From assembly GCF_000014565.1 (NCBI RefSeq), contig NC_008269.1, positions 620,001 to 684,000 of the forward strand: 64,000 bases of DNA, read 5' to 3'. Position numbers and translations under genes: made by a program. The DNA is from Rhodococcus jostii RHA1 (lineage in GTDB: Bacteria > Actinomycetota > Actinomycetes > Mycobacteriales > Mycobacteriaceae). This document shows positions 1 through 64,000 of the stretch, in pieces (within the stretch, counting starts at the first letter, position 1; the number at the start of each line of letters is the position of its first letter). Below the pieces are notes generated by a model. That model was given only the letters and a program-made list of their open reading frames with translations. It ran no database searches and had not been told where the DNA came from.

Positions 1-2
1 AG

Positions 3-137
3 TACTGGGTGGTCGAAGTCGACCGCCACGACGGGACGTGTTGCACGTTCGGGCCGTTCACCGCCGACGCAGCCTGGGCCAGATTGGAACACCGGACCGC
101 GCCCACCAGGTTCGCCGCCGTAGTTGGGAAGCGATGA
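3..137 (+). CDS. C-terminal end of a hypothetical protein (start outside window)
   Basis: An open frame enters from the left edge and gives 44 residues before TGA at 135-137. Third codon positions are almost all G or C, as in real genes of this genome, so it is probably the tail of a coding region. The visible part has an acidic-aromatic stretch (YWVVEVDRHDG) and no family I recognise. A possible 39-codon ORF starts at an ATG overlapping the stop (134-253), but its codon use is weaker. Confidence 0.45.
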   Translation, partial: YWVVEVDRHDGTCCTFGPFTADAAWARLEHRTAPTRFAAVVGKR

Positions 138-253
138 GCACCAAGGACGGCGGCGAGGGCATCATCCGCATCATCTACCGACCGCCATCCCGACGTAATG
201 AAGATGGTCTTATCCGCTGGTGGTGTCGCCAAATCTCGGTGAGGAGTCGTTGA

Positions 254-655
254 CCGCGGATACGGGTGCCGGAATTGAGGAGGAGCGGTTCCGGAATCTC
301 CCCACTCGATCGGGGTGAGGTGGACCGTCTCTCGTTTCGAGATCTTCTCCCCTGCGTCGCCGGCGCAGCTTCACGATTTTTGTTGATAGCGCTGGTCAGA
401 AGTGGTCGGATACTGGCGAGAGTCTGTGAAGAAGATCGAGGTTTTCCTTGAGGACAAGTGGTTCATTGGAAGGGCGGGGATTGGTCGCGGTTGCTCCGAG
501 ACCGGACATGCGCGTCGAATGGCAGGTCTGGGAGCAGAATTTAGTGCAGGAACTCTCGCCGATACGCCATCCGCGAATGCCGACTCTCCTTCAGCCTGCC
601 ATTCCATCCACCCGATCGCGGAGCTGAAATAACAACGGCGCTCTTCTGGCGGTCG
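254..655. other. Gene-poor stretch left of lsr2
   Basis: About 400 nt without a convincing gene. Short ORFs on both strands (for example 402-632 plus) lack a ribosome-binding site, recognisable motifs and coding-like third-position bias. I see no clear terminator or repeat. Confidence 0.4.
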
Positions 656-1024
656 TCAGTGAGCAGCGTTGTACGCGTCCGCGATCTCGGTGGGAATTCG
701 CCCGCGGACCCCGATGTCATAGCCCTGTTCCTGAGCCCATTCCCGTACTGCCCTCATATGGTCACGGTCCCGCCGCGCAGGTTTCCGCTTGACCTCATCA
801 GCCGATGTGAGTGTGCCTGCGGATCGATTCTTGCGGCCACCCACTTTCGTGGCGTGATCGATGTAGTGATCGAGTTTCTTGTGGAACTCTTTCGCATTCT
901 TCGCTGACAAGTCGATCTCGTAGTCGATTCCATTTACGGAGAAGCCGATCGTTTCGCCCTTTCCCTCCACGATGGGGGTTCCGTCGATATCGTCGACGTG
1001 TTCGACAACTATTTGGCGCGCCAT
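656..1024 (-). CDS. lsr2: Lsr2 family nucleoid-associated xenogeneic silencer
   Basis: The 122-residue product matches Lsr2 in length and layout. It begins MARQIVVEHVDDIDG, with a beta-rich oligomerisation domain over about residues 1-60, a basic linker around 62-90, and a C-terminal DNA-binding segment containing the minor-groove RGR motif at residues 107-109 (GVRGRIP). Lsr2 proteins bridge DNA and silence AT-rich, horizontally acquired genes, the mycobacterial counterpart of H-NS. The start at 1024 is preceded by AAGGAG at normal spacing; an in-frame upstream ATG adds 14 atypical residues. The gene stands alone. A mobile element and a biosynthetic cluster lie in the same window, so this copy may be an additional, locally acting silencer; that is inference. 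Confidence 0.95.
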   Translation of the reverse strand: MARQIVVEHVDDIDGTPIVEGKGETIGFSVNGIDYEIDLSAKNAKEFHKKLDHYIDHATKVGGRKNRSAGTLTSADEVKRKPARRDRDHMRAVREWAQEQGYDIGVRGRIPTEIADAYNAAH

Positions 1025-1201
1025 TCCAACTCCTTCGTCCCTTTCATGCACCCACTCTACGTCCATTGCACAATGCTCGCCTCAGCCAAAATGCTGTGCT
1101 CGACACGCATGCATCGAAAATGATAAGTCGGACGGAAATTCTTGGCGGAAAGAACCTCCGTTGCAGTCGGCGGCACGGAGGGGAGAAGGACATGGCACGG
1201 G

Positions 1202-1525
1202 GTGACGAAACCTCACGATATGGATTTGCTGCTTGTTGTTCTCTCGTCAGATCCCCGCAGGGTGTTGTGTCTGGAGGTTGTGGACGGAGATGCAGCCGTC
1301 CGCGGCGGCAACATCGTTGGGCGCCCTTCCTCGACGGTTCTGTTCCGTCACGGCATTTTGTTCGATGCAGTGAAAAAGCTTTCAGGACTTCATGTTCGAA
1401 TGTACGAGAGCTACCGCGGGGCGGACGCGCATGCGATCTTGGACGCCCTCGACAAGGAGAACCACCTCGATACCCCGTGGTTCACCCCGGCGCGGTGGCT
1501 GGAGGGCCACGGGGTCGACTTCTAG
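1202..1525 (+). CDS. Hypothetical protein
   Basis: A 107-residue ORF with regular codon use and no family I recognise. It is mixed alpha/beta in composition, with a hydrophobic strand near the N terminus (MDLLLVVLSS) and a C-terminal segment rich in Trp, Pro and His. GTG 1202 is preceded by GGAGAAGGA about 11 nt away; ATG 1220 is an alternative. It is divergent from lsr2 and has no operon partner. Confidence 0.5.
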   Translation: MTKPHDMDLLLVVLSSDPRRVLCLEVVDGDAAVRGGNIVGRPSSTVLFRHGILFDAVKKLSGLHVRMYESYRGADAHAILDALDKENHLDTPWFTPARWLEGHGVDF

Positions 1526-1660
1526 CTATGTGACCAGTCGGGGACAGGCGGCGGTACGAGCCGCCGCCGATCCGCTGGACCGACCGGGCAACAAGGGTGC
1601 GTGCCCCGTCCTTTGCCCGGAATAGCCTCGCAGCGTGAACGAGCCACGAGACCGAGGTTG

Positions 1661-1783
1661 TCAGCCGTTGGCGTGGAAGGGGGCGCCCTGTCCGCGGCGC
1701 CGTGGGGTGGGGCGGCGGAGGAGGACCTCAAGGGCGGCGGTGCCGCCGAGCAGCAGCATGAGCAGTGCTTTGTGGGTGTTCAC
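1661..1783 (-). CDS. Small membrane-associated protein, 40 aa
   Basis: A 40-residue ORF starts at GTG 1783 behind a very good ribosome-binding site (AGGAAGG, about 6 nt upstream). The product has a short hydrophobic N-terminal segment (ALLMLLLGGTAAL) and an Arg/Pro-rich tail, so it could be a single-pass or peripheral membrane peptide. It follows another small ORF by 11 nt and lies downstream of the WS/DGAT gene on the same strand, so it may belong to that transcript. Function unknown. Confidence 0.5.
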   Translation of the reverse strand: MNTHKALLMLLLGGTAALEVLLRRPTPRRRGQGAPFHANG

Positions 1784-1794
1784 GGGATTCCTTC

Positions 1795-1947
1795 CTACCG
1801 GGCGGACATCGGTGCTGTGCCGGTGGTGCTGGTCGAGTGGCGGTCGGCGAATAGGGCCGCAATCCGGGTTTTGATCTCCTCGGTACTGATCGAGGTGCTG
1901 TGGAGGCCGGGTCGTGGAGAGGTGGTAGAAGTATTCGGTGCGCTCAT
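1795..1947 (-). CDS. Small hypothetical protein, 50 aa
   Basis: An ORF from ATG 1947 encodes a Ser/Thr-rich N terminus followed by a likely amphipathic helix (STEEIKTRIAALFADRH). AGGAAG lies about 11 nt upstream of the start. It sits 105 nt after the WS/DGAT stop and 11 nt before the 40-residue ORF. Function unknown; the call rests on arrangement and codon use only. Confidence 0.4.
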   Translation of the reverse strand: MSAPNTSTTSPRPGLHSTSISTEEIKTRIAALFADRHSTSTTGTAPMSAR

Positions 1948-2052
1948 CGAAGGGTCGCACTTCCTTCCTGTACGGGAAAACTGGTGTCGAGTAGGGCTTT
2001 CGATCATTGCGGCCGCCCCTTCGATGGCCGTCACGGCGAGCCCAGGGTGGTG

Positions 2053-3474
2053 TTACAGGCCGACGACGTGTTCGAGGGCGTCGAGTTCGGGGTCGAGGTG
2101 GTCGAGCATCGGGTGCAGGTTCGGGATGGTGCGCCGACAGCCGGTCAACCCGAAGACGAGTTGGTCGTCGCTGCTGGTGCAGGTGATGTTCAGGGCTTGT
2201 CCGGTGACCGGGATCGACAGTGGGTAGAGGGAGTCGAGGCGGGCGCCGTTCCAATACAGCGGGGTGTCGGGTCCGGCGACGTTGGAGATCACCAGGTTGA
2301 ACGGCGGCCGCTGCGGTCCCCGCCGGCCGAGGAGCATCTCGATGCCAAGGGGGGCGGCGCCGAGGGCGCTCATCGCCAGTACTTGGGCGGGGCTCATCGC
2401 GTGCAGGGCGTGTTTGCCTTCGCGCATGCAGGTGCGCACGGTGTCGAGGCGGTGGGCGGGGTCGGGTAGGTGGGTGGCGAGGTTGCACATCAGGACCCCG
2501 ATCCGGTTCCCGCTCGGGGATTCCGGGTCGGTGTCGGAGATGTTGGGGCGCAGGGACACCGGGACCATCGCGATCAGAGGCTCGGCGGGCAACGCACCGA
2601 GATCGTGCAGGTAGCTGCGCAGTGCTCCGGCGGACATCGTCAGGATGATGTCGTTGACGGTGGCGTCGGCGTGCTTGGCGAGTAGCCGGATCCGTTCGAG
2701 CGGCCAGGTCCGGGCGGCGAAGTGCCGGGCGCCCCCGATTGCGACGTTGAACATCGTGTGCGGTGCCCGTGTCGACAGCGGTCCGCCCTCGGCGCGCAGG
2801 GCGCGGTCCACGGTGCCGGCAAGCGCCGGTGCCAGGCCGGCGACCTCCCCGGCCGCGCCGCGGGCGCCGCGCAGGACCTGGCCCGGTAGGCCTCGCAGGT
2901 TGGTCGGCGTCGATGGTGGTGGCGCTGTCCGGGCCTGGTCGGTCGTCGTCGCGGGTGCGGCGGGTTGCCAGGGGGCGGGCATATTTCTGCGGGTGGGGTC
3001 CGCGCTCATGCTGCGGCGCAGCAGGTTCATCGCGGAGGCTCCGTCGGCGAGGGCATGGTGGATCTTGGTGTAGACCGCGTAGCGGCCGTCGGTGAGGCCT
3101 TCGATCAGGTGCATCTCCCACAGCGGGCGGCTGCGGTCGAGTGGGGTGCCGTGCAGCCTCGACACCAATGTCATCAGTTCGGGCATGCCGCCCGGGCGGG
3201 GGAGGGCGTTGCGGTGTACGTGATAGTCGACGTCGACGTTGGTCGCGGTGTCCCAACCCCACTGTCCCAGGGTGGTCACCGATCGGCGGGCCCGCTTGCG
3301 GAACAGCGGGGCCACCTCGTCCGAGGCAGCCGCCGTCTCGAACATCGCCCCCATTTCGGCCGCGTCGGCCCCGTCCGGTGGAGTGAAGATCGCCAGGCCG
3401 CCGACGTGCATCGGATGCGCACGGGATTCGCCGAGGAGGAACAGCGAATCGGTCGGCGACATCGGCAGCAGCAT
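2053..3474 (-). CDS. Wax ester synthase/acyl-CoA:diacylglycerol acyltransferase (WS/DGAT)
   Basis: The 473-residue protein has the full WS/DGAT architecture. The catalytic HHxxxDG motif is intact at residues 139-145 (HHALADG), the PLW motif is near 117, and the conserved C-terminal segment NLVISNVAGP is present. Members esterify acyl-CoA with fatty alcohols or diacylglycerol to make storage wax esters and triacylglycerol at the inner membrane; Rhodococcus and Mycobacterium genomes carry many copies. The start at 3474 has GGAAGGA 8 nt upstream. A CRP/GlxR-like palindrome at 3584-3599 lies about 110 nt upstream. Substrate choice cannot be read from sequence. Confidence 0.93.
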   Translation of the reverse strand: MLLPMSPTDSLFLLGESRAHPMHVGGLAIFTPPDGADAAEMGAMFETAAASDEVAPLFRKRARRSVTTLGQWGWDTATNVDVDYHVHRNALPRPGGMPELMTLVSRLHGTPLDRSRPLWEMHLIEGLTDGRYAVYTKIHHALADGASAMNLLRRSMSADPTRRNMPAPWQPAAPATTTDQARTAPPPSTPTNLRGLPGQVLRGARGAAGEVAGLAPALAGTVDRALRAEGGPLSTRAPHTMFNVAIGGARHFAARTWPLERIRLLAKHADATVNDIILTMSAGALRSYLHDLGALPAEPLIAMVPVSLRPNISDTDPESPSGNRIGVLMCNLATHLPDPAHRLDTVRTCMREGKHALHAMSPAQVLAMSALGAAPLGIEMLLGRRGPQRPPFNLVISNVAGPDTPLYWNGARLDSLYPLSIPVTGQALNITCTSSDDQLVFGLTGCRRTIPNLHPMLDHLDPELDALEHVVGL

Positions 3475-3583
3475 GGGAGGTGTCCTTCCGTCTGTCCGGA
3501 TCGAGTATCCGCACTGCCACTGCGGGTACTTCCGGGGCTGAGCGTTCAGCTCCGGGTAATCGGGTCGTAAGATAACGGTTAGG

Positions 3584-3599
3584 TGTGGTTCATGTCACA
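3584..3599. promoter_or_regulatory. Imperfect CRP/GlxR-type site upstream of WS/DGAT
   Basis: TGTGGTTCATGTCACA differs from the TGTGA-N6-TCACA palindrome at one position. It lies about 110 nt upstream of the WS/DGAT start, a usual place for a cAMP-receptor-family site in Corynebacteriales. Confidence 0.45.
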
Positions 3600-3900
3600 A
3601 ACCGGCATCCCTGTTTAGTTGTACAGGACGAGCGGGCGACCGCGCGAGGCCGAAAGTCCCGGATGGGATAAGTCGGACAATTCGCCGGTCAAGTTCGGCA
3701 TCCGTCGACCGCATTGGTGTGTAGGAATCGGGCATTCCGCTAGGTGGTGCCTGCGCTGGCAATACGTAGGATCATCGCCGCTGTACCACTTCGCGCGGCG
3801 GGTCGAGCGTTGTTTGTGGCCGCGGATCACAGGGTGGCGGAGGTGTAGCGATGGCCACCGGCATCCGCTCTGAACCGTGCGAGAAGAAGCGTATCGTCCA

Positions 3901-3918
3901 GTGTGAACTAGATCACAC
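3901..3918. promoter_or_regulatory. Perfect CRP/GlxR-type palindrome
   Basis: GTGTGAACTAGATCACAC is a perfect 18-bp inverted repeat matching the cAMP-receptor (Crp/GlxR) consensus TGTGA-N6-TCACA. The nearest intact gene is WS/DGAT, 427 bp away; on the other side is a dead transposase, so the original target may have been displaced. Confidence 0.6.
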
Positions 3919-4121
3919 TGCATTGTCTGGCGCCCGGCCGCAGAACCTGGCCGAGGAGACCGATCAGTGGTTTGGCCGTCCGCCAGGGCAGGGTTGCGTC
4001 CATGACAATGGTGTACGAGCCGGATCAGGACGTCACCGGCGTGTCCAAGCCGGAAAGTAGGCGGTCATCACGTGATTCTTCGAGAGAGCTACCAACACTC
4101 GACTCGACGAAAGAGCACGCG

Positions 4122-4676
4122 ATGGCCACTACCCACGATATCGACCTGCACCAGTTCCTGTTCGGCGGCCTCCTCGGCGCAGCCGTCGGGGGTGGTCGCA
4201 GGCTCCGCGAGGTCGCCCACCGAATCACGCCCGAATGCGCGTCGAACGATCGCCTCACCGAGGCCAGCCCTGACCTGCTGCGGAGCTTGTTGTCCACCTT
4301 CATTGAGGCGCTCATGGGCGCCGAGGCCGACACCCTGTGCGGTGCCGGCTACGGCGAACGCTCCGAGGACCGCACCAACAGCCGCAACGGGTACCGACAC
4401 CGCGACTTCGACACCCGCGCCGGCACTCTCGATATTGCGATCCCCAAGCTGCGTCAGGGTTCGTATTTCCCAGAGTGGTTGCTCCAGCGCCGCAAGCGTG
4501 CCGAGCGTGCGCTGACCTCGGTGGTGGCACCTGCTACCTGCTCGGCGCCTCCGCCCGCCGGATGGAGAAACTCGTCGATTCCCTCGGAATCACCTCGCTG
4601 TCGAAGTCGCAGGTCAGCGTAATGGCCAAGGACCTTGACGCCCAGGTCGAGGCATTCCGCAGCCGTTCAAATAGGC
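4122..4676 (+). pseudogene. IS256-family (mutator-type) transposase, frameshifted and truncated
   Basis: The first frame from ATG 4122 encodes a transposase N terminus, including LLRSLLSTFIEALMGAEAD and the conserved NGYRHR and IPKLRQGSYFP segments. The similarity continues in the next frame (TCYLLGASARRMEKLVDSLG, then SKSQVSVMAKDLDAQVEAF) after an apparent one-base deletion near 4529. It stops at about residue 180 of a family usually near 400 residues, so the DDE catalytic core is missing. The break abuts the stop codon of the ATP-grasp gene that ends the biosynthetic cluster, suggesting an old insertion at the cluster edge. Confidence 0.88.
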
Positions 4677-5932
4677 GAGGTTGAGCGTAGGGGAGGGAGG
4701 AGTACCCGGATCTCGGTCGCGTCGAGGGCCTCTCGCGCTCGCAAAACAGCTACTCGGGGGTCATCCGCATACGCACGAGCATGTCCGAACCGTGAATTCG
4801 AAGCGCGCAGTGGCTCCAACCTGGCACCAGCAGCGCGGTACAGCTCCACCTCGCGCACACCCTCGCGGAGCCGAGCCGCCTCGAGGCCGCTTATCGACTC
4901 GAGCGTGCAGTCCATCTCGCTTGACGCGAACCAGATTGCCTCGTACCTGGGTGGTCGCGTCGCCGCGTGGGCGAGCTCGGCGCGGAGCCCGTCGAGGAGA
5001 TTCCGTTCGCCGAGGACCTGGCGGACGGTGTACTCGGTCAGGTTCACCGCAAGAGCGTCCTGGACCAGCTGGGGGATGCAATCGCCGGCGAGCCGGGTGT
5101 GTGTCTCGATGATCCGAGGCCCGTTCTCGGTCAGGACCAACTCGGTGTGGGTCGGGCCGAAGCCGATCTCCAGAGCCGACAGCACCGAGCGGACGTAGGT
5201 GCTGATCGCTGTTAGCTGGTCGGCACTCACCTCGGCTGGCAGCACGTGGCCTACCTCGACGTGGGTGAATGGGTCGGAGTACTTCTGGGTGACGCACACG
5301 ATTTCGTGCGTGCCTTCGTCGGAAAATGCCTCCACGCTGACTTGCACCCCGATGTGCAGCCGTTCGACCAGCACGCCTCCGCTGGTCCACTCGCCGGTGA
5401 CGTCGGCTGCATCGAAGGCGGTCGCCAGATCGGCCTCGGTTTCTATCTGGCGGATTCCTATGCTCCCTGCGCCGACGGCGGGCTTGGCGATGCACGGGAA
5501 TCCGTGGATCCGTGCAAACTCGCGCAGCTCGGCGACGGACCGGACGATGGCGTGCGGTGTGTCGTCCATGCCGAGCGCGGACAGCCGCTCCCGCATGCTT
5601 GGCTTGTGGTGCACCCAGTGAATGGTTTGCTTGGTGTGCATAGGAAGGCCGAGTTCCTCTGCGATCACGGCTGCCCGATCCTGATCCCGTTCGGCGAACG
5701 AAGCGATCTTGGTGAATGGGTCGAGGCGATGGACCGCTGACGCAATCGCCAGCCACTCCTGGTCGCTCGCCTCCGCCCGCAGCCCCAATATGCGCTGATG
5801 CAAATGTTGCTCACGCAGTTTCGGCACGATGGCCAGCTGGCAGACGACCGACGTCCGCACATCGGTGCCCAAGGACCGCAACAGCCCCGGCATGGTCATG
5901 CCTCCACCGACGACAAGCACGTGATCTGACAT
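4667..5932 (-). CDS. ATP-grasp ligase of the biosynthetic cluster
   Basis: A 421-residue ATP-grasp protein. It has an N-terminal Rossmann-like region (VLVVGGGMTMPGLL), a central ATP-binding lysine segment (FPCIAKPAVGAGSIGI), and the C-terminal metal/ATP-binding core (GPTHTELVLTENGPRIIE, then THTRLAGD). Relatives form amide bonds by activating a carboxylate as acyl-phosphate (L-amino acid ligases of the BacD type, carboxylate-amine ligases). ATG 5932 follows GAGG at good spacing; ATG 5944 overlaps the stop of the MFS gene. It is the last gene of the four-gene leftward operon, and probably joins an amino acid to the cluster product. Substrates unknown. Confidence 0.85.
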   Translation of the reverse strand: MSDHVLVVGGGMTMPGLLRSLGTDVRTSVVCQLAIVPKLREQHLHQRILGLRAEASDQEWLAIASAVHRLDPFTKIASFAERDQDRAAVIAEELGLPMHTKQTIHWVHHKPSMRERLSALGMDDTPHAIVRSVAELREFARIHGFPCIAKPAVGAGSIGIRQIETEADLATAFDAADVTGEWTSGGVLVERLHIGVQVSVEAFSDEGTHEIVCVTQKYSDPFTHVEVGHVLPAEVSADQLTAISTYVRSVLSALEIGFGPTHTELVLTENGPRIIETHTRLAGDCIPQLVQDALAVNLTEYTVRQVLGERNLLDGLRAELAHAATRPPRYEAIWFASSEMDCTLESISGLEAARLREGVREVELYRAAGARLEPLRASNSRFGHARAYADDPRVAVLRAREALDATEIRVLLPPLRSTSPI

Positions 5933-5940
5933 CGTTCGCC

Positions 5941-7197
5941 TCATTTCGAAGCCGCTAGGTGAATGTCTTTGCCCCGAGAGGCAGTTGATATCGTCGTGAA
6001 GCCAACGGTGGCCGCGGCAAAGACGATTGCCAGAACAAGCCAGCCGGTTGTGGGCAGCGCGAGAACCACACCGGTCATGAGCACCGGTCCAACAATTCGC
6101 TGGAGGCCGGAGCCGCTGTTGAATGCGCTGAGGTACTCGCTGCGGCGGGCATCCGGAGCCAGTTCGAAAGACACCTGCCACGCCGCGATGCTATGGAGGT
6201 TCTCACCGAGGGTGAGTAACGCAACTGCCGCCGCGCAGAGGGCAATTGCCGCTGATCCGGTGAGTCGTTCGGCGGTGAGACAGCAGAAACATGCGGCGAC
6301 GAGGGCGCTGGCGGCGACGAACAACGTCGGGTTCGTCGCGGTCGTCAACCGCCGAATGCGGCCGAACCCCAGTTGCATCGCCACCGTGAGCCCGGTGTTC
6401 AGCGCGAGCATCAGTGAGACCCACAGTGGCGAGGCACCCAGTCGCAACACCATCCACAGTGGCAGCAGTACAAACAAGACGGAGTCGTGTAGCAGCAGCA
6501 GACCGTTGAGCCCGGCCAGGCTGAGAAACGCTGGGTTGCGCAATGCTGGTCTCGAGCTTCCGCAGTCCTTCTCCTGCTGTTGGGCCGGTGGGATTGCACT
6601 GCGTCGAAGCGAGTGCACGACCCACGCAAGTATGAGAAACGAGGTCCCGTTTATTGCGAGGAGGGCTGCTACCAGCGGCTGCGAGTGCGTCGTCAATGCG
6701 GCGCCCGCGACGAGAGTCCCGGCGCCGAGTGCCACATTGCGCGCGGCCCTGATCGAGGACATCACTCGGATTCGGGCATCACCGGCGAACAACTGCGCTA
6801 CCAGCGACTGTTGTAGTGGCGGCGTCGCCGCCTCCAGTGCCATCAACGGAAGCGTCAACAAGAGGAAGGTGACGTACTGGGTGGCCAGGGCATAGGCGAC
6901 GAATCCGATTCCGCGCAACGCGAGGGCAGTGCAGTAAACCCTGATCAGCCCGAAGCGGTCCGCCAGTCGTCCCACGAGGATGGGACTGAGGACACCGAAG
7001 ATTGCGCCGGCCGACATTGCGGCGACGACCGAGTTGGCGGTGAAACCGACGATCGTGACGAAGTAGAGGATCGTGGCGGCAGCGCTGATTCCGGTGCCGA
7101 ATGAGTCCACGGCAGCGCCTGCGACCAGGCGCTGCATGCTTCTCGGCTGCGAACGTGCCGGCGTTATCGGCTCATTTGCGACGTCGGGAACGCTCAT
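5941..7197 (-). CDS. MFS transporter, likely product exporter
   Basis: A 418-residue, strongly hydrophobic protein with about 12 predicted membrane segments. The MFS signature between helices 2 and 3 is visible as GRLADRFGLIRVY. The start at 7197 overlaps the stop of the adenylation gene (ATGA) and its stop adjoins the ATP-grasp gene, so it is translationally coupled within the cluster. Its position suggests export of, or self-protection against, the metabolite; drug transport is the usual role of such relatives. Confidence 0.85.
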   Translation of the reverse strand: MSVPDVANEPITPARSQPRSMQRLVAGAAVDSFGTGISAAATILYFVTIVGFTANSVVAAMSAGAIFGVLSPILVGRLADRFGLIRVYCTALALRGIGFVAYALATQYVTFLLLTLPLMALEAATPPLQQSLVAQLFAGDARIRVMSSIRAARNVALGAGTLVAGAALTTHSQPLVAALLAINGTSFLILAWVVHSLRRSAIPPAQQQEKDCGSSRPALRNPAFLSLAGLNGLLLLHDSVLFVLLPLWMVLRLGASPLWVSLMLALNTGLTVAMQLGFGRIRRLTTATNPTLFVAASALVAACFCCLTAERLTGSAAIALCAAAVALLTLGENLHSIAAWQVSFELAPDARRSEYLSAFNSGSGLQRIVGPVLMTGVVLALPTTGWLVLAIVFAAATVGFTTISTASRGKDIHLAASK

Positions 7198-8591
7198 GAG
7201 TTTCCCGTCGTGCCATTGCGAAGTGCCGCACGATCGACCTTGGCTCGCCTGTCCAACGGGAGTCGAGTGACTACGAGGATCTTGTCCGGCAACTGGGCGG
7301 GGGCGAGCGTGTCGAGCAGCGCCATCCGAATAGCGCGAAGTGAGAGAGTGTCCGAACCTGCGGATACACCGCAGTACAACACGATCCGGTCGCCCTGCTG
7401 CACCACCGCGGCTGCGGCGTCGACGGCCGGGACAGCGACCGCCGCTGCCTCGATGGCCGGCAACGAGACCTTGACGCCGCGGCGCTTGACGACGTGGTCC
7501 AGTCGGCCTTCCACAACGACGCTGCCATCGGGCGCGAGTGAGGCGAGATCTCCGGTGCGCAGTCGACGTCGGCCCGCCGCATCACGCTCGAATCGGGTCG
7601 ACCCGGTCACGGGCGTGAGGTAACCCAGTGCGAGGTCCTCACTGACGATACAAAGCTCCTGGGCATCGTCGAGGTCATCGACCGGCACGAATTCGACCGC
7701 GGTACCCGGTATCGGTGTGCCGACGGGCACGATCGCGGTATGTACCTCGGCGCCCGCCGGGAGCACGTGGCGAAGTTTGATCACGGTGGACTCGGTGGGT
7801 CCATACAGGTTGATGACGACCGGGTGAGGGGCGTGTGCTCGCCAACGTCTCAACAGCGGCTGCGGAAAAGGTTCTCCGGACACTAGGATTCGCCGTAGAC
7901 GCTCGGTCGCCGAGCGGACCGTAGTCGGATCGGCGCGGTCCATCGCAGTAACCAACCGGGCCAGCATCGACGGAAGGAGGCACACCATTGTGGGCCGATG
8001 CTCGGCGAGCCACGTCAATAACGTCGTGCCGCCGGCGAGCGCAGCAGGGGGTGTCACGGTGATCGTCGCGCCGGCGACCAGAGCGCCGAGTGTTTCCTTG
8101 AACGAGAAATCGAACCACGGATCCGCAGTGTTGGACACCACGTCGCTCGGGTCGAGGGCCAGCTCTGCCTGCTGCCACTGTAGATAGCGAGCCAGCCCGC
8201 TACGCGAGCCGACGACGACTTTCGGTTCACCCGACGTGCCCGAGGTGGTCAGCAGGTATCCGCAACCTTCCGGTGTGTCGGGGAGGGTGGTCGGATCGAT
8301 CGTGGAATCTGGAGTGACCGGTACGAACGGGCGTTCCGCCAGAATGCATCCCACCATTTCGGTGAGCGACTCCACGCCCCGAGGTTTGCTGATCAGAACC
8401 GGGCCCGTGCCAGAGGTGAGTTTCGCGGCGAGTTCCCTCGATTTCGTGTGCAACTCACCATAGGTCAGCACGGCATCGCCCTGCACCACTGCTGGGTGCA
8501 TCGGGTCCGTCCCGCACAATCCGGACTCGATCACCCGACGCAGTGTGACGTCGATCGAGCCGGGGGCGGCGTCAGTGGCCGGTGACCGCAT
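7194..8591 (-). CDS. Stand-alone amino-acid adenylation enzyme (AMP-binding, NRPS A-domain type)
   Basis: The 465-residue protein carries the adenylation-domain core motifs in order: A3 (LLTTSGTSGEPKVVV), A4 with the Asp that contacts an alpha-amino group (FDFSFKE), A5 (NLYGPTEST), A7 (RTGDLA), A8 (GRLDHVVKRRGVKVS) and A10 with the catalytic lysine (LPLDRRAKVDRAAL). It should activate an amino acid with ATP and load it on a carrier protein. ATG 8591 lies within the end of the upstream carrier-protein gene (20-nt overlap), pointing to that protein as its partner. The FD of A4 favours an amino acid over a plain carboxylic acid; the substrate is not deducible. Confidence 0.88.
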   Translation of the reverse strand: MRSPATDAAPGSIDVTLRRVIESGLCGTDPMHPAVVQGDAVLTYGELHTKSRELAAKLTSGTGPVLISKPRGVESLTEMVGCILAERPFVPVTPDSTIDPTTLPDTPEGCGYLLTTSGTSGEPKVVVGSRSGLARYLQWQQAELALDPSDVVSNTADPWFDFSFKETLGALVAGATITVTPPAALAGGTTLLTWLAEHRPTMVCLLPSMLARLVTAMDRADPTTVRSATERLRRILVSGEPFPQPLLRRWRAHAPHPVVINLYGPTESTVIKLRHVLPAGAEVHTAIVPVGTPIPGTAVEFVPVDDLDDAQELCIVSEDLALGYLTPVTGSTRFERDAAGRRRLRTGDLASLAPDGSVVVEGRLDHVVKRRGVKVSLPAIEAAAVAVPAVDAAAAVVQQGDRIVLYCGVSAGSDTLSLRAIRMALLDTLAPAQLPDKILVVTRLPLDRRAKVDRAALRNGTTGNS

Positions 8592-9126
8592 CGCTCGACC
8601 CGGTGGGATGGTCGGTGACGAGGATCCGCACGCCGGCAGGATCAGAGTCGCAATCAAACCGCAGCACCGTACCTCCCCGTCGTATCAGCACGTCGCCTCC
8701 GTGCATCGGAAGGCGTGTGCAGGCACCGTTTCCGCGAGCCTGACGCAACAACGCAACCCGGGATCCGTCGCCATCGCCGTAAGCGAGCGTGACCTCTTCG
8801 GGCAGCAGGGCGTCCGCCGCGGAGGCGCCGAGTTCGGCCAGGGCATCTGCGATGACGCCGAGGTCGAACCCGGCGGCCAAATTCGTGCGGTACTCGCCGA
8901 GGCGTCGATTCAGATGGTCGAGATAGCCGGCAAACTCACGCGGAGTCGGGGCCAGATAAAGATCTCTGAGTTCAACCGGCAATCCCGTGGATAGCGAAAG
9001 CTCGGAAACGATCGAGGCAGCGAGCAACGAGTTCCCCTCGAGGTCGAAGAAGAAATCGTCATCGGGCCGGACAGGAGCCCCGTCGAGTAGCCGACTCCAT
9101 AGAGCTGCGATTGAAACGGCTTCCAT
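8572..9126 (-). CDS. Acyl/peptidyl carrier protein with C-terminal extension
   Basis: Residues 1-75 form a carrier-protein domain with the phosphopantetheine serine in FDLEGNSLLAAS, a variant of the usual GGxSL. About 110 further residues follow (roughly 75-184) with no family I recognise; they look alpha then beta rich. The start at ATG 9126 is preceded by GGAAGGGA; upstream in-frame starts add unlikely sequence. It is first in the leftward operon, followed with overlap by the adenylation enzyme that presumably charges it. The extension might be a docking or small catalytic domain; that is inference. Confidence 0.8.
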   Translation of the reverse strand: MEAVSIAALWSRLLDGAPVRPDDDFFFDLEGNSLLAASIVSELSLSTGLPVELRDLYLAPTPREFAGYLDHLNRRLGEYRTNLAAGFDLGVIADALAELGASAADALLPEEVTLAYGDGDGSRVALLRQARGNGACTRLPMHGGDVLIRRGGTVLRFDCDSDPAGVRILVTDHPTGSSDAVTGH

Positions 9127-9635
9127 AAGTGATTCCCTTCCAGCGGAACGTCCAGGATGAATTGCTCCATGAGACAGTCGTTTCGGAGGGTGATCACCCT
9201 CGATGGACACGGAGAATCATCGGTGCCTGGCACACGTAATGTAAATCCACCCTTGGTGTGGAGTGTCGGACCCCTTGTCGTGCAGGCGGGCCGTTCCGCG
9301 TCGCTCACCGCGTGCACACCAGTCGCGTTCGGGATTGCGCACGGTACCCCGGTGCACGCGGCGATCGGCCGCGGTGGGGCATGAAGGTTTCGCGCCCGAA
9401 CGGGAGGCCTGTGGATGGGTCACTTTGCACCCAAGGGTGTCTATCGGTGACTGGGCGAGCCACCCATGATTCATCCCAGGCCGCCGAGGAGTCGGTCTCG
9501 AGATGAGGACGAACGACCTGCCACAATCGAACTCGTCGACGGTGTCTCCGTCGAAACCGGGTCCGATCTGTTGGTCGGGCGATCTTGCTCGGAAATGTGT
9601 CCAGCAGGCGCGTCGAATGGATCGGGGCAAGCTAC
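9127..9635. promoter_or_regulatory. Divergent promoter region of the biosynthetic cluster
   Basis: About 510 nt separate the divergent carrier-protein and KamA-like genes. No gene is supported here, and it must hold the promoters of both arms. I could not identify convincing -35/-10 pairs or an operator. No cluster-linked regulator is encoded nearby. Confidence 0.5.
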
Positions 9636-10964
9636 ATGAAGAACCGAATGCGAACCTTCCGCGGCGTGCAGCTGGCCGACCTTCCGCAGCTTGACCAGTT
9701 CACGGAGCAGGAACGGCACGAAATGCGCGTCGTCGCAAACCTATTGCCGTTCAGAGTCAACAACTATGTTCTGGATGAGTTGATCGATTGGTCGTCGGCT
9801 CCCGACGACCCAATCTTTCGGATGACTTTTCCGGCCCGAGAAATGGTGCCTCCACGCATATACGATCTGGTGTCGGACGCGCTCTCGAACGGCGTCGACC
9901 GGAAGCAGCTGCAAGCAATCGCCCAGAAGTGCCGCCAAGACCTCAACCCGCATCCCTCCGGTCAGCGTGAGCACAATGTGCCACTGCTCGACGGCGAGCC
10001 GGTTGCTGGGCTCCAGCACAAGTACCGACAAACGCTTCTGGTATTTCCATCCCAGGGTCAGACGTGTCACTCGTACTGCTCGTACTGCTTTCGTTGGGCA
10101 CAATTCGTCGGTGATGCGGACCTGAAGTTCGCCGCACCTGGTCCAGGTCGGATGATCGATTACCTCCGTGGCCACCGGGAGGTCACCGACGTGCTGCTCA
10201 CCGGCGGCGATCCACTGATCATGTCGACTCCGGTCCTGGCCCGGTGGGTCACGCCGCTTCTAGCGCCCGATCTGGAGCACGTGACGAACATCCGCATCGG
10301 CACCAAGGCTTTGGTGCAGTGGCCGTACCGCGTCACGTCCGGGCCTGACGCCGACGAGTTGCTGCGGCTGATCGAGGCGTGCACTGCCGCGGGAAAGAGC
10401 GTCGCGATCATGCTGCACGTCTCGCACCCACGCGAGCTCGAGAACGAGGCGGCAACGGCCGCAGTAGCGAGGTTGCGTTCCGCGGGGGCCGTAGTCCGAG
10501 CGCAGGCGCCGATCATTCGCCACGTGAACGACTCACCTCAGGCGTGGGCAACCATGTGGCGGCACATGGTGCGGCTCGGTATCCAGCCGTACTACACCTT
10601 CGTCGAGCGCGATACCGGTGCGAGCTCGTTCTTCGAGGTTCCGCTGGCCCGTGCGCTGACCATTTACCAGGAGGCGCAGCGTGTGGTATCCGGGCTGGCG
10701 CGCACTGCTCGCGGCCCCGTCATGTCGGCGACCCCCGGCAAAATCGCTATCGATGGGGAAACGGTCGTGAACGGCGAACGTTTGTTCGTGCTGCGCCTGC
10801 TGCAGGCCCGTGACGACGCTCTTGCCGGCACGCTGTTCTTCGCCAGGCACAGCGACAGCGCAGTCTGGATCGACCATTTGACCCCTGCTCTGTCCACGTC
10901 ATGGCCGTGGGAATCATCTCGCGATCGCATCCAATTCGAACCCATTGAAGGAGTTAGCCGATGA
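9636..10964 (+). CDS. KamA-type radical SAM aminomutase (lysine 2,3-aminomutase-like)
   Basis: A 442-residue radical SAM enzyme. Its CxxxCxxC iron-sulfur motif is Cys144, Cys148 and Cys151, followed by the SAM-binding LTGGDP segment. Near the C terminus, PGKIAIDG matches the position of the PLP-binding lysine of lysine 2,3-aminomutases. KamA enzymes convert L-lysine to L-beta-lysine using SAM and PLP. ATG 9636 was chosen because homology begins soon after it; a TTG at 9585 is an alternative. It leads the rightward arm and overlaps the cupin start (ATGA), so beta-lysine is a likely building block. EpmB-type or glutamate 2,3-aminomutase activity cannot be excluded. Confidence 0.88.
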   Translation: MKNRMRTFRGVQLADLPQLDQFTEQERHEMRVVANLLPFRVNNYVLDELIDWSSAPDDPIFRMTFPAREMVPPRIYDLVSDALSNGVDRKQLQAIAQKCRQDLNPHPSGQREHNVPLLDGEPVAGLQHKYRQTLLVFPSQGQTCHSYCSYCFRWAQFVGDADLKFAAPGPGRMIDYLRGHREVTDVLLTGGDPLIMSTPVLARWVTPLLAPDLEHVTNIRIGTKALVQWPYRVTSGPDADELLRLIEACTAAGKSVAIMLHVSHPRELENEAATAAVARLRSAGAVVRAQAPIIRHVNDSPQAWATMWRHMVRLGIQPYYTFVERDTGASSFFEVPLARALTIYQEAQRVVSGLARTARGPVMSATPGKIAIDGETVVNGERLFVLRLLQARDDALAGTLFFARHSDSAVWIDHLTPALSTSWPWESSRDRIQFEPIEGVSR

Positions 10965-11329
10965 CCACAGACTCGGTCACCCAGGGCGTCGCTCACAGTG
11001 TCAACGGAAGACTGCCGGAACTGGACTTCGAGAACAGGCCCTCGGGCGCGAAACTCGGAATCTTCGATCTGCCGAAGCTCGAGGTTTCGGTGGCGCCATT
11101 CACGCTGGCACACATCCGTGTGCCCGGGGGCGTCACCACCGCCGAGGATCACCATGAGGTGCGCGAGATCTGGCTCGTCCAGTCCGGATCGGGGATTCTG
11201 ACCCTGGACGGAGTCCGGTCGAGGGTGCGGGCCGGCGACACGCTGTACTACGAGAGCTATCGACGCCACCAACTGCACAACGACGGCGACTCTCCGGTCG
11301 AGATCGTGTCGATCTGGTGGCGTCCGTGA
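10961..11329 (+). CDS. Single-domain cupin, putative N-N bond-forming half of a hydrazine synthetase
   Basis: A 122-residue cupin. Metal ligands are visible: the HHEVRE cluster in the first cupin motif and the histidine in RRHQLHNDG of the second, with GDTLYYES between. In hydrazine synthetases of the s56-p1/triacsin type, a zinc cupin fused to a MetRS-like domain converts an N6-hydroxylysine amino-acyl ester into a hydrazine. Here the cupin is a separate gene, two genes before the hydroxylase and three before the MetRS-like gene, all translationally coupled. Its start overlaps the KamA stop and its stop overlaps the next start (GTGA). The N-N role is inferred from this combination. Confidence 0.8.
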   Translation: MTTDSVTQGVAHSVNGRLPELDFENRPSGAKLGIFDLPKLEVSVAPFTLAHIRVPGGVTTAEDHHEVREIWLVQSGSGILTLDGVRSRVRAGDTLYYESYRRHQLHNDGDSPVEIVSIWWRP

Positions 11330-12426
11330 ACGCCAGGCCGAGCTTGAGCGTGATGTTCTTCTCCGGTTCGGTGCCGGCGGACCGCACTGACCGCTACCGC
11401 CTGGTTCACGACGCCGCGGCGGTCGCCGACCGTCTCGGCTACGAGGCGATCTGGTTGCCCGAACGTCATTTCGACGTGTTCGGTGGGCTGTTCCCGAATC
11501 CGTCCGTTCTGGCCGCCGCACTTGCGGGCACGACGAAGCGGTGTCACTTGCGCGCCGGGAGCGTCGTTGCGCCGTTACATGATCCGATAAGGATCGCCGA
11601 GGAATGGTCGGTGGTGGACAATCTGTCCGGTGGTGGCCGCATCGGGCTGTCGATCGGTTCAGGATGGAATACGAACGACTTCGTATTGGCGCCTGATCGG
11701 TACGAGACCCGGGTGGCCCATTCGCGGGACTCCATAGATGAGCTTCGCGCGCTGTGGGCAGGAAGGCGGGTCGCACGGCGCAACGGTTCGGGCCGAACGG
11801 TCGAGGTGGCTATCCAACCGGAACCGCTTTCCGGTGAGTTGCCCCTGTGGATGACCGCGTCCGGAAATCCCGACACCTTCACTGCGGCAGGGCGATTGGG
11901 AACCAACCTACTTACGCACCTCTTGGGCCAGGACCTGGGCGAGCTGGCGTGCAAGATCAAACTCTACCGTGACGCACGAGCGACCGCGGGCCACGACCCC
12001 GACTCTGGCCGGGTCACCCTGATGCTGCATACGCTGGCAACGGCCGACAACGCGCATGCGTGGACGGCAGCTCGCGCGCCGTTGCGGTCGTATCTGCGAT
12101 CGGCGCTGGAGCTGGAGCTGCGGGCGTCAGCTGGTGGTGGCCGGGTGAGCGGCGGCAGACGAATTGCGGTGCCCGCGTTGTCCGAGGCGGTTGTGGAGGA
12201 ATTGCTCGACGAACGCACGCGCCGCTTCTTCGATGACGCCAGCTTGCTGGGCGCCGTGCCCAAGTGTCTGGCGATGCTCGAGGCGGTCGCCGCCGCCGGA
12301 GTGGACGAGGTTGCGTGCCTCATCGACTTCGGTCCTTCGAGGCAGCTCGTTCTGGACAGCCTGAATCGTCTCGCACCGCTTCTCCACCCCGAAGTCGAGG
12401 GAGCTGTCAATGTTGGAACACCTTGA
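11326..12426 (+). CDS. Luciferase-like (LLM) flavin-dependent monooxygenase
   Basis: A 366-residue TIM-barrel flavin oxidoreductase of the bacterial-luciferase superfamily. It resembles the MupA/Atu3640-type subgroup found in natural-product pathways: early YEAIWLPERHFDVFGGLF, then LSIGSGWNTNDFVLAP. These enzymes use reduced FMN and oxygen to hydroxylate or cleave substrates. GTG 11326 overlaps the cupin stop (GTGA), preferred over GTG 11317. Its 3' end overlaps the hydroxylase start by 17 nt. In this pathway it could oxidise the hydrazine or the lysine carbon skeleton; its substrate is unknown. Confidence 0.85.
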   Translation: MNARPSLSVMFFSGSVPADRTDRYRLVHDAAAVADRLGYEAIWLPERHFDVFGGLFPNPSVLAAALAGTTKRCHLRAGSVVAPLHDPIRIAEEWSVVDNLSGGGRIGLSIGSGWNTNDFVLAPDRYETRVAHSRDSIDELRALWAGRRVARRNGSGRTVEVAIQPEPLSGELPLWMTASGNPDTFTAAGRLGTNLLTHLLGQDLGELACKIKLYRDARATAGHDPDSGRVTLMLHTLATADNAHAWTAARAPLRSYLRSALELELRASAGGGRVSGGRRIAVPALSEAVVEELLDERTRRFFDDASLLGAVPKCLAMLEAVAAAGVDEVACLIDFGPSRQLVLDSLNRLAPLLHPEVEGAVNVGTP

Positions 12427-13753
12427 TCTGGTTGGTATTGGTGCAGGTCCGTCCAATCTCAGCGTCGCAGCGCTTTCCGCGCCGGTCGGTCGGCTGCGGT
12501 GCAAGTTCTTGGACCGGCAACCGACACAACGTTGGTACCCCGGGCTGATGCTGTCCGCCGCGGTGCTGCAGGTTTCGCACCTGAAAGACCTCGTGACCTT
12601 GGTCGATCCGACGAGCCGGTACACCTTCCTGAACTTCCTCGCGCGCACGGGGCGGCTCCACCGCTTCGCCAGTTTGCATACCCCGCTGATCGCTCGCCGA
12701 GAATACGAGAGCTACCTGCGCTGGGTCAGCGACCAGTTGGATGAGGTGCAGTTCGGGTGTGCGGTCGAGGAAGTGACATTCGACGGGCAGGCGTTCAGGG
12801 TGGAATCCACCCGAGGTACGTATGCGGCACAACACCTGTCGATCGGAGTCGGGCCGCGACCGTACGTGCCGGAGCTCGCCACAGGCACGCTCGGTGAGGA
12901 TGTGTTCCACTCATCTGACTTCGGCTACCACACCGATTCACTCGCCGGCCGCGACGTCGTGGTAGTCGGGGGTGGGCAGAGCGGCGCCGAGGTAGTGGAA
13001 CACCTTCTGCAGCGTTCGGGCCGGGATGCAGTCGGCTCGCTCACCTGGGCGAGCAGGCGGATCGGGTTCCAGCCGCTCGACGAGTCGCCGTTCACCAACG
13101 AGTGGTTCCATCCGGACTATGTTCGGTATTTCCACGGTCTGTCGCAGAGTCGTCGTAGCCAGTTGCTTGACGCCCAGCAGCTCGCCAGCGACGGCATTTC
13201 GAAGGGGCTGCTGGAATCGATCTACCGCAGGCTGTACTACAACGATTTCGTCGATTCGGACCGCATCCGGACAACCCTGCTGCCTGGTCGTGAACTGACC
13301 GGGCTCTGTCGCGGGCCGGGCGGCAAGGGCTGGCGGACAACCCTGACCCACATCGATACCGGAGAAATCGATTCGGTCGGTGCCGACATCGTGGTCCTCG
13401 CCACCGGATACCATTTCCCCCTTCCCGAGTTCCTCCATACCCTCGGGGGTCGCATCGCGCGTACCAATTGCGGCCTGCCCCAGCTTGCAGCCGACTACTC
13501 GGTTTCATGGGCGGGCCCAGCCGGAAACAAGATGTTCTTCCTCAACGCCGGAAAGCTCAGTCACGGCATCGCGGATCCCAATCTCAGTCTCGCCTCGTGG
13601 CGTGCGGCCACCGTCTTGAACACGATCACCGAGACCCCGTTATATCCCGACCTGCGTAGCTCGACGTGTTCGTGGGACGTCGCGGATCGTGCTGCCACCC
13701 ATCCGCCGGTGGATTCCGGCGTCGACCTGCTCACGGAAAGTAGCCGACAATGA
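12410..13753 (+). CDS. Lysine/ornithine N-monooxygenase family enzyme (N6-hydroxylase-like)
   Basis: A 447-residue flavoprotein of the siderophore amine-hydroxylase family (IucD/SidA/PvdA). FAD binding is marked by GIGAGPSNLSVAAL at residues 6-19, NADPH binding by VVVVGGGQSGAEV near residue 185, and the C-terminal signature by LATGYHFPLPEF. These enzymes hydroxylate the side-chain amine of lysine or ornithine with FAD, NADPH and oxygen. No siderophore synthetase or acyltransferase is nearby. Instead it is coupled (ATGA) to a MetRS-like gene and grouped with a cupin, the setting of the lysine N6-hydroxylases that feed hydrazine synthetases. The substrate could be lysine or, given KamA, beta-lysine. 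Confidence 0.9.
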   Translation: MLEHLDLVGIGAGPSNLSVAALSAPVGRLRCKFLDRQPTQRWYPGLMLSAAVLQVSHLKDLVTLVDPTSRYTFLNFLARTGRLHRFASLHTPLIARREYESYLRWVSDQLDEVQFGCAVEEVTFDGQAFRVESTRGTYAAQHLSIGVGPRPYVPELATGTLGEDVFHSSDFGYHTDSLAGRDVVVVGGGQSGAEVVEHLLQRSGRDAVGSLTWASRRIGFQPLDESPFTNEWFHPDYVRYFHGLSQSRRSQLLDAQQLASDGISKGLLESIYRRLYYNDFVDSDRIRTTLLPGRELTGLCRGPGGKGWRTTLTHIDTGEIDSVGADIVVLATGYHFPLPEFLHTLGGRIARTNCGLPQLAADYSVSWAGPAGNKMFFLNAGKLSHGIADPNLSLASWRAATVLNTITETPLYPDLRSSTCSWDVADRAATHPPVDSGVDLLTESSRQ

Positions 13754-15225
13754 CCCAGCACCTCATCGTGCCGAGCAATCCCACGCCGAACGGGGACCTG
13801 CACATCGGGCACATCGCTGGACCGTACATCGGTGCGGACGCACTACGGCGTGCGGCCATCGCCCGGGGTGAAGACGCCGCTGTCCTGCTCGGCACCGCCT
13901 GGCAGCAAACGCATGTGCTGTTGGCCGCCCGCCGGCAGGGTCGTGACGTCCTTGCCGTCGCGAGCGAGTTCGCCGCCCAGATCGAGGAGTCCTTCGCCGC
14001 AGCAGATATCGGGTACGACGTGATGCTTCGACACGAGGACATGCCGTCGATCGAACAGATGACCCGGCGCGCATGGTCGACGCTACGTGAGCTCGGCATG
14101 ATCGCGGTGCGGGATTCCGTCGCACACTACTGCTCGCCATGCCGAGCGTGGCGCTTCCAGGGACTCGTTGCCGGTCGCTGCCCGCGTTGCGGGTCGTCTG
14201 ACGCGTACGGCATCGACTGTGAACAGTGCGGTCTGTACCACGACGACGCCGAACTGCTCGACGCCGTGTGCACCGTGTGCCACGAGCCGACAGAACTTCG
14301 GTCCCTGCGCCGTGCGTTCCTCGAGCTGGAACCACAGCGTGCCTGGTTCGAGCAATACCTGGGCAGCATCACACTCGGCGACCCGGTCCGCGAATACGCC
14401 GAGTCCGTGATGTCGGAGGCGCTGCCGTCCGTTGCCGTCACGGTCCTCGGCGGACCGGGGATCCCGGCCTTGGACGAGGAGTTGCCAGGTCAGACCATCT
14501 ACCCGGCATTCGAGTTGGCACCCCGCTATGTCGTCATGACCGCGCGACACAGCGCTGGCAGTGTCTACGAACCCGCACGCACCAGGACCAGCATGGTGTT
14601 CGGTGTCGACAACGCGTTCGAGCGAGTATTCCTTTTCCCCGCAGTACTGCGCGGGCTGACCGAAACACACGCTCCCTTTCCGGACGTCATGCACTTGACC
14701 TACTTCTACATGCTCGACGGGGCCAAATTCTCCACGTCCCGCCGCCACACCGTCGGCGTCGCAGAACTTGTCGGAGTGGCGGGCGCGGATGCGGCCCGCC
14801 TGTACCTCGCTGCGAACCGGCCCGAGCGTTCGCCGACCAACTTCACCCGATCGGCATTCGAGGGGTCGGCAGAGGTCTCCGCGGTACGTCGGCTGCGAGC
14901 GTGGGCGGATACCGGCGAGATTCCACGCGCGGAGGAGGACTCTTCCAGAGATCCCTGCATCGAGCTCGAGCACGCCACCTCCGAACTTGCCGATGCGCTG
15001 CAGCCCGAGCGCTTGTCCTGCCAGAACGCGGCGCGGGCGGTGCTCACCCTGACCGGGTTGGCCGGAGCATCCCACGGTGACAGGTTCCGGGACGCGGTCC
15101 TGAACGTCCTCGTCAATGGGGCAGTGCTTGTCCCGGACACCGCGGCCCGCTTGGCCAGCGCCTTCGCGGTGCCGCGAACACGTTTCGATGGTGCCGCACA
15201 GCGCACGAGTGGAGGCCGAGGATGA
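13750..15225 (+). CDS. Methionyl-tRNA-synthetase-like amino-acid-activating enzyme (hydrazine synthetase partner)
   Basis: A 491-residue class I aminoacyl-tRNA-synthetase homologue. HIGH is intact at residues 18-21 and KFSTS near residue 326 replaces KMSKS. A zinc-knuckle insert with four CxxC pairs spans about residues 127-178 (CSPC, CPRC, CEQC, CTVC). It is shorter than housekeeping MetRS and the anticodon-binding part looks reduced, arguing for a biosynthetic role. In known hydrazine synthetases the MetRS-like domain adenylates a free amino acid and transfers it to N-hydroxylysine oxygen before the cupin forms the N-N bond. Start and stop overlap the hydroxylase and dehydrogenase genes (ATGA at both ends). 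Confidence 0.87.
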   Translation: MTQHLIVPSNPTPNGDLHIGHIAGPYIGADALRRAAIARGEDAAVLLGTAWQQTHVLLAARRQGRDVLAVASEFAAQIEESFAAADIGYDVMLRHEDMPSIEQMTRRAWSTLRELGMIAVRDSVAHYCSPCRAWRFQGLVAGRCPRCGSSDAYGIDCEQCGLYHDDAELLDAVCTVCHEPTELRSLRRAFLELEPQRAWFEQYLGSITLGDPVREYAESVMSEALPSVAVTVLGGPGIPALDEELPGQTIYPAFELAPRYVVMTARHSAGSVYEPARTRTSMVFGVDNAFERVFLFPAVLRGLTETHAPFPDVMHLTYFYMLDGAKFSTSRRHTVGVAELVGVAGADAARLYLAANRPERSPTNFTRSAFEGSAEVSAVRRLRAWADTGEIPRAEEDSSRDPCIELEHATSELADALQPERLSCQNAARAVLTLTGLAGASHGDRFRDAVLNVLVNGAVLVPDTAARLASAFAVPRTRFDGAAQRTSGGRG

Positions 15226-16442
15226 GCGATCCCGTCAGGTGCGCGCTGATCGGCTGTGGTCCGATGGGCGCCGCCACCGCCCGCGAGTTGGTGCTTTCCT
15301 GGCCCCACCATGGGGCGCCGCTGCAGCTGACTCTGGTCGACCGCGACGCGAGACGGCTCCATGCGCTCGCAGCGGCCCTACCGGCATCGGCCGGCGTTGC
15401 GGTCGAAGCGCACCACGGCGACGCGGCACACCATCGCACCCGGCAACTACTCGCCGAGCAAACGGTGTTGGCCACCGCCCTGTCGTGGGTCGACGCCGCA
15501 CCGGCGCTCGATCTCACGCTGGAGCACGGACTTCGGCTGGTGGGTATCGGTCGCCCACCAGCAGATCCACGAACAGAACTGGCTAGTCGCGCATCGGTAT
15601 CCGGTGCTTCGATCGTTGTCGGCGCCGGTCTCGAGCCCGGTTTGACCGAAATCCTGGCGCGGCGATTGGCACGTGACCTCGATGTGGGCGGAACCGTGCA
15701 CTCATACTGTGGCGGGGTCCCACGGTCACCGCGACCGCCGATGCATCACGTGTCCTGGTACGGCACGCGCATGACGATCGACGCGCGACCGACCTACCGG
15801 CTTCGCGGCGGCGTGCTCCGCCAGGTCGAACGATTCAGTGGAGTCGAAATGGTCGACGTCCCCGGCCTCGGCTCGCTGGAAGCTTTCCACGACGGTCTGG
15901 CGCCCTACGTCGGCGCCGATGCCGTGCTCGGCTCGCTGGCCGACTACACGGCCAAAACGCTGCGGTGGCGGGGATATGCCGATCGTGTCCGGCTACTCGC
16001 AGAGATTGGCCTGCTGGGGGAGCTGCCGGTCCAGACCGTCGACGGCCCGGTCCGTCCCCGTGCGCTGCTCGACGCCGTACTCGCTCCGCACATTTCCGCT
16101 CAGCACGGGGACACCGACGTCACCGTGCTGGCCGTCCAGTCGAGCGGTACTTCGGGTGGAACGCCCTCGAACAGGTCGACCGTGACTATCGCCGAGACCG
16201 ACCCCGTCACCGGCGTCACCGGTATGGGACGACTGACCGGGGCGGTGCACGCCGCTGCCATTCGGGCAGCATGCGGCCTGGGAGCCGGTGTTCACTACGC
16301 CCACGAAGTTCTGGCCGACGGGAAGGCGGATGCACTTCTCGAGCGATTCCTCGCGACGGGGATATCGGTGACAGAACACTCAGACGCGTGGCTGACGCGA
16401 TCGCAGCCGGGACACGGCGTCACGGAGGACCGCGATGAGTGA
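15222..16442 (+). CDS. Saccharopine dehydrogenase-like oxidoreductase
   Basis: A 406-residue NAD(P)-dependent enzyme with an N-terminal Rossmann fold (ALIGCGPMGAATARELV), a VGAGLEPGLTEILAR segment and a C-terminal saccharopine-dehydrogenase-type domain. Saccharopine dehydrogenases oxidise the C-N bond of a secondary amine on the lysine side chain. The expected hydrazine intermediate, lysine joined through N6-N to another amino acid, resembles saccharopine, so this enzyme could cleave it to a free hydrazino acid plus allysine, or reduce a hydrazone. That role is inference. The last 63 nt overlap the antisense thioesterase gene. Confidence 0.8.
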   Translation: MSDPVRCALIGCGPMGAATARELVLSWPHHGAPLQLTLVDRDARRLHALAAALPASAGVAVEAHHGDAAHHRTRQLLAEQTVLATALSWVDAAPALDLTLEHGLRLVGIGRPPADPRTELASRASVSGASIVVGAGLEPGLTEILARRLARDLDVGGTVHSYCGGVPRSPRPPMHHVSWYGTRMTIDARPTYRLRGGVLRQVERFSGVEMVDVPGLGSLEAFHDGLAPYVGADAVLGSLADYTAKTLRWRGYADRVRLLAEIGLLGELPVQTVDGPVRPRALLDAVLAPHISAQHGDTDVTVLAVQSSGTSGGTPSNRSTVTIAETDPVTGVTGMGRLTGAVHAAAIRAACGLGAGVHYAHEVLADGKADALLERFLATGISVTEHSDAWLTRSQPGHGVTEDRDE

Positions 16443-17072
16443 ATCCGTCGGATCGCTTGCCGCGAAGTGGCCGCCCGGCAGGATGAGATGGGTATGAGAG
16501 GCCGAGGTGGCCGCCGACCACCGACGAACTGCGGCGGCATCGACCACCACATCGTCGATGTAGCTCAGCGCTGTGACCGGTGCGGACACCCGGACACCAT
16601 CCCACGAGTAGCGTGCGCTGAGCTCGAAATCGGCGCGCAGCAACGGAATCAGCATGTCCTGAACCGAACGGTCGAGTGCGTGCGCGCCCCACGACTGGAC
16701 CGTGGCCAGCAATTCTGCATCGGTCTGGTGGGTGAGTTCTCCTGCAATTCCAGCGCACTGCGGAGCCTGCCGGGCGGACACCACCAACTCGACGTCGACC
16801 GCGTCGTCGGCGAGCAGTCGGGCGGCCTCGAACGCCACCGTCGCCCCGATGCTGTGACCGAAAAGGACGACCTGGGGTTGCTCGAGGGCGAGAATCCTGC
16901 CTGCCACGTCCGCCGCGGCCGCGGTGAGCGACGTCGCAAGCGGTTCGTTCATGCGCTCCTCATGACCCGGCCGCGACAACGGCACCACGCGCGCCCCGTC
17001 CACAGCGCGCGGCCACCGGCGAAAGAACGACCGGCCGGCACCGGACGGCGGCACGCACACCACCACTGCCAT
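16380..17072 (-). CDS. Type II thioesterase, antisense within the cluster
   Basis: A 230-residue alpha/beta hydrolase with the type II thioesterase layout. It has the N-terminal strand VVCVPPSGAGRSFFRRWP, the SRPGHEERMNEP turn, the nucleophile motif GHSIG and the catalytic His in LPGGHFAASD. Such enzymes remove stalled or wrong acyl groups from carrier proteins, so the partner is probably the carrier protein at 8572-9126. The start at ATG 17072 best aligns with the family; an upstream in-frame start adds a hydrophobic lead. It is the only gene on the opposite strand inside the rightward arm: its 3' end overlaps the dehydrogenase gene by 63 nt and its start lies 34 nt from the next ATP-grasp start. 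Confidence 0.82.
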   Translation of the reverse strand: MAVVVCVPPSGAGRSFFRRWPRAVDGARVVPLSRPGHEERMNEPLATSLTAAAADVAGRILALEQPQVVLFGHSIGATVAFEAARLLADDAVDVELVVSARQAPQCAGIAGELTHQTDAELLATVQSWGAHALDRSVQDMLIPLLRADFELSARYSWDGVRVSAPVTALSYIDDVVVDAAAVRRWSAATSASHTHLILPGGHFAASDPTDSLIAVLRDAVSRLRSRQPRV

Positions 17073-17106
17073 GCACACTCCGAACAACGACAAGGGGACT
17101 AGCAAT

Positions 17107-18354
17107 ATGGTACGTCGAACGATCGTCTTCATGGGCACTCGGCGAGTCCCTCTGGAAGTGCAGGCGGCATTGCTCTCCGCACACGCTGCCGGGTATCGAG
17201 TTGCCCTGGTCACGGGGTCGGTTCCGCCGATGTGCAAGAACCTGGTCGACGATGTCGAAATCGTCGACATCTTCGACCGCCCAGCCGCCCTGCGGGCAGC
17301 CATGGCACTCGCGAGCCGCAGCGGGGCAGAGGGCGTCGTGTCCTGGACGGACATCGGTGTCGAGCTGGCCGCCGCGTTGGCAGAGCGAAGCGGATGGCCG
17401 GGTCCTGGCACCGAGGCAGCGCACCGGGCTCGCAACAAGCACTCGATGAGGTCCGCGATGGCCGATCAGCCGCAATTCATTCCACGGTTTCGACATGTTC
17501 GTTCCCTGTCGGACCTGCAGTCGGCTTACGAGGAGATCGGCACACCTGCGGTGCTCAAGCCGGCGGGTGGCAGTGGCAGCAGGTCCATTCTTCACGTCGA
17601 GGACGGCGCCGACCTCGCCGCGTTGTACGCGCACGCCTCCCGGCTGACCAGCACGGACATTTCTCCGTTGTTTGCCGACTACGACGGCGAATTCGTCTAC
17701 GAGGAGCGGTTGGGCGGCACCGAGCACAGTGTCGAGGGCCTGGTCAGTGACGGGAAAGTGCACATCGCTGGGATCACGGACAAATGGGTGACCGAGCCGT
17801 ACTACGTCGAGTACGAACAGGTGCACCCCACCGCTCTGCCGGCAGCCGTGCAGCGCAGCGTGCACGAACTCACCGAGGCCGTGGTCAAGGCGATCGGCCT
17901 GAACTGGTGCGCGTTCCATCTCGAATGTCGCGTCCTTCCCGACGGGAGTGCCAAGCTGCTCGAGGTCGCCGCCCGGCCGGCCGGTGGTTACATCACCTCC
18001 CACCTGATTCCGTTCGCCACCGGAATTCCCTTCCACGAAAACCTCGTTCGAGTGGCAACCGGGCAACAGCCCGACATGATTCCGACGCGGAATCGGTACG
18101 CGGGCAGCCGCGGCGTACTCAGCCCGGCACGGGGCCGATTCGCGGGCTTCGACGGTCTGGCCGATGTTCTCGACCTGTTTGGAATCGAGCACTTCGTCTT
18201 CGAGCGTGAAATCGGTGGGAACATCATGCTCCCGCCCGGCGACACATTGAGCGCCGTACTCGGTTACGCGATCGCCCGATCCGTCAGCTACGACGATGTC
18301 CGCGACGTTCTACGGCGCGCAGTGGCGCTGTCCCGGCCGCGAGTGGAGACCTAG
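17107..18354 (+). CDS. Second ATP-grasp ligase of the cluster
   Basis: A 415-residue ATP-grasp enzyme with the lysine-containing loop (TPAVLKPAGGSGSRSIL), the adenine-side segment (GEFVYEERLGGTEHSVEG) and the magnesium-binding core (CRVLPDGSAKLLEVAARPAG). It probably forms an amide bond through an acyl-phosphate. It is only distantly like the ATP-grasp protein at the left end, so the two likely act at different steps. ATG 17107 has AAGGGGA 9 nt upstream; an in-frame ATG at 17071 overlaps the thioesterase start. The stop is directly followed by the next start (TAGATG). Confidence 0.85.
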   Translation: MVRRTIVFMGTRRVPLEVQAALLSAHAAGYRVALVTGSVPPMCKNLVDDVEIVDIFDRPAALRAAMALASRSGAEGVVSWTDIGVELAAALAERSGWPGPGTEAAHRARNKHSMRSAMADQPQFIPRFRHVRSLSDLQSAYEEIGTPAVLKPAGGSGSRSILHVEDGADLAALYAHASRLTSTDISPLFADYDGEFVYEERLGGTEHSVEGLVSDGKVHIAGITDKWVTEPYYVEYEQVHPTALPAAVQRSVHELTEAVVKAIGLNWCAFHLECRVLPDGSAKLLEVAARPAGGYITSHLIPFATGIPFHENLVRVATGQQPDMIPTRNRYAGSRGVLSPARGRFAGFDGLADVLDLFGIEHFVFEREIGGNIMLPPGDTLSAVLGYAIARSVSYDDVRDVLRRAVALSRPRVET

Positions 18355-19635
18355 ATGCGCGCCAACGGATTACCGCCGGTCGAGCGGATCGAGCTCGGTG
18401 CCGGCTTGACCGGGCGGGTAGTCGCCACGGTCGACCTACTCGTGCAGGAGGGTTTGGCAGCGCTGAACGGGGAGGCGGCGTGGACCTCGCCTGAATGGTG
18501 GCGCTTTGTGGAGGCCGATCCCGACCACGAATCGCTGTACCTGGTCATCGACGGCGCGGACAACCGACCGGTCGCCGTAGCACCGGCGTTGATCATTCGG
18601 GACACCCGAGGTCTGCTGTTCTACAACGGTCCGCGGATCATCGGTGACCTGTCCGCGATCGGCTCGGTCTCCCATCTCGCGCTCGACGAACAGGAAGCGC
18701 TGCCCTGGTTGACCGCTGGGGTCGAGGCGGCGCGGCCGGCCCTCTACCCGTCGCTGACGGTCGGCACATTCGGATCGAACCTCGGATTGCGGCCCTTCGC
18801 ACCCGATCGCACGACGCTCCCCGTTTCAACTGTCGTCCCGGCGCTGGCCAGACTGGCAGAGGTCGTCGCCGAACTCCTCGGCTGCCGAAGCCATGCACTG
18901 CTGTATCTCGATCCGGAGGAGGACGCGGCTTTGGCGTCGGACGCCAGCGCCGCCGGCCTCTGCCGTTCGGTGTTCGGCGGTGAAGGCGTCCTCGACGTGC
19001 CAGACGGGCACTTCGACGACTACCTCTCGATGCTGCCCAGTTCGCGGCGGAGGACCATCCGTCGCGAAATCCGAGCATACGCCGAGTTCGGTGCCCGAAC
19101 CGAAGTCGACTACGGCTCAGGGGCGCTCACCGACGACCATGTCCGATTGCGGTCGGCCTTGCGGGAAAAATATGGTCACACGGCCGGACGAACGTGGGCG
19201 CGTAAGGAATTCGACACCCTCCGCGACACCCTAGGCGAGAGGCTTGTCGTGTTCAGCGCCCGCGGGACCGAACAGATCCTCGGATACCTGATGGCCTTCC
19301 GATACGGCGATGTGCTGTATACGCGTGCCGCCGGCTTCGACTACGAGGCATCTTCAGGTGCCTACTGCTACTTCAACGTCGTCTACTACGACGTCATCAA
19401 ATGGGCCCAGCGCAATGGCGTGCGTCGAATACATTACGGACTCGGAACCACGGCTGCGAAGGCCTGGCGAGGATGCACGCTGCGGCCGCGCTGGGCCTAC
19501 TTCGGCCTCGGGCCCGACGCTGCGCCAGACGCGACCGAAATGATCGCAATCCAGAACGCAACAGCTTCACGGTTGCTTGCCAGCCTAGGGGCAGAGTTGG
19601 AGTACGGGAGCACTGCAGGCGTGAAGGCGGAATGA
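18355..19635 (+). CDS. FemAB-like/GNAT-fold acyl or aminoacyl transferase
   Basis: A 426-residue protein resembling the peptidoglycan FemAB-like family (PF04339 type) with a C-terminal GNAT fold. Seen features include the PSSRRRTIRREIRAY helix, the acceptor-pocket strand EQILGYLMAFRYGDVLYTRA, and the conserved closing segment HYGLGTTAAKAWRGC. Relatives transfer aminoacyl groups, often from aminoacyl-tRNA, or acyl groups to amines. ATG 18355 follows the ATP-grasp stop with no gap, so the two are coupled. It is the last gene of the cluster and could add a final aminoacyl group; donor and acceptor are unknown. Confidence 0.75.
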   Translation: MRANGLPPVERIELGAGLTGRVVATVDLLVQEGLAALNGEAAWTSPEWWRFVEADPDHESLYLVIDGADNRPVAVAPALIIRDTRGLLFYNGPRIIGDLSAIGSVSHLALDEQEALPWLTAGVEAARPALYPSLTVGTFGSNLGLRPFAPDRTTLPVSTVVPALARLAEVVAELLGCRSHALLYLDPEEDAALASDASAAGLCRSVFGGEGVLDVPDGHFDDYLSMLPSSRRRTIRREIRAYAEFGARTEVDYGSGALTDDHVRLRSALREKYGHTAGRTWARKEFDTLRDTLGERLVVFSARGTEQILGYLMAFRYGDVLYTRAAGFDYEASSGAYCYFNVVYYDVIKWAQRNGVRRIHYGLGTTAAKAWRGCTLRPRWAYFGLGPDAAPDATEMIAIQNATASRLLASLGAELEYGSTAGVKAE

Positions 19636-19691
19636 GACCCTACTTTTCACGAATTCGGGTTGGGAAATGGCGGCGCCGATGATGTGAGGGG

Positions 19692-21185
19692 TTACCTCGA
19701 CTCCGGGGGACAGCCGGGGCGCAGGTATCGGACGTTGCGGGTGCACGCGGTCAGTTCGGAGAGGGCCTGGTGTAGTTGGCCGGTGACGTCCCACACATCG
19801 GGGACGAGGTTTCGGCAGGTGATGATGCCGACGTCGAGGTGCCGGCCGTAGGACATGGCGGCGATGGTGATGCCGCCGGTCATGTCGCTGACGGCGGAGA
19901 CGGGGAAGTTCCCGGTTACCTCGATGCCCGCGGTGTACAGCGGCCGAGCAGGGCCGGCGGCGTGGGAGATGATCAGGTTGACCGGTGGCGTGGGCAGGGT
20001 CAGTGCCCGCAGCGGTGTGCGTGAGATCGGGCCGCGCAGTGCTCGCGGCAGCGCGGCGCCGACGTCGCGGACGAGGGTGGCGGGTGCGGCGCGGAAACGT
20101 TGGGGTGCCGCCGTGAGCGAGGTGTGCACCTTGTGCAGGCGGCGGGCCGGGTCGGCTTCGTTGATCGGAAGGGCGATGGGCAGGAGGGAGAGTCGATGGT
20201 CGGCGGCCGCGAACTGTGCGTCGGTGCGCCGCGCGATCGGCATGGCCGCGGCCAGCGCCGTGTTTGGCGGGGCATCGTGGTCGATGAGCCAGCGACGCAG
20301 CACGGTGGTGCACAGCGCCGTCACCACGTCGTCGACGGTGAACCCCAGCGCGGTCCTGACCGCATCGACCTCGCCGAGTGGCAGCGAGGTGAACGCGAAC
20401 CGTCGGCGCGCGGTGTCGGGGCCGGGGAATGGGGTGTCGGGCGGTGCCGGTGCCCCGGCCGTCGCCTCGTCGGCCGGCCGCCGCCATGTGCGCGGGGTCA
20501 GCCTCCGGGCGAGTGTGCCCAGCAGGTCCGCGCCCGGGTGGGTGAGGGCGTCGGCGAGCTCGGGCAGGTGCGGTGCCAGCCGGAGTGTGGACCACATCAG
20601 CCGCGCGGGCAACAGTGCCAGATGCCAGGCACTGTTGCCGAGCATCCCCAGGGCGCCGGCCGCCTGGTACTGCTCGTCGCTGAGCCGGTGCGGCACCGTG
20701 CGGGGTTGCGGGGTGGTGTCCATCAGCACCGCGAGAGCCTGCGCCGCGGTCAGGCCGTCGATCACCGCGGGGTGCACCTTGGTGTAGATCGCCTGCCGGC
20801 CACCGGTGAGCCCGTTCACCAGGTAGCACTCCCACAGGGGCCGGTCGCGGCTCAGTGGACGTGCCGCGAGACCGGAAATCTGCTCGGCGAGCTGTTCGTC
20901 GGTGCCGGGACCGGTCAGGGTGACCTCCCGGATGTGATAGCCGAGGTCGAGGAACTCGGAGTCCACCCAGTAGGGCCGGTCGAGCCCGAGAGGTACCTGC
21001 TGTAGCCGCCACCGCAGTGGCCCCACCAGGTGTAATCGGCCATCGGCGAGCGCCCGGAGGGCCTGCACCGTGAGCCCGCCACCCGGTGTGGTGGGGCCGA
21101 GGACACTCAGGATCCCGACATGGGTGCAGGTGGTGGATGTCTCGGCGTCGAGGAACTGCGCATCGAGTGAACTGAGCTGGTGCAT
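19692..21185 (-). CDS. WS/DGAT-family acyltransferase with altered catalytic motif
   Basis: A 497-residue WS/DGAT family protein with the PLWECYLVNGL segment near residue 117 and NLIISHAAGP near the C terminus. The HHxxxDG motif reads HPAVIDG at residues 138-144: the second, catalytic histidine is proline, confirmed by the codons CAC CCC. Activity as an acyltransferase is therefore doubtful; it may be inactive, regulatory or act on something else. The start at 21185 has AGGT about 9 nt upstream; longer in-frame starts give implausible sequence. It ends 56 nt from the cluster's last gene, tail to tail. Confidence 0.9.
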   Translation of the reverse strand: MHQLSSLDAQFLDAETSTTCTHVGILSVLGPTTPGGGLTVQALRALADGRLHLVGPLRWRLQQVPLGLDRPYWVDSEFLDLGYHIREVTLTGPGTDEQLAEQISGLAARPLSRDRPLWECYLVNGLTGGRQAIYTKVHPAVIDGLTAAQALAVLMDTTPQPRTVPHRLSDEQYQAAGALGMLGNSAWHLALLPARLMWSTLRLAPHLPELADALTHPGADLLGTLARRLTPRTWRRPADEATAGAPAPPDTPFPGPDTARRRFAFTSLPLGEVDAVRTALGFTVDDVVTALCTTVLRRWLIDHDAPPNTALAAAMPIARRTDAQFAAADHRLSLLPIALPINEADPARRLHKVHTSLTAAPQRFRAAPATLVRDVGAALPRALRGPISRTPLRALTLPTPPVNLIISHAAGPARPLYTAGIEVTGNFPVSAVSDMTGGITIAAMSYGRHLDVGIITCRNLVPDVWDVTGQLHQALSELTACTRNVRYLRPGCPPESR

Positions 21186-21678
21186 AAGGTTTTTACCTGG
21201 ATTGGGTGAGCCAACGTGCTGGGCGAGCCCACAAGGCGTCACCCCAACGCTACGCCGCGGCGCGCCCCCCGTGGTGCCCGAGCAATTCGTTGACCGAATC
21301 CGCGCTGAGCTTCGCTCGACAATTTCGAATTGGCGCACACCGAGATTCGAATTGCGCCGCCGGTGCGGCCGCACGCGGGCAACAGCGAGGGTTCGTGCGG
21401 ACCTCCCGGCGTGTCCGGACACCAGAGAACTCGGCGATCGCACCGTGGATGCGCGATTCCGGCGACCCGGGGGTCCTGCGCGGCGGGCAGGACGGAGCGG
21501 TCCGACGTGGAGAAGTCGCTGGGGCCCGCGCCTCGATTTGCCGGCTACGCTTCAGCGTCCCCGTGGCGGTCGAGGTCTGGCGCGCCACCGCGGCGTGGGG
21601 ACAGTGGCGGCGCGCTGCTGGGGCCGCAGTTGATCAAGGTCGCGGGGTGTTTGTGCGCTGAAGTGCTCGGCGGCGCGT
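21186..21678. other. Intergenic region with TTCGAATTG repeats
   Basis: About 490 nt upstream of the second WS/DGAT gene without a supported gene. It contains two direct copies of TTCGAATTG followed by GCGC or CGCC (21324-21336 and 21346-21358), 22 nt apart, a possible operator 140-170 nt upstream of the start. Confidence 0.35.
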
Positions 21679-22173
21679 TCATCCGGTCGCGGCGCTTCCC
21701 GGGTCCCAGGGGTGGGTCGTGCGGATGTCGGCATTGAAGTCCTCGATCCGGCGTCGCAGGTTCAATTCGGTGTAGCCGATGGCTTGGGCGGCGAAGGGTT
21801 CGAAGAGTCGACCGAGGGCCTTTCCGGTCAGCCCGGTGGGGAGTTGGTAGCTGAAGTCCACGGTCAGTCGGGTCTCGGTGATCCCGACGGCGGTGAAGCG
21901 CCAAGTCGAGGTGTTCTTGAAGCCCTCGATCGAGTCGAGGGCGATCAGTCGGTTTCTTTCCCAGGCAGTGATCGTGAGGATCGAGTGGAGGGTTTTGAAG
22001 CCGACCTGCATGGCGGCGTCGAACGTGGCGCCGAGGCCGTGGTCCAGGGTGCCCGTGGGATCGAATCGCGAGATGCCGAACACCCAGGTGGGGACGTTGC
22101 GGTAGTTGCCGATGAAGTCGAACGCGACGTCGATGGGCACGGTGGCGATCGCGCTGTGGTGGGTATGCATCAT
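21679..22173 (-). CDS. SRPBCC-fold (polyketide cyclase/START-like) protein
   Basis: A 164-residue protein with the SRPBCC pattern. An N-terminal strand (AIATVPIDVAFDFIGNY) is followed by the WVFGISRFDPTG hinge and a C-terminal long helix (LGRLFEPFAAQAIGYTELNL). The fold forms a hydrophobic cavity for lipids or other small molecules; single-domain actinobacterial members are mostly uncharacterised. ATG 22173 has AAAGG 8 nt upstream; a second ATG follows immediately. A TetR-type inverted repeat lies about 310 nt upstream. Confidence 0.78.
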   Translation of the reverse strand: MMHTHHSAIATVPIDVAFDFIGNYRNVPTWVFGISRFDPTGTLDHGLGATFDAAMQVGFKTLHSILTITAWERNRLIALDSIEGFKNTSTWRFTAVGITETRLTVDFSYQLPTGLTGKALGRLFEPFAAQAIGYTELNLRRRIEDFNADIRTTHPWDPGSAATG

Positions 22174-23447
22174 TTGTTCGCCTTTCGGTGTTGTTGCACC
22201 GAAACCGGGGCTCGTAGTGACCCGCGTATCGACTGTTCGATCGTTCGGCTGTCTCCTGAACGCCTCTTCCGGGCACAGCTCCACAAGGACCGTGGTCTAC
22301 CCGATCGGCACCTCCAACGTCAGTGACTGTTCGCCGCATCGGTGGGCCCGCTGGAAACCGTTGCTCAGTCGTCGATGGGGGCGCTCGGGGCGGCACCGTT
22401 CGGTGTTCGCACATCCTTGGCCGACTCATGGCCTGGGCCGGCCCAACACCGCTCCGCGCCGTCGGGCTAACTTGTCAACCTCAAACATACTCAAGGTATG
22501 TTATAAGCGCAATAAAGGACTGTGGGTTTCTTGGCCCACCTGAGTCGCGGCCTGACCGCCAGGCAATATGCAGATGGATCCAGGGGCTGAGATCGGACTC
22601 CCGGTACAACCGGACCGCGCGCTCCCGCGGCTCCGGCGGATACTTTCCTCGTTCCCACAGTGACGTCCTTCCTCCATCTACCCAGGATCAAACCTGGTTC
22701 GGAAGTCTCCGGAGAAACGGGGGAGGCTCAGGGTTGCAACGAACGGCTGACCCGGCCGGGTGGCTACCACGATGCGTGGTGTGCGCACTGCCGGGTTGGT
22801 GGAAATCGTGATCATGTGGCGGAGGTGAACCTCGCCAAACGTGCATTGTTGGGGCGCGGCGCCGCCGTCCGCACCCGTGGCACGAAACCGGAGATCCGGA
22901 GGGTCGAGCATGCCCCGGTGCGCAAGTGCCGGGACAAGACCGGTCCCACCCGGCTCGGCCGCGGCATCGCCGTGTCCGCCGCAGTGTTCCTACCGCGACA
23001 CCCCGGGGTGGGGGTGACACGATCAAGTACCCGTCCTGCATCACAAGCGTCGGTGTGGGACACGGTCGAACCAGCAGCACCGCACGGTGTTACGGGTAGC
23101 CGTGAAGCACGTACATCTTCACCGCCTGCCACCCCGGTGGCAGAAAGTATGAGATTTACGTAGACGCTAGAGGGCGGTAAACAGTGGTAGAGAGCAGACG
23201 GTTCCTGTGGCAGGGGCGAAGGGAAACTGCGATCACCCGCGCATGTGGAAGCGCCAGAACCCACAAGGTCACCGAACGCGCCCCGCGCCGAGACCGTCAA
23301 GTGCGTCGTACCGAGATTTGCGCAACGCCGGCCATTTCGGCGCACCTGCCGTGCCCGGTGATTCGGTGGCCGCCCGGCGTTCCCGCAACGACACCGGTTC
23401 TGGCCGCAAGCCGGGCGTTTTCGGAGCCGGCGTCCTACGATGCGGGC
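22174..23447. other. Long gene-poor region
   Basis: About 1.27 kb between the SRPBCC gene and lprG. ORFs here on both strands are Arg/Pro-rich shadows without motifs. Visible items are the inverted repeat at 22484-22502 and a GC hairpin CTGCCACC/GGTGGCAG at 23126-23143 without a following T run. Confidence 0.4.
22484..22502. promoter_or_regulatory. TetR-type inverted repeat
   Basis: AACATAC-TCAAG-GTATGTT is a perfect 7-bp inverted repeat with a 5-nt spacer in an AT-rich island. On the minus strand it coincides with a plausible promoter (TTGCGC, 17 nt, TATGTT) pointing toward the SRPBCC gene, so it could be an operator. No TetR gene is present in the window. Confidence 0.45.
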
Positions 23448-24161
23448 ATGCTCACCCGCCGTATCTTCCTCTGGACCCTCGCGTTCAGCGTGGCGGTAGT
23501 TGCCGGCTGCAGCACCGACACCAATCCGGGAGGGAGCGCGAACCTGCCGGACGCGGCCGGGCTGCTCGCCGAGTCGGCGTCCGCCCTCCGCGATATCAAG
23601 AGCGCACACTTCACGATGACCGTCAACGGCTCGATTCCGGGCATCAGCGTGCAGACCGCCGAGGGCGATCTGACCAGGGAGGGCGGTCCGGCCGGTGGCG
23701 CGAAGGGCACGGTGAAGCTGACCCTGGCCGGCCAGCTGATCGAAGGTGAATTCGTGCTGGTCGACGACTCGCTGTACCTGAGGGGCCCGACCGGCACCTT
23801 TCAGCGGTATCCGTCCTCGCTCACCTCCGAGTACTACGACCCGACCGCCATTCTCGACCCGGACCGGGGCTTCGCGAAGGTGCTGACCAGCATCACGGAT
23901 GCGAAGACCGAGGCGAGGGAAAAGGTTGACGGGACACCGGCGTACAAGATCACCGGACGGGCGGACAAGGATGCGGTGGGCAACATCGTTCCCGGGGTCG
24001 AGTCCGAGGTGGACATCACGGTGTGGCTTGACGAGGACGGCACGCACCTCCCGATCAGAGCGCTGGTCACGTTCCCGAAGCCGGCCGGCGCAGACGCCCC
24101 GACCGTCGACGTGGTGGTGTCCGAGCTGGACAAGCCCGTGACGGTGACACCCCCGCCGTGA
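23448..24161 (+). CDS. lprG: LprG-family lipoprotein
   Basis: A 237-residue lipoprotein with a signal peptide and lipobox VAGC near residue 20. It is followed by the LppX/LprG fold (for example [12 protein letters not shown] and [18 protein letters not shown]). In mycobacteria LprG binds triacylated glycolipids and triacylglycerol and, with the P55 exporter, moves lipids to the cell surface and contributes to drug tolerance. The next gene is a P55-like MFS protein whose GTG start overlaps this stop (GTGA), the known lprG-p55 arrangement. ATG 23448 gives a proper signal peptide; longer frames do not. Confidence 0.9.
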
Positions 24162-25732
24162 GTGTCGAGCTGATCCCGGGGCGGAGCAGGACCGTCGCCA
24201 TCGGCGCCGCGGCGCTCGCCGTGCTGCTCGGCGCGCTGGACACCTACGTCCTGGTGAGCATGATCCGGCAGATCATGGACGACCTGCTGATCCCGGTGAA
24301 CCGACTGGAGCGGGTGACCCCGATCGTCACCGGGTACCTGCTCGGCTACATTGCCGCGATGCCGCTGCTCGGCCAGGCATCGGACCGGTTCGGCCGCAAG
24401 CTAGTGCTGCAGAGCTGCCTCGCCGGGTTCCTGGTCGGCTCGGTGGTCACCGCGCTCGCCGACGACCTGCCCATGCTCGTTGCCGGGCGGGTCGTTCAGG
24501 GTGTCGCAAGTGGAGCGTTGCTGCCAGTGACCATGGCGCTTGCCGCCGACCTGTGGGCAACCCACAAGCGGTCGAACGTGCTCGGCGCGGTGGGTGCCGT
24601 GCAGGAGCTGGGCAGCGTGCTGGGCCCGCTATACGGAGTGGCGATCGCAGGTCTTGCCGTGTGGTCAAGCGCGTTCGGCATCGCCGGCTGGCGCGGCGTG
24701 TTCTGGATGAACGTACCGCTCGGCGTGCTTGCCATGATCGCGGTGCAGGTTTCGGTGTCGCGCCGCGATCCGGCGCACGAACCCGTCCGGGTGGATGTGG
24801 TCGGGGGGCTGCTGCTCGCGGTCGCCCTTGGGCTGGCCGTCGTCGGCCTGTACAACCCGGACCCGCGCACCGCCGTGCTGCCACCGTGGGGCGGGCCGAT
24901 GCTGGTCGGGGTCGGTGTCGCGACCGTCGCCTTCGTCGGCTGGGAGCTGCGTGCCAAGACCCGGCTGATCGACCCGGTCGACGTGCAGATGGGCGCGTTC
25001 CTCGCCGCGCTCGGGGTATCCGGTGCGGCAGGCGTCGCGCTGATGGTGACCCTGGTGGACGTCGACCTGTTCGCCCAGTCGCTGCTCGATCGGGACGACC
25101 GGGGAGCGGTCATACTGCTGCTGCGGTTCCTGGCCGCGCTCCCGGTCGGCGCGTTGCTCGGTGGGCTGCTGGCGGCACGGTTGGGCGACAGGGTGGTCGC
25201 GGCGGTCGGCATGCTGCTGGCCGCGGCGGGTTACTTCCGGATGGCCCGGTGGCCGATGGACGTGCTATCCGTGCCGTACCAGGTCGGGCCGATTGCGGTG
25301 CCCCGGCTGGACACCGACCTGGCCGTCGCTGGGCTAGGGCTCGGCCTGGTGATCGCGCCGCTCTCCGTTGCGGTGCTCCGCGCCGTGTCGCCCATCCAGC
25401 ACGGGATCGCCTCTGCCGGTGTGGTGGTCGCGCGGATGACCGGGATGCTCGTCGGGGTTGCCGCGTTATCCGCGTGGGGGCTGCACCGCTTCCACAGCCT
25501 GACTGCGAACCTGCAGGTGCCGTTCCCCGTCGGCAAACCTCCCGAGCAGGCGGCGAGGGAGCTGGCCGAGTACACCGGGGCAGTCGACCGTGCTCTGGTT
25601 ACCGAGTACACCGGGATATTTCTGATCACGTCGGTGGTGTGCGCGGCGGGAGCGCTGCTGGCATTGTTCCTCGGCCGCCACCCAGCCAAGGCTTCGGACT
25701 CCGCCGAGAACAGCATCACCAAGCGGACATGA
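24158..25732 (+). CDS. p55: P55-type MFS efflux/lipid transporter
   Basis: A 524-residue membrane protein of the 14-helix drug/H+ antiporter type. It has [18 protein letters not shown] in helix 1, the MFS loop [12 protein letters not shown] and the motif C-like region [14 protein letters not shown]. Translational coupling to the LprG lipoprotein identifies it as the P55 partner (Rv1410c-like). That pair exports triacylglycerol and lipoglycan-associated lipids and affects antibiotic susceptibility in mycobacteria. Confidence 0.9.
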
Positions 25733-25786
25733 CCCCGTCGAATGGCGACCTGACCGAGTACAAACACACTCCGTCCTCGGTCCTCA

Positions 25787-26005
25787 CTACAGCCTGGCGC
25801 TCACGGTCGCCGCGTCCGCGTCCGGGATGGAGTCCGGGACCGGAAGACCGACGATGCGGGCGAGTTCCGCATTCGTCGGATTGCGCAGCACCTTCTCGCC
25901 GTGCCAGATCACGACGGGAGTGTCCTCGGGGGCGACGTCCAGGCTGCGCAGCAGCTGCTCCGCCCATTTGTCCCGCTGCGGGTCCTCACTCTCGGATTTT
26001 TCGAT
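25787..26005 (-). pseudogene. Remnant of a fused thioredoxin-reductase-like protein
   Basis: This stretch encodes about 72 residues ending at a stop, including LRSLDVAPEDTPVVIWHGEK and LRNPTNAELARIVGL. That matches the thioredoxin-like linker segment of response-regulator/thioredoxin-reductase-like flavoproteins. No start codon with a ribosome site and no flavin domains are present, so it is a fragment left after deletion. The neighbouring sequence up to 26200 has no gene. Confidence 0.5.
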
Positions 26006-26207
26006 CCGGATGGGCGTCGGCCAGGGATCGCTGCGCAGCCCCGCACCGGTTGGTGGACGCGGTCGGTCCCGGGTCCGGATGAGTCGCTCGCCGGAGCGGC
26101 GGGGGATCGGCGGGCGGTGAGGGGATGCGGACCGCGGGGTGAATTTTCGTTCTCGAGCTCGCACCACGGTGGGGCGTCCCCTTGGATTGCGGAAGCATGT
26201 CGGGTTG

Positions 26208-26225
26208 CGTACAATTTCTTGTACG
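26208..26225. promoter_or_regulatory. Operator palindrome of the YefM-YoeB pair
   Basis: CGTACAA-TTTC-TTGTACG is a perfect 7-bp inverted repeat ending 20 nt before the antitoxin start. Known yefM-yoeB operators contain TGTACA-core palindromes, so this is probably the autoregulatory site. Confidence 0.65.
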
Positions 26226-26245
26226 TAATGACTGGAGGTGTGCTC

Positions 26246-26497
26246 ATGCGAACCATGACCTACTCGGAGTCTCGCGCGCGGTACGCCGAGGTCCTCAACG
26301 CCGTCGTCGATGACCGGGAAGAAATCGTCATCACGCGGGCGGGTCACGAGCCGGTGGTGATGGTTTCGCTCGACGACTATGAGTCGTTGAAGGAAACGGC
26401 ATACTTGCTCAGGAGTCCGGAGAACGCCCGCCGGCTGTTGGCGTCGATCGATCGGTTGGAGTCCGGCGGGGGAACTGTCCGGGATCTGGCTGAGTGA
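26246..26497 (+). CDS. yefM: YefM-type antitoxin (Phd/YefM family)
   Basis: An 83-residue antitoxin. Its N-terminal DNA-binding region (MTYSESRARYAEVLNAVVDD) and the segment EEIVITRAGHEPVVMVSLDD are typical of the family; the C-terminal tail should wrap the toxin. It binds and neutralises YoeB and represses the operon, probably through the palindrome just upstream. GGAGGT lies 6 nt before ATG 26246. The stop overlaps the toxin start (GTGA). Confidence 0.93.
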   Translation: MRTMTYSESRARYAEVLNAVVDDREEIVITRAGHEPVVMVSLDDYESLKETAYLLRSPENARRLLASIDRLESGGGTVRDLAE

Positions 26498-26754
26498 AAC
26501 TTGTCTGGGACGAGTCTGCGTGGGAGGACTACGTCTGGTGGCAGGCGCAGGATCGGAAGATCGTCAAGCGGATCAACACATTACTCAAGGATGTCGAACG
26601 CAACGGGAACGACGGAATCGGCAAGCCAGAGCCCCTCAAGGACGGTTTTCAGGGCTACTGGTCCCGGCGTATCACCGATGAGCACCGGCTGGTTTATAAG
26701 ATTGTCGATGATCAGATCCGCATTGCTGCCTGCCGTTACCACTTCGGACACTGA
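26494..26754 (+). CDS. yoeB: YoeB-type mRNA interferase toxin
   Basis: An 86-residue RelE/YoeB-fold toxin with the WESAWEDYVWWQAQD-like N terminus (here KLVWDESAWEDYVWW), the GKPEPLKDGFQGYWSRRI segment, and the catalytic C terminus DEHRLVYKIVDD then CRYHFGH. YoeB cleaves mRNA at the ribosomal A site. The GTG start at 26494 overlaps the antitoxin stop, ensuring coupled synthesis. Catalytic Glu, Arg and His positions appear conserved, so the toxin is probably active. Confidence 0.93.
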   Translation: MKLVWDESAWEDYVWWQAQDRKIVKRINTLLKDVERNGNDGIGKPEPLKDGFQGYWSRRITDEHRLVYKIVDDQIRIAACRYHFGH

Positions 26755-27419
26755 TCGCGCTCACCACGGCGCGGCGGCTGGGCTTGTCGACAACGACTGC
26801 GGAATGGTTCTAGTCCAGTGGGCATGACGCTCCGACTGTCCGCGTTTCGGGAGGGCGCGTAGTAGGCAGGATTGGTGGTTGAGGTGTGGCCGACCCGCCG
26901 AGTTGGGGGACGTCTTGGTGGCTGGGCTGGACGCCCTGACCGACCGCGGCCTGCTGGCCCGTCGGACCGATCGGCAGCGTCTGCTGACGATCGGCTTCGA
27001 CGACCTTTGGGGAATCCTGCACCACGCGAATCGCTGCACGGGCCATCACCTCAGCCGGCGAACGGCCTCCCCGCACCGACGCCCTCGCTGCAGCCAGCCG
27101 ATGCGCATGGACGGCGTGTTTCGGCCGGCGAGTGGCAGGGTGCCCTTGACGGCCGTTTCCACGGTTCTGCCGATCACGGTCACCGCGATGACTCGCAGGA
27201 GCAATGTGTCACCGGCCGAGGAGGAACCGGCGACGAGCCGCGCCCTCGAACCCGGCGGCGCTCCACTCGCGGGTCCACTTCGCCCAATCCGGTGCCGAGT
27301 GCGCGCCGGCCAGGATGAGCCCGGCGCCGCCTAGAATTGGGTGATACGAACGCCTTCGCTGGATCGGGCGAGGTGGTCCGCGGCGGGGCTGCTCGTGAGC
27401 CGACCCGTGGGAGGTGGCC
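26755..27419. other. Intergenic region before UPF0182 gene
   Basis: About 660 nt. A plus-strand frame (26879-27334) starts plausibly (VLVAGLDALTDRGLL) but decays into Arg/Pro-rich sequence, and the minus frames are shadows. I see no supported gene, terminator or repeat. Confidence 0.35.
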
Positions 27420-30395
27420 ATGCAACCGTCCGACCGGATGCGGGCGCTGCCGCGGCGGGCCCGGGTCATGATCATGGTGACGGTGGCGCTCATTGCGTTG
27501 CTGGTGATCGGGCCGCGTCTGGTCGTGGGGTATACCGATTGGCTGTGGTTCGGTGAGGTTGGTTACCGTCGCGTGTGGGGGACGGTCCTGGTCACCCGCC
27601 TGATCCTGTTCACGGCGGTGACGCTGCTGGTGGGTGCGGTGATCTTCGCGGCCGTGGTGTGGGCGTACCGGTCCCGCCCACTGTTCGCGGCCTCGGGCGC
27701 GAACACGGCGAAGGACCCGGTCGAGCGGTACCGGGAGGTGGTGTCGCGCCGTCCGCGGTCGTTCACGGTGGGGATCGCATTGCTGCTGGCGCTGCCGTTC
27801 GGGCTGCACGCGCAGGCGAGTTGGGAGACGGTGCAACTGTTCTTGCATGGCGGCGCGTTTGGCACCGTGGACGCGGAGTTCGGGTACGACATCGGCTTCT
27901 ACGTCTTCGATCTGCCGTTCTACCGGCTGATCCTGGCGTGGCTGTTCATCGCGGTGTTCCTGGCGTTGTTGATTGGGCTGGGAACCCACTACCTGTTCGG
28001 CGGCATCCGGCTGGCACCGAGCAAGGACCACGTCATCGAGGTGTCCCGGCCGGCGCGCGTCCAGCTTGCGGTGTTCGCGGGCACGTTCATCGCGCTGAAG
28101 GCGGCGTCCTACTGGCTTGACCGGTACTCCTTGTTGTGGAGCGGCCGGAAGGAGCCGACTTTCACCGGCGCCGGGTACACCGACATCAACGCGGTGCTGC
28201 CGGCCCGGTTGATCATGGTCGCGATCGCGGTGCTGTGCGCGGTGGCGTTCTTCGCCGCGATCGCGGTGCGGGACCTGCGGATCCCGGCGATGGCGACGGC
28301 ACTGCTGGTGCTCTCGGCGATCCTGGTCGGTGGAATCTATCCGGCGCTGATCGAGCAGTTTTCGGTCCGTCCGAATGCCGCCGACCGGGAGAGTCCCTAC
28401 ATCGAACGCAACATCGCCGCGACCCGGCAGGCGTACGGAATCGGCCCGGACCGGGTCGACTACCTCGACTACCCAGGGGTGGGCACCCGGTCGCCCCGGG
28501 ACATTCCCGCCGACGTCACCACGATCGCCAACGCCCGCCTGCTGGACCCGACCGTGCTCTCGCGCACCTTCACCCAGCAGCAACAGCTGAAGAACTTCTA
28601 CGGCTTTCCCGAGCACCTCAACATCGATCGCTACACCATCGACGGACAACTCACCGACTACATCGTCGCGGCCCGCGAGCTCTCCCCGAACAGCCTCAGC
28701 GGCAACCAGACCCAGTGGATCAACCGGCACACCGTTTACACCCACGGCAACGGGTTCATCGCCGCTCCCGCCAATAGGGTCAACGCCGCCGTCCGCGATG
28801 TCGCCGGGCAGAGCGCGAGCAGTGACAGTGGGTATCCGATCTATGCGGTCAGCGATATCGCCTCCCAGGTGGGCGGCGACCAGGTGATCCCGGTCGAGCA
28901 ACCGCGCATCTACTTCGGTGAGGTGATCGCGCAGGCGGACCCGGACTACGCCATCGTCGGCGGCCCGGAGGGTGTGCCGCCGCGCGAGTACGACACCGAC
29001 ACCGCCCAGTACACCTATACGGGCACCGGTGGGGTGCCGGTGGGCAGTTGGGTCAACCGGTTGGCGTTCGCCGCCCGGTACGGCGAGCGAAACATCTTGT
29101 TCTCCGGCGCCATCGGGTCCGAGTCGAAGATCATCTTCAACCGGGACCCGGCCGCCCGGGTTGAACACGTCGCCCCGTGGCTGACCACCGACTCCAACCC
29201 GTATCCGGCGGTGGTCGGCGGCCGGATCGTGTGGATTGTCGACGGCTACACCACCGCCGCGCACTACCCGTACTCGCAGGTCGGTTCACTCGCTGAGCCG
29301 GTCGTGAACGACACCGGCCGAACCCTGGCCCGCGAGGAGGTGTCCTATGTGCGGAATTCGGTGAAGGCTACCGTCGACGCCTACGACGGCACCGTCACCC
29401 TCTACCAGGTCGACGAGAACGACCCGGTCCTGGGGGCGTGGATGAAGGTGTTCCCCGGCACCGTGCAGCCGCCGACGGCGATCCCGACCGAGCTGCGCGC
29501 GCACTTCCGCTACCCCGAGGATTTGTTCCGCCTGCAGCGGGACCTGCTGGCGAAGTACCACGTCGATGATCCGCGGGAGTTCTTCACCACCAACGCGTTC
29601 TGGTCGGTGCCCAGCGATCCGACCGCCGACACCGGTGGGGAGCAGCCGCCGTACTACGTCCTTGTCGGCGACGCCGGCACCGCGGCCCCGTCCTTCCGGC
29701 TCACCAGCGCCATGGTCGGCTTCAACCGCGAATTCCTCTCCGCCTACCTCTCGGCGCACTCCGACCCCGAAAACTACGGCAGGATCGACATTCTGCGGTT
29801 GCCGACGGACACCCAGACCCAGGGCCCGCGGCAGACCCAGAACTCGATGATCTCCGACACCCGCGTCGCCTCCGAGCGCACCCTGCTCGAGCGGTCCAAC
29901 CGGATCTACTACGCCAACCTGCTGACCCTGCCGATCGCCGACGGCGGCATCCTCTATGTCGAACCGGTGTTCACCGAACGTTTGACCAGCACGCCCAACA
30001 GTTCCACGTTCCCGCAGCTGGCCCGGGTCCTGGTCAGCTACCGCGAACCCGGCACCGGCGGGGTGCGGATCGGGTACGCCCCCACCCTCGCCGAGGCCCT
30101 CGACCAGGTCTTCGGCACCGGCACCGGCGCCGTTGCCACCGCACCCGGCGGCGACGCCACCACACCACCACCTACCGGCGGGCAACCGCCGGCGCCGCCC
30201 CCACCGGGCGCCCCGCCCGCCCCGCCGCCGGCGACATCGGACCAGCTGACCGCCGCGGTCCTCGAACTCAACAACGCCCTGGCCAATCTGCGCGAGGCGC
30301 AACACACCGGCGACTTCACCACCTACGGCGCGGCCCTGGACCGCCTGCAACAGGCCATCGACACCTACCTGGCCGCGGGCGGCACCCCGCACTGA
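27420..30395 (+). CDS. UPF0182 family large membrane protein
   Basis: The 991-residue product matches the UPF0182 family (Rv0064/Rv3193c type). Seven or so N-terminal membrane helices (starting VMIMVTVALIALLVIGPRLV) are followed by a large extracytoplasmic domain with conserved segments such as SPYIERNIAATRQAYGI and FYGFPEHLNIDRYTIDG. The end is a Pro-rich linker near residue 915 and a short C-terminal helix. The molecular function is unknown. ATG 27420 is preceded by GGGAGG at ideal spacing; GTG 27414 is an alternative. It is monocistronic here. Confidence 0.92.
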   Translation: MQPSDRMRALPRRARVMIMVTVALIALLVIGPRLVVGYTDWLWFGEVGYRRVWGTVLVTRLILFTAVTLLVGAVIFAAVVWAYRSRPLFAASGANTAKDPVERYREVVSRRPRSFTVGIALLLALPFGLHAQASWETVQLFLHGGAFGTVDAEFGYDIGFYVFDLPFYRLILAWLFIAVFLALLIGLGTHYLFGGIRLAPSKDHVIEVSRPARVQLAVFAGTFIALKAASYWLDRYSLLWSGRKEPTFTGAGYTDINAVLPARLIMVAIAVLCAVAFFAAIAVRDLRIPAMATALLVLSAILVGGIYPALIEQFSVRPNAADRESPYIERNIAATRQAYGIGPDRVDYLDYPGVGTRSPRDIPADVTTIANARLLDPTVLSRTFTQQQQLKNFYGFPEHLNIDRYTIDGQLTDYIVAARELSPNSLSGNQTQWINRHTVYTHGNGFIAAPANRVNAAVRDVAGQSASSDSGYPIYAVSDIASQVGGDQVIPVEQPRIYFGEVIAQADPDYAIVGGPEGVPPREYDTDTAQYTYTGTGGVPVGSWVNRLAFAARYGERNILFSGAIGSESKIIFNRDPAARVEHVAPWLTTDSNPYPAVVGGRIVWIVDGYTTAAHYPYSQVGSLAEPVVNDTGRTLAREEVSYVRNSVKATVDAYDGTVTLYQVDENDPVLGAWMKVFPGTVQPPTAIPTELRAHFRYPEDLFRLQRDLLAKYHVDDPREFFTTNAFWSVPSDPTADTGGEQPPYYVLVGDAGTAAPSFRLTSAMVGFNREFLSAYLSAHSDPENYGRIDILRLPTDTQTQGPRQTQNSMISDTRVASERTLLERSNRIYYANLLTLPIADGGILYVEPVFTERLTSTPNSSTFPQLARVLVSYREPGTGGVRIGYAPTLAEALDQVFGTGTGAVATAPGGDATTPPPTGGQPPAPPPPGAPPAPPPATSDQLTAAVLELNNALANLREAQHTGDFTTYGAALDRLQQAIDTYLAAGGTPH

Positions 30396-30878
30396 CCCAT
30401 CCCCTCCACGCGATCCGCGCAATGACGTTGTCCCGTATGGAAAATTGCGGATTCGGGCTGTAGACCGGCCAGGACCACCCGCCAGCCGCGCACGCGTTCA
30501 CCATCGCCGTCTCTCCCCTCGAACTGATCAAGATCGACGGCGGCGAACTCTCTGCCGATCCTCGGTCTGGTTTCGCTCCCGCTCGTCGGGTAGCGACCCA
30601 TCCTTGTGTCGTTACTCGGCGGCCCGCCGCCTACGCCCGCGTGTCCCGTATCCGCCAGAAGGACGTCCCGGTGTGACCAGCACCGTCCAAGACCACGAGT
30701 AGTGGGCGCATGCGCGGAGCCCCGATTTCACTTCCGGTACGAGGGTCAGTCCCGAACCGCGGGCCACGCTCGATGCGAACTGCCTCGTCAGGAGCGATTC
30801 TCCTGGTCAGTCGGATAAGGTATGGAGCGGGCTGAGCGGATCGGTACAGGCTGGGTGCTCGCGAATGGCGGCACAGCG

Positions 30879-30895
30879 TGATGCACGGTGCATCA
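30879..30895. repeat. TGATGCAC palindrome, copy 1
   Basis: TGATGCAC-G-GTGCATCA is a perfect inverted repeat with 8-bp arms, repeated exactly at 32518-32534. About 30 nt on its right also resemble the second copy. It looks like a repressor operator, but no matching regulator or promoter was identified. Confidence 0.5.
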
Positions 30896-30984
30896 GCGAG
30901 AGCGTTCATGCGGACGATCGTGTTGTACCTCCGCTGTCTGGGTGTCGTCGTCCTGGCAGCGTTCTAGGGGTGACGTGCGCTCGA

Positions 30985-31031
30985 GATGCGTGACTTGATT
31001 TCCGGGGTGGTGGTGCAGACCATGCTGAAGG
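30985..31031. repeat. 47-nt direct repeat, copy 1 (acyl-CoA dehydrogenase 3' end)
   Basis: Identical over 47 nt to 32847-32893, which is the 3' end of the acyl-CoA dehydrogenase gene. This copy is detached from any dehydrogenase body and is therefore a remnant of a paralogue or a duplication scar. The two copies flank the intact alpha/beta hydrolase gene. Confidence 0.8.
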
Positions 31032-31136
31032 CGGTCGACTGCCGCTACACCCTCGACCTCGTCCGCGCGCTGCGGCGTCCACAACGCCCATGTTGCTGAT
31101 CTGGCCCGGAGCGGTTGGCCTCGGAGGTCCCCGGAT

Positions 31137-31232
31137 ACCACGCTGATCCGTATCCCGGATGCGGGGCACGTCCCCATGGAGAACGCGCCCGGCCTGATCG
31201 CCCGAACGCTCATTGACTTCTTCACGGCGTGG
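31137..31232 (+). pseudogene. Alpha/beta hydrolase C-terminal fragment
   Basis: A frame of about 32 residues contains IPDAGHVPMENAPGLIARTL followed by IDFFTAW. This is the end of an alpha/beta hydrolase, including the catalytic-histidine region. There is no N-terminal part upstream. It is not the tail of the intact hydrolase at 31533, which lies downstream and has a different end. Confidence 0.5.
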
Positions 31233-31532
31233 AGGTCGTCCCGTCCCGTCTCGGTCATCCGCATCGGTGCAAGAAGCGCGGCTGGCGCCAAGGTCCCGAC
31301 GACAGTGAGGTGCCGTTGGACTTCAAGGCCGATCCCAGACCTGACGACTACCAGGAGATCTTGACACTCGCGAGTTCTGTTTCGCCCGCGCGATACCTCG
31401 TCCTGTTCGCGTCCCGTCATCGGCGCATTAGCCCTACGCGGGTTCTGCGTACGTGGCAGCCTATCTGCGTAGCGGGTGAACGCTGCATTATTCGCGGTGA
31501 GGCATCGTCGTGCGAACAGGGAGCGAGTAGCC

Positions 31533-32420
31533 ATGAACTCACCTTCATTGCCGGTGCTCGCTGGGGTGGAGCACCGGTTCGTCGACGTAGGCGGCGGTGT
31601 GACGATTCACGTCGCCGATGCCGGGCCGGCCGACGGGTCGCCGGTCATGCTTGTTCACGGTTTCCCGCAGAATTGGTGGGCGTGGCACGAGTTGATCGGA
31701 CCGCTCGCGGCCGATGGCTACCGCGTGCTGTGCCCGGATCTGCGCGGGGCTGGGTGGAGCTCAGCGCCCGATGGACGCTACTACAAGACCGATATGGCCG
31801 ATGATCTCGCGGTTGTGCTCGACCGGCTCGGCGTCGCCCCGGTGCGGGTCGTGGCGCACGATTGGGGTGGTCCGATCGCGGCGCATCTGATGCTGCGACA
31901 TCCGAAGAAGGTGTCCGGCTTCTTCGGCCTGAACACGGTAGGACCGTGGCTGACGTTCGATCTGACGGCAGTTCGACATTTGTGGCGGTTCTGGTATCAG
32001 ATCCCGATTTCTCTTCCGGTGATCGGGCCGCGTCTTCTCAGCGACCCGAAGGGTCGCTTTATCAGGATGACGGGCCGTTGGGTCGGCGCCGGGTTCTACC
32101 TCGACGACGATGACTTCAGGCTCTATGTGCGTTGCATGCGCTTGCCCGGTCATTCGGTGGCCGGCTCGCGCTGGTATCGCACATTCCTGACGCGAGAATT
32201 GATCCGTGCCGGTGAATTCGCGAATACCTCCGTTGATGTTCCGATGCGGTTCCTGCACGGAGTGGGGGACCCGGTGATCACTCCGACGCTGCTGCGCGGG
32301 TATGCCGAGCACGCAGGTGGTTTTCGGCTCGAGACGGTCGACGGCGTCGGTCACTGGGTTGTCGATCAACGACCCGAGTTGGTGCTCGAGCGACTTCGAG
32401 CGTTCCTGCATGACACCTGA
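31533..32420 (+). CDS. Alpha/beta hydrolase, epoxide hydrolase-like
   Basis: A 295-residue hydrolase. The oxyanion motif is HGFPQNWWAW (HGxP type), the nucleophile elbow is VVAHDWGG with Asp as in epoxide hydrolases and haloalkane dehalogenases, and the terminal histidine lies in GVGHWV. The HGFP motif favours an epoxide hydrolase over a dehalogenase. ATG 31533 follows AGGGAG; an upstream in-frame start adds 19 atypical residues. It lies between two copies of a 47-nt repeat. Substrate unknown. Confidence 0.85.
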   Translation: MNSPSLPVLAGVEHRFVDVGGGVTIHVADAGPADGSPVMLVHGFPQNWWAWHELIGPLAADGYRVLCPDLRGAGWSSAPDGRYYKTDMADDLAVVLDRLGVAPVRVVAHDWGGPIAAHLMLRHPKKVSGFFGLNTVGPWLTFDLTAVRHLWRFWYQIPISLPVIGPRLLSDPKGRFIRMTGRWVGAGFYLDDDDFRLYVRCMRLPGHSVAGSRWYRTFLTRELIRAGEFANTSVDVPMRFLHGVGDPVITPTLLRGYAEHAGGFRLETVDGVGHWVVDQRPELVLERLRAFLHDT

Positions 32421-32822
32421 GGTGTATCGCTGGTTCGCTCGTGTTGGGCATTGACCGTGCGAGACACTGCAGAGGGCTCGCCATCCGGACTGGACGCACC
32501 CGCTATCCGGGTGCTGGTGATGCACGGTGCATCACGCTGGGCGTGTTGCAGACAATCGTTGTGAGGGCTCGGGTGCCCGCGTGGTGGACTCCCGCCTGTG
32601 GGTGGGGTGGACGTCCTGTTGCGATAGATCGAAGATCGTGTCGCTTCGGCCGGGGTTGGCACAGGCCTGGCGGATCTGTGCGAGTGCGGATTCCTGCTGT
32701 TCGTGGACGGCGTGCCGGGAGCGGGACGCCGGTGATGGGACCGAGGATGTGTGAGCAGCTTGCCGCTACTGTCGTGAACGTCTGACTCGGTTCGGGTGTC
32801 ATCGCGCCTCGGTCTCGCAGGT
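32421..32822. other. Intergenic region with palindrome and Rep-like remnant
   Basis: About 400 nt. On the minus strand near 32625-32710 a frame reads HEQQESALAQIRQACANPGR, resembling the C-terminal segment EQREAALAQIRRTL of the replication-like protein at 34088. It therefore looks like a fragment of a related gene. The second TGATGCAC palindrome is at 32518-32534. Confidence 0.45.
32518..32534. repeat. TGATGCAC palindrome, copy 2
   Basis: Exact second copy of the 17-nt palindrome at 30879-30895. Both copies stand to the left of a copy of the 47-nt acyl-CoA dehydrogenase repeat, which suggests a duplicated segment. Confidence 0.5.
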
Positions 32823-33830
32823 TCACTGGGGGTGACGGGTGGTCAGGATGCGTGACTTGATTTCCGGGGTGGTGGTGCAGACCATGCTGAAGGTGGCTTC
32901 CCGGGCCATTCTCTCGGTGGGTTCGCCGTGTTGGACGGATCGGCTTCCTGCGGCGGTGGCGACGTAGTTGGCGGCGGTGACGGCGAATTGGCTGGCGCGG
33001 GCGCGGGCGTCGTAGATGTCTCCGTCGCCGGTGGCCGTGTTGTTGAGGGCCTCGCGGATTGTGGCGTGGGTTTCCCACAGTTGTGGGCAGGGGTGTCCGA
33101 TGCGGTCGGCTTCGGTCAGGCAGGCTCGTGCCACGCCGAGGGCGAGGGAGCCGTTGATCCGGAGAATCGCCCGGTCCGCGATGCTGAGTCCGCCGCGAGG
33201 AGTCTTTCGGACGTGGATGACTGCGGTGTGGGGGATGTGGTGTCCGTTGAAGGTCAGTTCGACGGTGTGGGATGCGTTGGCCGCGGACAGCGGGATTCGG
33301 TTCGCGTGGACGTTTGGGCCGTCGGTCGCGTCCATGAGGAAGGTGACTGTTTTCTGTGCTCGGGTGTCGTATGCGGTGACACCGATGACGTCGACAAGAC
33401 CCCATCCGGTGACGAACGGTGCCTGCCCGGTAATGGTGTATCCATCGTCTGTTTCGGTCGCGACGATAAAGGGGTTCTCCGGGTTCGCGTAGCCGCTGCC
33501 GGACACCCCGGATGTGACGGCGCCGCTCTGCAGGCCGGCGAGAAATTGTGCCTTGAGGGTGTCGTTTCTCGACATCACCATCCGGAGCAGGGTGCCGTGG
33601 TGCTGGGCCCAGACGAATGCGGTCGCCAGGCATCCGCTGACGAGGATTTCGCCGACGTCGGCGAGGGTGTTGACGGGGTCTGTGGTGGCGAAGGTGAGGC
33701 CGTAGAAGCCCCGGCCGCGTAGTGCGGCGAAGTGCGATCGCGGGATCTTCCCCGACCTGTCGACCTCCGCCGCAGCGGGCCGCAGCACCTCGTCGGTGAG
33801 GTCCTGCGCTTGCTGCACCCAGTCAGTCAT
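32823..33830 (-). CDS. Acyl-CoA dehydrogenase-like flavoprotein
   Basis: A 335-residue acyl-CoA dehydrogenase family protein, shorter than the usual 380-400. Recognisable parts are the N-terminal helical domain (VDRSGKIPRSHFAALRGRGF), the middle beta domain with flavin-contacting GVSGSGYANPENPF and ITGQAPFVTGWGL, and the C-terminal helical region ending in TTTPEIKSRILTTRHPQ. The catalytic Glu position could not be assigned with confidence. ATG 33830 fits the family start; the ribosome site is weak and longer frames are implausible. The 3' end is the 47-nt sequence repeated at 30985. Substrate unknown. Confidence 0.82.
   Translation of the reverse strand: MTDWVQQAQDLTDEVLRPAAAEVDRSGKIPRSHFAALRGRGFYGLTFATTDPVNTLADVGEILVSGCLATAFVWAQHHGTLLRMVMSRNDTLKAQFLAGLQSGAVTSGVSGSGYANPENPFIVATETDDGYTITGQAPFVTGWGLVDVIGVTAYDTRAQKTVTFLMDATDGPNVHANRIPLSAANASHTVELTFNGHHIPHTAVIHVRKTPRGGLSIADRAILRINGSLALGVARACLTEADRIGHPCPQLWETHATIREALNNTATGDGDIYDARARASQFAVTAANYVATAAGSRSVQHGEPTERMAREATFSMVCTTTPEIKSRILTTRHPQ
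32847..32893. repeat. 47-nt direct repeat, copy 2
   Basis: Part of the acyl-CoA dehydrogenase coding sequence (its C-terminal codons); identical to 30985-31031. Confidence 0.8.
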
Positions 33831-34087
33831 GGCTGACACCGTATCCACATTGAGCCGGACCCCGCCGACGCACTCCAACGGTGGGCGGACGCCGTGAGAC
33901 TCGCCCAGCTTCCGAGAACTCGCACCACTGCGGCAGCGATCCACTGCCGCAACGCTGATCGAGATAGTCCAAAGATCGCCTCCGGTGTTGTTCCACAGCA
34001 GTAGCACTCGGCCGGTCACCCGAGGTGCGGCGGCTCGATGGCAGTGGAGGACTACCCGCGAAACTGGCGAACGTCCTTCTGGACGGC

Positions 34088-35455
34088 TCATCGGAGATCA
34101 AGTCGGCGATGTGTGGTGTGACGCAGGGTCCGGCGGATCTGTGCGAGGGCGGCTTCCCGCTGCTCCGGGGTTGCTTGCATGGCGTTGCGATGGTGGATGG
34201 CGGTGCGGCGGGCGTGCTGTTCGCGGCGGCGCCGGGCGTCGGCTGCGGTGCGGTGCTGGCTGGGGGAGGGGCCGGTCCAGTCGATGTGGGTCAGTCGCCA
34301 GCGGAGGAGGGCGGCCGGTGAGCTGATCCGGTCTGCGGTGGGCCAGGTCCACCCGCGTTGGGTGGTGTCGCGGTCGAGGGTCTGTGCGATGTCGTGGCCG
34401 GTCCAGCGGGTGGTGTCGATGCCGGCGGCCGTGATGGTGTCGCAGATGGTGCCGATATGGCCGTGGGTGATATCGGGGGAGCGGGCGATGAGGGTGGCGG
34501 CGGCTCGTTGGAGGTGGAGTGGTCGGGGTTGTGGGGTGGGTGTGGTGGGCCGCGCGTGTGCGCGTTGGTGAGTGCTTCGTAACGAAAGATTATGTGAAGG
34601 AACGTAAGTACCGGGGGATAGGGTGTCAGCGCCGGTGGCCTGGGGATGAGTGGTGCTGGCCGCGGTGGTCGGTTGTTGGGGCCGGGTGCGGTGGCGTGCG
34701 AGACGTCTGGCGGCGCGGGCGCGGCGCGGACGCGATGGTCGTTGTGGGGGTGGGGGTGTGGCGTCGACGATGTGTTTCGGTGAGCTGAGTGCCCACACGG
34801 AGGCGGCGTGGTGTTGTTGGCCGCCGTGGTGGAGTTCGGCGGCCAGGTATTCATGGGTGCGAAGGGTGCGGCCGCGTTCGAGTTCGACACCCATCTGGAG
34901 GGTTTTGAGGACGCGGCGGGCCCGGTTGATCACGGAGAGTGAGACACCGGCGTGGTGTGCGATGAGTTGCCGGGACGCGGTGACACCGCGGCCGGTGGTG
35001 GAATCCGCGAATCGGGCGTGGGCTGTGGCGACGGCCATTAGGCGTTCGATACTGATGCGGTGGGCGGTGAGTGCGGCTTGGCCAGTGGCGGTGTGGGTGA
35101 TGTGGTGGCGGAGTTGGCGTAGCCATTCGGTGCGGCCGGACCAGACGGGGATGGTGGCTTCGCGTCCGGGTGTGATCGGGAGGGTGAAGGATCGGCCGCG
35201 TTGCCCGGTGTCGCGGTTGTATTCGTGCAGTTTGTTGATGGCTTGGGTGGCTGCGTGGACGGAGGCTTCCCAGGTCTCGACTTCTGCCGACTGCGGAATG
35301 TGCGTACCGCCGTGCGTCGATGACGTGGTGTTGGTGGACGAAACGATTGGTGTTGAAGCTGATTCAGCGCATGCGTTAGCATCAGACGTACCTGGCACAG
35401 GTATGTCCCTTCGGGGAATGCAGAACGAGTGTCGGAAGCGGGTAACTTCCGGCAC
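34088..35455 (-). CDS. Putative replication/helix-turn-helix protein of the mobile element
   Basis: A 455-residue, Arg/His/Thr-rich protein with a helix-turn-helix near residues 160-190 (ASRQLIAHHAGVSLSVINRA). Low-complexity linkers lead to a second helical domain ending in EQREAALAQIRRTLRH. Proteins of this shape occur as replication initiators or element-encoded DNA-binding proteins on actinobacterial plasmids and integrative elements. The GTG start at 35455 is tentative because the ribosome site is poor; the region before residue 50 is low complexity. A strong hairpin (35503-35530) lies just upstream. I am confident it is DNA-binding, less so that it is the initiator. Confidence 0.55.
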   Translation of the reverse strand: MPEVTRFRHSFCIPRRDIPVPGTSDANACAESASTPIVSSTNTTSSTHGGTHIPQSAEVETWEASVHAATQAINKLHEYNRDTGQRGRSFTLPITPGREATIPVWSGRTEWLRQLRHHITHTATGQAALTAHRISIERLMAVATAHARFADSTTGRGVTASRQLIAHHAGVSLSVINRARRVLKTLQMGVELERGRTLRTHEYLAAELHHGGQQHHAASVWALSSPKHIVDATPPPPQRPSRPRRARAARRLARHRTRPQQPTTAASTTHPQATGADTLSPGTYVPSHNLSLRSTHQRAHARPTTPTPQPRPLHLQRAAATLIARSPDITHGHIGTICDTITAAGIDTTRWTGHDIAQTLDRDTTQRGWTWPTADRISSPAALLRWRLTHIDWTGPSPSQHRTAADARRRREQHARRTAIHHRNAMQATPEQREAALAQIRRTLRHTTHRRLDLR

Positions 35456-35502
35456 TCACCCTCAGAGAATGTGACGGCGCGGCAAGGCCTTCACCCTCTT
35501 GG

Positions 35503-35530
35503 TTGAGGAGGACCGGCAAGTCCTCCTCAA
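35503..35530. repeat. Perfect 11-bp hairpin upstream of the replication-like gene
   Basis: TTGAGGAGGAC-CGGCAA-GTCCTCCTCAA: perfect 11-bp arms and a 6-nt loop, starting 48 nt before the GTG of the replication-like gene. Its left arm contains an anti-ribosome-binding-site-like sequence (AGGAGG). It could act in leader attenuation, as an antisense RNA target or as a protein site. Confidence 0.6.
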
Positions 35531-35567
35531 CAACATGCCGGCGGAGCGGTTCGTGAATCTGAAACCA

Positions 35568-35596
35568 CCCCCACCAAGGGGGTTTTCGTGTTTTCT
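35568..35596 (+). terminator. Intrinsic terminator
   Basis: CCCCC-ACCAA-GGGGG followed by TTTTCGTGTTTT. The GC stem with a T-rich tail fits a factor-independent terminator on the plus strand. No supported plus-strand gene precedes it closely, so it may belong to a small RNA transcribed through the adjacent hairpin. Confidence 0.6.
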
Positions 35597-35779
35597 GAGG
35601 GTCTGCGCTTTGAAATTTGGGTTATCGGGGTAGCGCGATGGTTACGGTTCAGGGGCATCGCCTCGCTTTGGGCGTGGGTGGATGCCGATCCACAAGCGCG
35701 GTCACCGCGAACTGTGGAGGTTCGCGCGTGTCCGCTGAAAGGGATCGGAGAAGGGTTGGTTTGGTCGCAGCCGTGCCAG

Positions 35780-36097
35780 TTACGCCGACCGCGGTGCCGG
35801 CTTCACACCGAGCAACAGGTGCGCCGCGGCGGCAACCTCACGGATCTGCTCAACCGTGGCTGTCTCGGGCTCCGATGCGACGAGGTCGACGACATCTACG
35901 AGCGCGTCGCGTGATCCCGGGCTGAGACGACACCTGTCCGGTGAGAGCCGGATTGGGCCATGCGTGTCGATGAGATCCGGAGCGGACATCACGGTCGGCG
36001 TCCTGGTGTCGGTGACGAGGAATGCGCAGATGACGCTCTCTATCGCGATGAGTTCCCACGTTCGCCCGTGACGGTCGGTTGCGGTAAGACCCCTCAT
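35780..36097 (-). CDS. Hypothetical protein of the WhiB operon
   Basis: A 105-residue protein beginning MRGLTATDRHGRTWELIAIE, rich in beta-forming residues then alpha-helical (DALVDVVDLVASEPET and EQIREVAAAAHLLL). No family recognised. AGGGG precedes ATG 36097, which overlaps the stop of the upstream gene (ATGA). It is last of four coupled genes. Confidence 0.65.
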   Translation of the reverse strand: MRGLTATDRHGRTWELIAIESVICAFLVTDTRTPTVMSAPDLIDTHGPIRLSPDRCRLSPGSRDALVDVVDLVASEPETATVEQIREVAAAAHLLLGVKPAPRSA

Positions 36098-36588
36098 GCG
36101 ACCGCCCCTCTCGCCGAGGGGCAGTGCAGCCGTGAATCCCAGGCCTCGATGGCCGCGGCGACGCACGCCTCGGCGACAGAGCCCGGTTTGGCGGCGAGGT
36201 GCGCCCAGAACGCGGCGGCGACAGCTTCCGCACCACTGAACTGATGGCCACCCAGGTAGTCGTGGGCGTCAACTGAGGAGTCGGCGACCGCGGACCAGGC
36301 ATAGAGGGCAGCTGACTGAGCGCGGCTGGCGCCGATCGCAGCGAGCCGGTCAATCGCATCCCATCGAGCAGCGAGGGGGTCGACCGTGCCGGTCGGCATA
36401 TCGCGGCACAACGTGGCGACGGTGTACCCCACGGGTACGGAGAAGCCCGGAATGGTGACCAGACCCCACATCGGGTGGGAGTGCAGGTCAGCGAGCCAGT
36501 TCCACCGCAGGGAAGGAAGCCCCTCGGTGCCGGGGCACTCGATCTCGCCGGTCGCCATGAGGAGGACACGGTCGGAAAGACTGCTCAT
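36094..36588 (-). CDS. Hypothetical protein of the WhiB operon
   Basis: A 164-residue soluble protein without a family I recognise. It has a central segment LRWNWLADLHSHPMWGLVTI and an Ala-rich helical C terminus with FSGAEAVAAAFWAHLAAK. Both ends overlap neighbours by 4 nt. Its place between a WhiB-like regulator and another small protein suggests an element-specific accessory role. Confidence 0.65.
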   Translation of the reverse strand: MSSLSDRVLLMATGEIECPGTEGLPSLRWNWLADLHSHPMWGLVTIPGFSVPVGYTVATLCRDMPTGTVDPLAARWDAIDRLAAIGASRAQSAALYAWSAVADSSVDAHDYLGGHQFSGAEAVAAAFWAHLAAKPGSVAEACVAAAIEAWDSRLHCPSARGAVA

Positions 36589-36893
36589 GCCGCCGACCCC
36601 CGCTCGATTGCCCGTTGCCCTACGACGCGGTTGTAGTACACCCGCAGCTCACGATCACTGGCGACGGCCGTTCCGTCGTGGCGATACGCGACACCGGCCC
36701 AGATCATCGACCGCGGCGGATCTCCCGCCGCGATCATCTTTGCGACTTCGGCGCGGCATGCGGCGAGCCGCGGACACCGGAAGCACTCCCGCTGCGCGTC
36801 GCGGCCGGCCTGGTACGAACCCTCATCGATGTCCCACGACTGCGGGTCAATCGAGCACGGCAGGACCGTCGGGGTTGATCGGCGAGCGGTCAT
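36585..36893 (-). CDS. WhiB-like iron-sulfur regulator
   Basis: A 102-residue WhiB-family protein. The cluster-binding cysteines are C13, then C37, C40 and C46 in ECFRCPRLAACRAEV. The usual GVWGG turn is replaced by MIWAGVAYRHDG, and a basic C-terminal tail follows. WhiB proteins carry a [4Fe-4S] cluster and modulate transcription with the primary sigma factor. It overlaps its upstream neighbour by 4 nt. Phage- and plasmid-encoded WhiB proteins often repress host counterparts, a possible role here. Confidence 0.8.
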   Translation of the reverse strand: MTARRSTPTVLPCSIDPQSWDIDEGSYQAGRDAQRECFRCPRLAACRAEVAKMIAAGDPPRSMIWAGVAYRHDGTAVASDRELRVYYNRVVGQRAIERGSAA

Positions 36894-37603
36894 GCGGCAT
36901 CACCACCGGCAGCGACGTGGGTGGCAGGACCTCGGGGAGTCCTGGCACGCAGGACTGCATACGCCCGGAGCCGATCGGCGGGTACATGATTGCCGTAGTA
37001 ATCGAACGCGGCGCCCGCGACGACCTGATCCTGCGGCGGTTCACCCCCAACGATTCGATCGCGAAGCGTGGCGCGGCACTGGGTGAGGATCGGGCATTCG
37101 TGGCACGAATTGATCGCACGCTGCCACGATGCCAACTTCTGCCCCGTCAGTTCCCAGGAAGCGGACTTGCCCGCGCACGTGCCAACACCCGGCTCAGGTG
37201 CGGTCAACGGGATCATTCCGCGTGCCTCCAACTCGCGGCGGATACGCCGCAGCTGCGGGCAGTCCTGGCACTCGGGGGTGTAGACGAAGCCGCACCGGAA
37301 GCAACGCCCCTCAGGGGTTGGTCGGTGTGCGCTCGCCGAACGCAGCAACGCCGCGACCGAAAAGCGAATCGTTCTCGACGACGTGTCCGCGGTTCCATCG
37401 CGCCGCGCTAGCTCGCGGAGCGCGGCCGCAGCTCGGGGGCACAGAGGCTTAGCTGCCGTGACTATGGCGCCGCATTCCTCGCAACGCCCCTCGGCAGACA
37501 CGTGTTGGGCAGTGATGCGCACCAGGTCGGCAGTGGCTAACGATCGCGCCACGGCTGGATGCCGCTCACCGCGCTCTCTTTGGGCGCCAGCTATCGTGTT
37601 CAT
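36890..37603 (-). CDS. Cysteine-rich protein with C-terminal WhiB-like domain
   Basis: A 237-residue protein with two zinc-ribbon-like units (GRCEECGAIVTAAKPLC and GRCFRCGFVYTPECQDC). A third cysteine domain has WhiB spacing: a lone Cys near residue 143, then CHECPILTQCRA, then VVAGAAFDYYGNH in place of the GVWGG turn. That last segment parallels MIWAGVAYRHDG in the next gene, suggesting the domains are related. It is first in the operon. It probably binds metal or an Fe-S cluster and DNA or sigma factor; the multi-domain layout is not one I know. Confidence 0.65.
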   Translation of the reverse strand: MNTIAGAQRERGERHPAVARSLATADLVRITAQHVSAEGRCEECGAIVTAAKPLCPRAAAALRELARRDGTADTSSRTIRFSVAALLRSASAHRPTPEGRCFRCGFVYTPECQDCPQLRRIRRELEARGMIPLTAPEPGVGTCAGKSASWELTGQKLASWQRAINSCHECPILTQCRATLRDRIVGGEPPQDQVVAGAAFDYYGNHVPADRLRAYAVLRARTPRGPATHVAAGGDAA

Positions 37604-37662
37604 TGCAGAGACTCCAATCTGCTGATGGTGCCTGAACGGACCGCTAATCCGTTGAGGCTTGA

Positions 37663-37693
37663 GCCCCCTGGCCGCCGCTAACGGTCAGGGGGC
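37663..37693. repeat. GC-rich hairpin in the divergent promoter region
   Basis: GCCCCCTGGCC and GGTCAGGGGGC pair with one mismatch around a 9-nt loop. The T run after it is poor (TTCTCGTT), so it may be a weak terminator or a regulatory structure between the WhiB operon and the XRE gene. Confidence 0.4.
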
Positions 37694-37760
37694 TTCTCGT
37701 TGCAATAGGGTTCGACTCTTAGCTCCACCCCCATGCGGCTCTCGTGCAATCATATAAAAG

Positions 37761-37781
37761 CGATCGTTTAAAACCGATCGT
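37761..37781. promoter_or_regulatory. CGATCGT direct repeats, likely XRE operator
   Basis: CGATCGT occurs at 37761-37767 and 37775-37781, a 14-bp period, in an AT-rich stretch 30-50 nt before the XRE gene start. The position suggests an operator for the XRE protein covering its own promoter. Confidence 0.45.
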
Positions 37782-37811
37782 ATGTGCGCATCGTAACGAG
37801 AGGGCGGCACA

Positions 37812-38297
37812 GTGTCTACCAGTGACCACATGTGCGGCAGGATTATTTCGGTGAGTCGGCGAGTTATGCGCGGGTTTACTCCGTCCGCCCTGGTTGGCGC
37901 GCGCCGCAACGCCGGCTGGTCGCAAGCCGATTTGGCACGGCTTTCCGACGTCGGCGTCGCCACGATTAGAAGGTGGGAGAAGGGCACTGCATCGCCCCAA
38001 GTTGACGTCCTGGCGAGGGTTGCCGCTGTTCTTGAAGTTCCCATCTCCGACTTTGTGAATATCCCAGTCTCGGAGCGCTTCCCGGGCGACTGGCGGGTTC
38101 TGCTGGGGCTGACCCAACCGCAACTCGGTGCGCGTGCCGGGGTCCGCACTGCCGTGGTTGGCAGCATCGAGCGTGGGGAGACGGCATTGTCCGACAACGT
38201 TGCTGAGCGCCTGTCGTCTGCGCTCGACATCTCCATTGCGGAGCTGCGGGATGCGCATCAACGGGCGCGGAGCCGGCCGCCGGGCATGCCCGCCTGA
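37812..38297 (+). CDS. XRE-family regulator with two helix-turn-helix domains
   Basis: A 161-residue protein with a first HTH (LVGARRNAGWSQADLARLSD then GVATIRRWEKG) and a second, weaker one (LLGLTQPQLGARAGVRTAVV then GSIERGE). Two Cro/CI-type domains in one chain suggest binding to spaced sites, and direct repeats lie just upstream. GTG 37812 has AGGG 8 nt upstream. It is divergent from the WhiB operon. It probably controls element maintenance or transfer, comparable to ImmR-type repressors of integrative elements; that is inference. Confidence 0.82.
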   Translation: MSTSDHMCGRIISVSRRVMRGFTPSALVGARRNAGWSQADLARLSDVGVATIRRWEKGTASPQVDVLARVAAVLEVPISDFVNIPVSERFPGDWRVLLGLTQPQLGARAGVRTAVVGSIERGETALSDNVAERLSSALDISIAELRDAHQRARSRPPGMPA

Positions 38298-38386
38298 CGT
38301 CCTCGTGCGCGGTGGCGTGCCCGAACTCCGTGACACCGGTGCCTCGCCTTCTGTCGGTCATGTGAATGATCTTGAGCCTACTTTAC

Positions 38387-38407
38387 TACTGCAAACTTGC
38401 AACAGTA
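38387..38407. promoter_or_regulatory. TACTG...CAGTA inverted repeat before the EspR-like gene
   Basis: TACTG and CAGTA arms enclose an 11-nt centre containing TTGCAA, and a further ACTACTGCAA lies about 15 nt on. The cluster sits 95-110 nt before the EspR-like start in an AT-rich stretch, and could be its autoregulatory site. Confidence 0.35.
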
Positions 38408-38499
38408 AACACTTCCGTAACTACTGCAATAAGGCGACGTCAACGACATCTATACTCATGTCCAACTACCGGCGAAGCTTGAAGTTTGGAGGATGTGCG

Positions 38500-38844
38500 G
38501 TGAGCGAGAGTTTCGCCGAAAGGCTGCGACATCTATTCGACACGGTCCATCCGAAGGGGCGAGGCCCCTACAGTCAAGCGGAGGTTGTCGAGGCCATCCG
38601 AGCCGCCGGCGGCAATATGACGCCGGGATACATGTCGCAGTTGCTGTCCGGCAAGCGATCTTCGCCGAGCTGGACCACGCTGCGAGACATATGTCGAGTC
38701 TTCGCAGTACCAATGGACTACTTCAATGACGACGATGTCTACGAGGAGATCAAGGGCTATATCGCCTACATCCAAGATCTCCGAGACGCCGAAGACCAGA
38801 ATATTGCAGCACGAACATACTTCCCGTTCCGGCGTCCCGAATAG
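38500..38844 (+). CDS. EspR-like HTH regulator
   Basis: A 114-residue protein whose first 80 residues closely follow the EspR N terminus: SFAERLRHLFDTVHPKGRGP, then GGNMTPGYMSQLLSGKRSSP and a tail near MDYFNDD. EspR is a mycobacterial nucleoid-associated regulator of the ESX-1 espACD genes; its HTH recognises TTTGC-like sites. This version lacks much of the C-terminal dimerisation part. GTG 38500 has GGAGG 8 nt upstream. It converges on the PAP2-like gene with a 2-nt gap. Confidence 0.82.
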   Translation: MSESFAERLRHLFDTVHPKGRGPYSQAEVVEAIRAAGGNMTPGYMSQLLSGKRSSPSWTTLRDICRVFAVPMDYFNDDDVYEEIKGYIAYIQDLRDAEDQNIAARTYFPFRRPE

Positions 38845-38846
38845 GA

Positions 38847-39443
38847 CTAGGTGAACAGTGCGTACGTGCCTCCAGCGATGACGGCGCCCACGAATGCACC
38901 CACGATGACCTGACCAGTCGTGTGATCACCGAGCCGCACCCGCGACCAACCGATCGCGGGCGTGCACGCTAGTGCCAGAACCCAAATCGGTGAGACAGCG
39001 AGCATGAGAATCACGGTGATGCCCGCTGAGACAGCAGTGTGCACACTGACCTTCCACCGAACGACGCTGGTAATTATCCCGATGGCCAGCAACGTCGCAA
39101 ACCCTGCGGCCGTGAAGGCGATTAGTTCTGCGGGTGCATTGGCGCAGATCTGAATGACGAGACCCGCAAGCACGATTGCCAAGATAACGACAATCAGAAG
39201 GTGACGTTCGCGGTGCTCGGTCACATGGTGATCGCCGATCCGTGATCGCCAGATTTCGAACAGAATGAAGGCCATGGGGAGGCCGCCGGAAATCATGGCG
39301 ACGAAGATCCCCCATGCCGTCGACTCAAGGTACACGCCCAGGAAGAGTGACGAGACAATGTTGAGAACCCAAGGAGCTCCCACCTCAGTCAATGCTCTGG
39401 CAAGGCGATCAACACGGTCGCCGCGGGTTTGATTCTCAGTCAT
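38847..39443 (-). CDS. PAP2-like integral membrane protein
   Basis: A 198-residue membrane protein with about six helices. The C-terminal sequence WSRVRLGDHTTGQVIVGAFV resembles the phosphatase-site region of PAP2/lipid-phosphatase proteins (R..LGDH...Q...G), but the first and second PAP2 catalytic motifs are not evident. The start overlaps the upstream stop (ATGACTGA). It is last in a three-gene operon with an ImmA/IrrE-like protease and a large membrane protein. Confidence 0.65.
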   Translation of the reverse strand: MTENQTRGDRVDRLARALTEVGAPWVLNIVSSLFLGVYLESTAWGIFVAMISGGLPMAFILFEIWRSRIGDHHVTEHRERHLLIVVILAIVLAGLVIQICANAPAELIAFTAAGFATLLAIGIITSVVRWKVSVHTAVSAGITVILMLAVSPIWVLALACTPAIGWSRVRLGDHTTGQVIVGAFVGAVIAGGTYALFT

Positions 39444-40533
39444 CGCCATCTGCGGCCACCAACTTTTCCTGTCGTGCGGTGTTGAAAGCGACGCCGAGAG
39501 TGCGCACCCACTCGACGTCTGAGACGCCCTCCGGAGCGCCGAGAGCTTCCTGGGGCAACTCTTCCCGTGCGAAGCCGGTAAGGATCCACTCAACTATTGC
39601 AACTGGCGCTTCGTCCTCGGGAATCGGGGCGCCATGGGGGAGGCCTGCGGCTTGGGCGGCGATGCTAAGGGCGTCCATCACTTCCGTGGCGCGGTCGGCA
39701 ACGCGATCCGTGGCGCTGCTACCTTTCCAGGAGGGTCGAACGACACCAGGCCAGCGCGCAGTGAGCACCTCATGGAGTTCGAAGAAATCTCGCAACGCCC
39801 GGCGTGCGGCCGTCCAGAGAGCCATCGTCGGCCACAGCACACCGATGGTGACCATGAGGACCCCGACGAGCGCAAGAACCTGAGTGATGTCGAAGACTCG
39901 GGGAGTCGGATCGATTGCACCGGTAGACGCGGCCAGTACGTATGTGATTCGCATGCCGGCGTAGGCGGTGAGCATGAAAACCCCAGGGCACAGCACCATC
40001 AAGCCACGACCCGTCGCGGTCCGCGTGTCGGCATGGCCGGCCGTCACGATGGTCACCACGATGCAGAGAAGGAACGGGTAGAGCATCGCGGTAATGCCGG
40101 CCTCCGCATATCCGGGAGTGTGGGCATACAGGTCGTCGAAGGTATATCCGTCGCGCTGTTCCGGCACTTCCGGGGCAGTCAAGAAGAAGGCCACCGACCC
40201 GCCTGCGGTGACCATTGACAGCAACGCATGAAGCCGGATGAGCTGTGCGCGACGTCGATCGGACGGAGCCATAAGGTCTGTCACGAGTATGGCTGCACCG
40301 AAGCAGATTCCGCTAAACAGGACCATTTTGACCGCGCCAGCACCATTTGAGTGACCAAGTGCGCCTCTCAGTAAGCTCTCGAAGAGCGGCAGGTTGACTG
40401 TCATGTGGGCGGCCATGCAGGTGAAGACAGTCAGAACACCGACCAGGTTCCATGTGCGAGCCCACCACCACCTACGGAACCGACTGGCTGCGGCTATCCA
40501 TAGAAGGACTGCGACCGCCGCTGTTGCCGTCAC
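39436..40533 (-). CDS. Polytopic membrane protein (MAB_1171c/DUF6545-like)
   Basis: A 365-residue protein with about seven N-terminal membrane helices (TATAAVAVLLWIAAASRFRR onward). A soluble C-terminal region contains AARRALRDFFELHEVLTA and TDRVADRATEVMDAL. This layout and its coupling to an ImmA/IrrE-like protease fit the actinobacterial MAB_1171c/DUF6545 group of unknown function. GTG 40533 overlaps the upstream stop (GTGA). Confidence 0.7.
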   Translation of the reverse strand: MTATAAVAVLLWIAAASRFRRWWWARTWNLVGVLTVFTCMAAHMTVNLPLFESLLRGALGHSNGAGAVKMVLFSGICFGAAILVTDLMAPSDRRRAQLIRLHALLSMVTAGGSVAFFLTAPEVPEQRDGYTFDDLYAHTPGYAEAGITAMLYPFLLCIVVTIVTAGHADTRTATGRGLMVLCPGVFMLTAYAGMRITYVLAASTGAIDPTPRVFDITQVLALVGVLMVTIGVLWPTMALWTAARRALRDFFELHEVLTARWPGVVRPSWKGSSATDRVADRATEVMDALSIAAQAAGLPHGAPIPEDEAPVAIVEWILTGFAREELPQEALGAPEGVSDVEWVRTLGVAFNTARQEKLVAADGDD

Positions 40534-41012
40534 CTGATCGCCTCGTCGAGGCGAGCGCGCACACCGGGATTGCGGGATGCTTGGTTACTATTCACCCGCC
40601 CAAGGAGTCTGCTCGCGAACGCCTCAGCCTCAATTTCCTCAGCGTCGTGTCCGTCACTGCACTCGCGCCGAAGCATTATCTTCGCCAATCCATGAGCCGC
40701 TGCTGGAAGAAACTCTTCCGCGAACTCGCGGGCAGGTCGGCCCCGATGCCCGAGCAGGATGTGGCCGAGTTCGTGGGCAAGCGTGCGCTCGCGGGCGTGA
40801 ACCCAGTCAGCGCAGGAAACCTCGTCCCGGTCGGGATGTTGAACCCATTGGCCGAAAACGCCTATCGGCAGGTTCTTGTTGGATTGAACGACGGTGATCG
40901 GGCGCTTCCGGTCCCGGGCTGCTGCCTCCATCAATCCTGCAAGCGTAGATGCTTCCCCTGAGGTCGCTACGCGAAACAGTCGATCGACAGCCTCTGAAAC
41001 ACGATTCGTCAT
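40530..41012 (-). CDS. ImmA/IrrE-type zinc metallopeptidase
   Basis: A 160-residue protein with the zinc motif HELGH at residues 80-84 (TLAHELGHILLGH) and a downstream acidic helix EEIEAEAFASRLL, the usual ImmA/IrrE layout. Such proteases cleave a partner XRE repressor, as ImmA does to ImmR in ICEBs1. Here candidate partners are the XRE protein (37812) or the EspR-like protein (38500). ATG 41012 is preceded by GGAGG 6 nt upstream. It is first in the coupled operon, unless the small ORF at 41012-41326 is real. Confidence 0.8.
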   Translation of the reverse strand: MTNRVSEAVDRLFRVATSGEASTLAGLMEAAARDRKRPITVVQSNKNLPIGVFGQWVQHPDRDEVSCADWVHARERTLAHELGHILLGHRGRPAREFAEEFLPAAAHGLAKIMLRRECSDGHDAEEIEAEAFASRLLGRVNSNQASRNPGVRARLDEAIR

Positions 41013-41326
41013 TACCAACCTCCACCCGGGACCATTGGGGCGCATATGAATACACGTGTGCCACATCTTGACGCTGCATCTGAAGCCGCCCCGACGGGCT
41101 CCAGGGAACTCCCGGGCGGGAGCGCGGTGGCTAGATTATCAGCACCGCGGATAGCTGCAACCAGAAGGTCTCTGGGACCTCGGTACCAAGCTCTGCGCGC
41201 GTAATCGTAGTCGGCGGGAAGGTGGAGAAACCATCCTGAAGTCGTGTTTCGCTGCTGGAGAACAGAACTGCGGTACTCAAACATCGAACCTATCGGTAGC
41301 CGGGCGACTGTCAGGCAGAGTGACAT
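41012..41326 (-). CDS. Possible small protein upstream of the ImmA-like gene
   Basis: A 104-codon ORF ends TAATG, overlapping the protease start by one base. Codon use is mixed and there is no clear ribosome site or family. The overlap is its main support; otherwise this would be a 440-nt gap between the protease operon and the lipoprotein gene. Confidence 0.3.
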   Translation of the reverse strand: MSLCLTVARLPIGSMFEYRSSVLQQRNTTSGWFLHLPADYDYARRAWYRGPRDLLVAAIRGADNLATALPPGSSLEPVGAASDAASRCGTRVFICAPMVPGGGW

Positions 41327-41452
41327 AGCTACTCAGAGCTGGTGCCGGTTCGCCCGGCACGCGTGGTGCCCCCCAACTGCAATACGTGCCGACTCGCAAT
41401 ACGGGGTGTGGCAAATGTGAGAAATTGATGCTTCGGCGAGTCGAAATCTCCG

Positions 41453-42013
41453 TTACCCATTGCAGTTGAGATGCATGTAGATGTCGAGTTCGTCATACGG
41501 CGAGTTCACGATCCAGTGGGGCGGAGTGTCGTCGTCGACCTGAATTTCGACTTCTCCGACCGATGGCTTGTCCCAGGTAATGCCGAGAGGAAATTGCTTG
41601 GTGCTGCCCTTCGGTCGTGTTTTGCTGACGGCCTCGATCGCTCCCGGGGATTCGGCGAAGTCGTGTGCTGGGTAGTTGAGGCTCTCGTTCTCGATCGTGA
41701 CGGTTTGGGATCCGTGGGTGAGGGTAGCGTGCCACCCGTTCGGTGCGGCGATGTCGATGGTGAGGTTGTCGCCCTCGCCGTGGCACTCGACGTCGACCTG
41801 GTCCGGGGTAGGAAGGGTCACGAGGTCGATGCCTTTGCGGTTGCCGACGCCGATGGCGATGTTGCCGTCCCACCCGTCGGATCCGCCGGACGATTCGGCG
41901 GGCGTGACGCTGCCGGGCCGAGTGTCATCGCTCGACGAGCCTGAGCATGCGGCAAGGGTCGCGGCGATCATGGCGATGAGCGCGAGCCCGGCGAGTGCAC
42001 GGCTGCTGGACAT
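41453..42013 (-). CDS. Lipoprotein at the end of the T4SS operon
   Basis: A 186-residue protein with a signal peptide and lipobox LAAC around residue 22, a Ser/Asp-rich linker, and a beta-rich domain with two further cysteines (VDVECHGEGDN and the C-terminal HLNCNG) that may form a disulfide. The fold is reminiscent of small LpqH-like lipoproteins, without a firm match. It follows the T4SS genes on the same strand after 62 nt and would sit on the outer face of the membrane. Confidence 0.7.
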   Translation of the reverse strand: MSSSRALAGLALIAMIAATLAACSGSSSDDTRPGSVTPAESSGGSDGWDGNIAIGVGNRKGIDLVTLPTPDQVDVECHGEGDNLTIDIAAPNGWHATLTHGSQTVTIENESLNYPAHDFAESPGAIEAVSKTRPKGSTKQFPLGITWDKPSVGEVEIQVDDDTPPHWIVNSPYDELDIYMHLNCNG

Positions 42014-42075
42014 TTTGGTTCCCCTCCTGTTGCCGCATTACGGCTTTGTCGAACTCGATGCGGTGGTTACTGCGT

Positions 42076-42681
42076 TCAGTACCGGATGGTGTCGATGAGC
42101 CAGTTGCCCCCTGTCTTGGTAAGCGTGACCCAGACGATGGTGTTGGGGTTAACAGGGACGGCGTTGTCCCCGGTGATCGCGGTCTGGTGGATGGTGGCGA
42201 CGCGGTGGATGAGGGTGTCGGTATCGGGAGGGCAGCCGGAGCAGCCGATCAGCACGTCGGCGACGACCTTTGCGTTCGTGGTGGCCCACTGTCCCCATTG
42301 CACGCCGGGACCGCGTTCGGGCGTGACTGGAATGGCCACTTGCGCTGCGAGCCTGTCGGTCAGCCACTGTCGGGCCCGCACGAAGCCGTCGTTGGGGGAC
42401 TGGTCGGTGGCCGGGTACCAAGTGAACGCGACCGATAGGGCCTGGCGGGCGACGTCTTCCGCCACGTCGGCGTCCGGAGCTGGCGCCGCCGTGGTTGGTG
42501 GAGGTACGGGCGCAAAGGTCGTAAGTGGTGCTGTGGCTGCCGGTGGTGCCGCGGCCGCCGACAACGACGTTTCTAGAGGCGACGTCTGCGGGTCCTGTTG
42601 GGTCGGCCGGCACGCATATACGAGGATGGCGACCAGGGCACCCAGGATCACGACCACGGCCAGGAATCGGCGCACGCTCAT
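42076..42681 (-). CDS. Membrane-anchored protein of the T4SS operon
   Basis: A 201-residue protein with one N-terminal membrane helix (FLAVVVILGALVAILVYACR), a Pro/Thr/Ala-rich linker and an extracytoplasmic domain ending in TKTGGNWLIDTIRY. That closing pattern is typical of small NTF2/VirB8-like accessory domains in conjugation loci. It lies 34 nt downstream of the wall-hydrolase gene. Exact family not identified. Confidence 0.65.
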   Translation of the reverse strand: MSVRRFLAVVVILGALVAILVYACRPTQQDPQTSPLETSLSAAAAPPAATAPLTTFAPVPPPTTAAPAPDADVAEDVARQALSVAFTWYPATDQSPNDGFVRARQWLTDRLAAQVAIPVTPERGPGVQWGQWATTNAKVVADVLIGCSGCPPDTDTLIHRVATIHQTAITGDNAVPVNPNTIVWVTLTKTGGNWLIDTIRY

Positions 42682-42715
42682 CTCGGTCCTCCTTCAGTTG
42701 CGGGCAGTTCACTCA

Positions 42716-44266
42716 TCACATCACCCTCCGTGCTTTCATCCCGCCCATCAGCGGCGCTTCCTTCACGACGTCGCCGGTGGTCGGGGCGTGGATCATGCGT
42801 CCGCCACCAAGGGCGATGCCGACGTGACCCGGCCCAGACCCGGCCCAGGATCCGAACACGAGATCACCCGGTTGGGCCTGATCGATGGGAATCTCGGTGC
42901 CAACGGTCCACTGCTGCTCCGAAGTGCGTGGCAGTGTGACCTTGCCGCCGCTGCCGGTGAAGATGGCGTAGCTGGTCAGGCCGGAACAATCGAAGCCCCC
43001 GCCGGACGGTCCGCCGGTGCTACCTCCACCCCAGACATACGGGGTGCCGAGGTACTGCCGGGCGGCCGCGACGACCTGGCCGCCGTCTTTCGATCCGTTC
43101 GGGACCAGGCGGCCGGTGGAACTCAGGGAGGTGTACTTGGCCTGGCCGAGGATGATCTTTGCGACGTAGTTCTGGGTCTCAGCGTATGGGGGGATGCCGC
43201 GGTGAGCCTGCACCGCACCGAAGCCTGCGTTGTACGCGGCCAGTGACAGCTCGACCGGGTCTCCCATGACGGTGCCGACCGCGAGCGCGGCGTTGACCTG
43301 GTTGTTGAGCGCGCACATGAAATGCCCCTGAGCCATGACGGCGTCGCCGATCGAATTGGGGTCGACCTTGCCATCGCCGTCGTAGTCCTTGCCCCAGGTC
43401 GCCCAGGTTCCGGGCATGAACTGTGCAGGTCCGAGAGCACCGGAGGGGGAGGTGGGGGCGTTGGCGCCGTGCCTGAACTGATTCTCGGCGTGGAGCTGCG
43501 AGGACAGGACCGGGGGCCGAATGCCGGGGCAGATGCTGCCGGCCTTGCGGATCCACGGATCGAATTCGGCCGGCACCGAGCCGGCGGCCAGCTCACCGCC
43601 GCCGACGGTCCCGAAGCCCGCGCAGTTGATCGGCGACGACAAGGAGGCCAGCCGCACGTCCGCGCCGTCCGGCGCGCCAGGAGGTGAGGCCGTGCTGCCC
43701 AGTTTGATCATCGGGTCCACGGCGGTGCCGCCTTGGAAACGGCCGCCTTCCCAGTACTCGAAATGCAGGTGGGCGCCGGTGCTTTGGCCGTCGTCGCCGA
43801 TGGTGGCGATGTGGTCACCGGCCCTGACCTGTTGGCCTTCGCGGGCGATTAGCCCGTCGGTGAACATGTGTCCGTAGACGGTGGAGACCGGTGTGTCGCC
43901 GACGAGGGAGTCGATGACGATCCAGTGTCCGAATCCGGTGGCGGTGCCGGAACGGACGACGAGGCCGTCGAGGGCTGCATAGATCGGGGTGCCGATGGGA
44001 CCGGCGAAGTCGACGCCCTGGTGTTCGGTACCCCACCGTGGCCCGAAGCCGGAGGTGAACGTGGTGGTCCCGGCCCTCGTCGGTGCAGTGATCGGTCCGG
44101 AGGCGCGCAGCTGACCACCGGCGGGCGTGCCCGGATCGCTATCGGTGGAGGTTGCCTCGCATCCATCGTGGGGGATGACCGGCTGGGGGGCGCAGGCCGT
44201 CGTGCTGACGACTGTGGTGGCTGCGGCCGCGAGTAGCAGCGCTGTCCCGCGCTGGCGAAGTGTCAC
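42716..44266 (-). CDS. Three-domain cell-wall hydrolase of the conjugation system (M23, transglycosylase, NlpC/P60)
   Basis: A 516-residue exported protein with lipobox TTAC near residue 25. It has an M23 metallopeptidase domain (HQGVDFAGPIGTPIYA near residue 83, with HLHFEYW), a lysozyme-like transglycosylase domain (catalytic Glu in HAENQF near residue 260, then GPAQFMPGTWATWG), and an NlpC/P60 endopeptidase domain (Cys in FDCSGLTSYA near residue 425, His in GHVGIALGGG). It can cut glycan strands and peptides, making room for the secretion channel. GTG 44266 overlaps the upstream stop (GTGA). Whether the M23 part is active is unproven. Confidence 0.92.
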   Translation of the reverse strand: MTLRQRGTALLLAAAATTVVSTTACAPQPVIPHDGCEATSTDSDPGTPAGGQLRASGPITAPTRAGTTTFTSGFGPRWGTEHQGVDFAGPIGTPIYAALDGLVVRSGTATGFGHWIVIDSLVGDTPVSTVYGHMFTDGLIAREGQQVRAGDHIATIGDDGQSTGAHLHFEYWEGGRFQGGTAVDPMIKLGSTASPPGAPDGADVRLASLSSPINCAGFGTVGGGELAAGSVPAEFDPWIRKAGSICPGIRPPVLSSQLHAENQFRHGANAPTSPSGALGPAQFMPGTWATWGKDYDGDGKVDPNSIGDAVMAQGHFMCALNNQVNAALAVGTVMGDPVELSLAAYNAGFGAVQAHRGIPPYAETQNYVAKIILGQAKYTSLSSTGRLVPNGSKDGGQVVAAARQYLGTPYVWGGGSTGGPSGGGFDCSGLTSYAIFTGSGGKVTLPRTSEQQWTVGTEIPIDQAQPGDLVFGSWAGSGPGHVGIALGGGRMIHAPTTGDVVKEAPLMGGMKARRVM

Positions 44267-45114
44267 AGGGCTCCCGGGATCGGGGTGTCGAGTTCGGGGA
44301 TCGGGATAGGCCCGGGCTCTGGAACGGGCACCGGCACGGGTGTCGGTTCGGGCTCGGACATCGCTGGCGGTGCGGTGACAGATTCGGGGGCCGAGGTCGT
44401 CGTCGACGGTTTCGGCTGGCTGGTGATCGGCTGCGTTGCAGTCTGGGGCGTGGTCGAGTGCGAGGAGGTTGAGGGGACACTCACTAGGGTCGGCGCGGCG
44501 CCGAGTTTGCTGACCTCGTCGCGGTCGAGAGTGGGAAACGGGTTCTGGACCTGCCATTTCGCCCCGCTCGGGGACTCGGCCACCTGCACGGACACGCGCA
44601 GGTCGCCGGCCTGAGTGGGGATGGTGACCTCTGCCCGCCGCGCGCCACCGGCGCCAGTGACCGTCTCACTAGTCGTGGGCCCGGTGATCGCGACGGGCAC
44701 CTGTGGACGTGCGACGACGATCGTGTCACCGGGGGTGTCGATGGTGTACCGGCCGAGTTTGGTTCTCCACTCGGTATTCGACTGTGTGATGTCCACGTAG
44801 CTGTGCGCATAAGCCATCGCTGTGGCGGGCGCGCTCTTCCCGGCCGCGGCCGTCGTTAGGCCTGCGATGGCCGACTCGGTCACCTCGATGAGGTCGTAGG
44901 TGACCTCGTTTCCTTGTGCAGGAGTCGTCGTCGGTGCACCGGTCACCGCCGCGGTACTCGGCGTATGGCTTGTAGGAGGGGATTCCCCGAATACGGTGCC
45001 CGCAACGAATAGAACGGCGAGAATGGCGGCCATGCTGATCATTAGGTTGGTGCGCGAGTACAGCACCCACCGGCGGATCGGGGCGAGGACCGGGTTGCCT
45101 GCGGGGCGGGCCAT
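44263..45114 (-). CDS. TcpC/VirB8-like conjugation protein
   Basis: A 283-residue bitopic protein. A cytoplasmic N terminus and one membrane helix (MISMAAILAVLFVAGTVFG) are followed by an extracytoplasmic domain resembling TcpC/VirB8 (AMAYAHSYVDITQSNTEWRT onward). The Pro-rich tail contains alternating Pro-Val/Ile pairs (PVPVPVPEPGPIPIPE) that could span the wall. In Gram-positive T4SSs, TcpC joins the channel and recruits the wall hydrolase, which is encoded next with a 4-nt overlap. The start overlaps the VirB6-like stop (TGATG). Confidence 0.75.
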   Translation of the reverse strand: MARPAGNPVLAPIRRWVLYSRTNLMISMAAILAVLFVAGTVFGESPPTSHTPSTAAVTGAPTTTPAQGNEVTYDLIEVTESAIAGLTTAAAGKSAPATAMAYAHSYVDITQSNTEWRTKLGRYTIDTPGDTIVVARPQVPVAITGPTTSETVTGAGGARRAEVTIPTQAGDLRVSVQVAESPSGAKWQVQNPFPTLDRDEVSKLGAAPTLVSVPSTSSHSTTPQTATQPITSQPKPSTTTSAPESVTAPPAMSEPEPTPVPVPVPEPGPIPIPELDTPIPGAL

Positions 45115-47231
45115 CAGGTGAAACTCTCGCTCGGGTGCGTGCGCACTTCGGGAGTCAGCGACGGCGCGTACAAGCGGGTATTCGACCGCGGCGGAGCTGA
45201 AATACTGGCGGGCGCGGACGCGGCGGGGACGTTCCCTGGTGAGGTGTCCTTGCGGGTCGGAGTGAAGACCCTCGTCGGTGCGATGGCAGAACCCGCTCCG
45301 CCGTCCCATGTCTCACTGACCCTCGGGGTGTCACCGCGGCGCGCTCCGCCACCCGAGCGGCTGGCTTCGAGCGCTTGCAGCGCCGTGCGTCGCCCGCGGC
45401 CGACGCGCGTGTTCGCGGTGTCCTGTTCGCGATGCTTGCCGCCCATGGCGAGGTTCATGTGGCGGGCGTCCTGAGATTCCTTGCGTGAGTCAGCCAGCCG
45501 TTGCAGGAGGTCCATCTTTCTGTGGGCGGCGATCCGAGTTTGGTCGGCCTCGTGCCGGCGACGCTGGTTAAGTTCGCGCCCCTCCGGGCGGGCTGGGGCT
45601 GCGAAGTTGATGTCGGAGTCTTCGTCGGTGAAGCCGTCCTTGGTTTTTTTGCGTAGCGCACCGACTCCTTCCTCGACCATCGCGCCGGCCGGGCCACCGA
45701 TGACCGCGCTGGCGCCCTTGAAGACCTTCTGCTTCATCGAGGTCTGCGCGTGACGGGCCTTTCGGTTGAGGGCGCCGGCGCGGTTCTGGGTGAAGGTTTG
45801 AGAGACCCGTTTGAACGGGCGCATGATGAACCAGCACACCAGGGTCAAGATGACCATGAACCACAACCGCCATGACCCGTCGATTTGCCCGTTGTCGGTG
45901 ACGTACAACTTCACCAGGGCCAGCAGGTAGAGGGCGACGATGACGGAACCCGCCACGCCCCACATGTAGGCGCTGGCGATCATCCGGCACACTCGCATCA
46001 GCGTTCCCGCGTGAGCGGCTGCGAGCGGTATCCATATCGGGGCGAACAGGATGGCCAGGCGGATGGCGAGCAGCGCGATGAGCTTCAGCACCGATGCACC
46101 GATCCACAGGAGCGACGGCATGCCGACCTTGACCATTGCCATGAATCCGATTCCGGTGCGGCCGGAGTCCTTGCCTTGGAACGTGTAATAGGACAGTCCG
46201 TAGTCATCGTTGAGTGGCTTGACGATGTCGTCGCGAAAGATGCCCTCCTTCTTCGCCTTCAGGTCGCTCTCGACACCCGAATCTGGTGCGTTCTCGATCT
46301 GCTGCTGTTCCTCGTAGGAGAATGCGAGCGCATCGCGCAGCTTGGGGCCGAGCTGGTTCTCGTTGTCGCGGTAGTTCGGACCGAACCAGCCCTTACGCCA
46401 GTCGTCGAGAAAGATGTCGTCGAGCAGTACGTCGCGAGGCCCTTTGCCGCTGCCGGAGACCGAGAGCATCTCGTTCTGGGTGTCGGTGATTACTGCCCCG
46501 AATGTGTCGTCGGCGAGCCGGATTGCCTGCTGGGGTGCGCCGATCAGCAGAGCGCCGAGGGCGAGAGCGGCTCCACCGACGGCCATGGATTTCGTGACGC
46601 CGGCAGCGTTTGACTTGAGTGCGTGCCAGAGCATGATCGAGGCAGCCGCGGTCAGTCCGATACCGAGCCAGAGGCCGTAGATGCCGAGCATGCCGTTCGA
46701 GATCGAGGAGACGACCTGGTCGAACTGTTCCATTGCGGGTGCGACCCCGGCGTCTTCGGCGGCCTGACCGGTCTTGGTTTGGTCGTCGAGCCAGAATGCG
46801 GCCGCGGCCAGGGACTTCCCGATCGTCAGGAATCTATTGCCCCAGTCGGTGTCGGTGACGGCGCCGGGGGCGCGCACCAGGTCCATGCCGCAACCGAGAT
46901 CGTAGGTGTACCACTGCAGGCCGGCCCACCCGTAGGTGGTGTATCCGGTGACCCCGTTGTCGGGGCGGTTCTGGCTGGTCGCGTCGAAGACCCCGGGGAA
47001 CGCCCCCTTGGGGTACTCCGGGGCGGGGACTTCGTCGCACGCGAAACCGCTGGCCGCCGCGACGGGGGAGAGCGGGTCGACGAGCAACGGGGCCAGCACC
47101 AGGGCGAGGACTGCCAGAAGACACCCCAGCCGACCCGTCAGGCGTCGATTCGGGCTCGCCTCGGGGTTGCCGGACCGATAAGTGCCTGCGGGCCGAAAAT
47201 GCAGGTCGAGTCGCCGCAGGGTGGTGGTCAT
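45114..47231 (-). CDS. VirB6-like polytopic T4SS channel protein
   Basis: A 705-residue protein. A signal or first helix (LLAVLALVLAPLLVDPLSPVAA) is followed by a soluble loop, then several membrane helices between about residues 165 and 440 (GLWLGIGLTAAASIMLW, LLWIGASVLKLIALLAIRL and others). A long basic, hydrophilic C-terminal region is rich in Arg and Ser. This matches VirB6/TrbL-like inner-membrane channel proteins. It overlaps VirB4 by 4 nt and the TcpC-like gene by 1 nt. Confidence 0.8.
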   Translation of the reverse strand: MTTTLRRLDLHFRPAGTYRSGNPEASPNRRLTGRLGCLLAVLALVLAPLLVDPLSPVAAASGFACDEVPAPEYPKGAFPGVFDATSQNRPDNGVTGYTTYGWAGLQWYTYDLGCGMDLVRAPGAVTDTDWGNRFLTIGKSLAAAAFWLDDQTKTGQAAEDAGVAPAMEQFDQVVSSISNGMLGIYGLWLGIGLTAAASIMLWHALKSNAAGVTKSMAVGGAALALGALLIGAPQQAIRLADDTFGAVITDTQNEMLSVSGSGKGPRDVLLDDIFLDDWRKGWFGPNYRDNENQLGPKLRDALAFSYEEQQQIENAPDSGVESDLKAKKEGIFRDDIVKPLNDDYGLSYYTFQGKDSGRTGIGFMAMVKVGMPSLLWIGASVLKLIALLAIRLAILFAPIWIPLAAAHAGTLMRVCRMIASAYMWGVAGSVIVALYLLALVKLYVTDNGQIDGSWRLWFMVILTLVCWFIMRPFKRVSQTFTQNRAGALNRKARHAQTSMKQKVFKGASAVIGGPAGAMVEEGVGALRKKTKDGFTDEDSDINFAAPARPEGRELNQRRRHEADQTRIAAHRKMDLLQRLADSRKESQDARHMNLAMGGKHREQDTANTRVGRGRRTALQALEASRSGGGARRGDTPRVSETWDGGAGSAIAPTRVFTPTRKDTSPGNVPAASAPASISAPPRSNTRLYAPSLTPEVRTHPSESFT

Positions 47232-50200
47232 GCGGCACCTCCGAGGGCGTTCTTTGCGGTACTCGAGTTCAAAGCGGCGAACACGTGGGACAGGTGCACG
47301 TAGTGGACCCAGCTCGACCGGACCAGTTCGACGTCGTCGGCCATCCGGACCATCCACCGGCGGGCCTGATCCTGGTAGGAGGTGTCGGTGTCCTCGTCGA
47401 GGGTGTCCTCGCCGCCGCTGCCGAGTTCGGCGAGGAACTGCTCGAAACCCTGCCCGGCAGGGAGTTTGAGGAGCTTGAGGGCGCCGTCGATGGCGTGCGG
47501 GTCGCCGCCGACGTCGCCCACGAAAACCTCGTAGGTCAGGGCGGTCTTGTCGTCGGTGCCGTCGAGGCCGAGGAAGTCGTCGGGCAGCTGCGAGCACACC
47601 AGGGCGCGGACCTTGAACTTGCGTGAGTCGCGAGCGATCCGCAGGTTCAGGGTGCGGCCCGCACCGGTGGATTCGAGGTACTTGTTCTCGTCGAGGAACA
47701 ACACCTTGCGGACGTGCCTCGGCTTTTCGTAGACGAGCCGGTTCGCCAGCCACGCGGCCATGTGCATCAACGGGGCGGTCATCCGCTGCTGCGGGGTCCA
47801 CTGCGAGGAGGGAACACCCTCGGGTGGAAGCTGCAGGCCAGGCATCGTGAGAATGGTGAGCCGGATGTCTGCGTCGAAGTCGTCCATGCCACTGCCGACC
47901 GTGCCGGCTTCTGGGAAGAGCACCCGGGCTTCGGCCAGTCGGGACATCAACTCCAGCTGCTGATACACACCACCGGCGCAGGTGCGCACGGCCTGATCGG
48001 GATCGGTCTCACCGATCGCCTTGATGGCGGCGAGCACTTCACCCAGATTGTGGTCGCGATCCCCACCGACCCGATTGGCGGCCAGGTGCAGCACCGATTC
48101 GGTGTGCTCGAGATGCAGATGCCGTTCGGTGAGCATCATCTTCAGCACCGACACCGCGACCTCGACCCGCTCGGCGGCCGCGGCGCGCATGTCCGCGTCG
48201 TACTTCGCCTGCGCCGCAGCGAACGGGTCCGCGGCCCGCGCGAAGTCCGCGTGGCCGGTGTCGTACTCGGGGTCATCGCGCCGCGGGTCGATGATCACCC
48301 GGTACGGGTTGAGCGCCCCGGGGCGTGAGTCGCGACCGGTGAGCGCGTAGACCCGGGCGATGTCCCGGAACTCGGGCAGATTCGCCAGCTCCTTCAGCGG
48401 CCCCGAGGGATCGAGGACGACACCGTAGGCACCCGCGCGCACCGCCTGGTAGACGACCATCCCGGCCAGGAACGTCTTACCGGAGCCGGGCACAGCGACG
48501 ATCGGGGTCAGCCCGGACTTGTGCTTGATCTCATGCGCGGCGAAGCAATCCCAAATCACAGGGCGCGGTGCGATCGACGACGTCTCCCCGAGCACCACCC
48601 CGCGGCGGTCACCGATCCGGTCACCGGCGGTGGCCATGCCCGCGGCAACTGCTTCGACGTCCATGTGCCGTTTGTTGGCGATGTTCGCGAGCGGCTCGCC
48701 GGGGATGAATTCGCGCAGCAGCTGGAACTGACCGTGCTCCTGCTCGAGGGCGATGTGCGGCTTGTACATCTCCCGCAGGCCGGCCGCCTTCTTGCGTGCT
48801 TCGTCGGGTGTCGCTCCGACGACGGCGACCCTGTACCAGCCTGAGGTGCGGGTGGATAGCCCGGAGTGGTCTTCCTCGACGTCGGAGATGACATCCTGAA
48901 CGCGGGCGTGCTGCTCGGCCAGCTCTTTCGGCGGGTCCTCGTCGTGTTCGACGGTGTAGTGGTCGAACTGGGACTTGATCTTTCCGGTGAGCGCACGCAT
49001 TGTGCGGACGGTCTTTGCCTTGTCGTGCAGCTCGATCCGATCCGACCATTCGAGCGGCTCACCTGACGGGTCGCCGATGACCTGCCAGGGCAGCATCCGC
49101 TCCGGGATCGGTAGCGGTGCCATCCGTCCGACGGTCAGGACGATGACCGCGCCGGTGTAGCGACGGCCCTCGACGACCCCGGAGACGGTGGTGTAGCCAT
49201 CCCCTGGGGTGAGGGACAGGTCAGTGAGGTCTTCGAGGGCGGCGACATCGTCCTTTTCCCAGTCGCCGGCACCGGCCGCTGCGCCGCCCGCAGCCAATGG
49301 CAGGCCGATGGTCGCCGACCGCCGCAGCAGGTAGTCGATCGCAGCCGGTGACGCTGGTGCGGCGTTAACGCCTCGGCCGGCCATGATCCGCTCCAGTTCG
49401 GCGAGATGATCGAGAAGCGCTGCCTCCTCGCGCGCGAAGGCGTCATCGGCCCAGCCGGTGATCATGGACGAGAGGGTGCCCACGAGTGGCCAGTTCGCGA
49501 CGTAGCCGAGGGTGTGGGCAAGATAGTCGAGACCGATCCCGAGCACCGATCGCTGAGGCAGCTCGATGCCCCAGTAGCGGCCCTTGATCGTCGCGTTCGA
49601 CCACAGCATCGCGTGCTGCTGGCCACGCAGGTACTCCGCCCACGACAATGCGTCTGGCACATCGTCGATCGGAGCAGCCCACTGGTCGTGGTCCTTTGCC
49701 CACTGCTCGACAGGAAACGGCGTGCGCACCAGACGTCGGTGCAGTCGCTCGACACCGGCCTGCTGCAGGTTGGTCAGTACCATCGCCTCGTCCCGGATGA
49801 AGCGCCGCTGCTTGCCGGTAGTGCGGAAATTCCACGGCCCCTGCTTCTGCACAAACCATGCCATTGACGTGCGTGAGGTGCGGGTGATGTGTCCGGAGGT
49901 CCCGGTCAGTTGCAGTCGCACCGCCTTCCGGGCACTATCGGCGCGCTTCTTTGCCGCCGCCTTCTCGCGATCGGCGGGCGTCTTCCCGCGTCGTTTAAGG
50001 CGCTTGCGTCCCCGCTCCCGCTTGCGGGTGTCCTCGGCCAGGACGGCGGGGTCCTCTGCCTGTGGGTCGACCTCCTCGGACGCCTCGGCGACCGGGTATG
50101 GGGGGAATTGCACTTCAGACCACGCCCGCGGGCCCTGTTGTGAAACCGGCGTCTGTTGTCCCGCAGCCCATGACGGCGGCAACGCTCCCGGCGGGATCAC

Positions 50201-50263
50201 CGGCACCGGATCTTCGAGCTGAGGATCGAACAGCGATGCGATGTCGTTGTCGTACGTGGTCAT
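47228..50263 (-). CDS. virB4: VirB4/TraC-type T4SS ATPase
   Basis: A 1011-residue ATPase. Walker A (VPGSGKTFLA) lies near residue 590 and Walker B (VLFLDENKYL) near 855; the usual Glu-Ala after LDE is Glu-Asn here. A basic segment near residues 80-120 (KRERGRKRLKRRGK) precedes the N-terminal domain. VirB4 powers assembly and transport of the conjugation channel at the membrane. It overlaps the small membrane gene upstream (ATGA) and the VirB6-like gene downstream. Lengths around 800-1000 are normal for actinobacterial members. Confidence 0.92.
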   Translation of the reverse strand: MTTYDNDIASLFDPQLEDPVPVIPPGALPPSWAAGQQTPVSQQGPRAWSEVQFPPYPVAEASEEVDPQAEDPAVLAEDTRKRERGRKRLKRRGKTPADREKAAAKKRADSARKAVRLQLTGTSGHITRTSRTSMAWFVQKQGPWNFRTTGKQRRFIRDEAMVLTNLQQAGVERLHRRLVRTPFPVEQWAKDHDQWAAPIDDVPDALSWAEYLRGQQHAMLWSNATIKGRYWGIELPQRSVLGIGLDYLAHTLGYVANWPLVGTLSSMITGWADDAFAREEAALLDHLAELERIMAGRGVNAAPASPAAIDYLLRRSATIGLPLAAGGAAAGAGDWEKDDVAALEDLTDLSLTPGDGYTTVSGVVEGRRYTGAVIVLTVGRMAPLPIPERMLPWQVIGDPSGEPLEWSDRIELHDKAKTVRTMRALTGKIKSQFDHYTVEHDEDPPKELAEQHARVQDVISDVEEDHSGLSTRTSGWYRVAVVGATPDEARKKAAGLREMYKPHIALEQEHGQFQLLREFIPGEPLANIANKRHMDVEAVAAGMATAGDRIGDRRGVVLGETSSIAPRPVIWDCFAAHEIKHKSGLTPIVAVPGSGKTFLAGMVVYQAVRAGAYGVVLDPSGPLKELANLPEFRDIARVYALTGRDSRPGALNPYRVIIDPRRDDPEYDTGHADFARAADPFAAAQAKYDADMRAAAAERVEVAVSVLKMMLTERHLHLEHTESVLHLAANRVGGDRDHNLGEVLAAIKAIGETDPDQAVRTCAGGVYQQLELMSRLAEARVLFPEAGTVGSGMDDFDADIRLTILTMPGLQLPPEGVPSSQWTPQQRMTAPLMHMAAWLANRLVYEKPRHVRKVLFLDENKYLESTGAGRTLNLRIARDSRKFKVRALVCSQLPDDFLGLDGTDDKTALTYEVFVGDVGGDPHAIDGALKLLKLPAGQGFEQFLAELGSGGEDTLDEDTDTSYQDQARRWMVRMADDVELVRSSWVHYVHLSHVFAALNSSTAKNALGGAA

Positions 50264-50664
50264 CGGTGTGGGTCCTCACTGTCGATACGGGCAGTCGCGT
50301 CGTCAGGTCGCGTACCGGTGGTTAGTCGGTCGGGGAGGGTGACACTGATCGTCTCCCCGGGCTTCGGGGGACGCGGGGCGCCCAAGTCGTTGACAGCAGC
50401 CTTGAACACCGACCGCAGCGGCCGATCCGGAGTGACGTACTTCGCGATCCCCGTAGTGGCCCACACGGTCACGAGAACCATCACCAACAATGGCTTGAAC
50501 CCGAGCGGCACGTGGAGGATGGCGCGGGCAATCAGAAACACCAGCACGAACACCGCGGCGCCCACCAAGCCTGCGGTGTACCGAATCCGCACCGGCAGGG
50601 TGTAGCCAGTCGGACCGAGATAGTGGCGGTCCACCCGATACAGCAGGTCATCGTTGTTGATCAC
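50260..50664 (-). CDS. TcpE/PrgI/VirB3-like small membrane protein
   Basis: A 134-residue protein with two adjacent membrane helices (AAVFVLVFLIARAIL and LLVMVLVTVWATTGIAKYV) and a hydrophilic C terminus. Genes directly before virB4 with this layout encode TcpE, PrgI or VirB3 equivalents. It overlaps virB4 by 4 nt. Confidence 0.7.
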   Translation of the reverse strand: MINNDDLLYRVDRHYLGPTGYTLPVRIRYTAGLVGAAVFVLVFLIARAILHVPLGFKPLLVMVLVTVWATTGIAKYVTPDRPLRSVFKAAVNDLGAPRPPKPGETISVTLPDRLTTGTRPDDATARIDSEDPHR

Positions 50665-50702
50665 CTAACGCTCCCTTCTCCGCGTAGGAACCGTCGCGGG
50701 TG

Positions 50703-51020
50703 TCAGGCGTTGATGCCGAAGAGGCCGAGAACCCAGTTCCCAAGGCCCTTGGCTGCGGATTCCGAGGTGGCGATACCGACGAACGCCAGACCCACTAACG
50801 TCAACCCGCCGACGGTGAACACCTTCGACAGATTCCCGCGAAGGCCACCGGTCAGGACGACACACGCGATGACGACCAAGATGGTGAAGACGATGTTGTC
50901 CTCGATCCACTTCCTGAGCCCGCCGGTACTGACCTCCGTTTGCTGGGCAACGATCGAGATGTCGGGGGCGGGGTGCTCAGCGCTCGCGAGGTCGACGACG
51001 GTGGAAGCGATTGCGGACAT
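50703..51020 (-). CDS. Pilin-like/TcpD-like small membrane protein
   Basis: A 105-residue protein with a polar N terminus and two hydrophobic segments (VFTILVVIACVVLTGG and FTVGGLTLVGLAFVGIA). Size, two helices and first position in the T4SS operon fit a VirB2-like or TcpD-like component. GGAGAGG precedes ATG 51020 by about 5 nt. Upstream, at 51100-51121, is one copy of the 22-nt regulatory repeat. Confidence 0.7.
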   Translation of the reverse strand: MSAIASTVVDLASAEHPAPDISIVAQQTEVSTGGLRKWIEDNIVFTILVVIACVVLTGGLRGNLSKVFTVGGLTLVGLAFVGIATSESAAKGLGNWVLGLFGINA

Positions 51021-51099
51021 GGTGCCTCTCCAACAGGGTGCGTAACCGATATGGGCGAACGTGGTTGTGCGGGAACGTAGGAGACATACGCTGCGAGAA

Positions 51100-51121
51100 T
51101 CAACGTGACCTGTGGATAACT
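51100..51121 (-). promoter_or_regulatory. 22-nt conserved element, copy 1
   Basis: On the minus strand AGTTATCCACAG is followed directly by GTCACGTTGA; TTATCCACA is a perfect DnaA box. It ends 80 nt before the pilin-like start. TTGATT at its end could be a -35, with TACGTT 18 nt on as -10. Confidence 0.7.
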
Positions 51122-51581
51122 TTCCGATCCGAGTCGAAGTGGGCCGGGGCGGTGTCGGGCGATCGTGGGGGGCGAGATGAGAGTAGGGCGGGAACCGGAA
51201 AGGGTCTGGGCACCCAGGTGTGTGCTGCTCGCGGCTCGGCTTCGGGCGTAAGCGCATCACGCGATCGGAAAACCGGCACACCAATTGATCGCGCGCCAAT
51301 CCAGCAGTGGATCAACCGAGCCGGACGAATGCCGGGAAGCCTCCACGTTCGGGCGCATCGCCACGACCGATCGAACATGACACCCTCGACGTCTCGCATT
51401 GGAGACGCAGTTGAGCATCGCGAACCGGCTGCGAGAGACGGGTCAGGACATCGCCCGAACCGTAGAGCATTCCCACCGTGCCGCCAACCGTCCGGTCGGG
51501 GCGATGTCGGAATGGGTGGATTTCGGCGATCCGGCCGAGCGTGTCGAGAGGCGGGTGAAAACACCGTCCCCTTCGGGGGGT

Positions 51582-51612
51582 CACTCCCCGGCCCTTCGGG
51601 CCTAGGGGAGTG
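51582..51612. repeat. Long GC hairpin in the candidate oriT region
   Basis: CACTCCCC-GGCCC, loop TTC, then GGGCC-TA-GGGGAGTG: a 13-bp stem with a 2-nt bulge, directly after a second hairpin CCCC-TTC-GGGG. No T run follows, so it is probably not a terminator. Confidence 0.55.
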
Positions 51613-52127
51613 TACCTGGGAAAAATGCTTCGCGCCAATCGATTTCAAAGCGTGCTGTTCACACGCTATGGAGCGCGTTCGTCGGAACGCTTCGCGCAGC
51701 GCGGCAATGACCGCTCGGGTGTGGTCCCCGATCGCACTCGAGGAGCGAATGAAATCGCGTGTGGGGGCGGTCGGATCATCCGGTGTCGGGACCGCTCTGT
51801 CGCGCAATTATGGGGCGGCTCGACACGCTGCCTTTTGCGCTCAAGAAGCCACTCTGAGGGTTGTCGCATACCGATTCGCGAAGCCCCTCTTGACCTCCAC
51901 CCTCGCTATCGCATGCGTGCTGGGGTCGTCGAGCATGGCGAAGCCGCTGTGTGCCCGACTCGCGTACGTCGTTGTGTGTTGCGGAAGTCGCCCGGGCGCA
52001 GGCCTTGCCGGACCGGTGACACGAGGTCCGGTTGATCTGAGCAAGCGCGCCTGCACCATCCGGCCGGGACACGAGTGCGCCGCATCGGCGGAGTGTCACG
52101 CACCGGCCGTGAGCAGCCCCCAAGCGA

Positions 52128-52149
52128 AGTTATCCACAGATCACGTTGA
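52128..52149 (+). promoter_or_regulatory. 22-nt conserved element, copy 2
   Basis: Same element as at 51100 with one difference (A for G after TTATCCACAG). It ends 91 nt before the FtsK-like start. TTGAGC plus CAGTGT 18 nt on could be the promoter. Confidence 0.7.
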
Positions 52150-52239
52150 GCGCGATCACCCGACTCTGCCAGTGTGCGCATCCAACACGCCCGACCACTG
52201 TCGGAGACGGGCGCAAGTCAACCGGAAAGGGGAGGGGCG

Positions 52240-54348
52240 ATGGCACAGCGAGATCCGCTCAAGGACATCCTGATCGAACTGCTCGGCCCCGACCCCGGCA
52301 CCCGCAACAAACGCAACGCTCAGTCGGCACCCGAGTCTGCCGTCCGCGCGTACCGGACCTTCGCCCCGATCACGGTCGCCTCCGCGGCCCTCGCGTTCTA
52401 CGCACCCCAACTCGCCGACACAGCGCTCACAGACACTGTCGATCAAGCCGGTCAGTTCATCACGACGGTTCACGGCTACCGCTGGCCGCTCGCCGTCCTC
52501 GCCTCCGCGTGGAGCGTGCTCGACATTCTCCGCTGGCACGGCCACCGACAGCGCCGTGCGCTCGAATCGCAGCTACGGCAGACAACCCGGCACCTGCCAG
52601 TGAAGGTTACCGTCGCGTTCCCACCCGGAATCTGTTCGCTGCGCAGCGCCAAGATCCGACTCCCCAGGGGTGCGATCATCCGCCCCAAGGAGATGGACGA
52701 ATTCACCACCGCCGTCCGCGGAGCGGCCGGCCGCACCGGCACATACACCCACACCGTTCGCCATCATGCGCACCGCGACCTGATCCTGATCGCCCGCACA
52801 CCCGTCGAACCAGACACCCGCTCACCACGCCATAAGGCCCTACAAACCGCGTTGTCCGCCGGCACCATCTTCAAAGAACCCGCCGTCACGGTCGCCTCCC
52901 GCGACGAGGACGGAGTCGAGACCGGCTACAAGATCACGTTCACCCCCTCGCTGAACAGCGGCGCCCGCGGCTTCCAGACCAAGGTCGACGAAGCCCTCGC
53001 CGCGCTCGCCGGCCACCACGAATCCGGCCGCACCTGGGCCACCGAATGGACCCCCTCCGAGGGATACCTGGTGATGTACCTGCGGGCACCGCTGCCCACC
53101 CGCGTCGACCACCCCCTCGCCTTGGTCGACGAGAACCTCCGCCACCTGCCCTACGCCACCGGCGCAGCGAACCTGAGCCTGTACTGGGACGTCTCGACCA
53201 AATCGAACAAACCGCACTGCCTGATCGTCGGTCCCACCGGCGGCGGCAAGACCTCGGTAATCCGCACCCTGCTCACCGAGGCCTCGCGCCGCGGAATCCC
53301 CTTCCTCGGAGTCGACCCGAAGATGATCGAACTCGACGGACTCGAGGGCTACCCCGGATGCGCGGCCATCGTCTACGACGCCGTCCGCTCCGCGATGCTC
53401 GTACGCGCCCTGCACGCGGAAATGATGGCCCGCAACCACTACGTGCACGTGAAGAAGATCGAACCCTCGCAACTGCCGCTGCTGATCGCCGTGCTCGACG
53501 AGTTCTTCATCCTCTCCGGAAAATGGCAGCGCCTGGCCAAAGACGAGGACGAGGAGATCCGCGCGCAGATCAAACAACTCGACCCGCTGGGGGCGTGGGC
53601 CGACCTCGCGGTCCTGGCCCGCTCGGCCGGCATCCGCCTGCTGCTCGGGGTGCAACGCCCGGACGCCTCCTTGTTCGGGTCGAGCTCGGGCAATGCCCGA
53701 GACAACTTCGGCACCCGGATCTCGCTCGGCAACCTGTCGCAGGACGGCGCGCTGATGATGTGGGGCGATGCCCACGTCGGCCGCGAAGTGGACACCTCCA
53801 TCCCCGGCCGCGGGGTGGTCACCGCCCTCGACGGTTCCCCGGTGGATGCGCAGATGTGGTGGACCCCGAATGTCGATCCGCACCCCAACAAATGGAACCA
53901 ACTCTCGAAGGAGGAGAAGGCGATCGTGCACGGCCTGACACCGACCGAGTCGCCCACGTTCGAGTTCTTCTCCACGGAGCTGCGGGAATTCGTCGAATCC
54001 GAGCGCGCGCTGGCCAGGCGGGCACGCGAGTACGGCGACGCCCCTGAACCGTCCGTCCTCACCGACTTCGCCACCGACCACGACACGGTCGGCGCCGACG
54101 ATTTCGCCGACGCCATCCCGGCCTCGGCGGTCACCGAGGGAATGGTCATCCTGCTCGACGACGACGACGGCGACCAGGTGCCCGTCACCGTCGACACGGT
54201 CACGGTCATGCGGGACAAGGACACCGGCGACGTCCTCGAAACCGTCCTGTCCATCAACACCGGCGGACGGGTGAAAACCACCGTCCACTTCGACGCCACC
54301 GAGGTCGTGATGCTCCCCGAACCCGACACCGTCCTCACCACCGCGTGA
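52240..54348 (+). CDS. FtsK/SpoIIIE-like coupling ATPase (TcpA/TraB type)
   Basis: A 702-residue ATPase. Two N-terminal membrane segments (residues about 45-100) precede the FtsK-type motor: Walker A VGPTGGGKTSVI near residue 330, Walker B LLIAVLDEFFIL near residue 414, and the arginine-rich segment RSAGIRLLLGVQRPDASLFG. A C-terminal acidic domain (DDDDGDQVPVTVDTVT) is unusual. It is the likely coupling protein that feeds DNA to the T4SS. GGAAAGGGGAGGGG precedes ATG 52240. It starts the rightward operon. Confidence 0.9.
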   Translation: MAQRDPLKDILIELLGPDPGTRNKRNAQSAPESAVRAYRTFAPITVASAALAFYAPQLADTALTDTVDQAGQFITTVHGYRWPLAVLASAWSVLDILRWHGHRQRRALESQLRQTTRHLPVKVTVAFPPGICSLRSAKIRLPRGAIIRPKEMDEFTTAVRGAAGRTGTYTHTVRHHAHRDLILIARTPVEPDTRSPRHKALQTALSAGTIFKEPAVTVASRDEDGVETGYKITFTPSLNSGARGFQTKVDEALAALAGHHESGRTWATEWTPSEGYLVMYLRAPLPTRVDHPLALVDENLRHLPYATGAANLSLYWDVSTKSNKPHCLIVGPTGGGKTSVIRTLLTEASRRGIPFLGVDPKMIELDGLEGYPGCAAIVYDAVRSAMLVRALHAEMMARNHYVHVKKIEPSQLPLLIAVLDEFFILSGKWQRLAKDEDEEIRAQIKQLDPLGAWADLAVLARSAGIRLLLGVQRPDASLFGSSSGNARDNFGTRISLGNLSQDGALMMWGDAHVGREVDTSIPGRGVVTALDGSPVDAQMWWTPNVDPHPNKWNQLSKEEKAIVHGLTPTESPTFEFFSTELREFVESERALARRAREYGDAPEPSVLTDFATDHDTVGADDFADAIPASAVTEGMVILLDDDDGDQVPVTVDTVTVMRDKDTGDVLETVLSINTGGRVKTTVHFDATEVVMLPEPDTVLTTA

Positions 54349-54444
54349 GAACCACGCCCCTGGCAGCACAAGGAACCCGCACGCCGCCGCACGCCCTCTG
54401 ACCACCCACGTCGCCGCACCCACCCATCGAGAGGACCCCGACCC

Positions 54445-54789
54445 ATGAGCCGCCGCATCTCCCAGTCGATCACCCCCACCACGGACGACGTCACGGTGCT
54501 GCGTGAACCGTTCGCGGCCAAGGGCGCCAACGATCCCGTCATCGCCGAACTGCGCCGCGTCCTCAAGGCGGTCGTCCCGACATGGCTGGCGAAGCTGACC
54601 GAGGAGCAGGAACTCACGTCGGGACGCCTCGAGGAAATCAAGGCCGCCGTGGCGATGCGACGTCAGATCATCGAGGCCCTCCCCGAAGGCAAGGCACGCT
54701 CCGACGCCCTCGACGCCCTCGCCAAGGCCGAGAAGACCGTGGCCGACATGGATACGGAACTCTCGTCCGTCGGCGCCTTCGGCGGGTGA
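54445..54789 (+). CDS. Small coiled-coil protein
   Basis: A 114-residue, mostly helical protein with a probable coiled coil (TEEQELTSGRLEEIKAAVAM and ARSDALDALAKAEKTVADMD). No family recognised. ATG 54445 has a GAGAGGA site upstream. It lies between the coupling ATPase and a ParA-like ATPase, whose GTG start overlaps its stop, so it may be a partner of the ATPase. Confidence 0.7.
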   Translation: MSRRISQSITPTTDDVTVLREPFAAKGANDPVIAELRRVLKAVVPTWLAKLTEEQELTSGRLEEIKAAVAMRRQIIEALPEGKARSDALDALAKAEKTVADMDTELSSVGAFGG

Positions 54790-56135
54790 GCCGCATGCAC
54801 GAGTTCACCATCGAGATCGTCTCCGACAGAGTTGCGCGTGTCGCCGGCACCGGCGACGAGCTGGTCGCCCCGGTTGGGAAGTCGATCCAGGACAGCATCT
54901 ACGAATACAGCCAGAAGCGTGCCGTCGACGCCGGGGCGCCCGTCGAGGTCGCCGTCCACCGGTCCGGCCGCTGCACCCAGGTCACCGTGGCACCCGACGG
55001 AACCGCGTCCCGGTCCGCCCCAACAGGCCCCATCCCGACGAGCGCCGACCAGGGTGAGGAACCAGCAAACGCCGACATGATCGCGGAGGAACCGGTCAGC
55101 ATCACGTTGGACGCACTCGGCGACACCGCTCACTCGGCACCCGATGACGCCGGGCAGGGGAGTGCGCCCCACCCCGAATACGATGCTCGCCGCCAACCGG
55201 TCTCTGTCCTGGCGGCGCCCGGAATCATCCCGGGAGCAACGGAACCGGCACGCACGGGGATACGGGGGCGACTCAACGCCGTCTTGGGGCTGAGCCTGTC
55301 CCCGAAACCATCCTCGACCGAGATGCGACTGCGCGTCGCTGCCGCGACGATTGCCGGCCCGATCCCCGAGTTCTCCACGATCACGGTGGCCAACACCAAA
55401 GGCGGGGTCGGCAAAACCCCGATCGCAGTCGGTCTTGCGCAGACATTGGCCACGCACCGCGGCGGCGCGACCGTGGTCTGCGCCGACCTGGCCGAGAGCG
55501 GCGGCAGCCTCGCCGACCGGGTCAGCGTCCCACCCCCCGGCGAGCAGAACATCTTTGGGCTCCTCGCGGCCGACCAGGCCGCCACCGGGCACCTGCGGCC
55601 CTCGGCCCTCGGCCGGCATCTGACCCGGCAACCCTCCGGCGAGGACATCGTCGCCGGCCACCACGACCTCACTGCAACACGACACGTGGGTCTAAGTGGG
55701 GACGACGCCGCGGCACTGGCCTCGATCCTCGCCCACCACCGCGAGATCCTGGTCGCCGACACTGGGAACAACCCACTCGCTGGCAGCTGGCAGTGGGCCG
55801 TCTCGGAGGCTGGCGCCCTCGTCGTGCCCGTGCCTCTGCGCCGCGATGCCGCCACCACAGCGCACCGCATGCTCCTCGACCTCGCCACCACACATCCCGG
55901 CCGACTGGACCGGACCGTGGTCATCATCACCGATGGCCCCGGGGACACCCCGATGGTCGAATCCGACACCGTTGACGCATTCATTGCCCTAGGAGTGCAG
56001 GTACTCCGCATGCCCTACGAGCCGCTGTTCGCCGGAGGGGAACGCATCGTCCCAAGCCGCCTGCGGTGTACCACCACCGACTCTTTGACCGTGATCGCCG
56101 CGACCGTCGTCGACCTGATCACCAGCACCGGCTGA
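54786..56135 (+). CDS. ParA/MinD-like ATPase with N-terminal extension
   Basis: A 449-residue protein. Residues 1-60 form a small beta-rich domain (HEFTIEIVSDRVARVAG). A disordered linker follows, then a ParA-type ATPase with deviant Walker A NTKGGVGKTPIAVGLAQTLA near residue 204, ADTGNNPLAG as switch region, and TVVIITDGPGD. Such ATPases position plasmid DNA or secretion complexes; the extension resembles those next to type IV or type VII secretion genes. GTG 54786 overlaps the preceding stop; ATG 54795 is an alternative. Confidence 0.82.
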   Translation: MSRMHEFTIEIVSDRVARVAGTGDELVAPVGKSIQDSIYEYSQKRAVDAGAPVEVAVHRSGRCTQVTVAPDGTASRSAPTGPIPTSADQGEEPANADMIAEEPVSITLDALGDTAHSAPDDAGQGSAPHPEYDARRQPVSVLAAPGIIPGATEPARTGIRGRLNAVLGLSLSPKPSSTEMRLRVAAATIAGPIPEFSTITVANTKGGVGKTPIAVGLAQTLATHRGGATVVCADLAESGGSLADRVSVPPPGEQNIFGLLAADQAATGHLRPSALGRHLTRQPSGEDIVAGHHDLTATRHVGLSGDDAAALASILAHHREILVADTGNNPLAGSWQWAVSEAGALVVPVPLRRDAATTAHRMLLDLATTHPGRLDRTVVIITDGPGDTPMVESDTVDAFIALGVQVLRMPYEPLFAGGERIVPSRLRCTTTDSLTVIAATVVDLITSTG

Positions 56136-56212
56136 CCTAAACCGTGCCTCCGCCAACCCATAACCGTTCACTTACGGAAGCCGCACACACCCAGTCACGA
56201 AAGGGAAGAACT

Positions 56213-57487
56213 ATGACCGCCCCGAAGACTCACACCAGGAACCGAGCACACCACACCGGGCGCCACCGCCAGGCCGTGCGCCAGAGCACCACCGCCGCCC
56301 TCGTGGCCGCGTGCATCGCGGCAGGGATCTCTCTCGCCCCCAACGCGGCAGCGGCACCGGGACAGGCCGGCATCAACGACAACACCGGCCAAGCCGGCAT
56401 CACCGGCGACCGTGGCCAGGCCGGCGTCACCACCCCCACCCCGGAGCCGTCCCAGACCCCACAGCAAAGCTCCGAAGACGCTGGCACAACCGCGGACTGG
56501 GACACCTACATCCCGATCCCCACCGAGTACCAGAACGTGCCCACCCGCCAAGCACCCACGCACACCGAGCCCACCTACTACAACGACACCCCGTCACCGA
56601 CAGGGGAGCAGCAGCAAGTCCCCGAGCCCGAGCAGCCGCCCGAGATTGCCCCGGGACACGGCGCTCCGGTCGCACCGATCCAAGCCCCTGAAGACACCTA
56701 CCGCTTCGGCTACCTCACCGGACCCCGCCCGGACTGGCTGCCCAAGACCGAGGCCGACAAACTCAACAACACCAGCGCCATCCTCGAAGCTCAGGGCGCG
56801 ACATTCTTCAACTCCCTCGGCGTCCCCACCACCCGCTCGGACCGCATGGCCGCCGCCGCCACAGCAGGTGCCGTCACCGCCGGTGTGGTCGGTGCGACCG
56901 CAGCTGGGGTCACCGCCGGTGCTGTGGGAGCCGCCGGCGGCGCACTGATCGGCCTCGCCGCCGGCGCCGCCATCGGCGGGCCAGTCCTCGCGGGTCCGGG
57001 CGCTGGTACCGGCGCGATCATCGGAGGCTTCGCGCTCGGCGCGCCGGCGGCCGTCACCGTCGGGGCGCTTTCCGCGGCAGGAGGTGCACTCGCGGGCGCC
57101 GCCTACGGGGCGGGTGAGAACCTTGGCGAGGCGTCCGAACCCGCACCCGTGCCGGCTCCCGAATCTGCGCCGGTCGTCGATCTGCAGCCCGCCGCCCAGT
57201 TCGTCGAACAGGCCACCCCCGCGGCGGCACAGGCCGTCGACACCGCCGCCACGACAACCACCGGTTCCGCCGCGATCGAGTGGGCTGACAACACCGCATC
57301 CGCCGTCCCCGAGGCCATCGGCCAACCGGTGATCGATCAGGCCGTCGACGCCGGAACGCAGACAGCAGCATGGGTGGCCGAACAGCCTGGCGGGAACCAA
57401 CTGCTCCAGGCCGGCGCAGACCTACGCACCGCGATGCCCGCAGAGGTCGGCGCGCTCCTGTCGGCCGTCGAAACCGCGGCACGCTGA
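56213..57487 (+). CDS. Exported protein with GQAG repeats and glycine-zipper region
   Basis: A 424-residue protein with a long signal sequence (ALVAACIAAGISLAPNAAAA). Three short GQAGI/V repeats are spaced 10-11 residues apart, followed by a Pro-rich segment. A strongly hydrophobic Gly/Ala region of about 90 residues (AGAVTAGVVGATAAGVTAGA onward) resembles glycine-zipper membrane sequences, then a Pro/Ala tail. Such regions can oligomerise in membranes. AAAGGGAAG precedes ATG 56213. No family recognised. Its operon position suggests a surface or mating-pair role. Confidence 0.72.
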   Translation: MTAPKTHTRNRAHHTGRHRQAVRQSTTAALVAACIAAGISLAPNAAAAPGQAGINDNTGQAGITGDRGQAGVTTPTPEPSQTPQQSSEDAGTTADWDTYIPIPTEYQNVPTRQAPTHTEPTYYNDTPSPTGEQQQVPEPEQPPEIAPGHGAPVAPIQAPEDTYRFGYLTGPRPDWLPKTEADKLNNTSAILEAQGATFFNSLGVPTTRSDRMAAAATAGAVTAGVVGATAAGVTAGAVGAAGGALIGLAAGAAIGGPVLAGPGAGTGAIIGGFALGAPAAVTVGALSAAGGALAGAAYGAGENLGEASEPAPVPAPESAPVVDLQPAAQFVEQATPAAAQAVDTAATTTTGSAAIEWADNTASAVPEAIGQPVIDQAVDAGTQTAAWVAEQPGGNQLLQAGADLRTAMPAEVGALLSAVETAAR

Positions 57488-57505
57488 AACCGGAAGGGAC
57501 CGCAG

Positions 57506-58240
57506 GTGAGGAAATGCAGGCGGAACAGCGGAGCGCGGAAACCGACCCGGCATCCGGCAGTGATCGACACCCTCGGACCAGCGCCCACTGCCACCACCCC
57601 GTCGGGCCGACGCGACACCACCGCGTCGTCCGGCGGGCGCGTCGCCACGAGCACACCGGCCCGACCACTCCCGCCGCCGAAATCAGAGAAGCCCGGGCAG
57701 CGGCGAGTCGGCACCAGGACCGCCATCGGCGCCGTGATGGTTCTTGCTGCGGCAGGCACCGTCGGCTGGACCGCACTGCGGGTCGGCGAGCCCGAAAACA
57801 CCACCCCAGGCGCCCCGGAGACAACCCAACAACCCGAAACGGTCACAACTACCCTCGCGGCGAACTCCGATCCCGCAGAAAGCCTCTCAGCCGTACCCCG
57901 CGGTGACGAGAACCAGTGCCAGAGCGACCGCGGCGACCAGAAGACCGGAACTGGGGTCATCGCCGCATTCGAACACGCCTACTACGTGCTCCGATCCGGC
58001 CAAGCCGCACGCGCCCTCGCCGCACCAAGCTCACCGCTCCCGACGGCCGACAAGATCCAAGCAGGCATCGACACCGTCCCACTCGGCACCAACTACTGCC
58101 TCCGCACCATCGAAACCAACGACAACCACTACACGCTCGTGCTCACCGAGATGCGACCCGGCGAACCCGCCACGCAATTCACCCAGACGATCACCACCAC
58201 CCATGTCGCCGGGCGCTGGCTGATCGACGTGATCGCGTGA
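57506..58240 (+). CDS. Membrane-anchored conjugation-locus protein
   Basis: A 244-residue protein. A basic Pro/Thr-rich cytoplasmic N terminus and one membrane helix (RTAIGAVMVLAAAGTVGWTA) lead to an extracytoplasmic domain with GVIAAFEHAYYVLRSGQAAR and a Cys pair (NQCQSD and NYCLRT), ending HVAGRWLIDVIA. The ending is like that of the T4SS protein at 42076 (NWLIDTIRY), so both probably share an NTF2-like accessory fold. GGAAGGG precedes GTG 57506. Confidence 0.72.
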   Translation: MRKCRRNSGARKPTRHPAVIDTLGPAPTATTPSGRRDTTASSGGRVATSTPARPLPPPKSEKPGQRRVGTRTAIGAVMVLAAAGTVGWTALRVGEPENTTPGAPETTQQPETVTTTLAANSDPAESLSAVPRGDENQCQSDRGDQKTGTGVIAAFEHAYYVLRSGQAARALAAPSSPLPTADKIQAGIDTVPLGTNYCLRTIETNDNHYTLVLTEMRPGEPATQFTQTITTTHVAGRWLIDVIA

Positions 58241-59006
58241 ACACGGACACCCGGCATTGCATACCCGCCGGAGGCGCCAACTTCGCCGCAGCCGCTCCGG
58301 CCCATTGCGCACTTCGCCGACCGTCGTTGCAACGAGTCCATCCCCGTGCGCCTCGAGTTGCACCGACGTGCAACTCGAGGCGCGCAATACGGCGCAACGC
58401 GGGCAACCGCCACCGTGTCCTAGGCACAGAATTGCGACCGACGGCACACCACGCAAGCAGCAACGCTTATCCGTTTTTGCACGCCGAGCTCGATCCCGCC
58501 AACGTGCACTCGTCCCGCGCAATCGGGAGAACGCCTTGCGCAACCACCACCTCACGACCCGAAACCCACGAAAGGCCGAACCGATCAATTGCGCCCTTCG
58601 ACTCGGCCGGGGAAGAAAGCAGGATGCAACCGCAACCGGATGGCGCACACCCCAAGACACACATTTCGCCCGCACCGCCGGCCGCAACAGGTACGCAAGG
58701 GCGTTCGACCCGACCGCGCCCGCACACGTACACCAGGCGCAACGCCGCGACTACCAACGCTCCGTTGCGGCAACCCGTGAACGCCACCTTGCCGCAACCC
58801 GCAACATCCTCAACCCACATATGCGCAATGCACCCCCGACCAATGGGCTTGAGTGCAAGCTTTCGCATTGGGTCCGCAACGCCACTGCAACGCAACGGCA
58901 TGCACCACGGTGTCCGTGCACGCTCGCGAGATCCGCAATCTGACAGCGACCGGCGCGGCGCGGCCGCGCGCAACGACCATCCCGGAACCGGAAGGACTAA
59001 CCGAAC
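58241..59006. other. GCAA/TTGC-rich intergenic tract
   Basis: About 770 nt without a supported gene; ORFs on both strands are Arg-rich or low complexity. The words GCAAC, CGCAA and TTGCG recur very densely, on both strands, and the bias continues into the next gene. A 15-bp perfect inverted repeat lies at 58348-58383. Confidence 0.5.
58348..58383. repeat. Perfect 15-bp inverted repeat
   Basis: GCGCCTCGAGTTGCA, loop CCGACG, then TGCAACTCGAGGCGC. The stem extends to 17 bp in RNA with one G-U pair. It lies about 110 nt after the stop at 58240, and no T run follows. Confidence 0.8.
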
Positions 59007-60041
59007 ATGACCGACCTCAACCTCCGCGCCGCACGAATTCAGCTCCACGCCCTCATCGCCGCATTGCTCATTGCGATCATCATTGCGGTGGGCATCACCA
59101 TCGGTGCGTTCGTGCTGTCCTTCGCGGTGCAACGAGACCTCGCGCAACAGGCGGGCATTCCACACTGGCTCGCGTGGATATTCCCGGCCATAGTGGATGG
59201 CGCAATTCTCGGTGCCACGATTGCGGTCGTTGCATTGAGCAAGATCAGCGGCGGTGCGGCCGGGAAGAAATTCTTCCTGTCCCTTGCCGTCGTCGTTGTG
59301 CTCATCAGTGTGTTCGGCAACGCCTATCACGCACATCAGGCCGGTCTCCGAGCTGCTCGCGCTGTCGCAGCCGGTATTGACCTCGGCTACACACCACTCT
59401 CGCCGACGGGTGCCTCACTCATTGCGATCATCCCGCCCTTGCTCGTCCTCGCCTTCACGCACGGCGTCGGAGTCCTCATCAAGGCGATTGGGTCCGCGTA
59501 CGCCGAGTTCAATACGCTCACACAGTCGCTTGCCTTCGGCAGCGGCGATGCAACGCTGGTCAACAACGCCGACCGGGGCGTTGCCGGGGACGATCGCGCG
59601 GAGGCGAGCGTTGCAGTTGGCAACGTTGACGCAAGCACGGGTGCCGCAGACGGCGAGGTCGCGCAACATGTTGCTGCCACCGCAATGACCGAGGTACTCG
59701 ATGAAAGTGGGATGCGGGCGGCAGTGCCGACTACCGCGCAACTGCTGGCGTTCATCGAGGAGAGCAGTCTCGATCCGCTGGTGAAGAAGACGGCTCGAAT
59801 CAAGATCACCGAACCGGCCACGACCTGGGGTCAGCTCGCCGATGCCACCGAGGCAAAAGCCCCGAGCACCGCGCTTCGCCGGTACAACAAGGCCGTCGCA
59901 GCCGCGGTCAATGCAGGATTCGCGATCCCACCGCTCCCTGCCTTCGACCGACATGATGACCTCACTAACTCCCCGGGTTCCCGGGAACGCAACGGGTCCC
60001 TGATCAGCTTGCGCAACCGGATGGCCAGTGCGCACTGCTGA
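59007..60041 (+). CDS. DUF2637 membrane protein (Spd/transfer-associated type)
   Basis: A 344-residue protein with four membrane helices in the first 170 residues (LHALIAALLIAIIIAVGITI and the IPHWLAWIFPAIVDGAILGA segment typical of DUF2637). A soluble C-terminal region has a possible HTH-like stretch (TTWGQLADATEAKAPSTALR). DUF2637 proteins are common on actinobacterial conjugative plasmids, some linked to intramycelial spread (Spd). Codon use is odd: GCA, TTG and ATT codons recreate the GCAA/TTGC word bias of the adjoining DNA. ATG 59007 follows GGAAGGA. Confidence 0.82.
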   Translation: MTDLNLRAARIQLHALIAALLIAIIIAVGITIGAFVLSFAVQRDLAQQAGIPHWLAWIFPAIVDGAILGATIAVVALSKISGGAAGKKFFLSLAVVVVLISVFGNAYHAHQAGLRAARAVAAGIDLGYTPLSPTGASLIAIIPPLLVLAFTHGVGVLIKAIGSAYAEFNTLTQSLAFGSGDATLVNNADRGVAGDDRAEASVAVGNVDASTGAADGEVAQHVAATAMTEVLDESGMRAAVPTTAQLLAFIEESSLDPLVKKTARIKITEPATTWGQLADATEAKAPSTALRRYNKAVAAAVNAGFAIPPLPAFDRHDDLTNSPGSRERNGSLISLRNRMASAHC

Positions 60042-60511
60042 TCCCACCACGGCGTGAGATGCGGCGCTCCACGGGCAGGCAGGCACAGGACGAGGTCGGC
60101 CGCAGCCCACAGATTGCATGCGGCTGACGCAACGCCAGCGGTGCCTCCGAAAGCCGTTGCGCAACGCCCACCGAGAATGCCGTGGACATTAGCGCCCGAC
60201 ACAATCGAGGCATTGCAACAGCCGCGACGAAGCCGGATAACCCGATAGCGGCACAACATCGTTTTCGCAGGGGTTCAGGGCCGCACTCATGGACTTTCAT
60301 AAACCGGACGCCACATCGACGGGGCGCCCAGTGCAGCGGTGACCACCTCGGCGAAATCCGATACAACGTGGAGTTATCCACAGGTCACGTTGATCTCACC
60401 GTACTAACCGGCCACTGTGGGCACTCAACGCGACGCGAGCGCAACCGGCTGGGGCACTGTTGTGCTCACCGAGCGGTGATCCACCCAGTCCGCCAGGTAG
60501 ATGAGGTGCCA
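60042..60511. other. Intergenic region before the cutinase-like gene
   Basis: About 470 nt with GCAAC-rich sequence at its left side (for example TTGCGCAACG near 60154) and the third 22-nt element at 60371-60392. No gene supported. Confidence 0.5.
60371..60392 (+). promoter_or_regulatory. 22-nt conserved element, copy 3
   Basis: Identical to the element upstream of the pilin-like gene. It ends 119 nt before the cutinase-like start. TTGATC with CACTGT 17 nt on may be the promoter. Confidence 0.7.
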
Positions 60512-62524
60512 ATGCCCGACACACGTCCGACCGCCCAACGCGCACTCGCCGCACTGGTCACCGCGACGGTCGCCACCGGAACCGCAGCGGTGACCGTCCC
60601 GGCGATGGCGCACGCGGACCCGGCCAGATGCGCATCGACATTCAACCTCTTCATCCCCGGAACCTGGGAAACCAACGAGCACGCCGACCCCTCCGTTGCG
60701 GTCGGCATCCTCAAACCGATCGCAGACACCATCACAGCCACCCACGGTGACCGCGCGGAGGTCTACACCCTGCCGTATATGGCCCGCGCGTTCGACAACG
60801 GAAAGACCTACGCCGACAGCAAGTCCGACGCACGCACCAAAGCAGCCAATGTGCTGACCGACGTGGCAAGCAAGTGCACGCGAACGAAGTTTACGATCAC
60901 CGGATACTCCCAGGGCGCTGACGCGGCCGGCGACCTCGCCTCCGACATCGGTAACGGCAAAGGCCCCATTCGACCCGACCGGGTCCTGGCGGTCGGCCTG
61001 CTGGCGGACCCCGGCTCGGGCACCCAGGGTGAAGCCGTCGTCGGCCCCCGCGCCGCAGGAACCGGCATCGCCGACCCCCGCCCGCAGGGAATGGGCCAGC
61101 TCTCCGGCCGGGTCGCCTCCATCTGCTACACCGGCAAGGACCTGTACTGCTCCATCCAGAAGGGGACAAGCCCGCTCCTCGGGTCGCTCGGCTCCATCCT
61201 CAGCAAGACGCCCAGTGCCGAACCCGGGGCGTCCACTGGCGACGGAAGTGATGGTATTGCAACGGCATTGACCTCGGACTTCTCCAAAGCTGATCTACCA
61301 GCACTCGGCGCAAACGCCACCACGCTGGCGCAGCAAAGCAACGCAGACACGATCGACATCGCCCAGCTCGCGAACTCCGCGACGTCGCTGATGCACACCC
61401 TCACGCCGATCGCGGATCTGATCGCGACCGGCGCAGCGAACTCCGCCGCGACCACCCACCTGACCACCGCGACACCGGGAACCGCCGAGCACGCCGCCGG
61501 ACAGTTCCTGACCGCCGCGTCCCAGGCCGACCTGTCGAATGCGGTGACCACAGCATCCAAGCTTGCCGACACCGCTTCGGCATTGGTCCAGTCCGGCACT
61601 GCCACCGTGCCGGCCGCGTCTCCGGAGGCGACCGCACTGTCCACCGCAGCAGGAACACTGAGCGCCCAGGTCGCGCCGCTGGCCGCCACACCCGCCGACG
61701 CACTCACGACCGCATCGAGCGTGCTGTCGGTCCTCAAGCCGAGCGTCGTCGTTGGTCAAGTGCTCAACGTGGTGACCGGCGTTGCTGCACTCGATTTTCC
61801 AGGGATCCTCCACAACCTGACCGTCCTCCCGCAGAAGGTCGCCGCTCTTGACGCACACGGGGCGCACCAGATCTCGGGGGAGTTGAACAACCAGTTTGCG
61901 CCGTTGGTCAAACTCGCCGCGGGCGTCGACCTTCGGTGGGTCTCACAAATTCTCTCGGTCATCCCGGACCCCTCCGGGTTCACCCAGATCGCCGCCCTGG
62001 TGACCTCGATCCTCGCCAATGTCGATGTCATCCGGCTCGCCAACCTGATCGGCCAGATCCAGGAAATCGCCTGGGCAGCCGTGGAGAAACTCCTCCCACC
62101 ACCCGGGCAGGCGCCCGACCCACTCGGCGCCGGAGCCGCCATGACCGGACTGCTGCCCGTCGGCCTCGACATCGCCTCGGTCGCGGTGAACATGCTCACC
62201 GGCAAGGCCACCAAAACCGACCCGGCCCTCCTCGGCAAACAAGCCCACACTGCTCCAACCCCGATCAACGCCCAAGCGCAGAATCTCGACCTGAACGGGC
62301 AGAATCTCGACCTGAACGGACTGACCGGATCGCTGACCACGATGGCCAACTCCCAAGGTGCCGACGATCTCACCGCCCTGGTCGCCGAGGGGTTGAAAGC
62401 CGCATCATTCTTCGCCTCCGGCGCCCACACCGACTACAACCACCTCGTCGTCGACAACGCCGGCCGCACCGCCATCCAATGGCTCACCGACTGGCTCAAC
62501 CTCCAGATCGACCGGGCCGCGTAA
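60512..62524 (+). CDS. Cutinase-family secreted hydrolase with long C-terminal extension
   Basis: A 670-residue exported protein. A signal peptide (ending MAHADPARC) is followed by a cutinase-like domain of about 210 residues with nucleophile elbow FTITGYSQGADAAGD and the Cys-flanked CYTGKDLYC segment holding the catalytic Asp. About 450 Ala/Thr/Leu-rich helical residues follow, with a 21-nt tandem repeat coding QNLDLNG twice (62279-62320). Actinobacterial cutinases cleave esters, including lipids. On a conjugative element it could loosen the mycolate envelope or act at the mating surface; that is inference. GAGGTG precedes ATG 60512. Confidence 0.82.
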   Translation: MPDTRPTAQRALAALVTATVATGTAAVTVPAMAHADPARCASTFNLFIPGTWETNEHADPSVAVGILKPIADTITATHGDRAEVYTLPYMARAFDNGKTYADSKSDARTKAANVLTDVASKCTRTKFTITGYSQGADAAGDLASDIGNGKGPIRPDRVLAVGLLADPGSGTQGEAVVGPRAAGTGIADPRPQGMGQLSGRVASICYTGKDLYCSIQKGTSPLLGSLGSILSKTPSAEPGASTGDGSDGIATALTSDFSKADLPALGANATTLAQQSNADTIDIAQLANSATSLMHTLTPIADLIATGAANSAATTHLTTATPGTAEHAAGQFLTAASQADLSNAVTTASKLADTASALVQSGTATVPAASPEATALSTAAGTLSAQVAPLAATPADALTTASSVLSVLKPSVVVGQVLNVVTGVAALDFPGILHNLTVLPQKVAALDAHGAHQISGELNNQFAPLVKLAAGVDLRWVSQILSVIPDPSGFTQIAALVTSILANVDVIRLANLIGQIQEIAWAAVEKLLPPPGQAPDPLGAGAAMTGLLPVGLDIASVAVNMLTGKATKTDPALLGKQAHTAPTPINAQAQNLDLNGQNLDLNGLTGSLTTMANSQGADDLTALVAEGLKAASFFASGAHTDYNHLVVDNAGRTAIQWLTDWLNLQIDRAA

Positions 62525-62569
62525 CCGCCTTCTACCAATGATCCTGCACGTGAAGAGAGGCGAAACGCC

Positions 62570-62854
62570 ATGGCCCCATCACGATCACACAATCCCGCTG
62601 CCCGGTGGATCTGGTGCAGGCGCTGCAAACTCCGAAGCTACCTCGCCCGATCAGACGCCAAGAGCGTCCGCAGACGCCATCACGGATCGAAAGGACTCTC
62701 GGTGTTCCCCTGCCCCCACAATCCCGGCCAGTACCACGTCGGACACCGCCCCACCGCCCTCACCCACGGAGCCATCGACCGCCGCAGACTACGTAACCAA
62801 GCACTCAAAGACCCCGAGTCGGTCACCGACCGGGACCCACCACCAACGCGTTAG
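62570..62854 (+). CDS. Small zinc-finger-like protein
   Basis: A 94-residue basic protein with a putative zinc-binding pattern: CRRC in IWCRRCKLRSYLARSDA, then FPCPHNPGQYHVGH. Similar short proteins are common on actinobacterial plasmids and phages, function unknown. AGAGG lies about 10 nt before ATG 62570. Confidence 0.7.
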   Translation: MAPSRSHNPAARWIWCRRCKLRSYLARSDAKSVRRRHHGSKGLSVFPCPHNPGQYHVGHRPTALTHGAIDRRRLRNQALKDPESVTDRDPPPTR

Positions 62855-62915
62855 CACAGCAACAGCCTGCACCCACCGAAGACTTCGACACATGCGCCTC
62901 GAAGAAGGAGATCCT

Positions 62916-63032
62916 ATGCAAGGCACCGAGGAGGAAGACTCACCGATCAGTCGACCCTGCAGCAAATCAGAAGACACGGGCGACCTCGCGCAACGCTTGG
63001 TGAAACTGAACTCAACAAGGAAACTAATATGA
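62916..63032 (+). CDS. Very small protein, 38 aa
   Basis: A 38-codon ORF with an excellent ribosome site (AAGGAG, 6 nt before ATG 62916) and a stop overlapping the next start (ATGA). The acidic N terminus (QGTEEEDSPISRPC) is followed by a short helix. It may be a leader or coupling peptide for the amidohydrolase gene. Confidence 0.55.
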   Translation: MQGTEEEDSPISRPCSKSEDTGDLAQRLVKLNSTRKLI

Positions 63033-63838
63033 CCTCCTGCCACATTCAGGCCGGCCACGCGGATTCGCCGGTCATCTTGCACGTCCCGCATGCCTCCCGC
63101 TCCATCCCCGACACGGTCCGTGCCGGAATACTCCTGAGCAATGACGAGTTGCAGCTAGAGCTGGACGAATCAACCGACACTGCAACAGATCACATCGCCA
63201 TACGTGCTGCGGAACTCCTCGCATCCGGGCGCCCGCGACCCTGGCTGGCCATCAACCAAATTTCCCGCCTCGTCATCGACCCAGAAAGATTCCCCGGCGA
63301 CGACGAGCCCATGAACGCCGTCGGCAGGGGAGCCGTATACACCCGGACCTGCAACCGCGCGCTGCTCCGGCTCGAACCCGCCGCGGACGCGCAACGACTG
63401 ATGGACTCCTATTACCAGCCCTACACCGCCGCACTCACCGGCCTGGTCGACGACAGGATCGCCACTACCGGCGCAGCCGTCATCATCGACGTCCACTCCT
63501 ACCCGCGACACCCTTCCCGATTCGAGAACCCCAACAAGCCCCGCCCCGCGCTCTGCCTCGGCACCGACGACTTCCACACCCCCGGCTGGCTCCGCGAACA
63601 GGCCCTTGACGCCTTCGCGCCGCTCGGCGACATCGCCACCAACACCCCATACACCGGGTGCTATGTCCCCCTCAACCGCTACCAGCACGACCCGCGGGTG
63701 ACCGCCGTGATGATCGAACTTCGCCGCGACCAGTACCTCGCAACGCCGAGCGCCGCGAACCCGGCCAAGGTGGACGCACTCGCCAGCATGCTCGCAACCC
63801 TCGTCGCCCACTGCACTCCGAAAGTGGCCGCCGACTGA
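63029..63838 (+). CDS. N-formylglutamate amidohydrolase-family protein
   Basis: A 269-residue protein of the HutG/N-formylglutamate amidohydrolase family: ILHVPHASRSIPDTVR at the N terminus (metal-binding His), NQISRLVIDPERFPGDDEPM and AVIIDVHSYPRHPSRFE with the metal-binding DxHSYP motif. The enzyme class hydrolyses N-formyl or other N-acyl amino acids. Its presence in a conjugative region without histidine-degradation genes suggests a different substrate. AAGGA precedes ATG 63029; both ends overlap neighbours. Confidence 0.88.
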   Translation: MTSCHIQAGHADSPVILHVPHASRSIPDTVRAGILLSNDELQLELDESTDTATDHIAIRAAELLASGRPRPWLAINQISRLVIDPERFPGDDEPMNAVGRGAVYTRTCNRALLRLEPAADAQRLMDSYYQPYTAALTGLVDDRIATTGAAVIIDVHSYPRHPSRFENPNKPRPALCLGTDDFHTPGWLREQALDAFAPLGDIATNTPYTGCYVPLNRYQHDPRVTAVMIELRRDQYLATPSAANPAKVDALASMLATLVAHCTPKVAAD

Positions 63839-64000
63839 TGTGCCAACCCAAACCCGGGCCACGCTGCTCCCCGCACATGCGCATCCGACTCATCCGCGCC
63901 CGCACCAAACTGAACGATGCACTCCACGCACTTGCTGAAGATCCCGACAACAACACCCTCAAGCACCGCGTTCGTCGAGCCGAAGCCGCCGTCGCAGAAC
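63838..64000 (+). CDS. Hypothetical protein, cut by window end
   Basis: An ORF starting at ATG 63838 (overlapping the previous stop, TGATG) runs off the right edge after 54 codons. It begins MCQPKPGPRCSPHMR and continues into a basic helical region (IRARTKLNDALHALAEDPDN), a type common on actinobacterial phages and plasmids. Function unknown. Confidence 0.65.
   Translation, partial: MCQPKPGPRCSPHMRIRLIRARTKLNDALHALAEDPDNNTLKHRVRRAEAAVAE

Follow-up and report, generated by a model that had tools for sequence, protein, structure and literature searches.

A Plasmid-Borne Thirteen-Gene Cluster of Rhodococcus jostii RHA1 That Probably Extends a Published Lysine-Glutamate N-N Bond into an Exported Small Peptide

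Introduction

What does R. jostii RHA1 build around the zinc cupin RHS1? The gene for this protein lies at the heart of a cluster at positions 4667 to 19635 of the window, a 64,000-nucleotide stretch (620,001 to 684,000) of contig NC_008269.1, which we take to be plasmid pRHL1. The preliminary description of this DNA predicted a thirteen-gene cluster that forms an N-N bond in a metabolite made from lysine or beta-lysine. N-N bond formation is supported, having been published for exactly this locus (PMC8664883), and the R. jostii operon was already mentioned by Aravind in 2010 (PMC2922099), so the hydrazine idea itself is not new. PMC8664883 (2021) gives no product for the cluster, and no later report of one was found in a search that covered mainly open-access literature. 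The analysis presented here suggests that, after the published joining of lysine and glutamate by three enzymes, the other ten gene products probably turn the hydrazine into an exported small peptide.

Extent and Organization of the Cluster

All thirteen functions named in the preliminary description were recovered in Pfam and NCBIfam searches (Table 1), and the segment corresponds to a stretch of pDK3 of Rhodococcus sp. DK17 that is 99.4% identical and whose PGAP annotation agrees with the thirteen functions, indicating that the genes are real. The edges are backed by comparison of loci: all thirteen genes are present in R. wratislaviensis (92-97% identity) and in Virgisporangium (50-71%), and the two flanking wax-ester-synthase genes were found in neither locus, the R. 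wratislaviensis stretch reaching 1.3 kb past the last gene. A Kitasatospora-like genome carries twelve of the genes at 42-69% identity together with a different N-hydroxylase. The recurrence of the set in these three lineages argues that the cluster is more than a chance arrangement. The MetRS-like protein of the Kitasatospora-like cluster is 42% identical to that of RHA1, which, with the other N-hydroxylase, suggests that its product may differ.

Table 1. Genes of the pRHL1 cluster, with positions in the window.
Feature	Position	Strand	Basis
agA: ATP-grasp of L-amino-acid-ligase (LAL) type, predicted peptide ligase	4667..5932	-	ATP-grasp_4 and LAL_C2 (Pfam); pDK3 PGAP start
MFS exporter (predicted)	5941..7137	-	PF07690; PGAP start
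Stand-alone adenylation enzyme	7194..8534	-	PF00501; alignment; pDK3 PGAP start
Carrier protein with C-terminal extension	8572..9126	-	PF00550; pDK3 PGAP start
KamA-like radical SAM aminomutase	9636..10964	+	CX3CX2C present; LAM Asp293 replaced by Arg325
Zinc cupin RHS1, N-N bond forming	10961..11329	+	PDB 5UQP; identity to WP_007299751.1; activity in PMC8664883
MupA/Atu3671-family FMN luciferase-like monooxygenase (LLM)	11326..12426	+	TIGR04020
Lysine N6-hydroxylase (flavin N-monooxygenase, NMO)	12410..13753	+	PF13434; published overexpression, PMC8664883
MetRS-like adenylating partner of hydrazine synthetase, L-Glu user	13750..15225	+	PF09334; PMC8664883
Saccharopine-dehydrogenase-like enzyme (SDH), PyrL type	15222..16442	+	PF16653
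Type II thioesterase	16380..17132	-	PF00975, 86.9 bits; PGAP
agB: second ATP-grasp ligase	17131..18354	+	PF13535; pDK3 PGAP start
FemAB-like GNAT-fold protein, predicted aminoacyl-tRNA-dependent peptide synthase	18355..19635	+	

Two tightly coupled divergent arms had been proposed. The genes kamA-cupin-LLM-NMO-MetRS-SDH do form a single coupled run with successive overlaps of 4, 4, 17, 4 (between the N-hydroxylase and MetRS-like genes) and 4 bases, but the thioesterase gene is convergent with the saccharopine-dehydrogenase-like gene and overlaps its end by 63 bases; the right arm is thus interrupted by a minus-strand gene and is not one continuous operon. A plus-strand open reading frame at 16467-17102 is probably spurious, as it has no family match and is covered by the thioesterase gene. 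A regulatory scan of positions 9100-9700 returned one promoter-like and two terminator-like sites.

The Hydrazine Module

The cupin is identical to RHS1 and carries D63, H65, E69 and H103, the Asp/His/Glu/His set of zinc cupins named as essential in PMC8664883. Zhao et al. (2021) overexpressed the lysine hydroxylase, MetRS-like protein and RHS1 of R. jostii and detected the N6-OH-lysine/glutamate hydrazine; the ester mechanism was published for the homologue PyrN, RHS1 was studied in vitro, and the hydroxylase and MetRS-like protein of this strain in vivo (PMC8664883). Of the proposed origin from lysine or beta-lysine, lysine therefore stands as the source of one nitrogen, but the partner is glutamate. 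The native partner could be other than L-Glu, since the published strain overexpressed three genes only.

Grouping of the MetRS-like protein with housekeeping tRNA synthetases had been named as an outcome that would speak against the hydrazine proposal; instead, it is a second, divergent copy, and the two strongest MetRS matches of the genome score 369 bits (the other copy) and 156 bits (the cluster gene). A wider survey at E 1e-60 matched 1 of 394 genomes, that of RHA1 itself, at a threshold that hides distant hydrazine synthetases.

The saccharopine-dehydrogenase-like protein matches PF16653 at 60.5 bits, the family match on which its putative likeness to PyrL is based. By analogy with the role suggested for PyrL in PMC8664883, it is predicted to free 2-hydrazinoglutarate. 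Disruption of tri23 and tri24 (saccharopine-dehydrogenase-like) in the triacsin pathway left production unchanged (PMC10445470), which leaves the role proposed for PyrL as the basis for the cleavage step.

The KamA-like Enzyme

The KamA-like enzyme has the radical SAM motif and the aminomutase fold. In lysine 2,3-aminomutase (LAM), Asp293 binds the epsilon-amino group of the substrate; the aligned residue here is Arg325, and it is Arg in 32 of 32 sequences (the query and 31 relatives chosen among its best matches and loci), while the second Asp of LAM appears, by eye, to be Ser364. The protein scores 127.8 bits against the NCBIfam equivalog lys_2_3_AblA, below the cut-off of 525.4. With Asp293 replaced throughout the alignment, the beta-lysine of the preliminary description is not supported. 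From Arg325 and the residues known for glutamate aminomutase, an acidic substrate may be guessed. The gene is annotated as lysine 2,3-aminomutase in pDK3, an annotation on which Arg325 casts doubt.

An osmolyte role of the KamA clade in making N-acetyl-beta-lysine (ablA/ablB) was considered and rejected: AblB (TIGR03827, cut-off 205) was above cut-off in none of 20 genomes, of unstated completeness, from KamA loci, where two weak matches scored 33 and 25 bits; among control genomes 5 of 14 had a match, three of them above cut-off. Of 577 loci, the best 80 were retained for comparison, and of 7834 proteins, 120 were listed. Grouping KamA neighbours over 81 loci and scanning ten representatives gave nothing specific on the role of the clade; the representatives included FA_synthesis, ArgRS, ABC transporter parts and a regulator, the others having an uninformative family or none.

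Activation, Oxidation and Peptide-Bond Formation

The adenylation pocket segments FDFSFKE, CLLPS, LVSGE and NLYGPTESTVIK are kept in the alignment of Rhodococcus, Virgisporangium and the Kitasatospora-like genome. Residues Asp235, Phe236 and Lys239 of the pocket code were placed by eye on GrsA numbering, and we know of no firm match for the Stachelhaus-like code D F K L L S L V I K, likewise read by eye. The LLM matches TIGR04020 at 469.2 bits, above the cut-off of 244.45, with PuwE as its best PDB match, and is predicted to oxidise a carrier-bound unit.

The second ATP-grasp ligase is 69-71% identical in the Virgisporangium and Kitasatospora-like lineages. The FemAB-like protein has the FemX double-GNAT fold found in aminoacyl-tRNA-dependent peptide synthases and is predicted to be one of these. 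It shares 14-15% identity with Sba18 and Sbb17, synthases of this kind whose entries are with streptothrisamine, and has 426 residues against their 285-288. Its gene is rare, being found at 1e-20 in 2 of 396 genomes of the phylum sample, one of them RHA1 itself, and at 1e-30 in 3 of 300 genomes of the family of Virgisporangium, the only close one being Virgisporangium itself.

Comparison with Known Hydrazine Pathways

The nearest described system is the glutamate branch of RHS1 and pyrazomycin (PyrM, PyrN, PyrL), in which RHS1 is the very locus studied here. Shared with pyrazomycin are the lysine hydroxylase, the MetRS-like and zinc cupin functions, the saccharopine-dehydrogenase-like gene and the L-Glu partner. 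In the pRHL1 cluster, by contrast, cupin and MetRS are separate proteins, C-nucleoside genes are absent from the thirteen, and KamA, LLM, adenylation enzyme and carrier, thioesterase, two ATP-grasps, the FemX-like protein and the MFS exporter are additional. The s56-p1, triacsin and azaserine systems (Spb40, Tri28, AzsN) likewise combine a lysine hydroxylase with cupin/MetRS functions, but convert glycine into hydrazinoacetate. In azaserine and triacsin, a stand-alone adenylation enzyme loads the hydrazino acid onto a carrier, where it is oxidised by an acyl-CoA-dehydrogenase-like enzyme, whereas the candidate oxidant of pRHL1 is the FMN LLM.

Proposed Pathway and Alternatives

The first two steps are in print: L-lysine is N6-hydroxylated, and the MetRS-like protein activates L-Glu at the expense of ATP and joins it to N6-OH-lysine as an ester, from which the cupin forms the hydrazine by rearrangement. 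The later steps are proposed from families, folds and context. The saccharopine-dehydrogenase-like enzyme would split the hydrazine to 2-hydrazinoglutarate, and the adenylation enzyme would place an alpha-amino acid on the carrier, most simply 2-hydrazinoglutarate or glutamate, for oxidation by the FMN monooxygenase and editing or release by the thioesterase. The KamA-like enzyme would supply a beta-amino acid, from an acidic substrate more likely than from lysine; the two ATP-grasp ligases and the aminoacyl-tRNA-dependent FemX-like enzyme would form the peptide bonds, and the MFS protein would export the product, most likely a peptide with a 2-hydrazinoglutarate-derived unit. The hydrazone or diazo type also named in the preliminary description finds no support here.

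A negamycin-like route would have KamA convert lysine to beta-lysine, the ATP-grasps join beta-lysine to hydrazine as beta-lysyl hydrazide, and the FemAB-like protein add an amino acid. The neg cluster unites beta-lysine formation, ATP-grasp and hydrazine much as the pRHL1 cluster sets beta-amino acid formation and ATP-grasps around a hydrazine (PMC12154649), and the best family names of KamA are KamA/lysine 2,3-aminomutases, all under their cut-offs. However, the invariant Arg325 and the apparent Ser364 weaken any beta-lysine product, and negamycin hydrazine is made from glycine by NegJ, a heme enzyme of the KinJ/NegJ kind, whereas the thirteen pRHL1 genes are all assigned to other families; this route is unlikely. 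Slightly less likely still is that the hydrazine serves as a nitrogen donor or transient, its N-N unit being passed on, oxidised or lost to give a product without 2-hydrazinoglutarate. A similar cassette in albofungin is followed by a transferase that delivers free hydrazine (PMC11705231), and the azaserine hydrazino acid is oxidised to a diazo group (PMC10445470); against this, an asparagine-synthetase-like gene is absent from the thirteen, and the adenylation enzyme, carrier and LLM suit use of the whole acid.

A hydroxamate siderophore cluster, in which the N-hydroxylase would supply N6-hydroxylysine to a siderophore without any part for the MetRS-like gene, is very improbable. The N-hydroxylase (PF13434, 339 bits) does resemble siderophore enzymes, with 199 bits to 5o8p (desferrioxamine lysine monooxygenase) and 162 to MbtG, yet its best match is 6xbb at 220 bits, the coupled order from kamA to SDH is conserved, and the published N-N product contradicts this reading (PMC8664883).

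A Sister Cluster on the Chromosome

The RHA1 chromosome carries a second cluster with a similar KamA/ATP-grasp/FemAB/MFS core, in which an AurF/TauD module replaces the hydrazine module; clusters of this type also occur in Streptomyces xanthochromogenes and Streptomyces sp. CBMA291. Like the pRHL1 cluster, they encode KamA, a LAL-type ATP-grasp (47% identical to agA in the chromosomal cluster) and the rare FemAB-like protein, as well as a second ATP-grasp-like protein with Pfam scores below cut-off; an MFS homologue was found in the RHA1 and CBMA291 clusters. Unlike it, they encode an AurF N-oxygenase, TauD dioxygenase, Ldh_2, class IV aminotransferase and MR_MLE in place of the hydrazine module, adenylation domain, carrier, LLM and thioesterase.

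Of 30 agA loci, 20 were taken for comparison. In the agA tree, AurF-type members fall in two places, counting ungrouped rows, and the chromosomal KamA sits on a long branch, a pattern that does not show the core to have descended as one unit. Five loci (L128-L130, L132 and L133) end at kamA, so that any AurF gene would lie outside them. One further locus (L136, from the genus of genome G499) has agA, the FemAB-like gene, MFS and an ArgRS-like gene, with no kamA within 19.5 kb. Three KamA loci (L015, L019 and L021) lack agA and match FemAB only weakly and over part of its length (30-32% over 176-205 residues); they were left out of the core-bearing count.

These clusters suggest, as a possibility somewhat short of probable, a modular pathway in which a common core (a KamA-like enzyme that uses an acidic amino acid, a LAL-type and a second ATP-grasp, a rare aminoacyl-tRNA-dependent FemX-like ligase and MFS export) is joined to interchangeable nitrogen-oxidising modules. 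RHA1 would then carry its hydrazine synthetase module on the plasmid and an AurF/TauD module in its chromosome.

Significance

Beyond the known N-N chemistry, what is new is the conservation of the thirteen-function set beyond Rhodococcus, Arg325 of KamA, the FemX-type fold and the chromosomal AurF/TauD sister cluster. An N-N-forming cupin with a crystal structure and published activity is now placed in a delimited set of genes whose edges are backed by comparison, and the Virgisporangium and Kitasatospora-like lineages offer two further places to seek the product. R. jostii has already been engineered for the hydrazine pathway (PMC8664883), and the sister cluster brings other nitrogen chemistry to the same strain. 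If the modular reading is true, hydrazine formation would here be combined with an amino acid supplied by aminoacyl-tRNA and with a beta-amino acid made by a radical SAM aminomutase whose substrate is other than lysine.

Gene Content and Layout of the Plasmid Cluster

All 13 functions that the preliminary description had named from sequence alone were recovered by family profile searches within the pRHL1 cluster of R. jostii RHA1. The genes encoding KamA, the cupin, the FMN luciferase-like monooxygenase (LLM), the N-hydroxylase, the MetRS-like enzyme and the saccharopine-dehydrogenase-like enzyme form a single run with successive overlaps of 4, 4, 17, 4 and 4 bases, and the thioesterase gene lies on the minus strand within the right arm, a point absent from that description. 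The cupin is identical to WP_007299751.1 and matches PDB 5UQP over its full length (272.6 bits). A 99.4% identical stretch is carried by pDK3 of Rhodococcus sp. DK17, and likewise by plasmids of DK176 and DK180. The cluster stands between wax ester synthase/DGAT genes, none of which were found in the stretches compared from the R. wratislaviensis and Virgisporangium loci.

Coordinates of the plasmid cluster, its surroundings and compared loci
Feature	Location	Remark
Wax ester synthase/DGAT gene, left	window 2053-3474	
ORF with partial Mutator-family transposase	window 3972-4622	between wax ester synthase gene and cluster
13-gene cluster	window 4667-19635	
Wax ester synthase/DGAT gene, right	window 19692-21185	
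AAA_10, FtsK/SpoIIIE-type and CbiA-type ATPase genes	window 47228-56135	look like plasmid conjugation or partition functions
Chromosomal wax ester synthase/DGAT gene	L092:2460-3863	73% identical to left plasmid copy; adjoins chromosomal agA
Chromosomal sister cluster	L092:3886-16247	G000:C1 about 3133886-3146247 (about C1:3.1339-3.1462 Mb)
agA and FemAB-like homologues with MFS gene	L136:2302-10712	same genus as G499; adjoin arginyl-tRNA-synthetase-like gene
KamA-like gene and its neighbours, Sinorhizobium plasmid	L096:1-5993	

Conservation and Relatives

Among the best 80 of 577 loci kept from a KamA scan of genome contigs, the full set of 13 genes occurs in two, those of R. wratislaviensis (92-97% identity to the cluster proteins) and Virgisporangium aurantiacum (50-71%); a short contig (L009) bears part of the cluster. 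A third lineage came from searching agA, the first ATP-grasp ligase, against 394 genomes of one family, which we take to be Streptomycetaceae, 38 of them with a match at 1e-40. The Kitasatospora-like genome G499, whose KamA is 99.6% identical to that of Kitasatospora sp. Ki12, has 12 of the 13 genes by similarity (42-69% identity) in a different order. It also encodes a flavin N-hydroxylase that is divergent, scoring 42.7 bits against the Pfam profile it shares with the cluster enzyme (cut-off 21.3). Hydrazine-type members form a single clade in both the agA (100/99) and KamA (97/95) trees.

RHA1 also has a chromosomal sister cluster with homologues of agA (47%), the MFS exporter (38%), the FemAB-like protein (36%) and KamA (58%), in which the hydrazine module, adenylation enzyme, carrier, LLM and thioesterase are replaced; it contains AurF, TauD, Ldh_2, class IV aminotransferase, MR_MLE and GNAT genes. 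Streptomyces sp. CBMA291 and S. xanthochromogenes have nearly the same gene set, and five more stretches (L128-L130, L132, L133) share it as far as each extends. AurF-type members fall at two places in the agA tree, which therefore does not demonstrate a single common descent of the core.

The FemAB-like protein is rare: scoring 7,999 candidates drawn from 5.8 billion database proteins gave 19 homologues. In the genus sample it was detected at 1e-30 in 8 of 28 genomes, two of which (RHA1 and G1152) have the hydrazine-type protein at 94-100% identity and seven, RHA1 among them, one of 36-38% identity. Leaving aside the window and L094, which nearly duplicates it, there are 12 long loci in which the FemAB-like gene scores >100 bits; kamA accompanies it in 11 and agA in all 12, a biased count since most were located via kamA or agA (L092 via the FemAB-like gene). 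The arginyl-tRNA-synthetase-like neighbour in L136 hints at tRNA-dependent peptide synthesis.

KamA of the cluster has Arg in place of Asp293 of lysine aminomutase. This Arg-type clade is widespread among the best 80 loci (L012-L088; e.g. Nocardiopsis, Nonomuraea, Planctomycetota, Verrucomicrobiota), mostly without other genes of these clusters nearby. The Sinorhizobium gene also has Arg at this position (alignment read by eye); it lies downstream of two genes annotated biotin-carboxylase-subunit-family, whose products are weakly similar to agA and agB, and near a lysine-aminomutase-like paralogue that retains Asp.

Predicted Biosynthesis

The proposal in the preliminary description that an N-N bond is formed is correct but not new, because Zhao et al. 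2021 (PMC8664883) and Aravind et al. 2010 (PMC2922099) came earlier. The former, where it treats the cluster's zinc cupin RHS1, reports that it can replace the PyrN cupin of the pyrazomycin pathway in vitro and gives the product of the cluster as not known; the latter points out an R. jostii operon containing a saccharopine dehydrogenase gene.

In azaserine and triacsin biosynthesis, as outlined in PMC10445470, a stand-alone adenylation enzyme attaches a hydrazino acid, in protected form, to a carrier, and oxidation of the acid takes place there. By analogy, the adenylation enzyme, carrier, LLM (assigned to the MupA/Atu3671 family at 469 bits, against a cut-off of 244) and thioesterase may carry out comparable loading and oxidation here. 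Counting against this model, the same source relates that the triacsin cluster's saccharopine-dehydrogenase-like genes could be disrupted without effect; the role of the corresponding enzyme here therefore rests on that suggested for PyrL (PMC8664883). In the alignment, the adenylation pocket segments FDFSFKE, CLLPS, LVSGE and NLYGPTESTVIK are kept across the three lineages at 47-50% overall identity, and the substrate is therefore probably the same in each. The cluster is real, with an N-N step published earlier for this locus, and taken whole it is a new version of the known cupin/MetRS hydrazine pathways.
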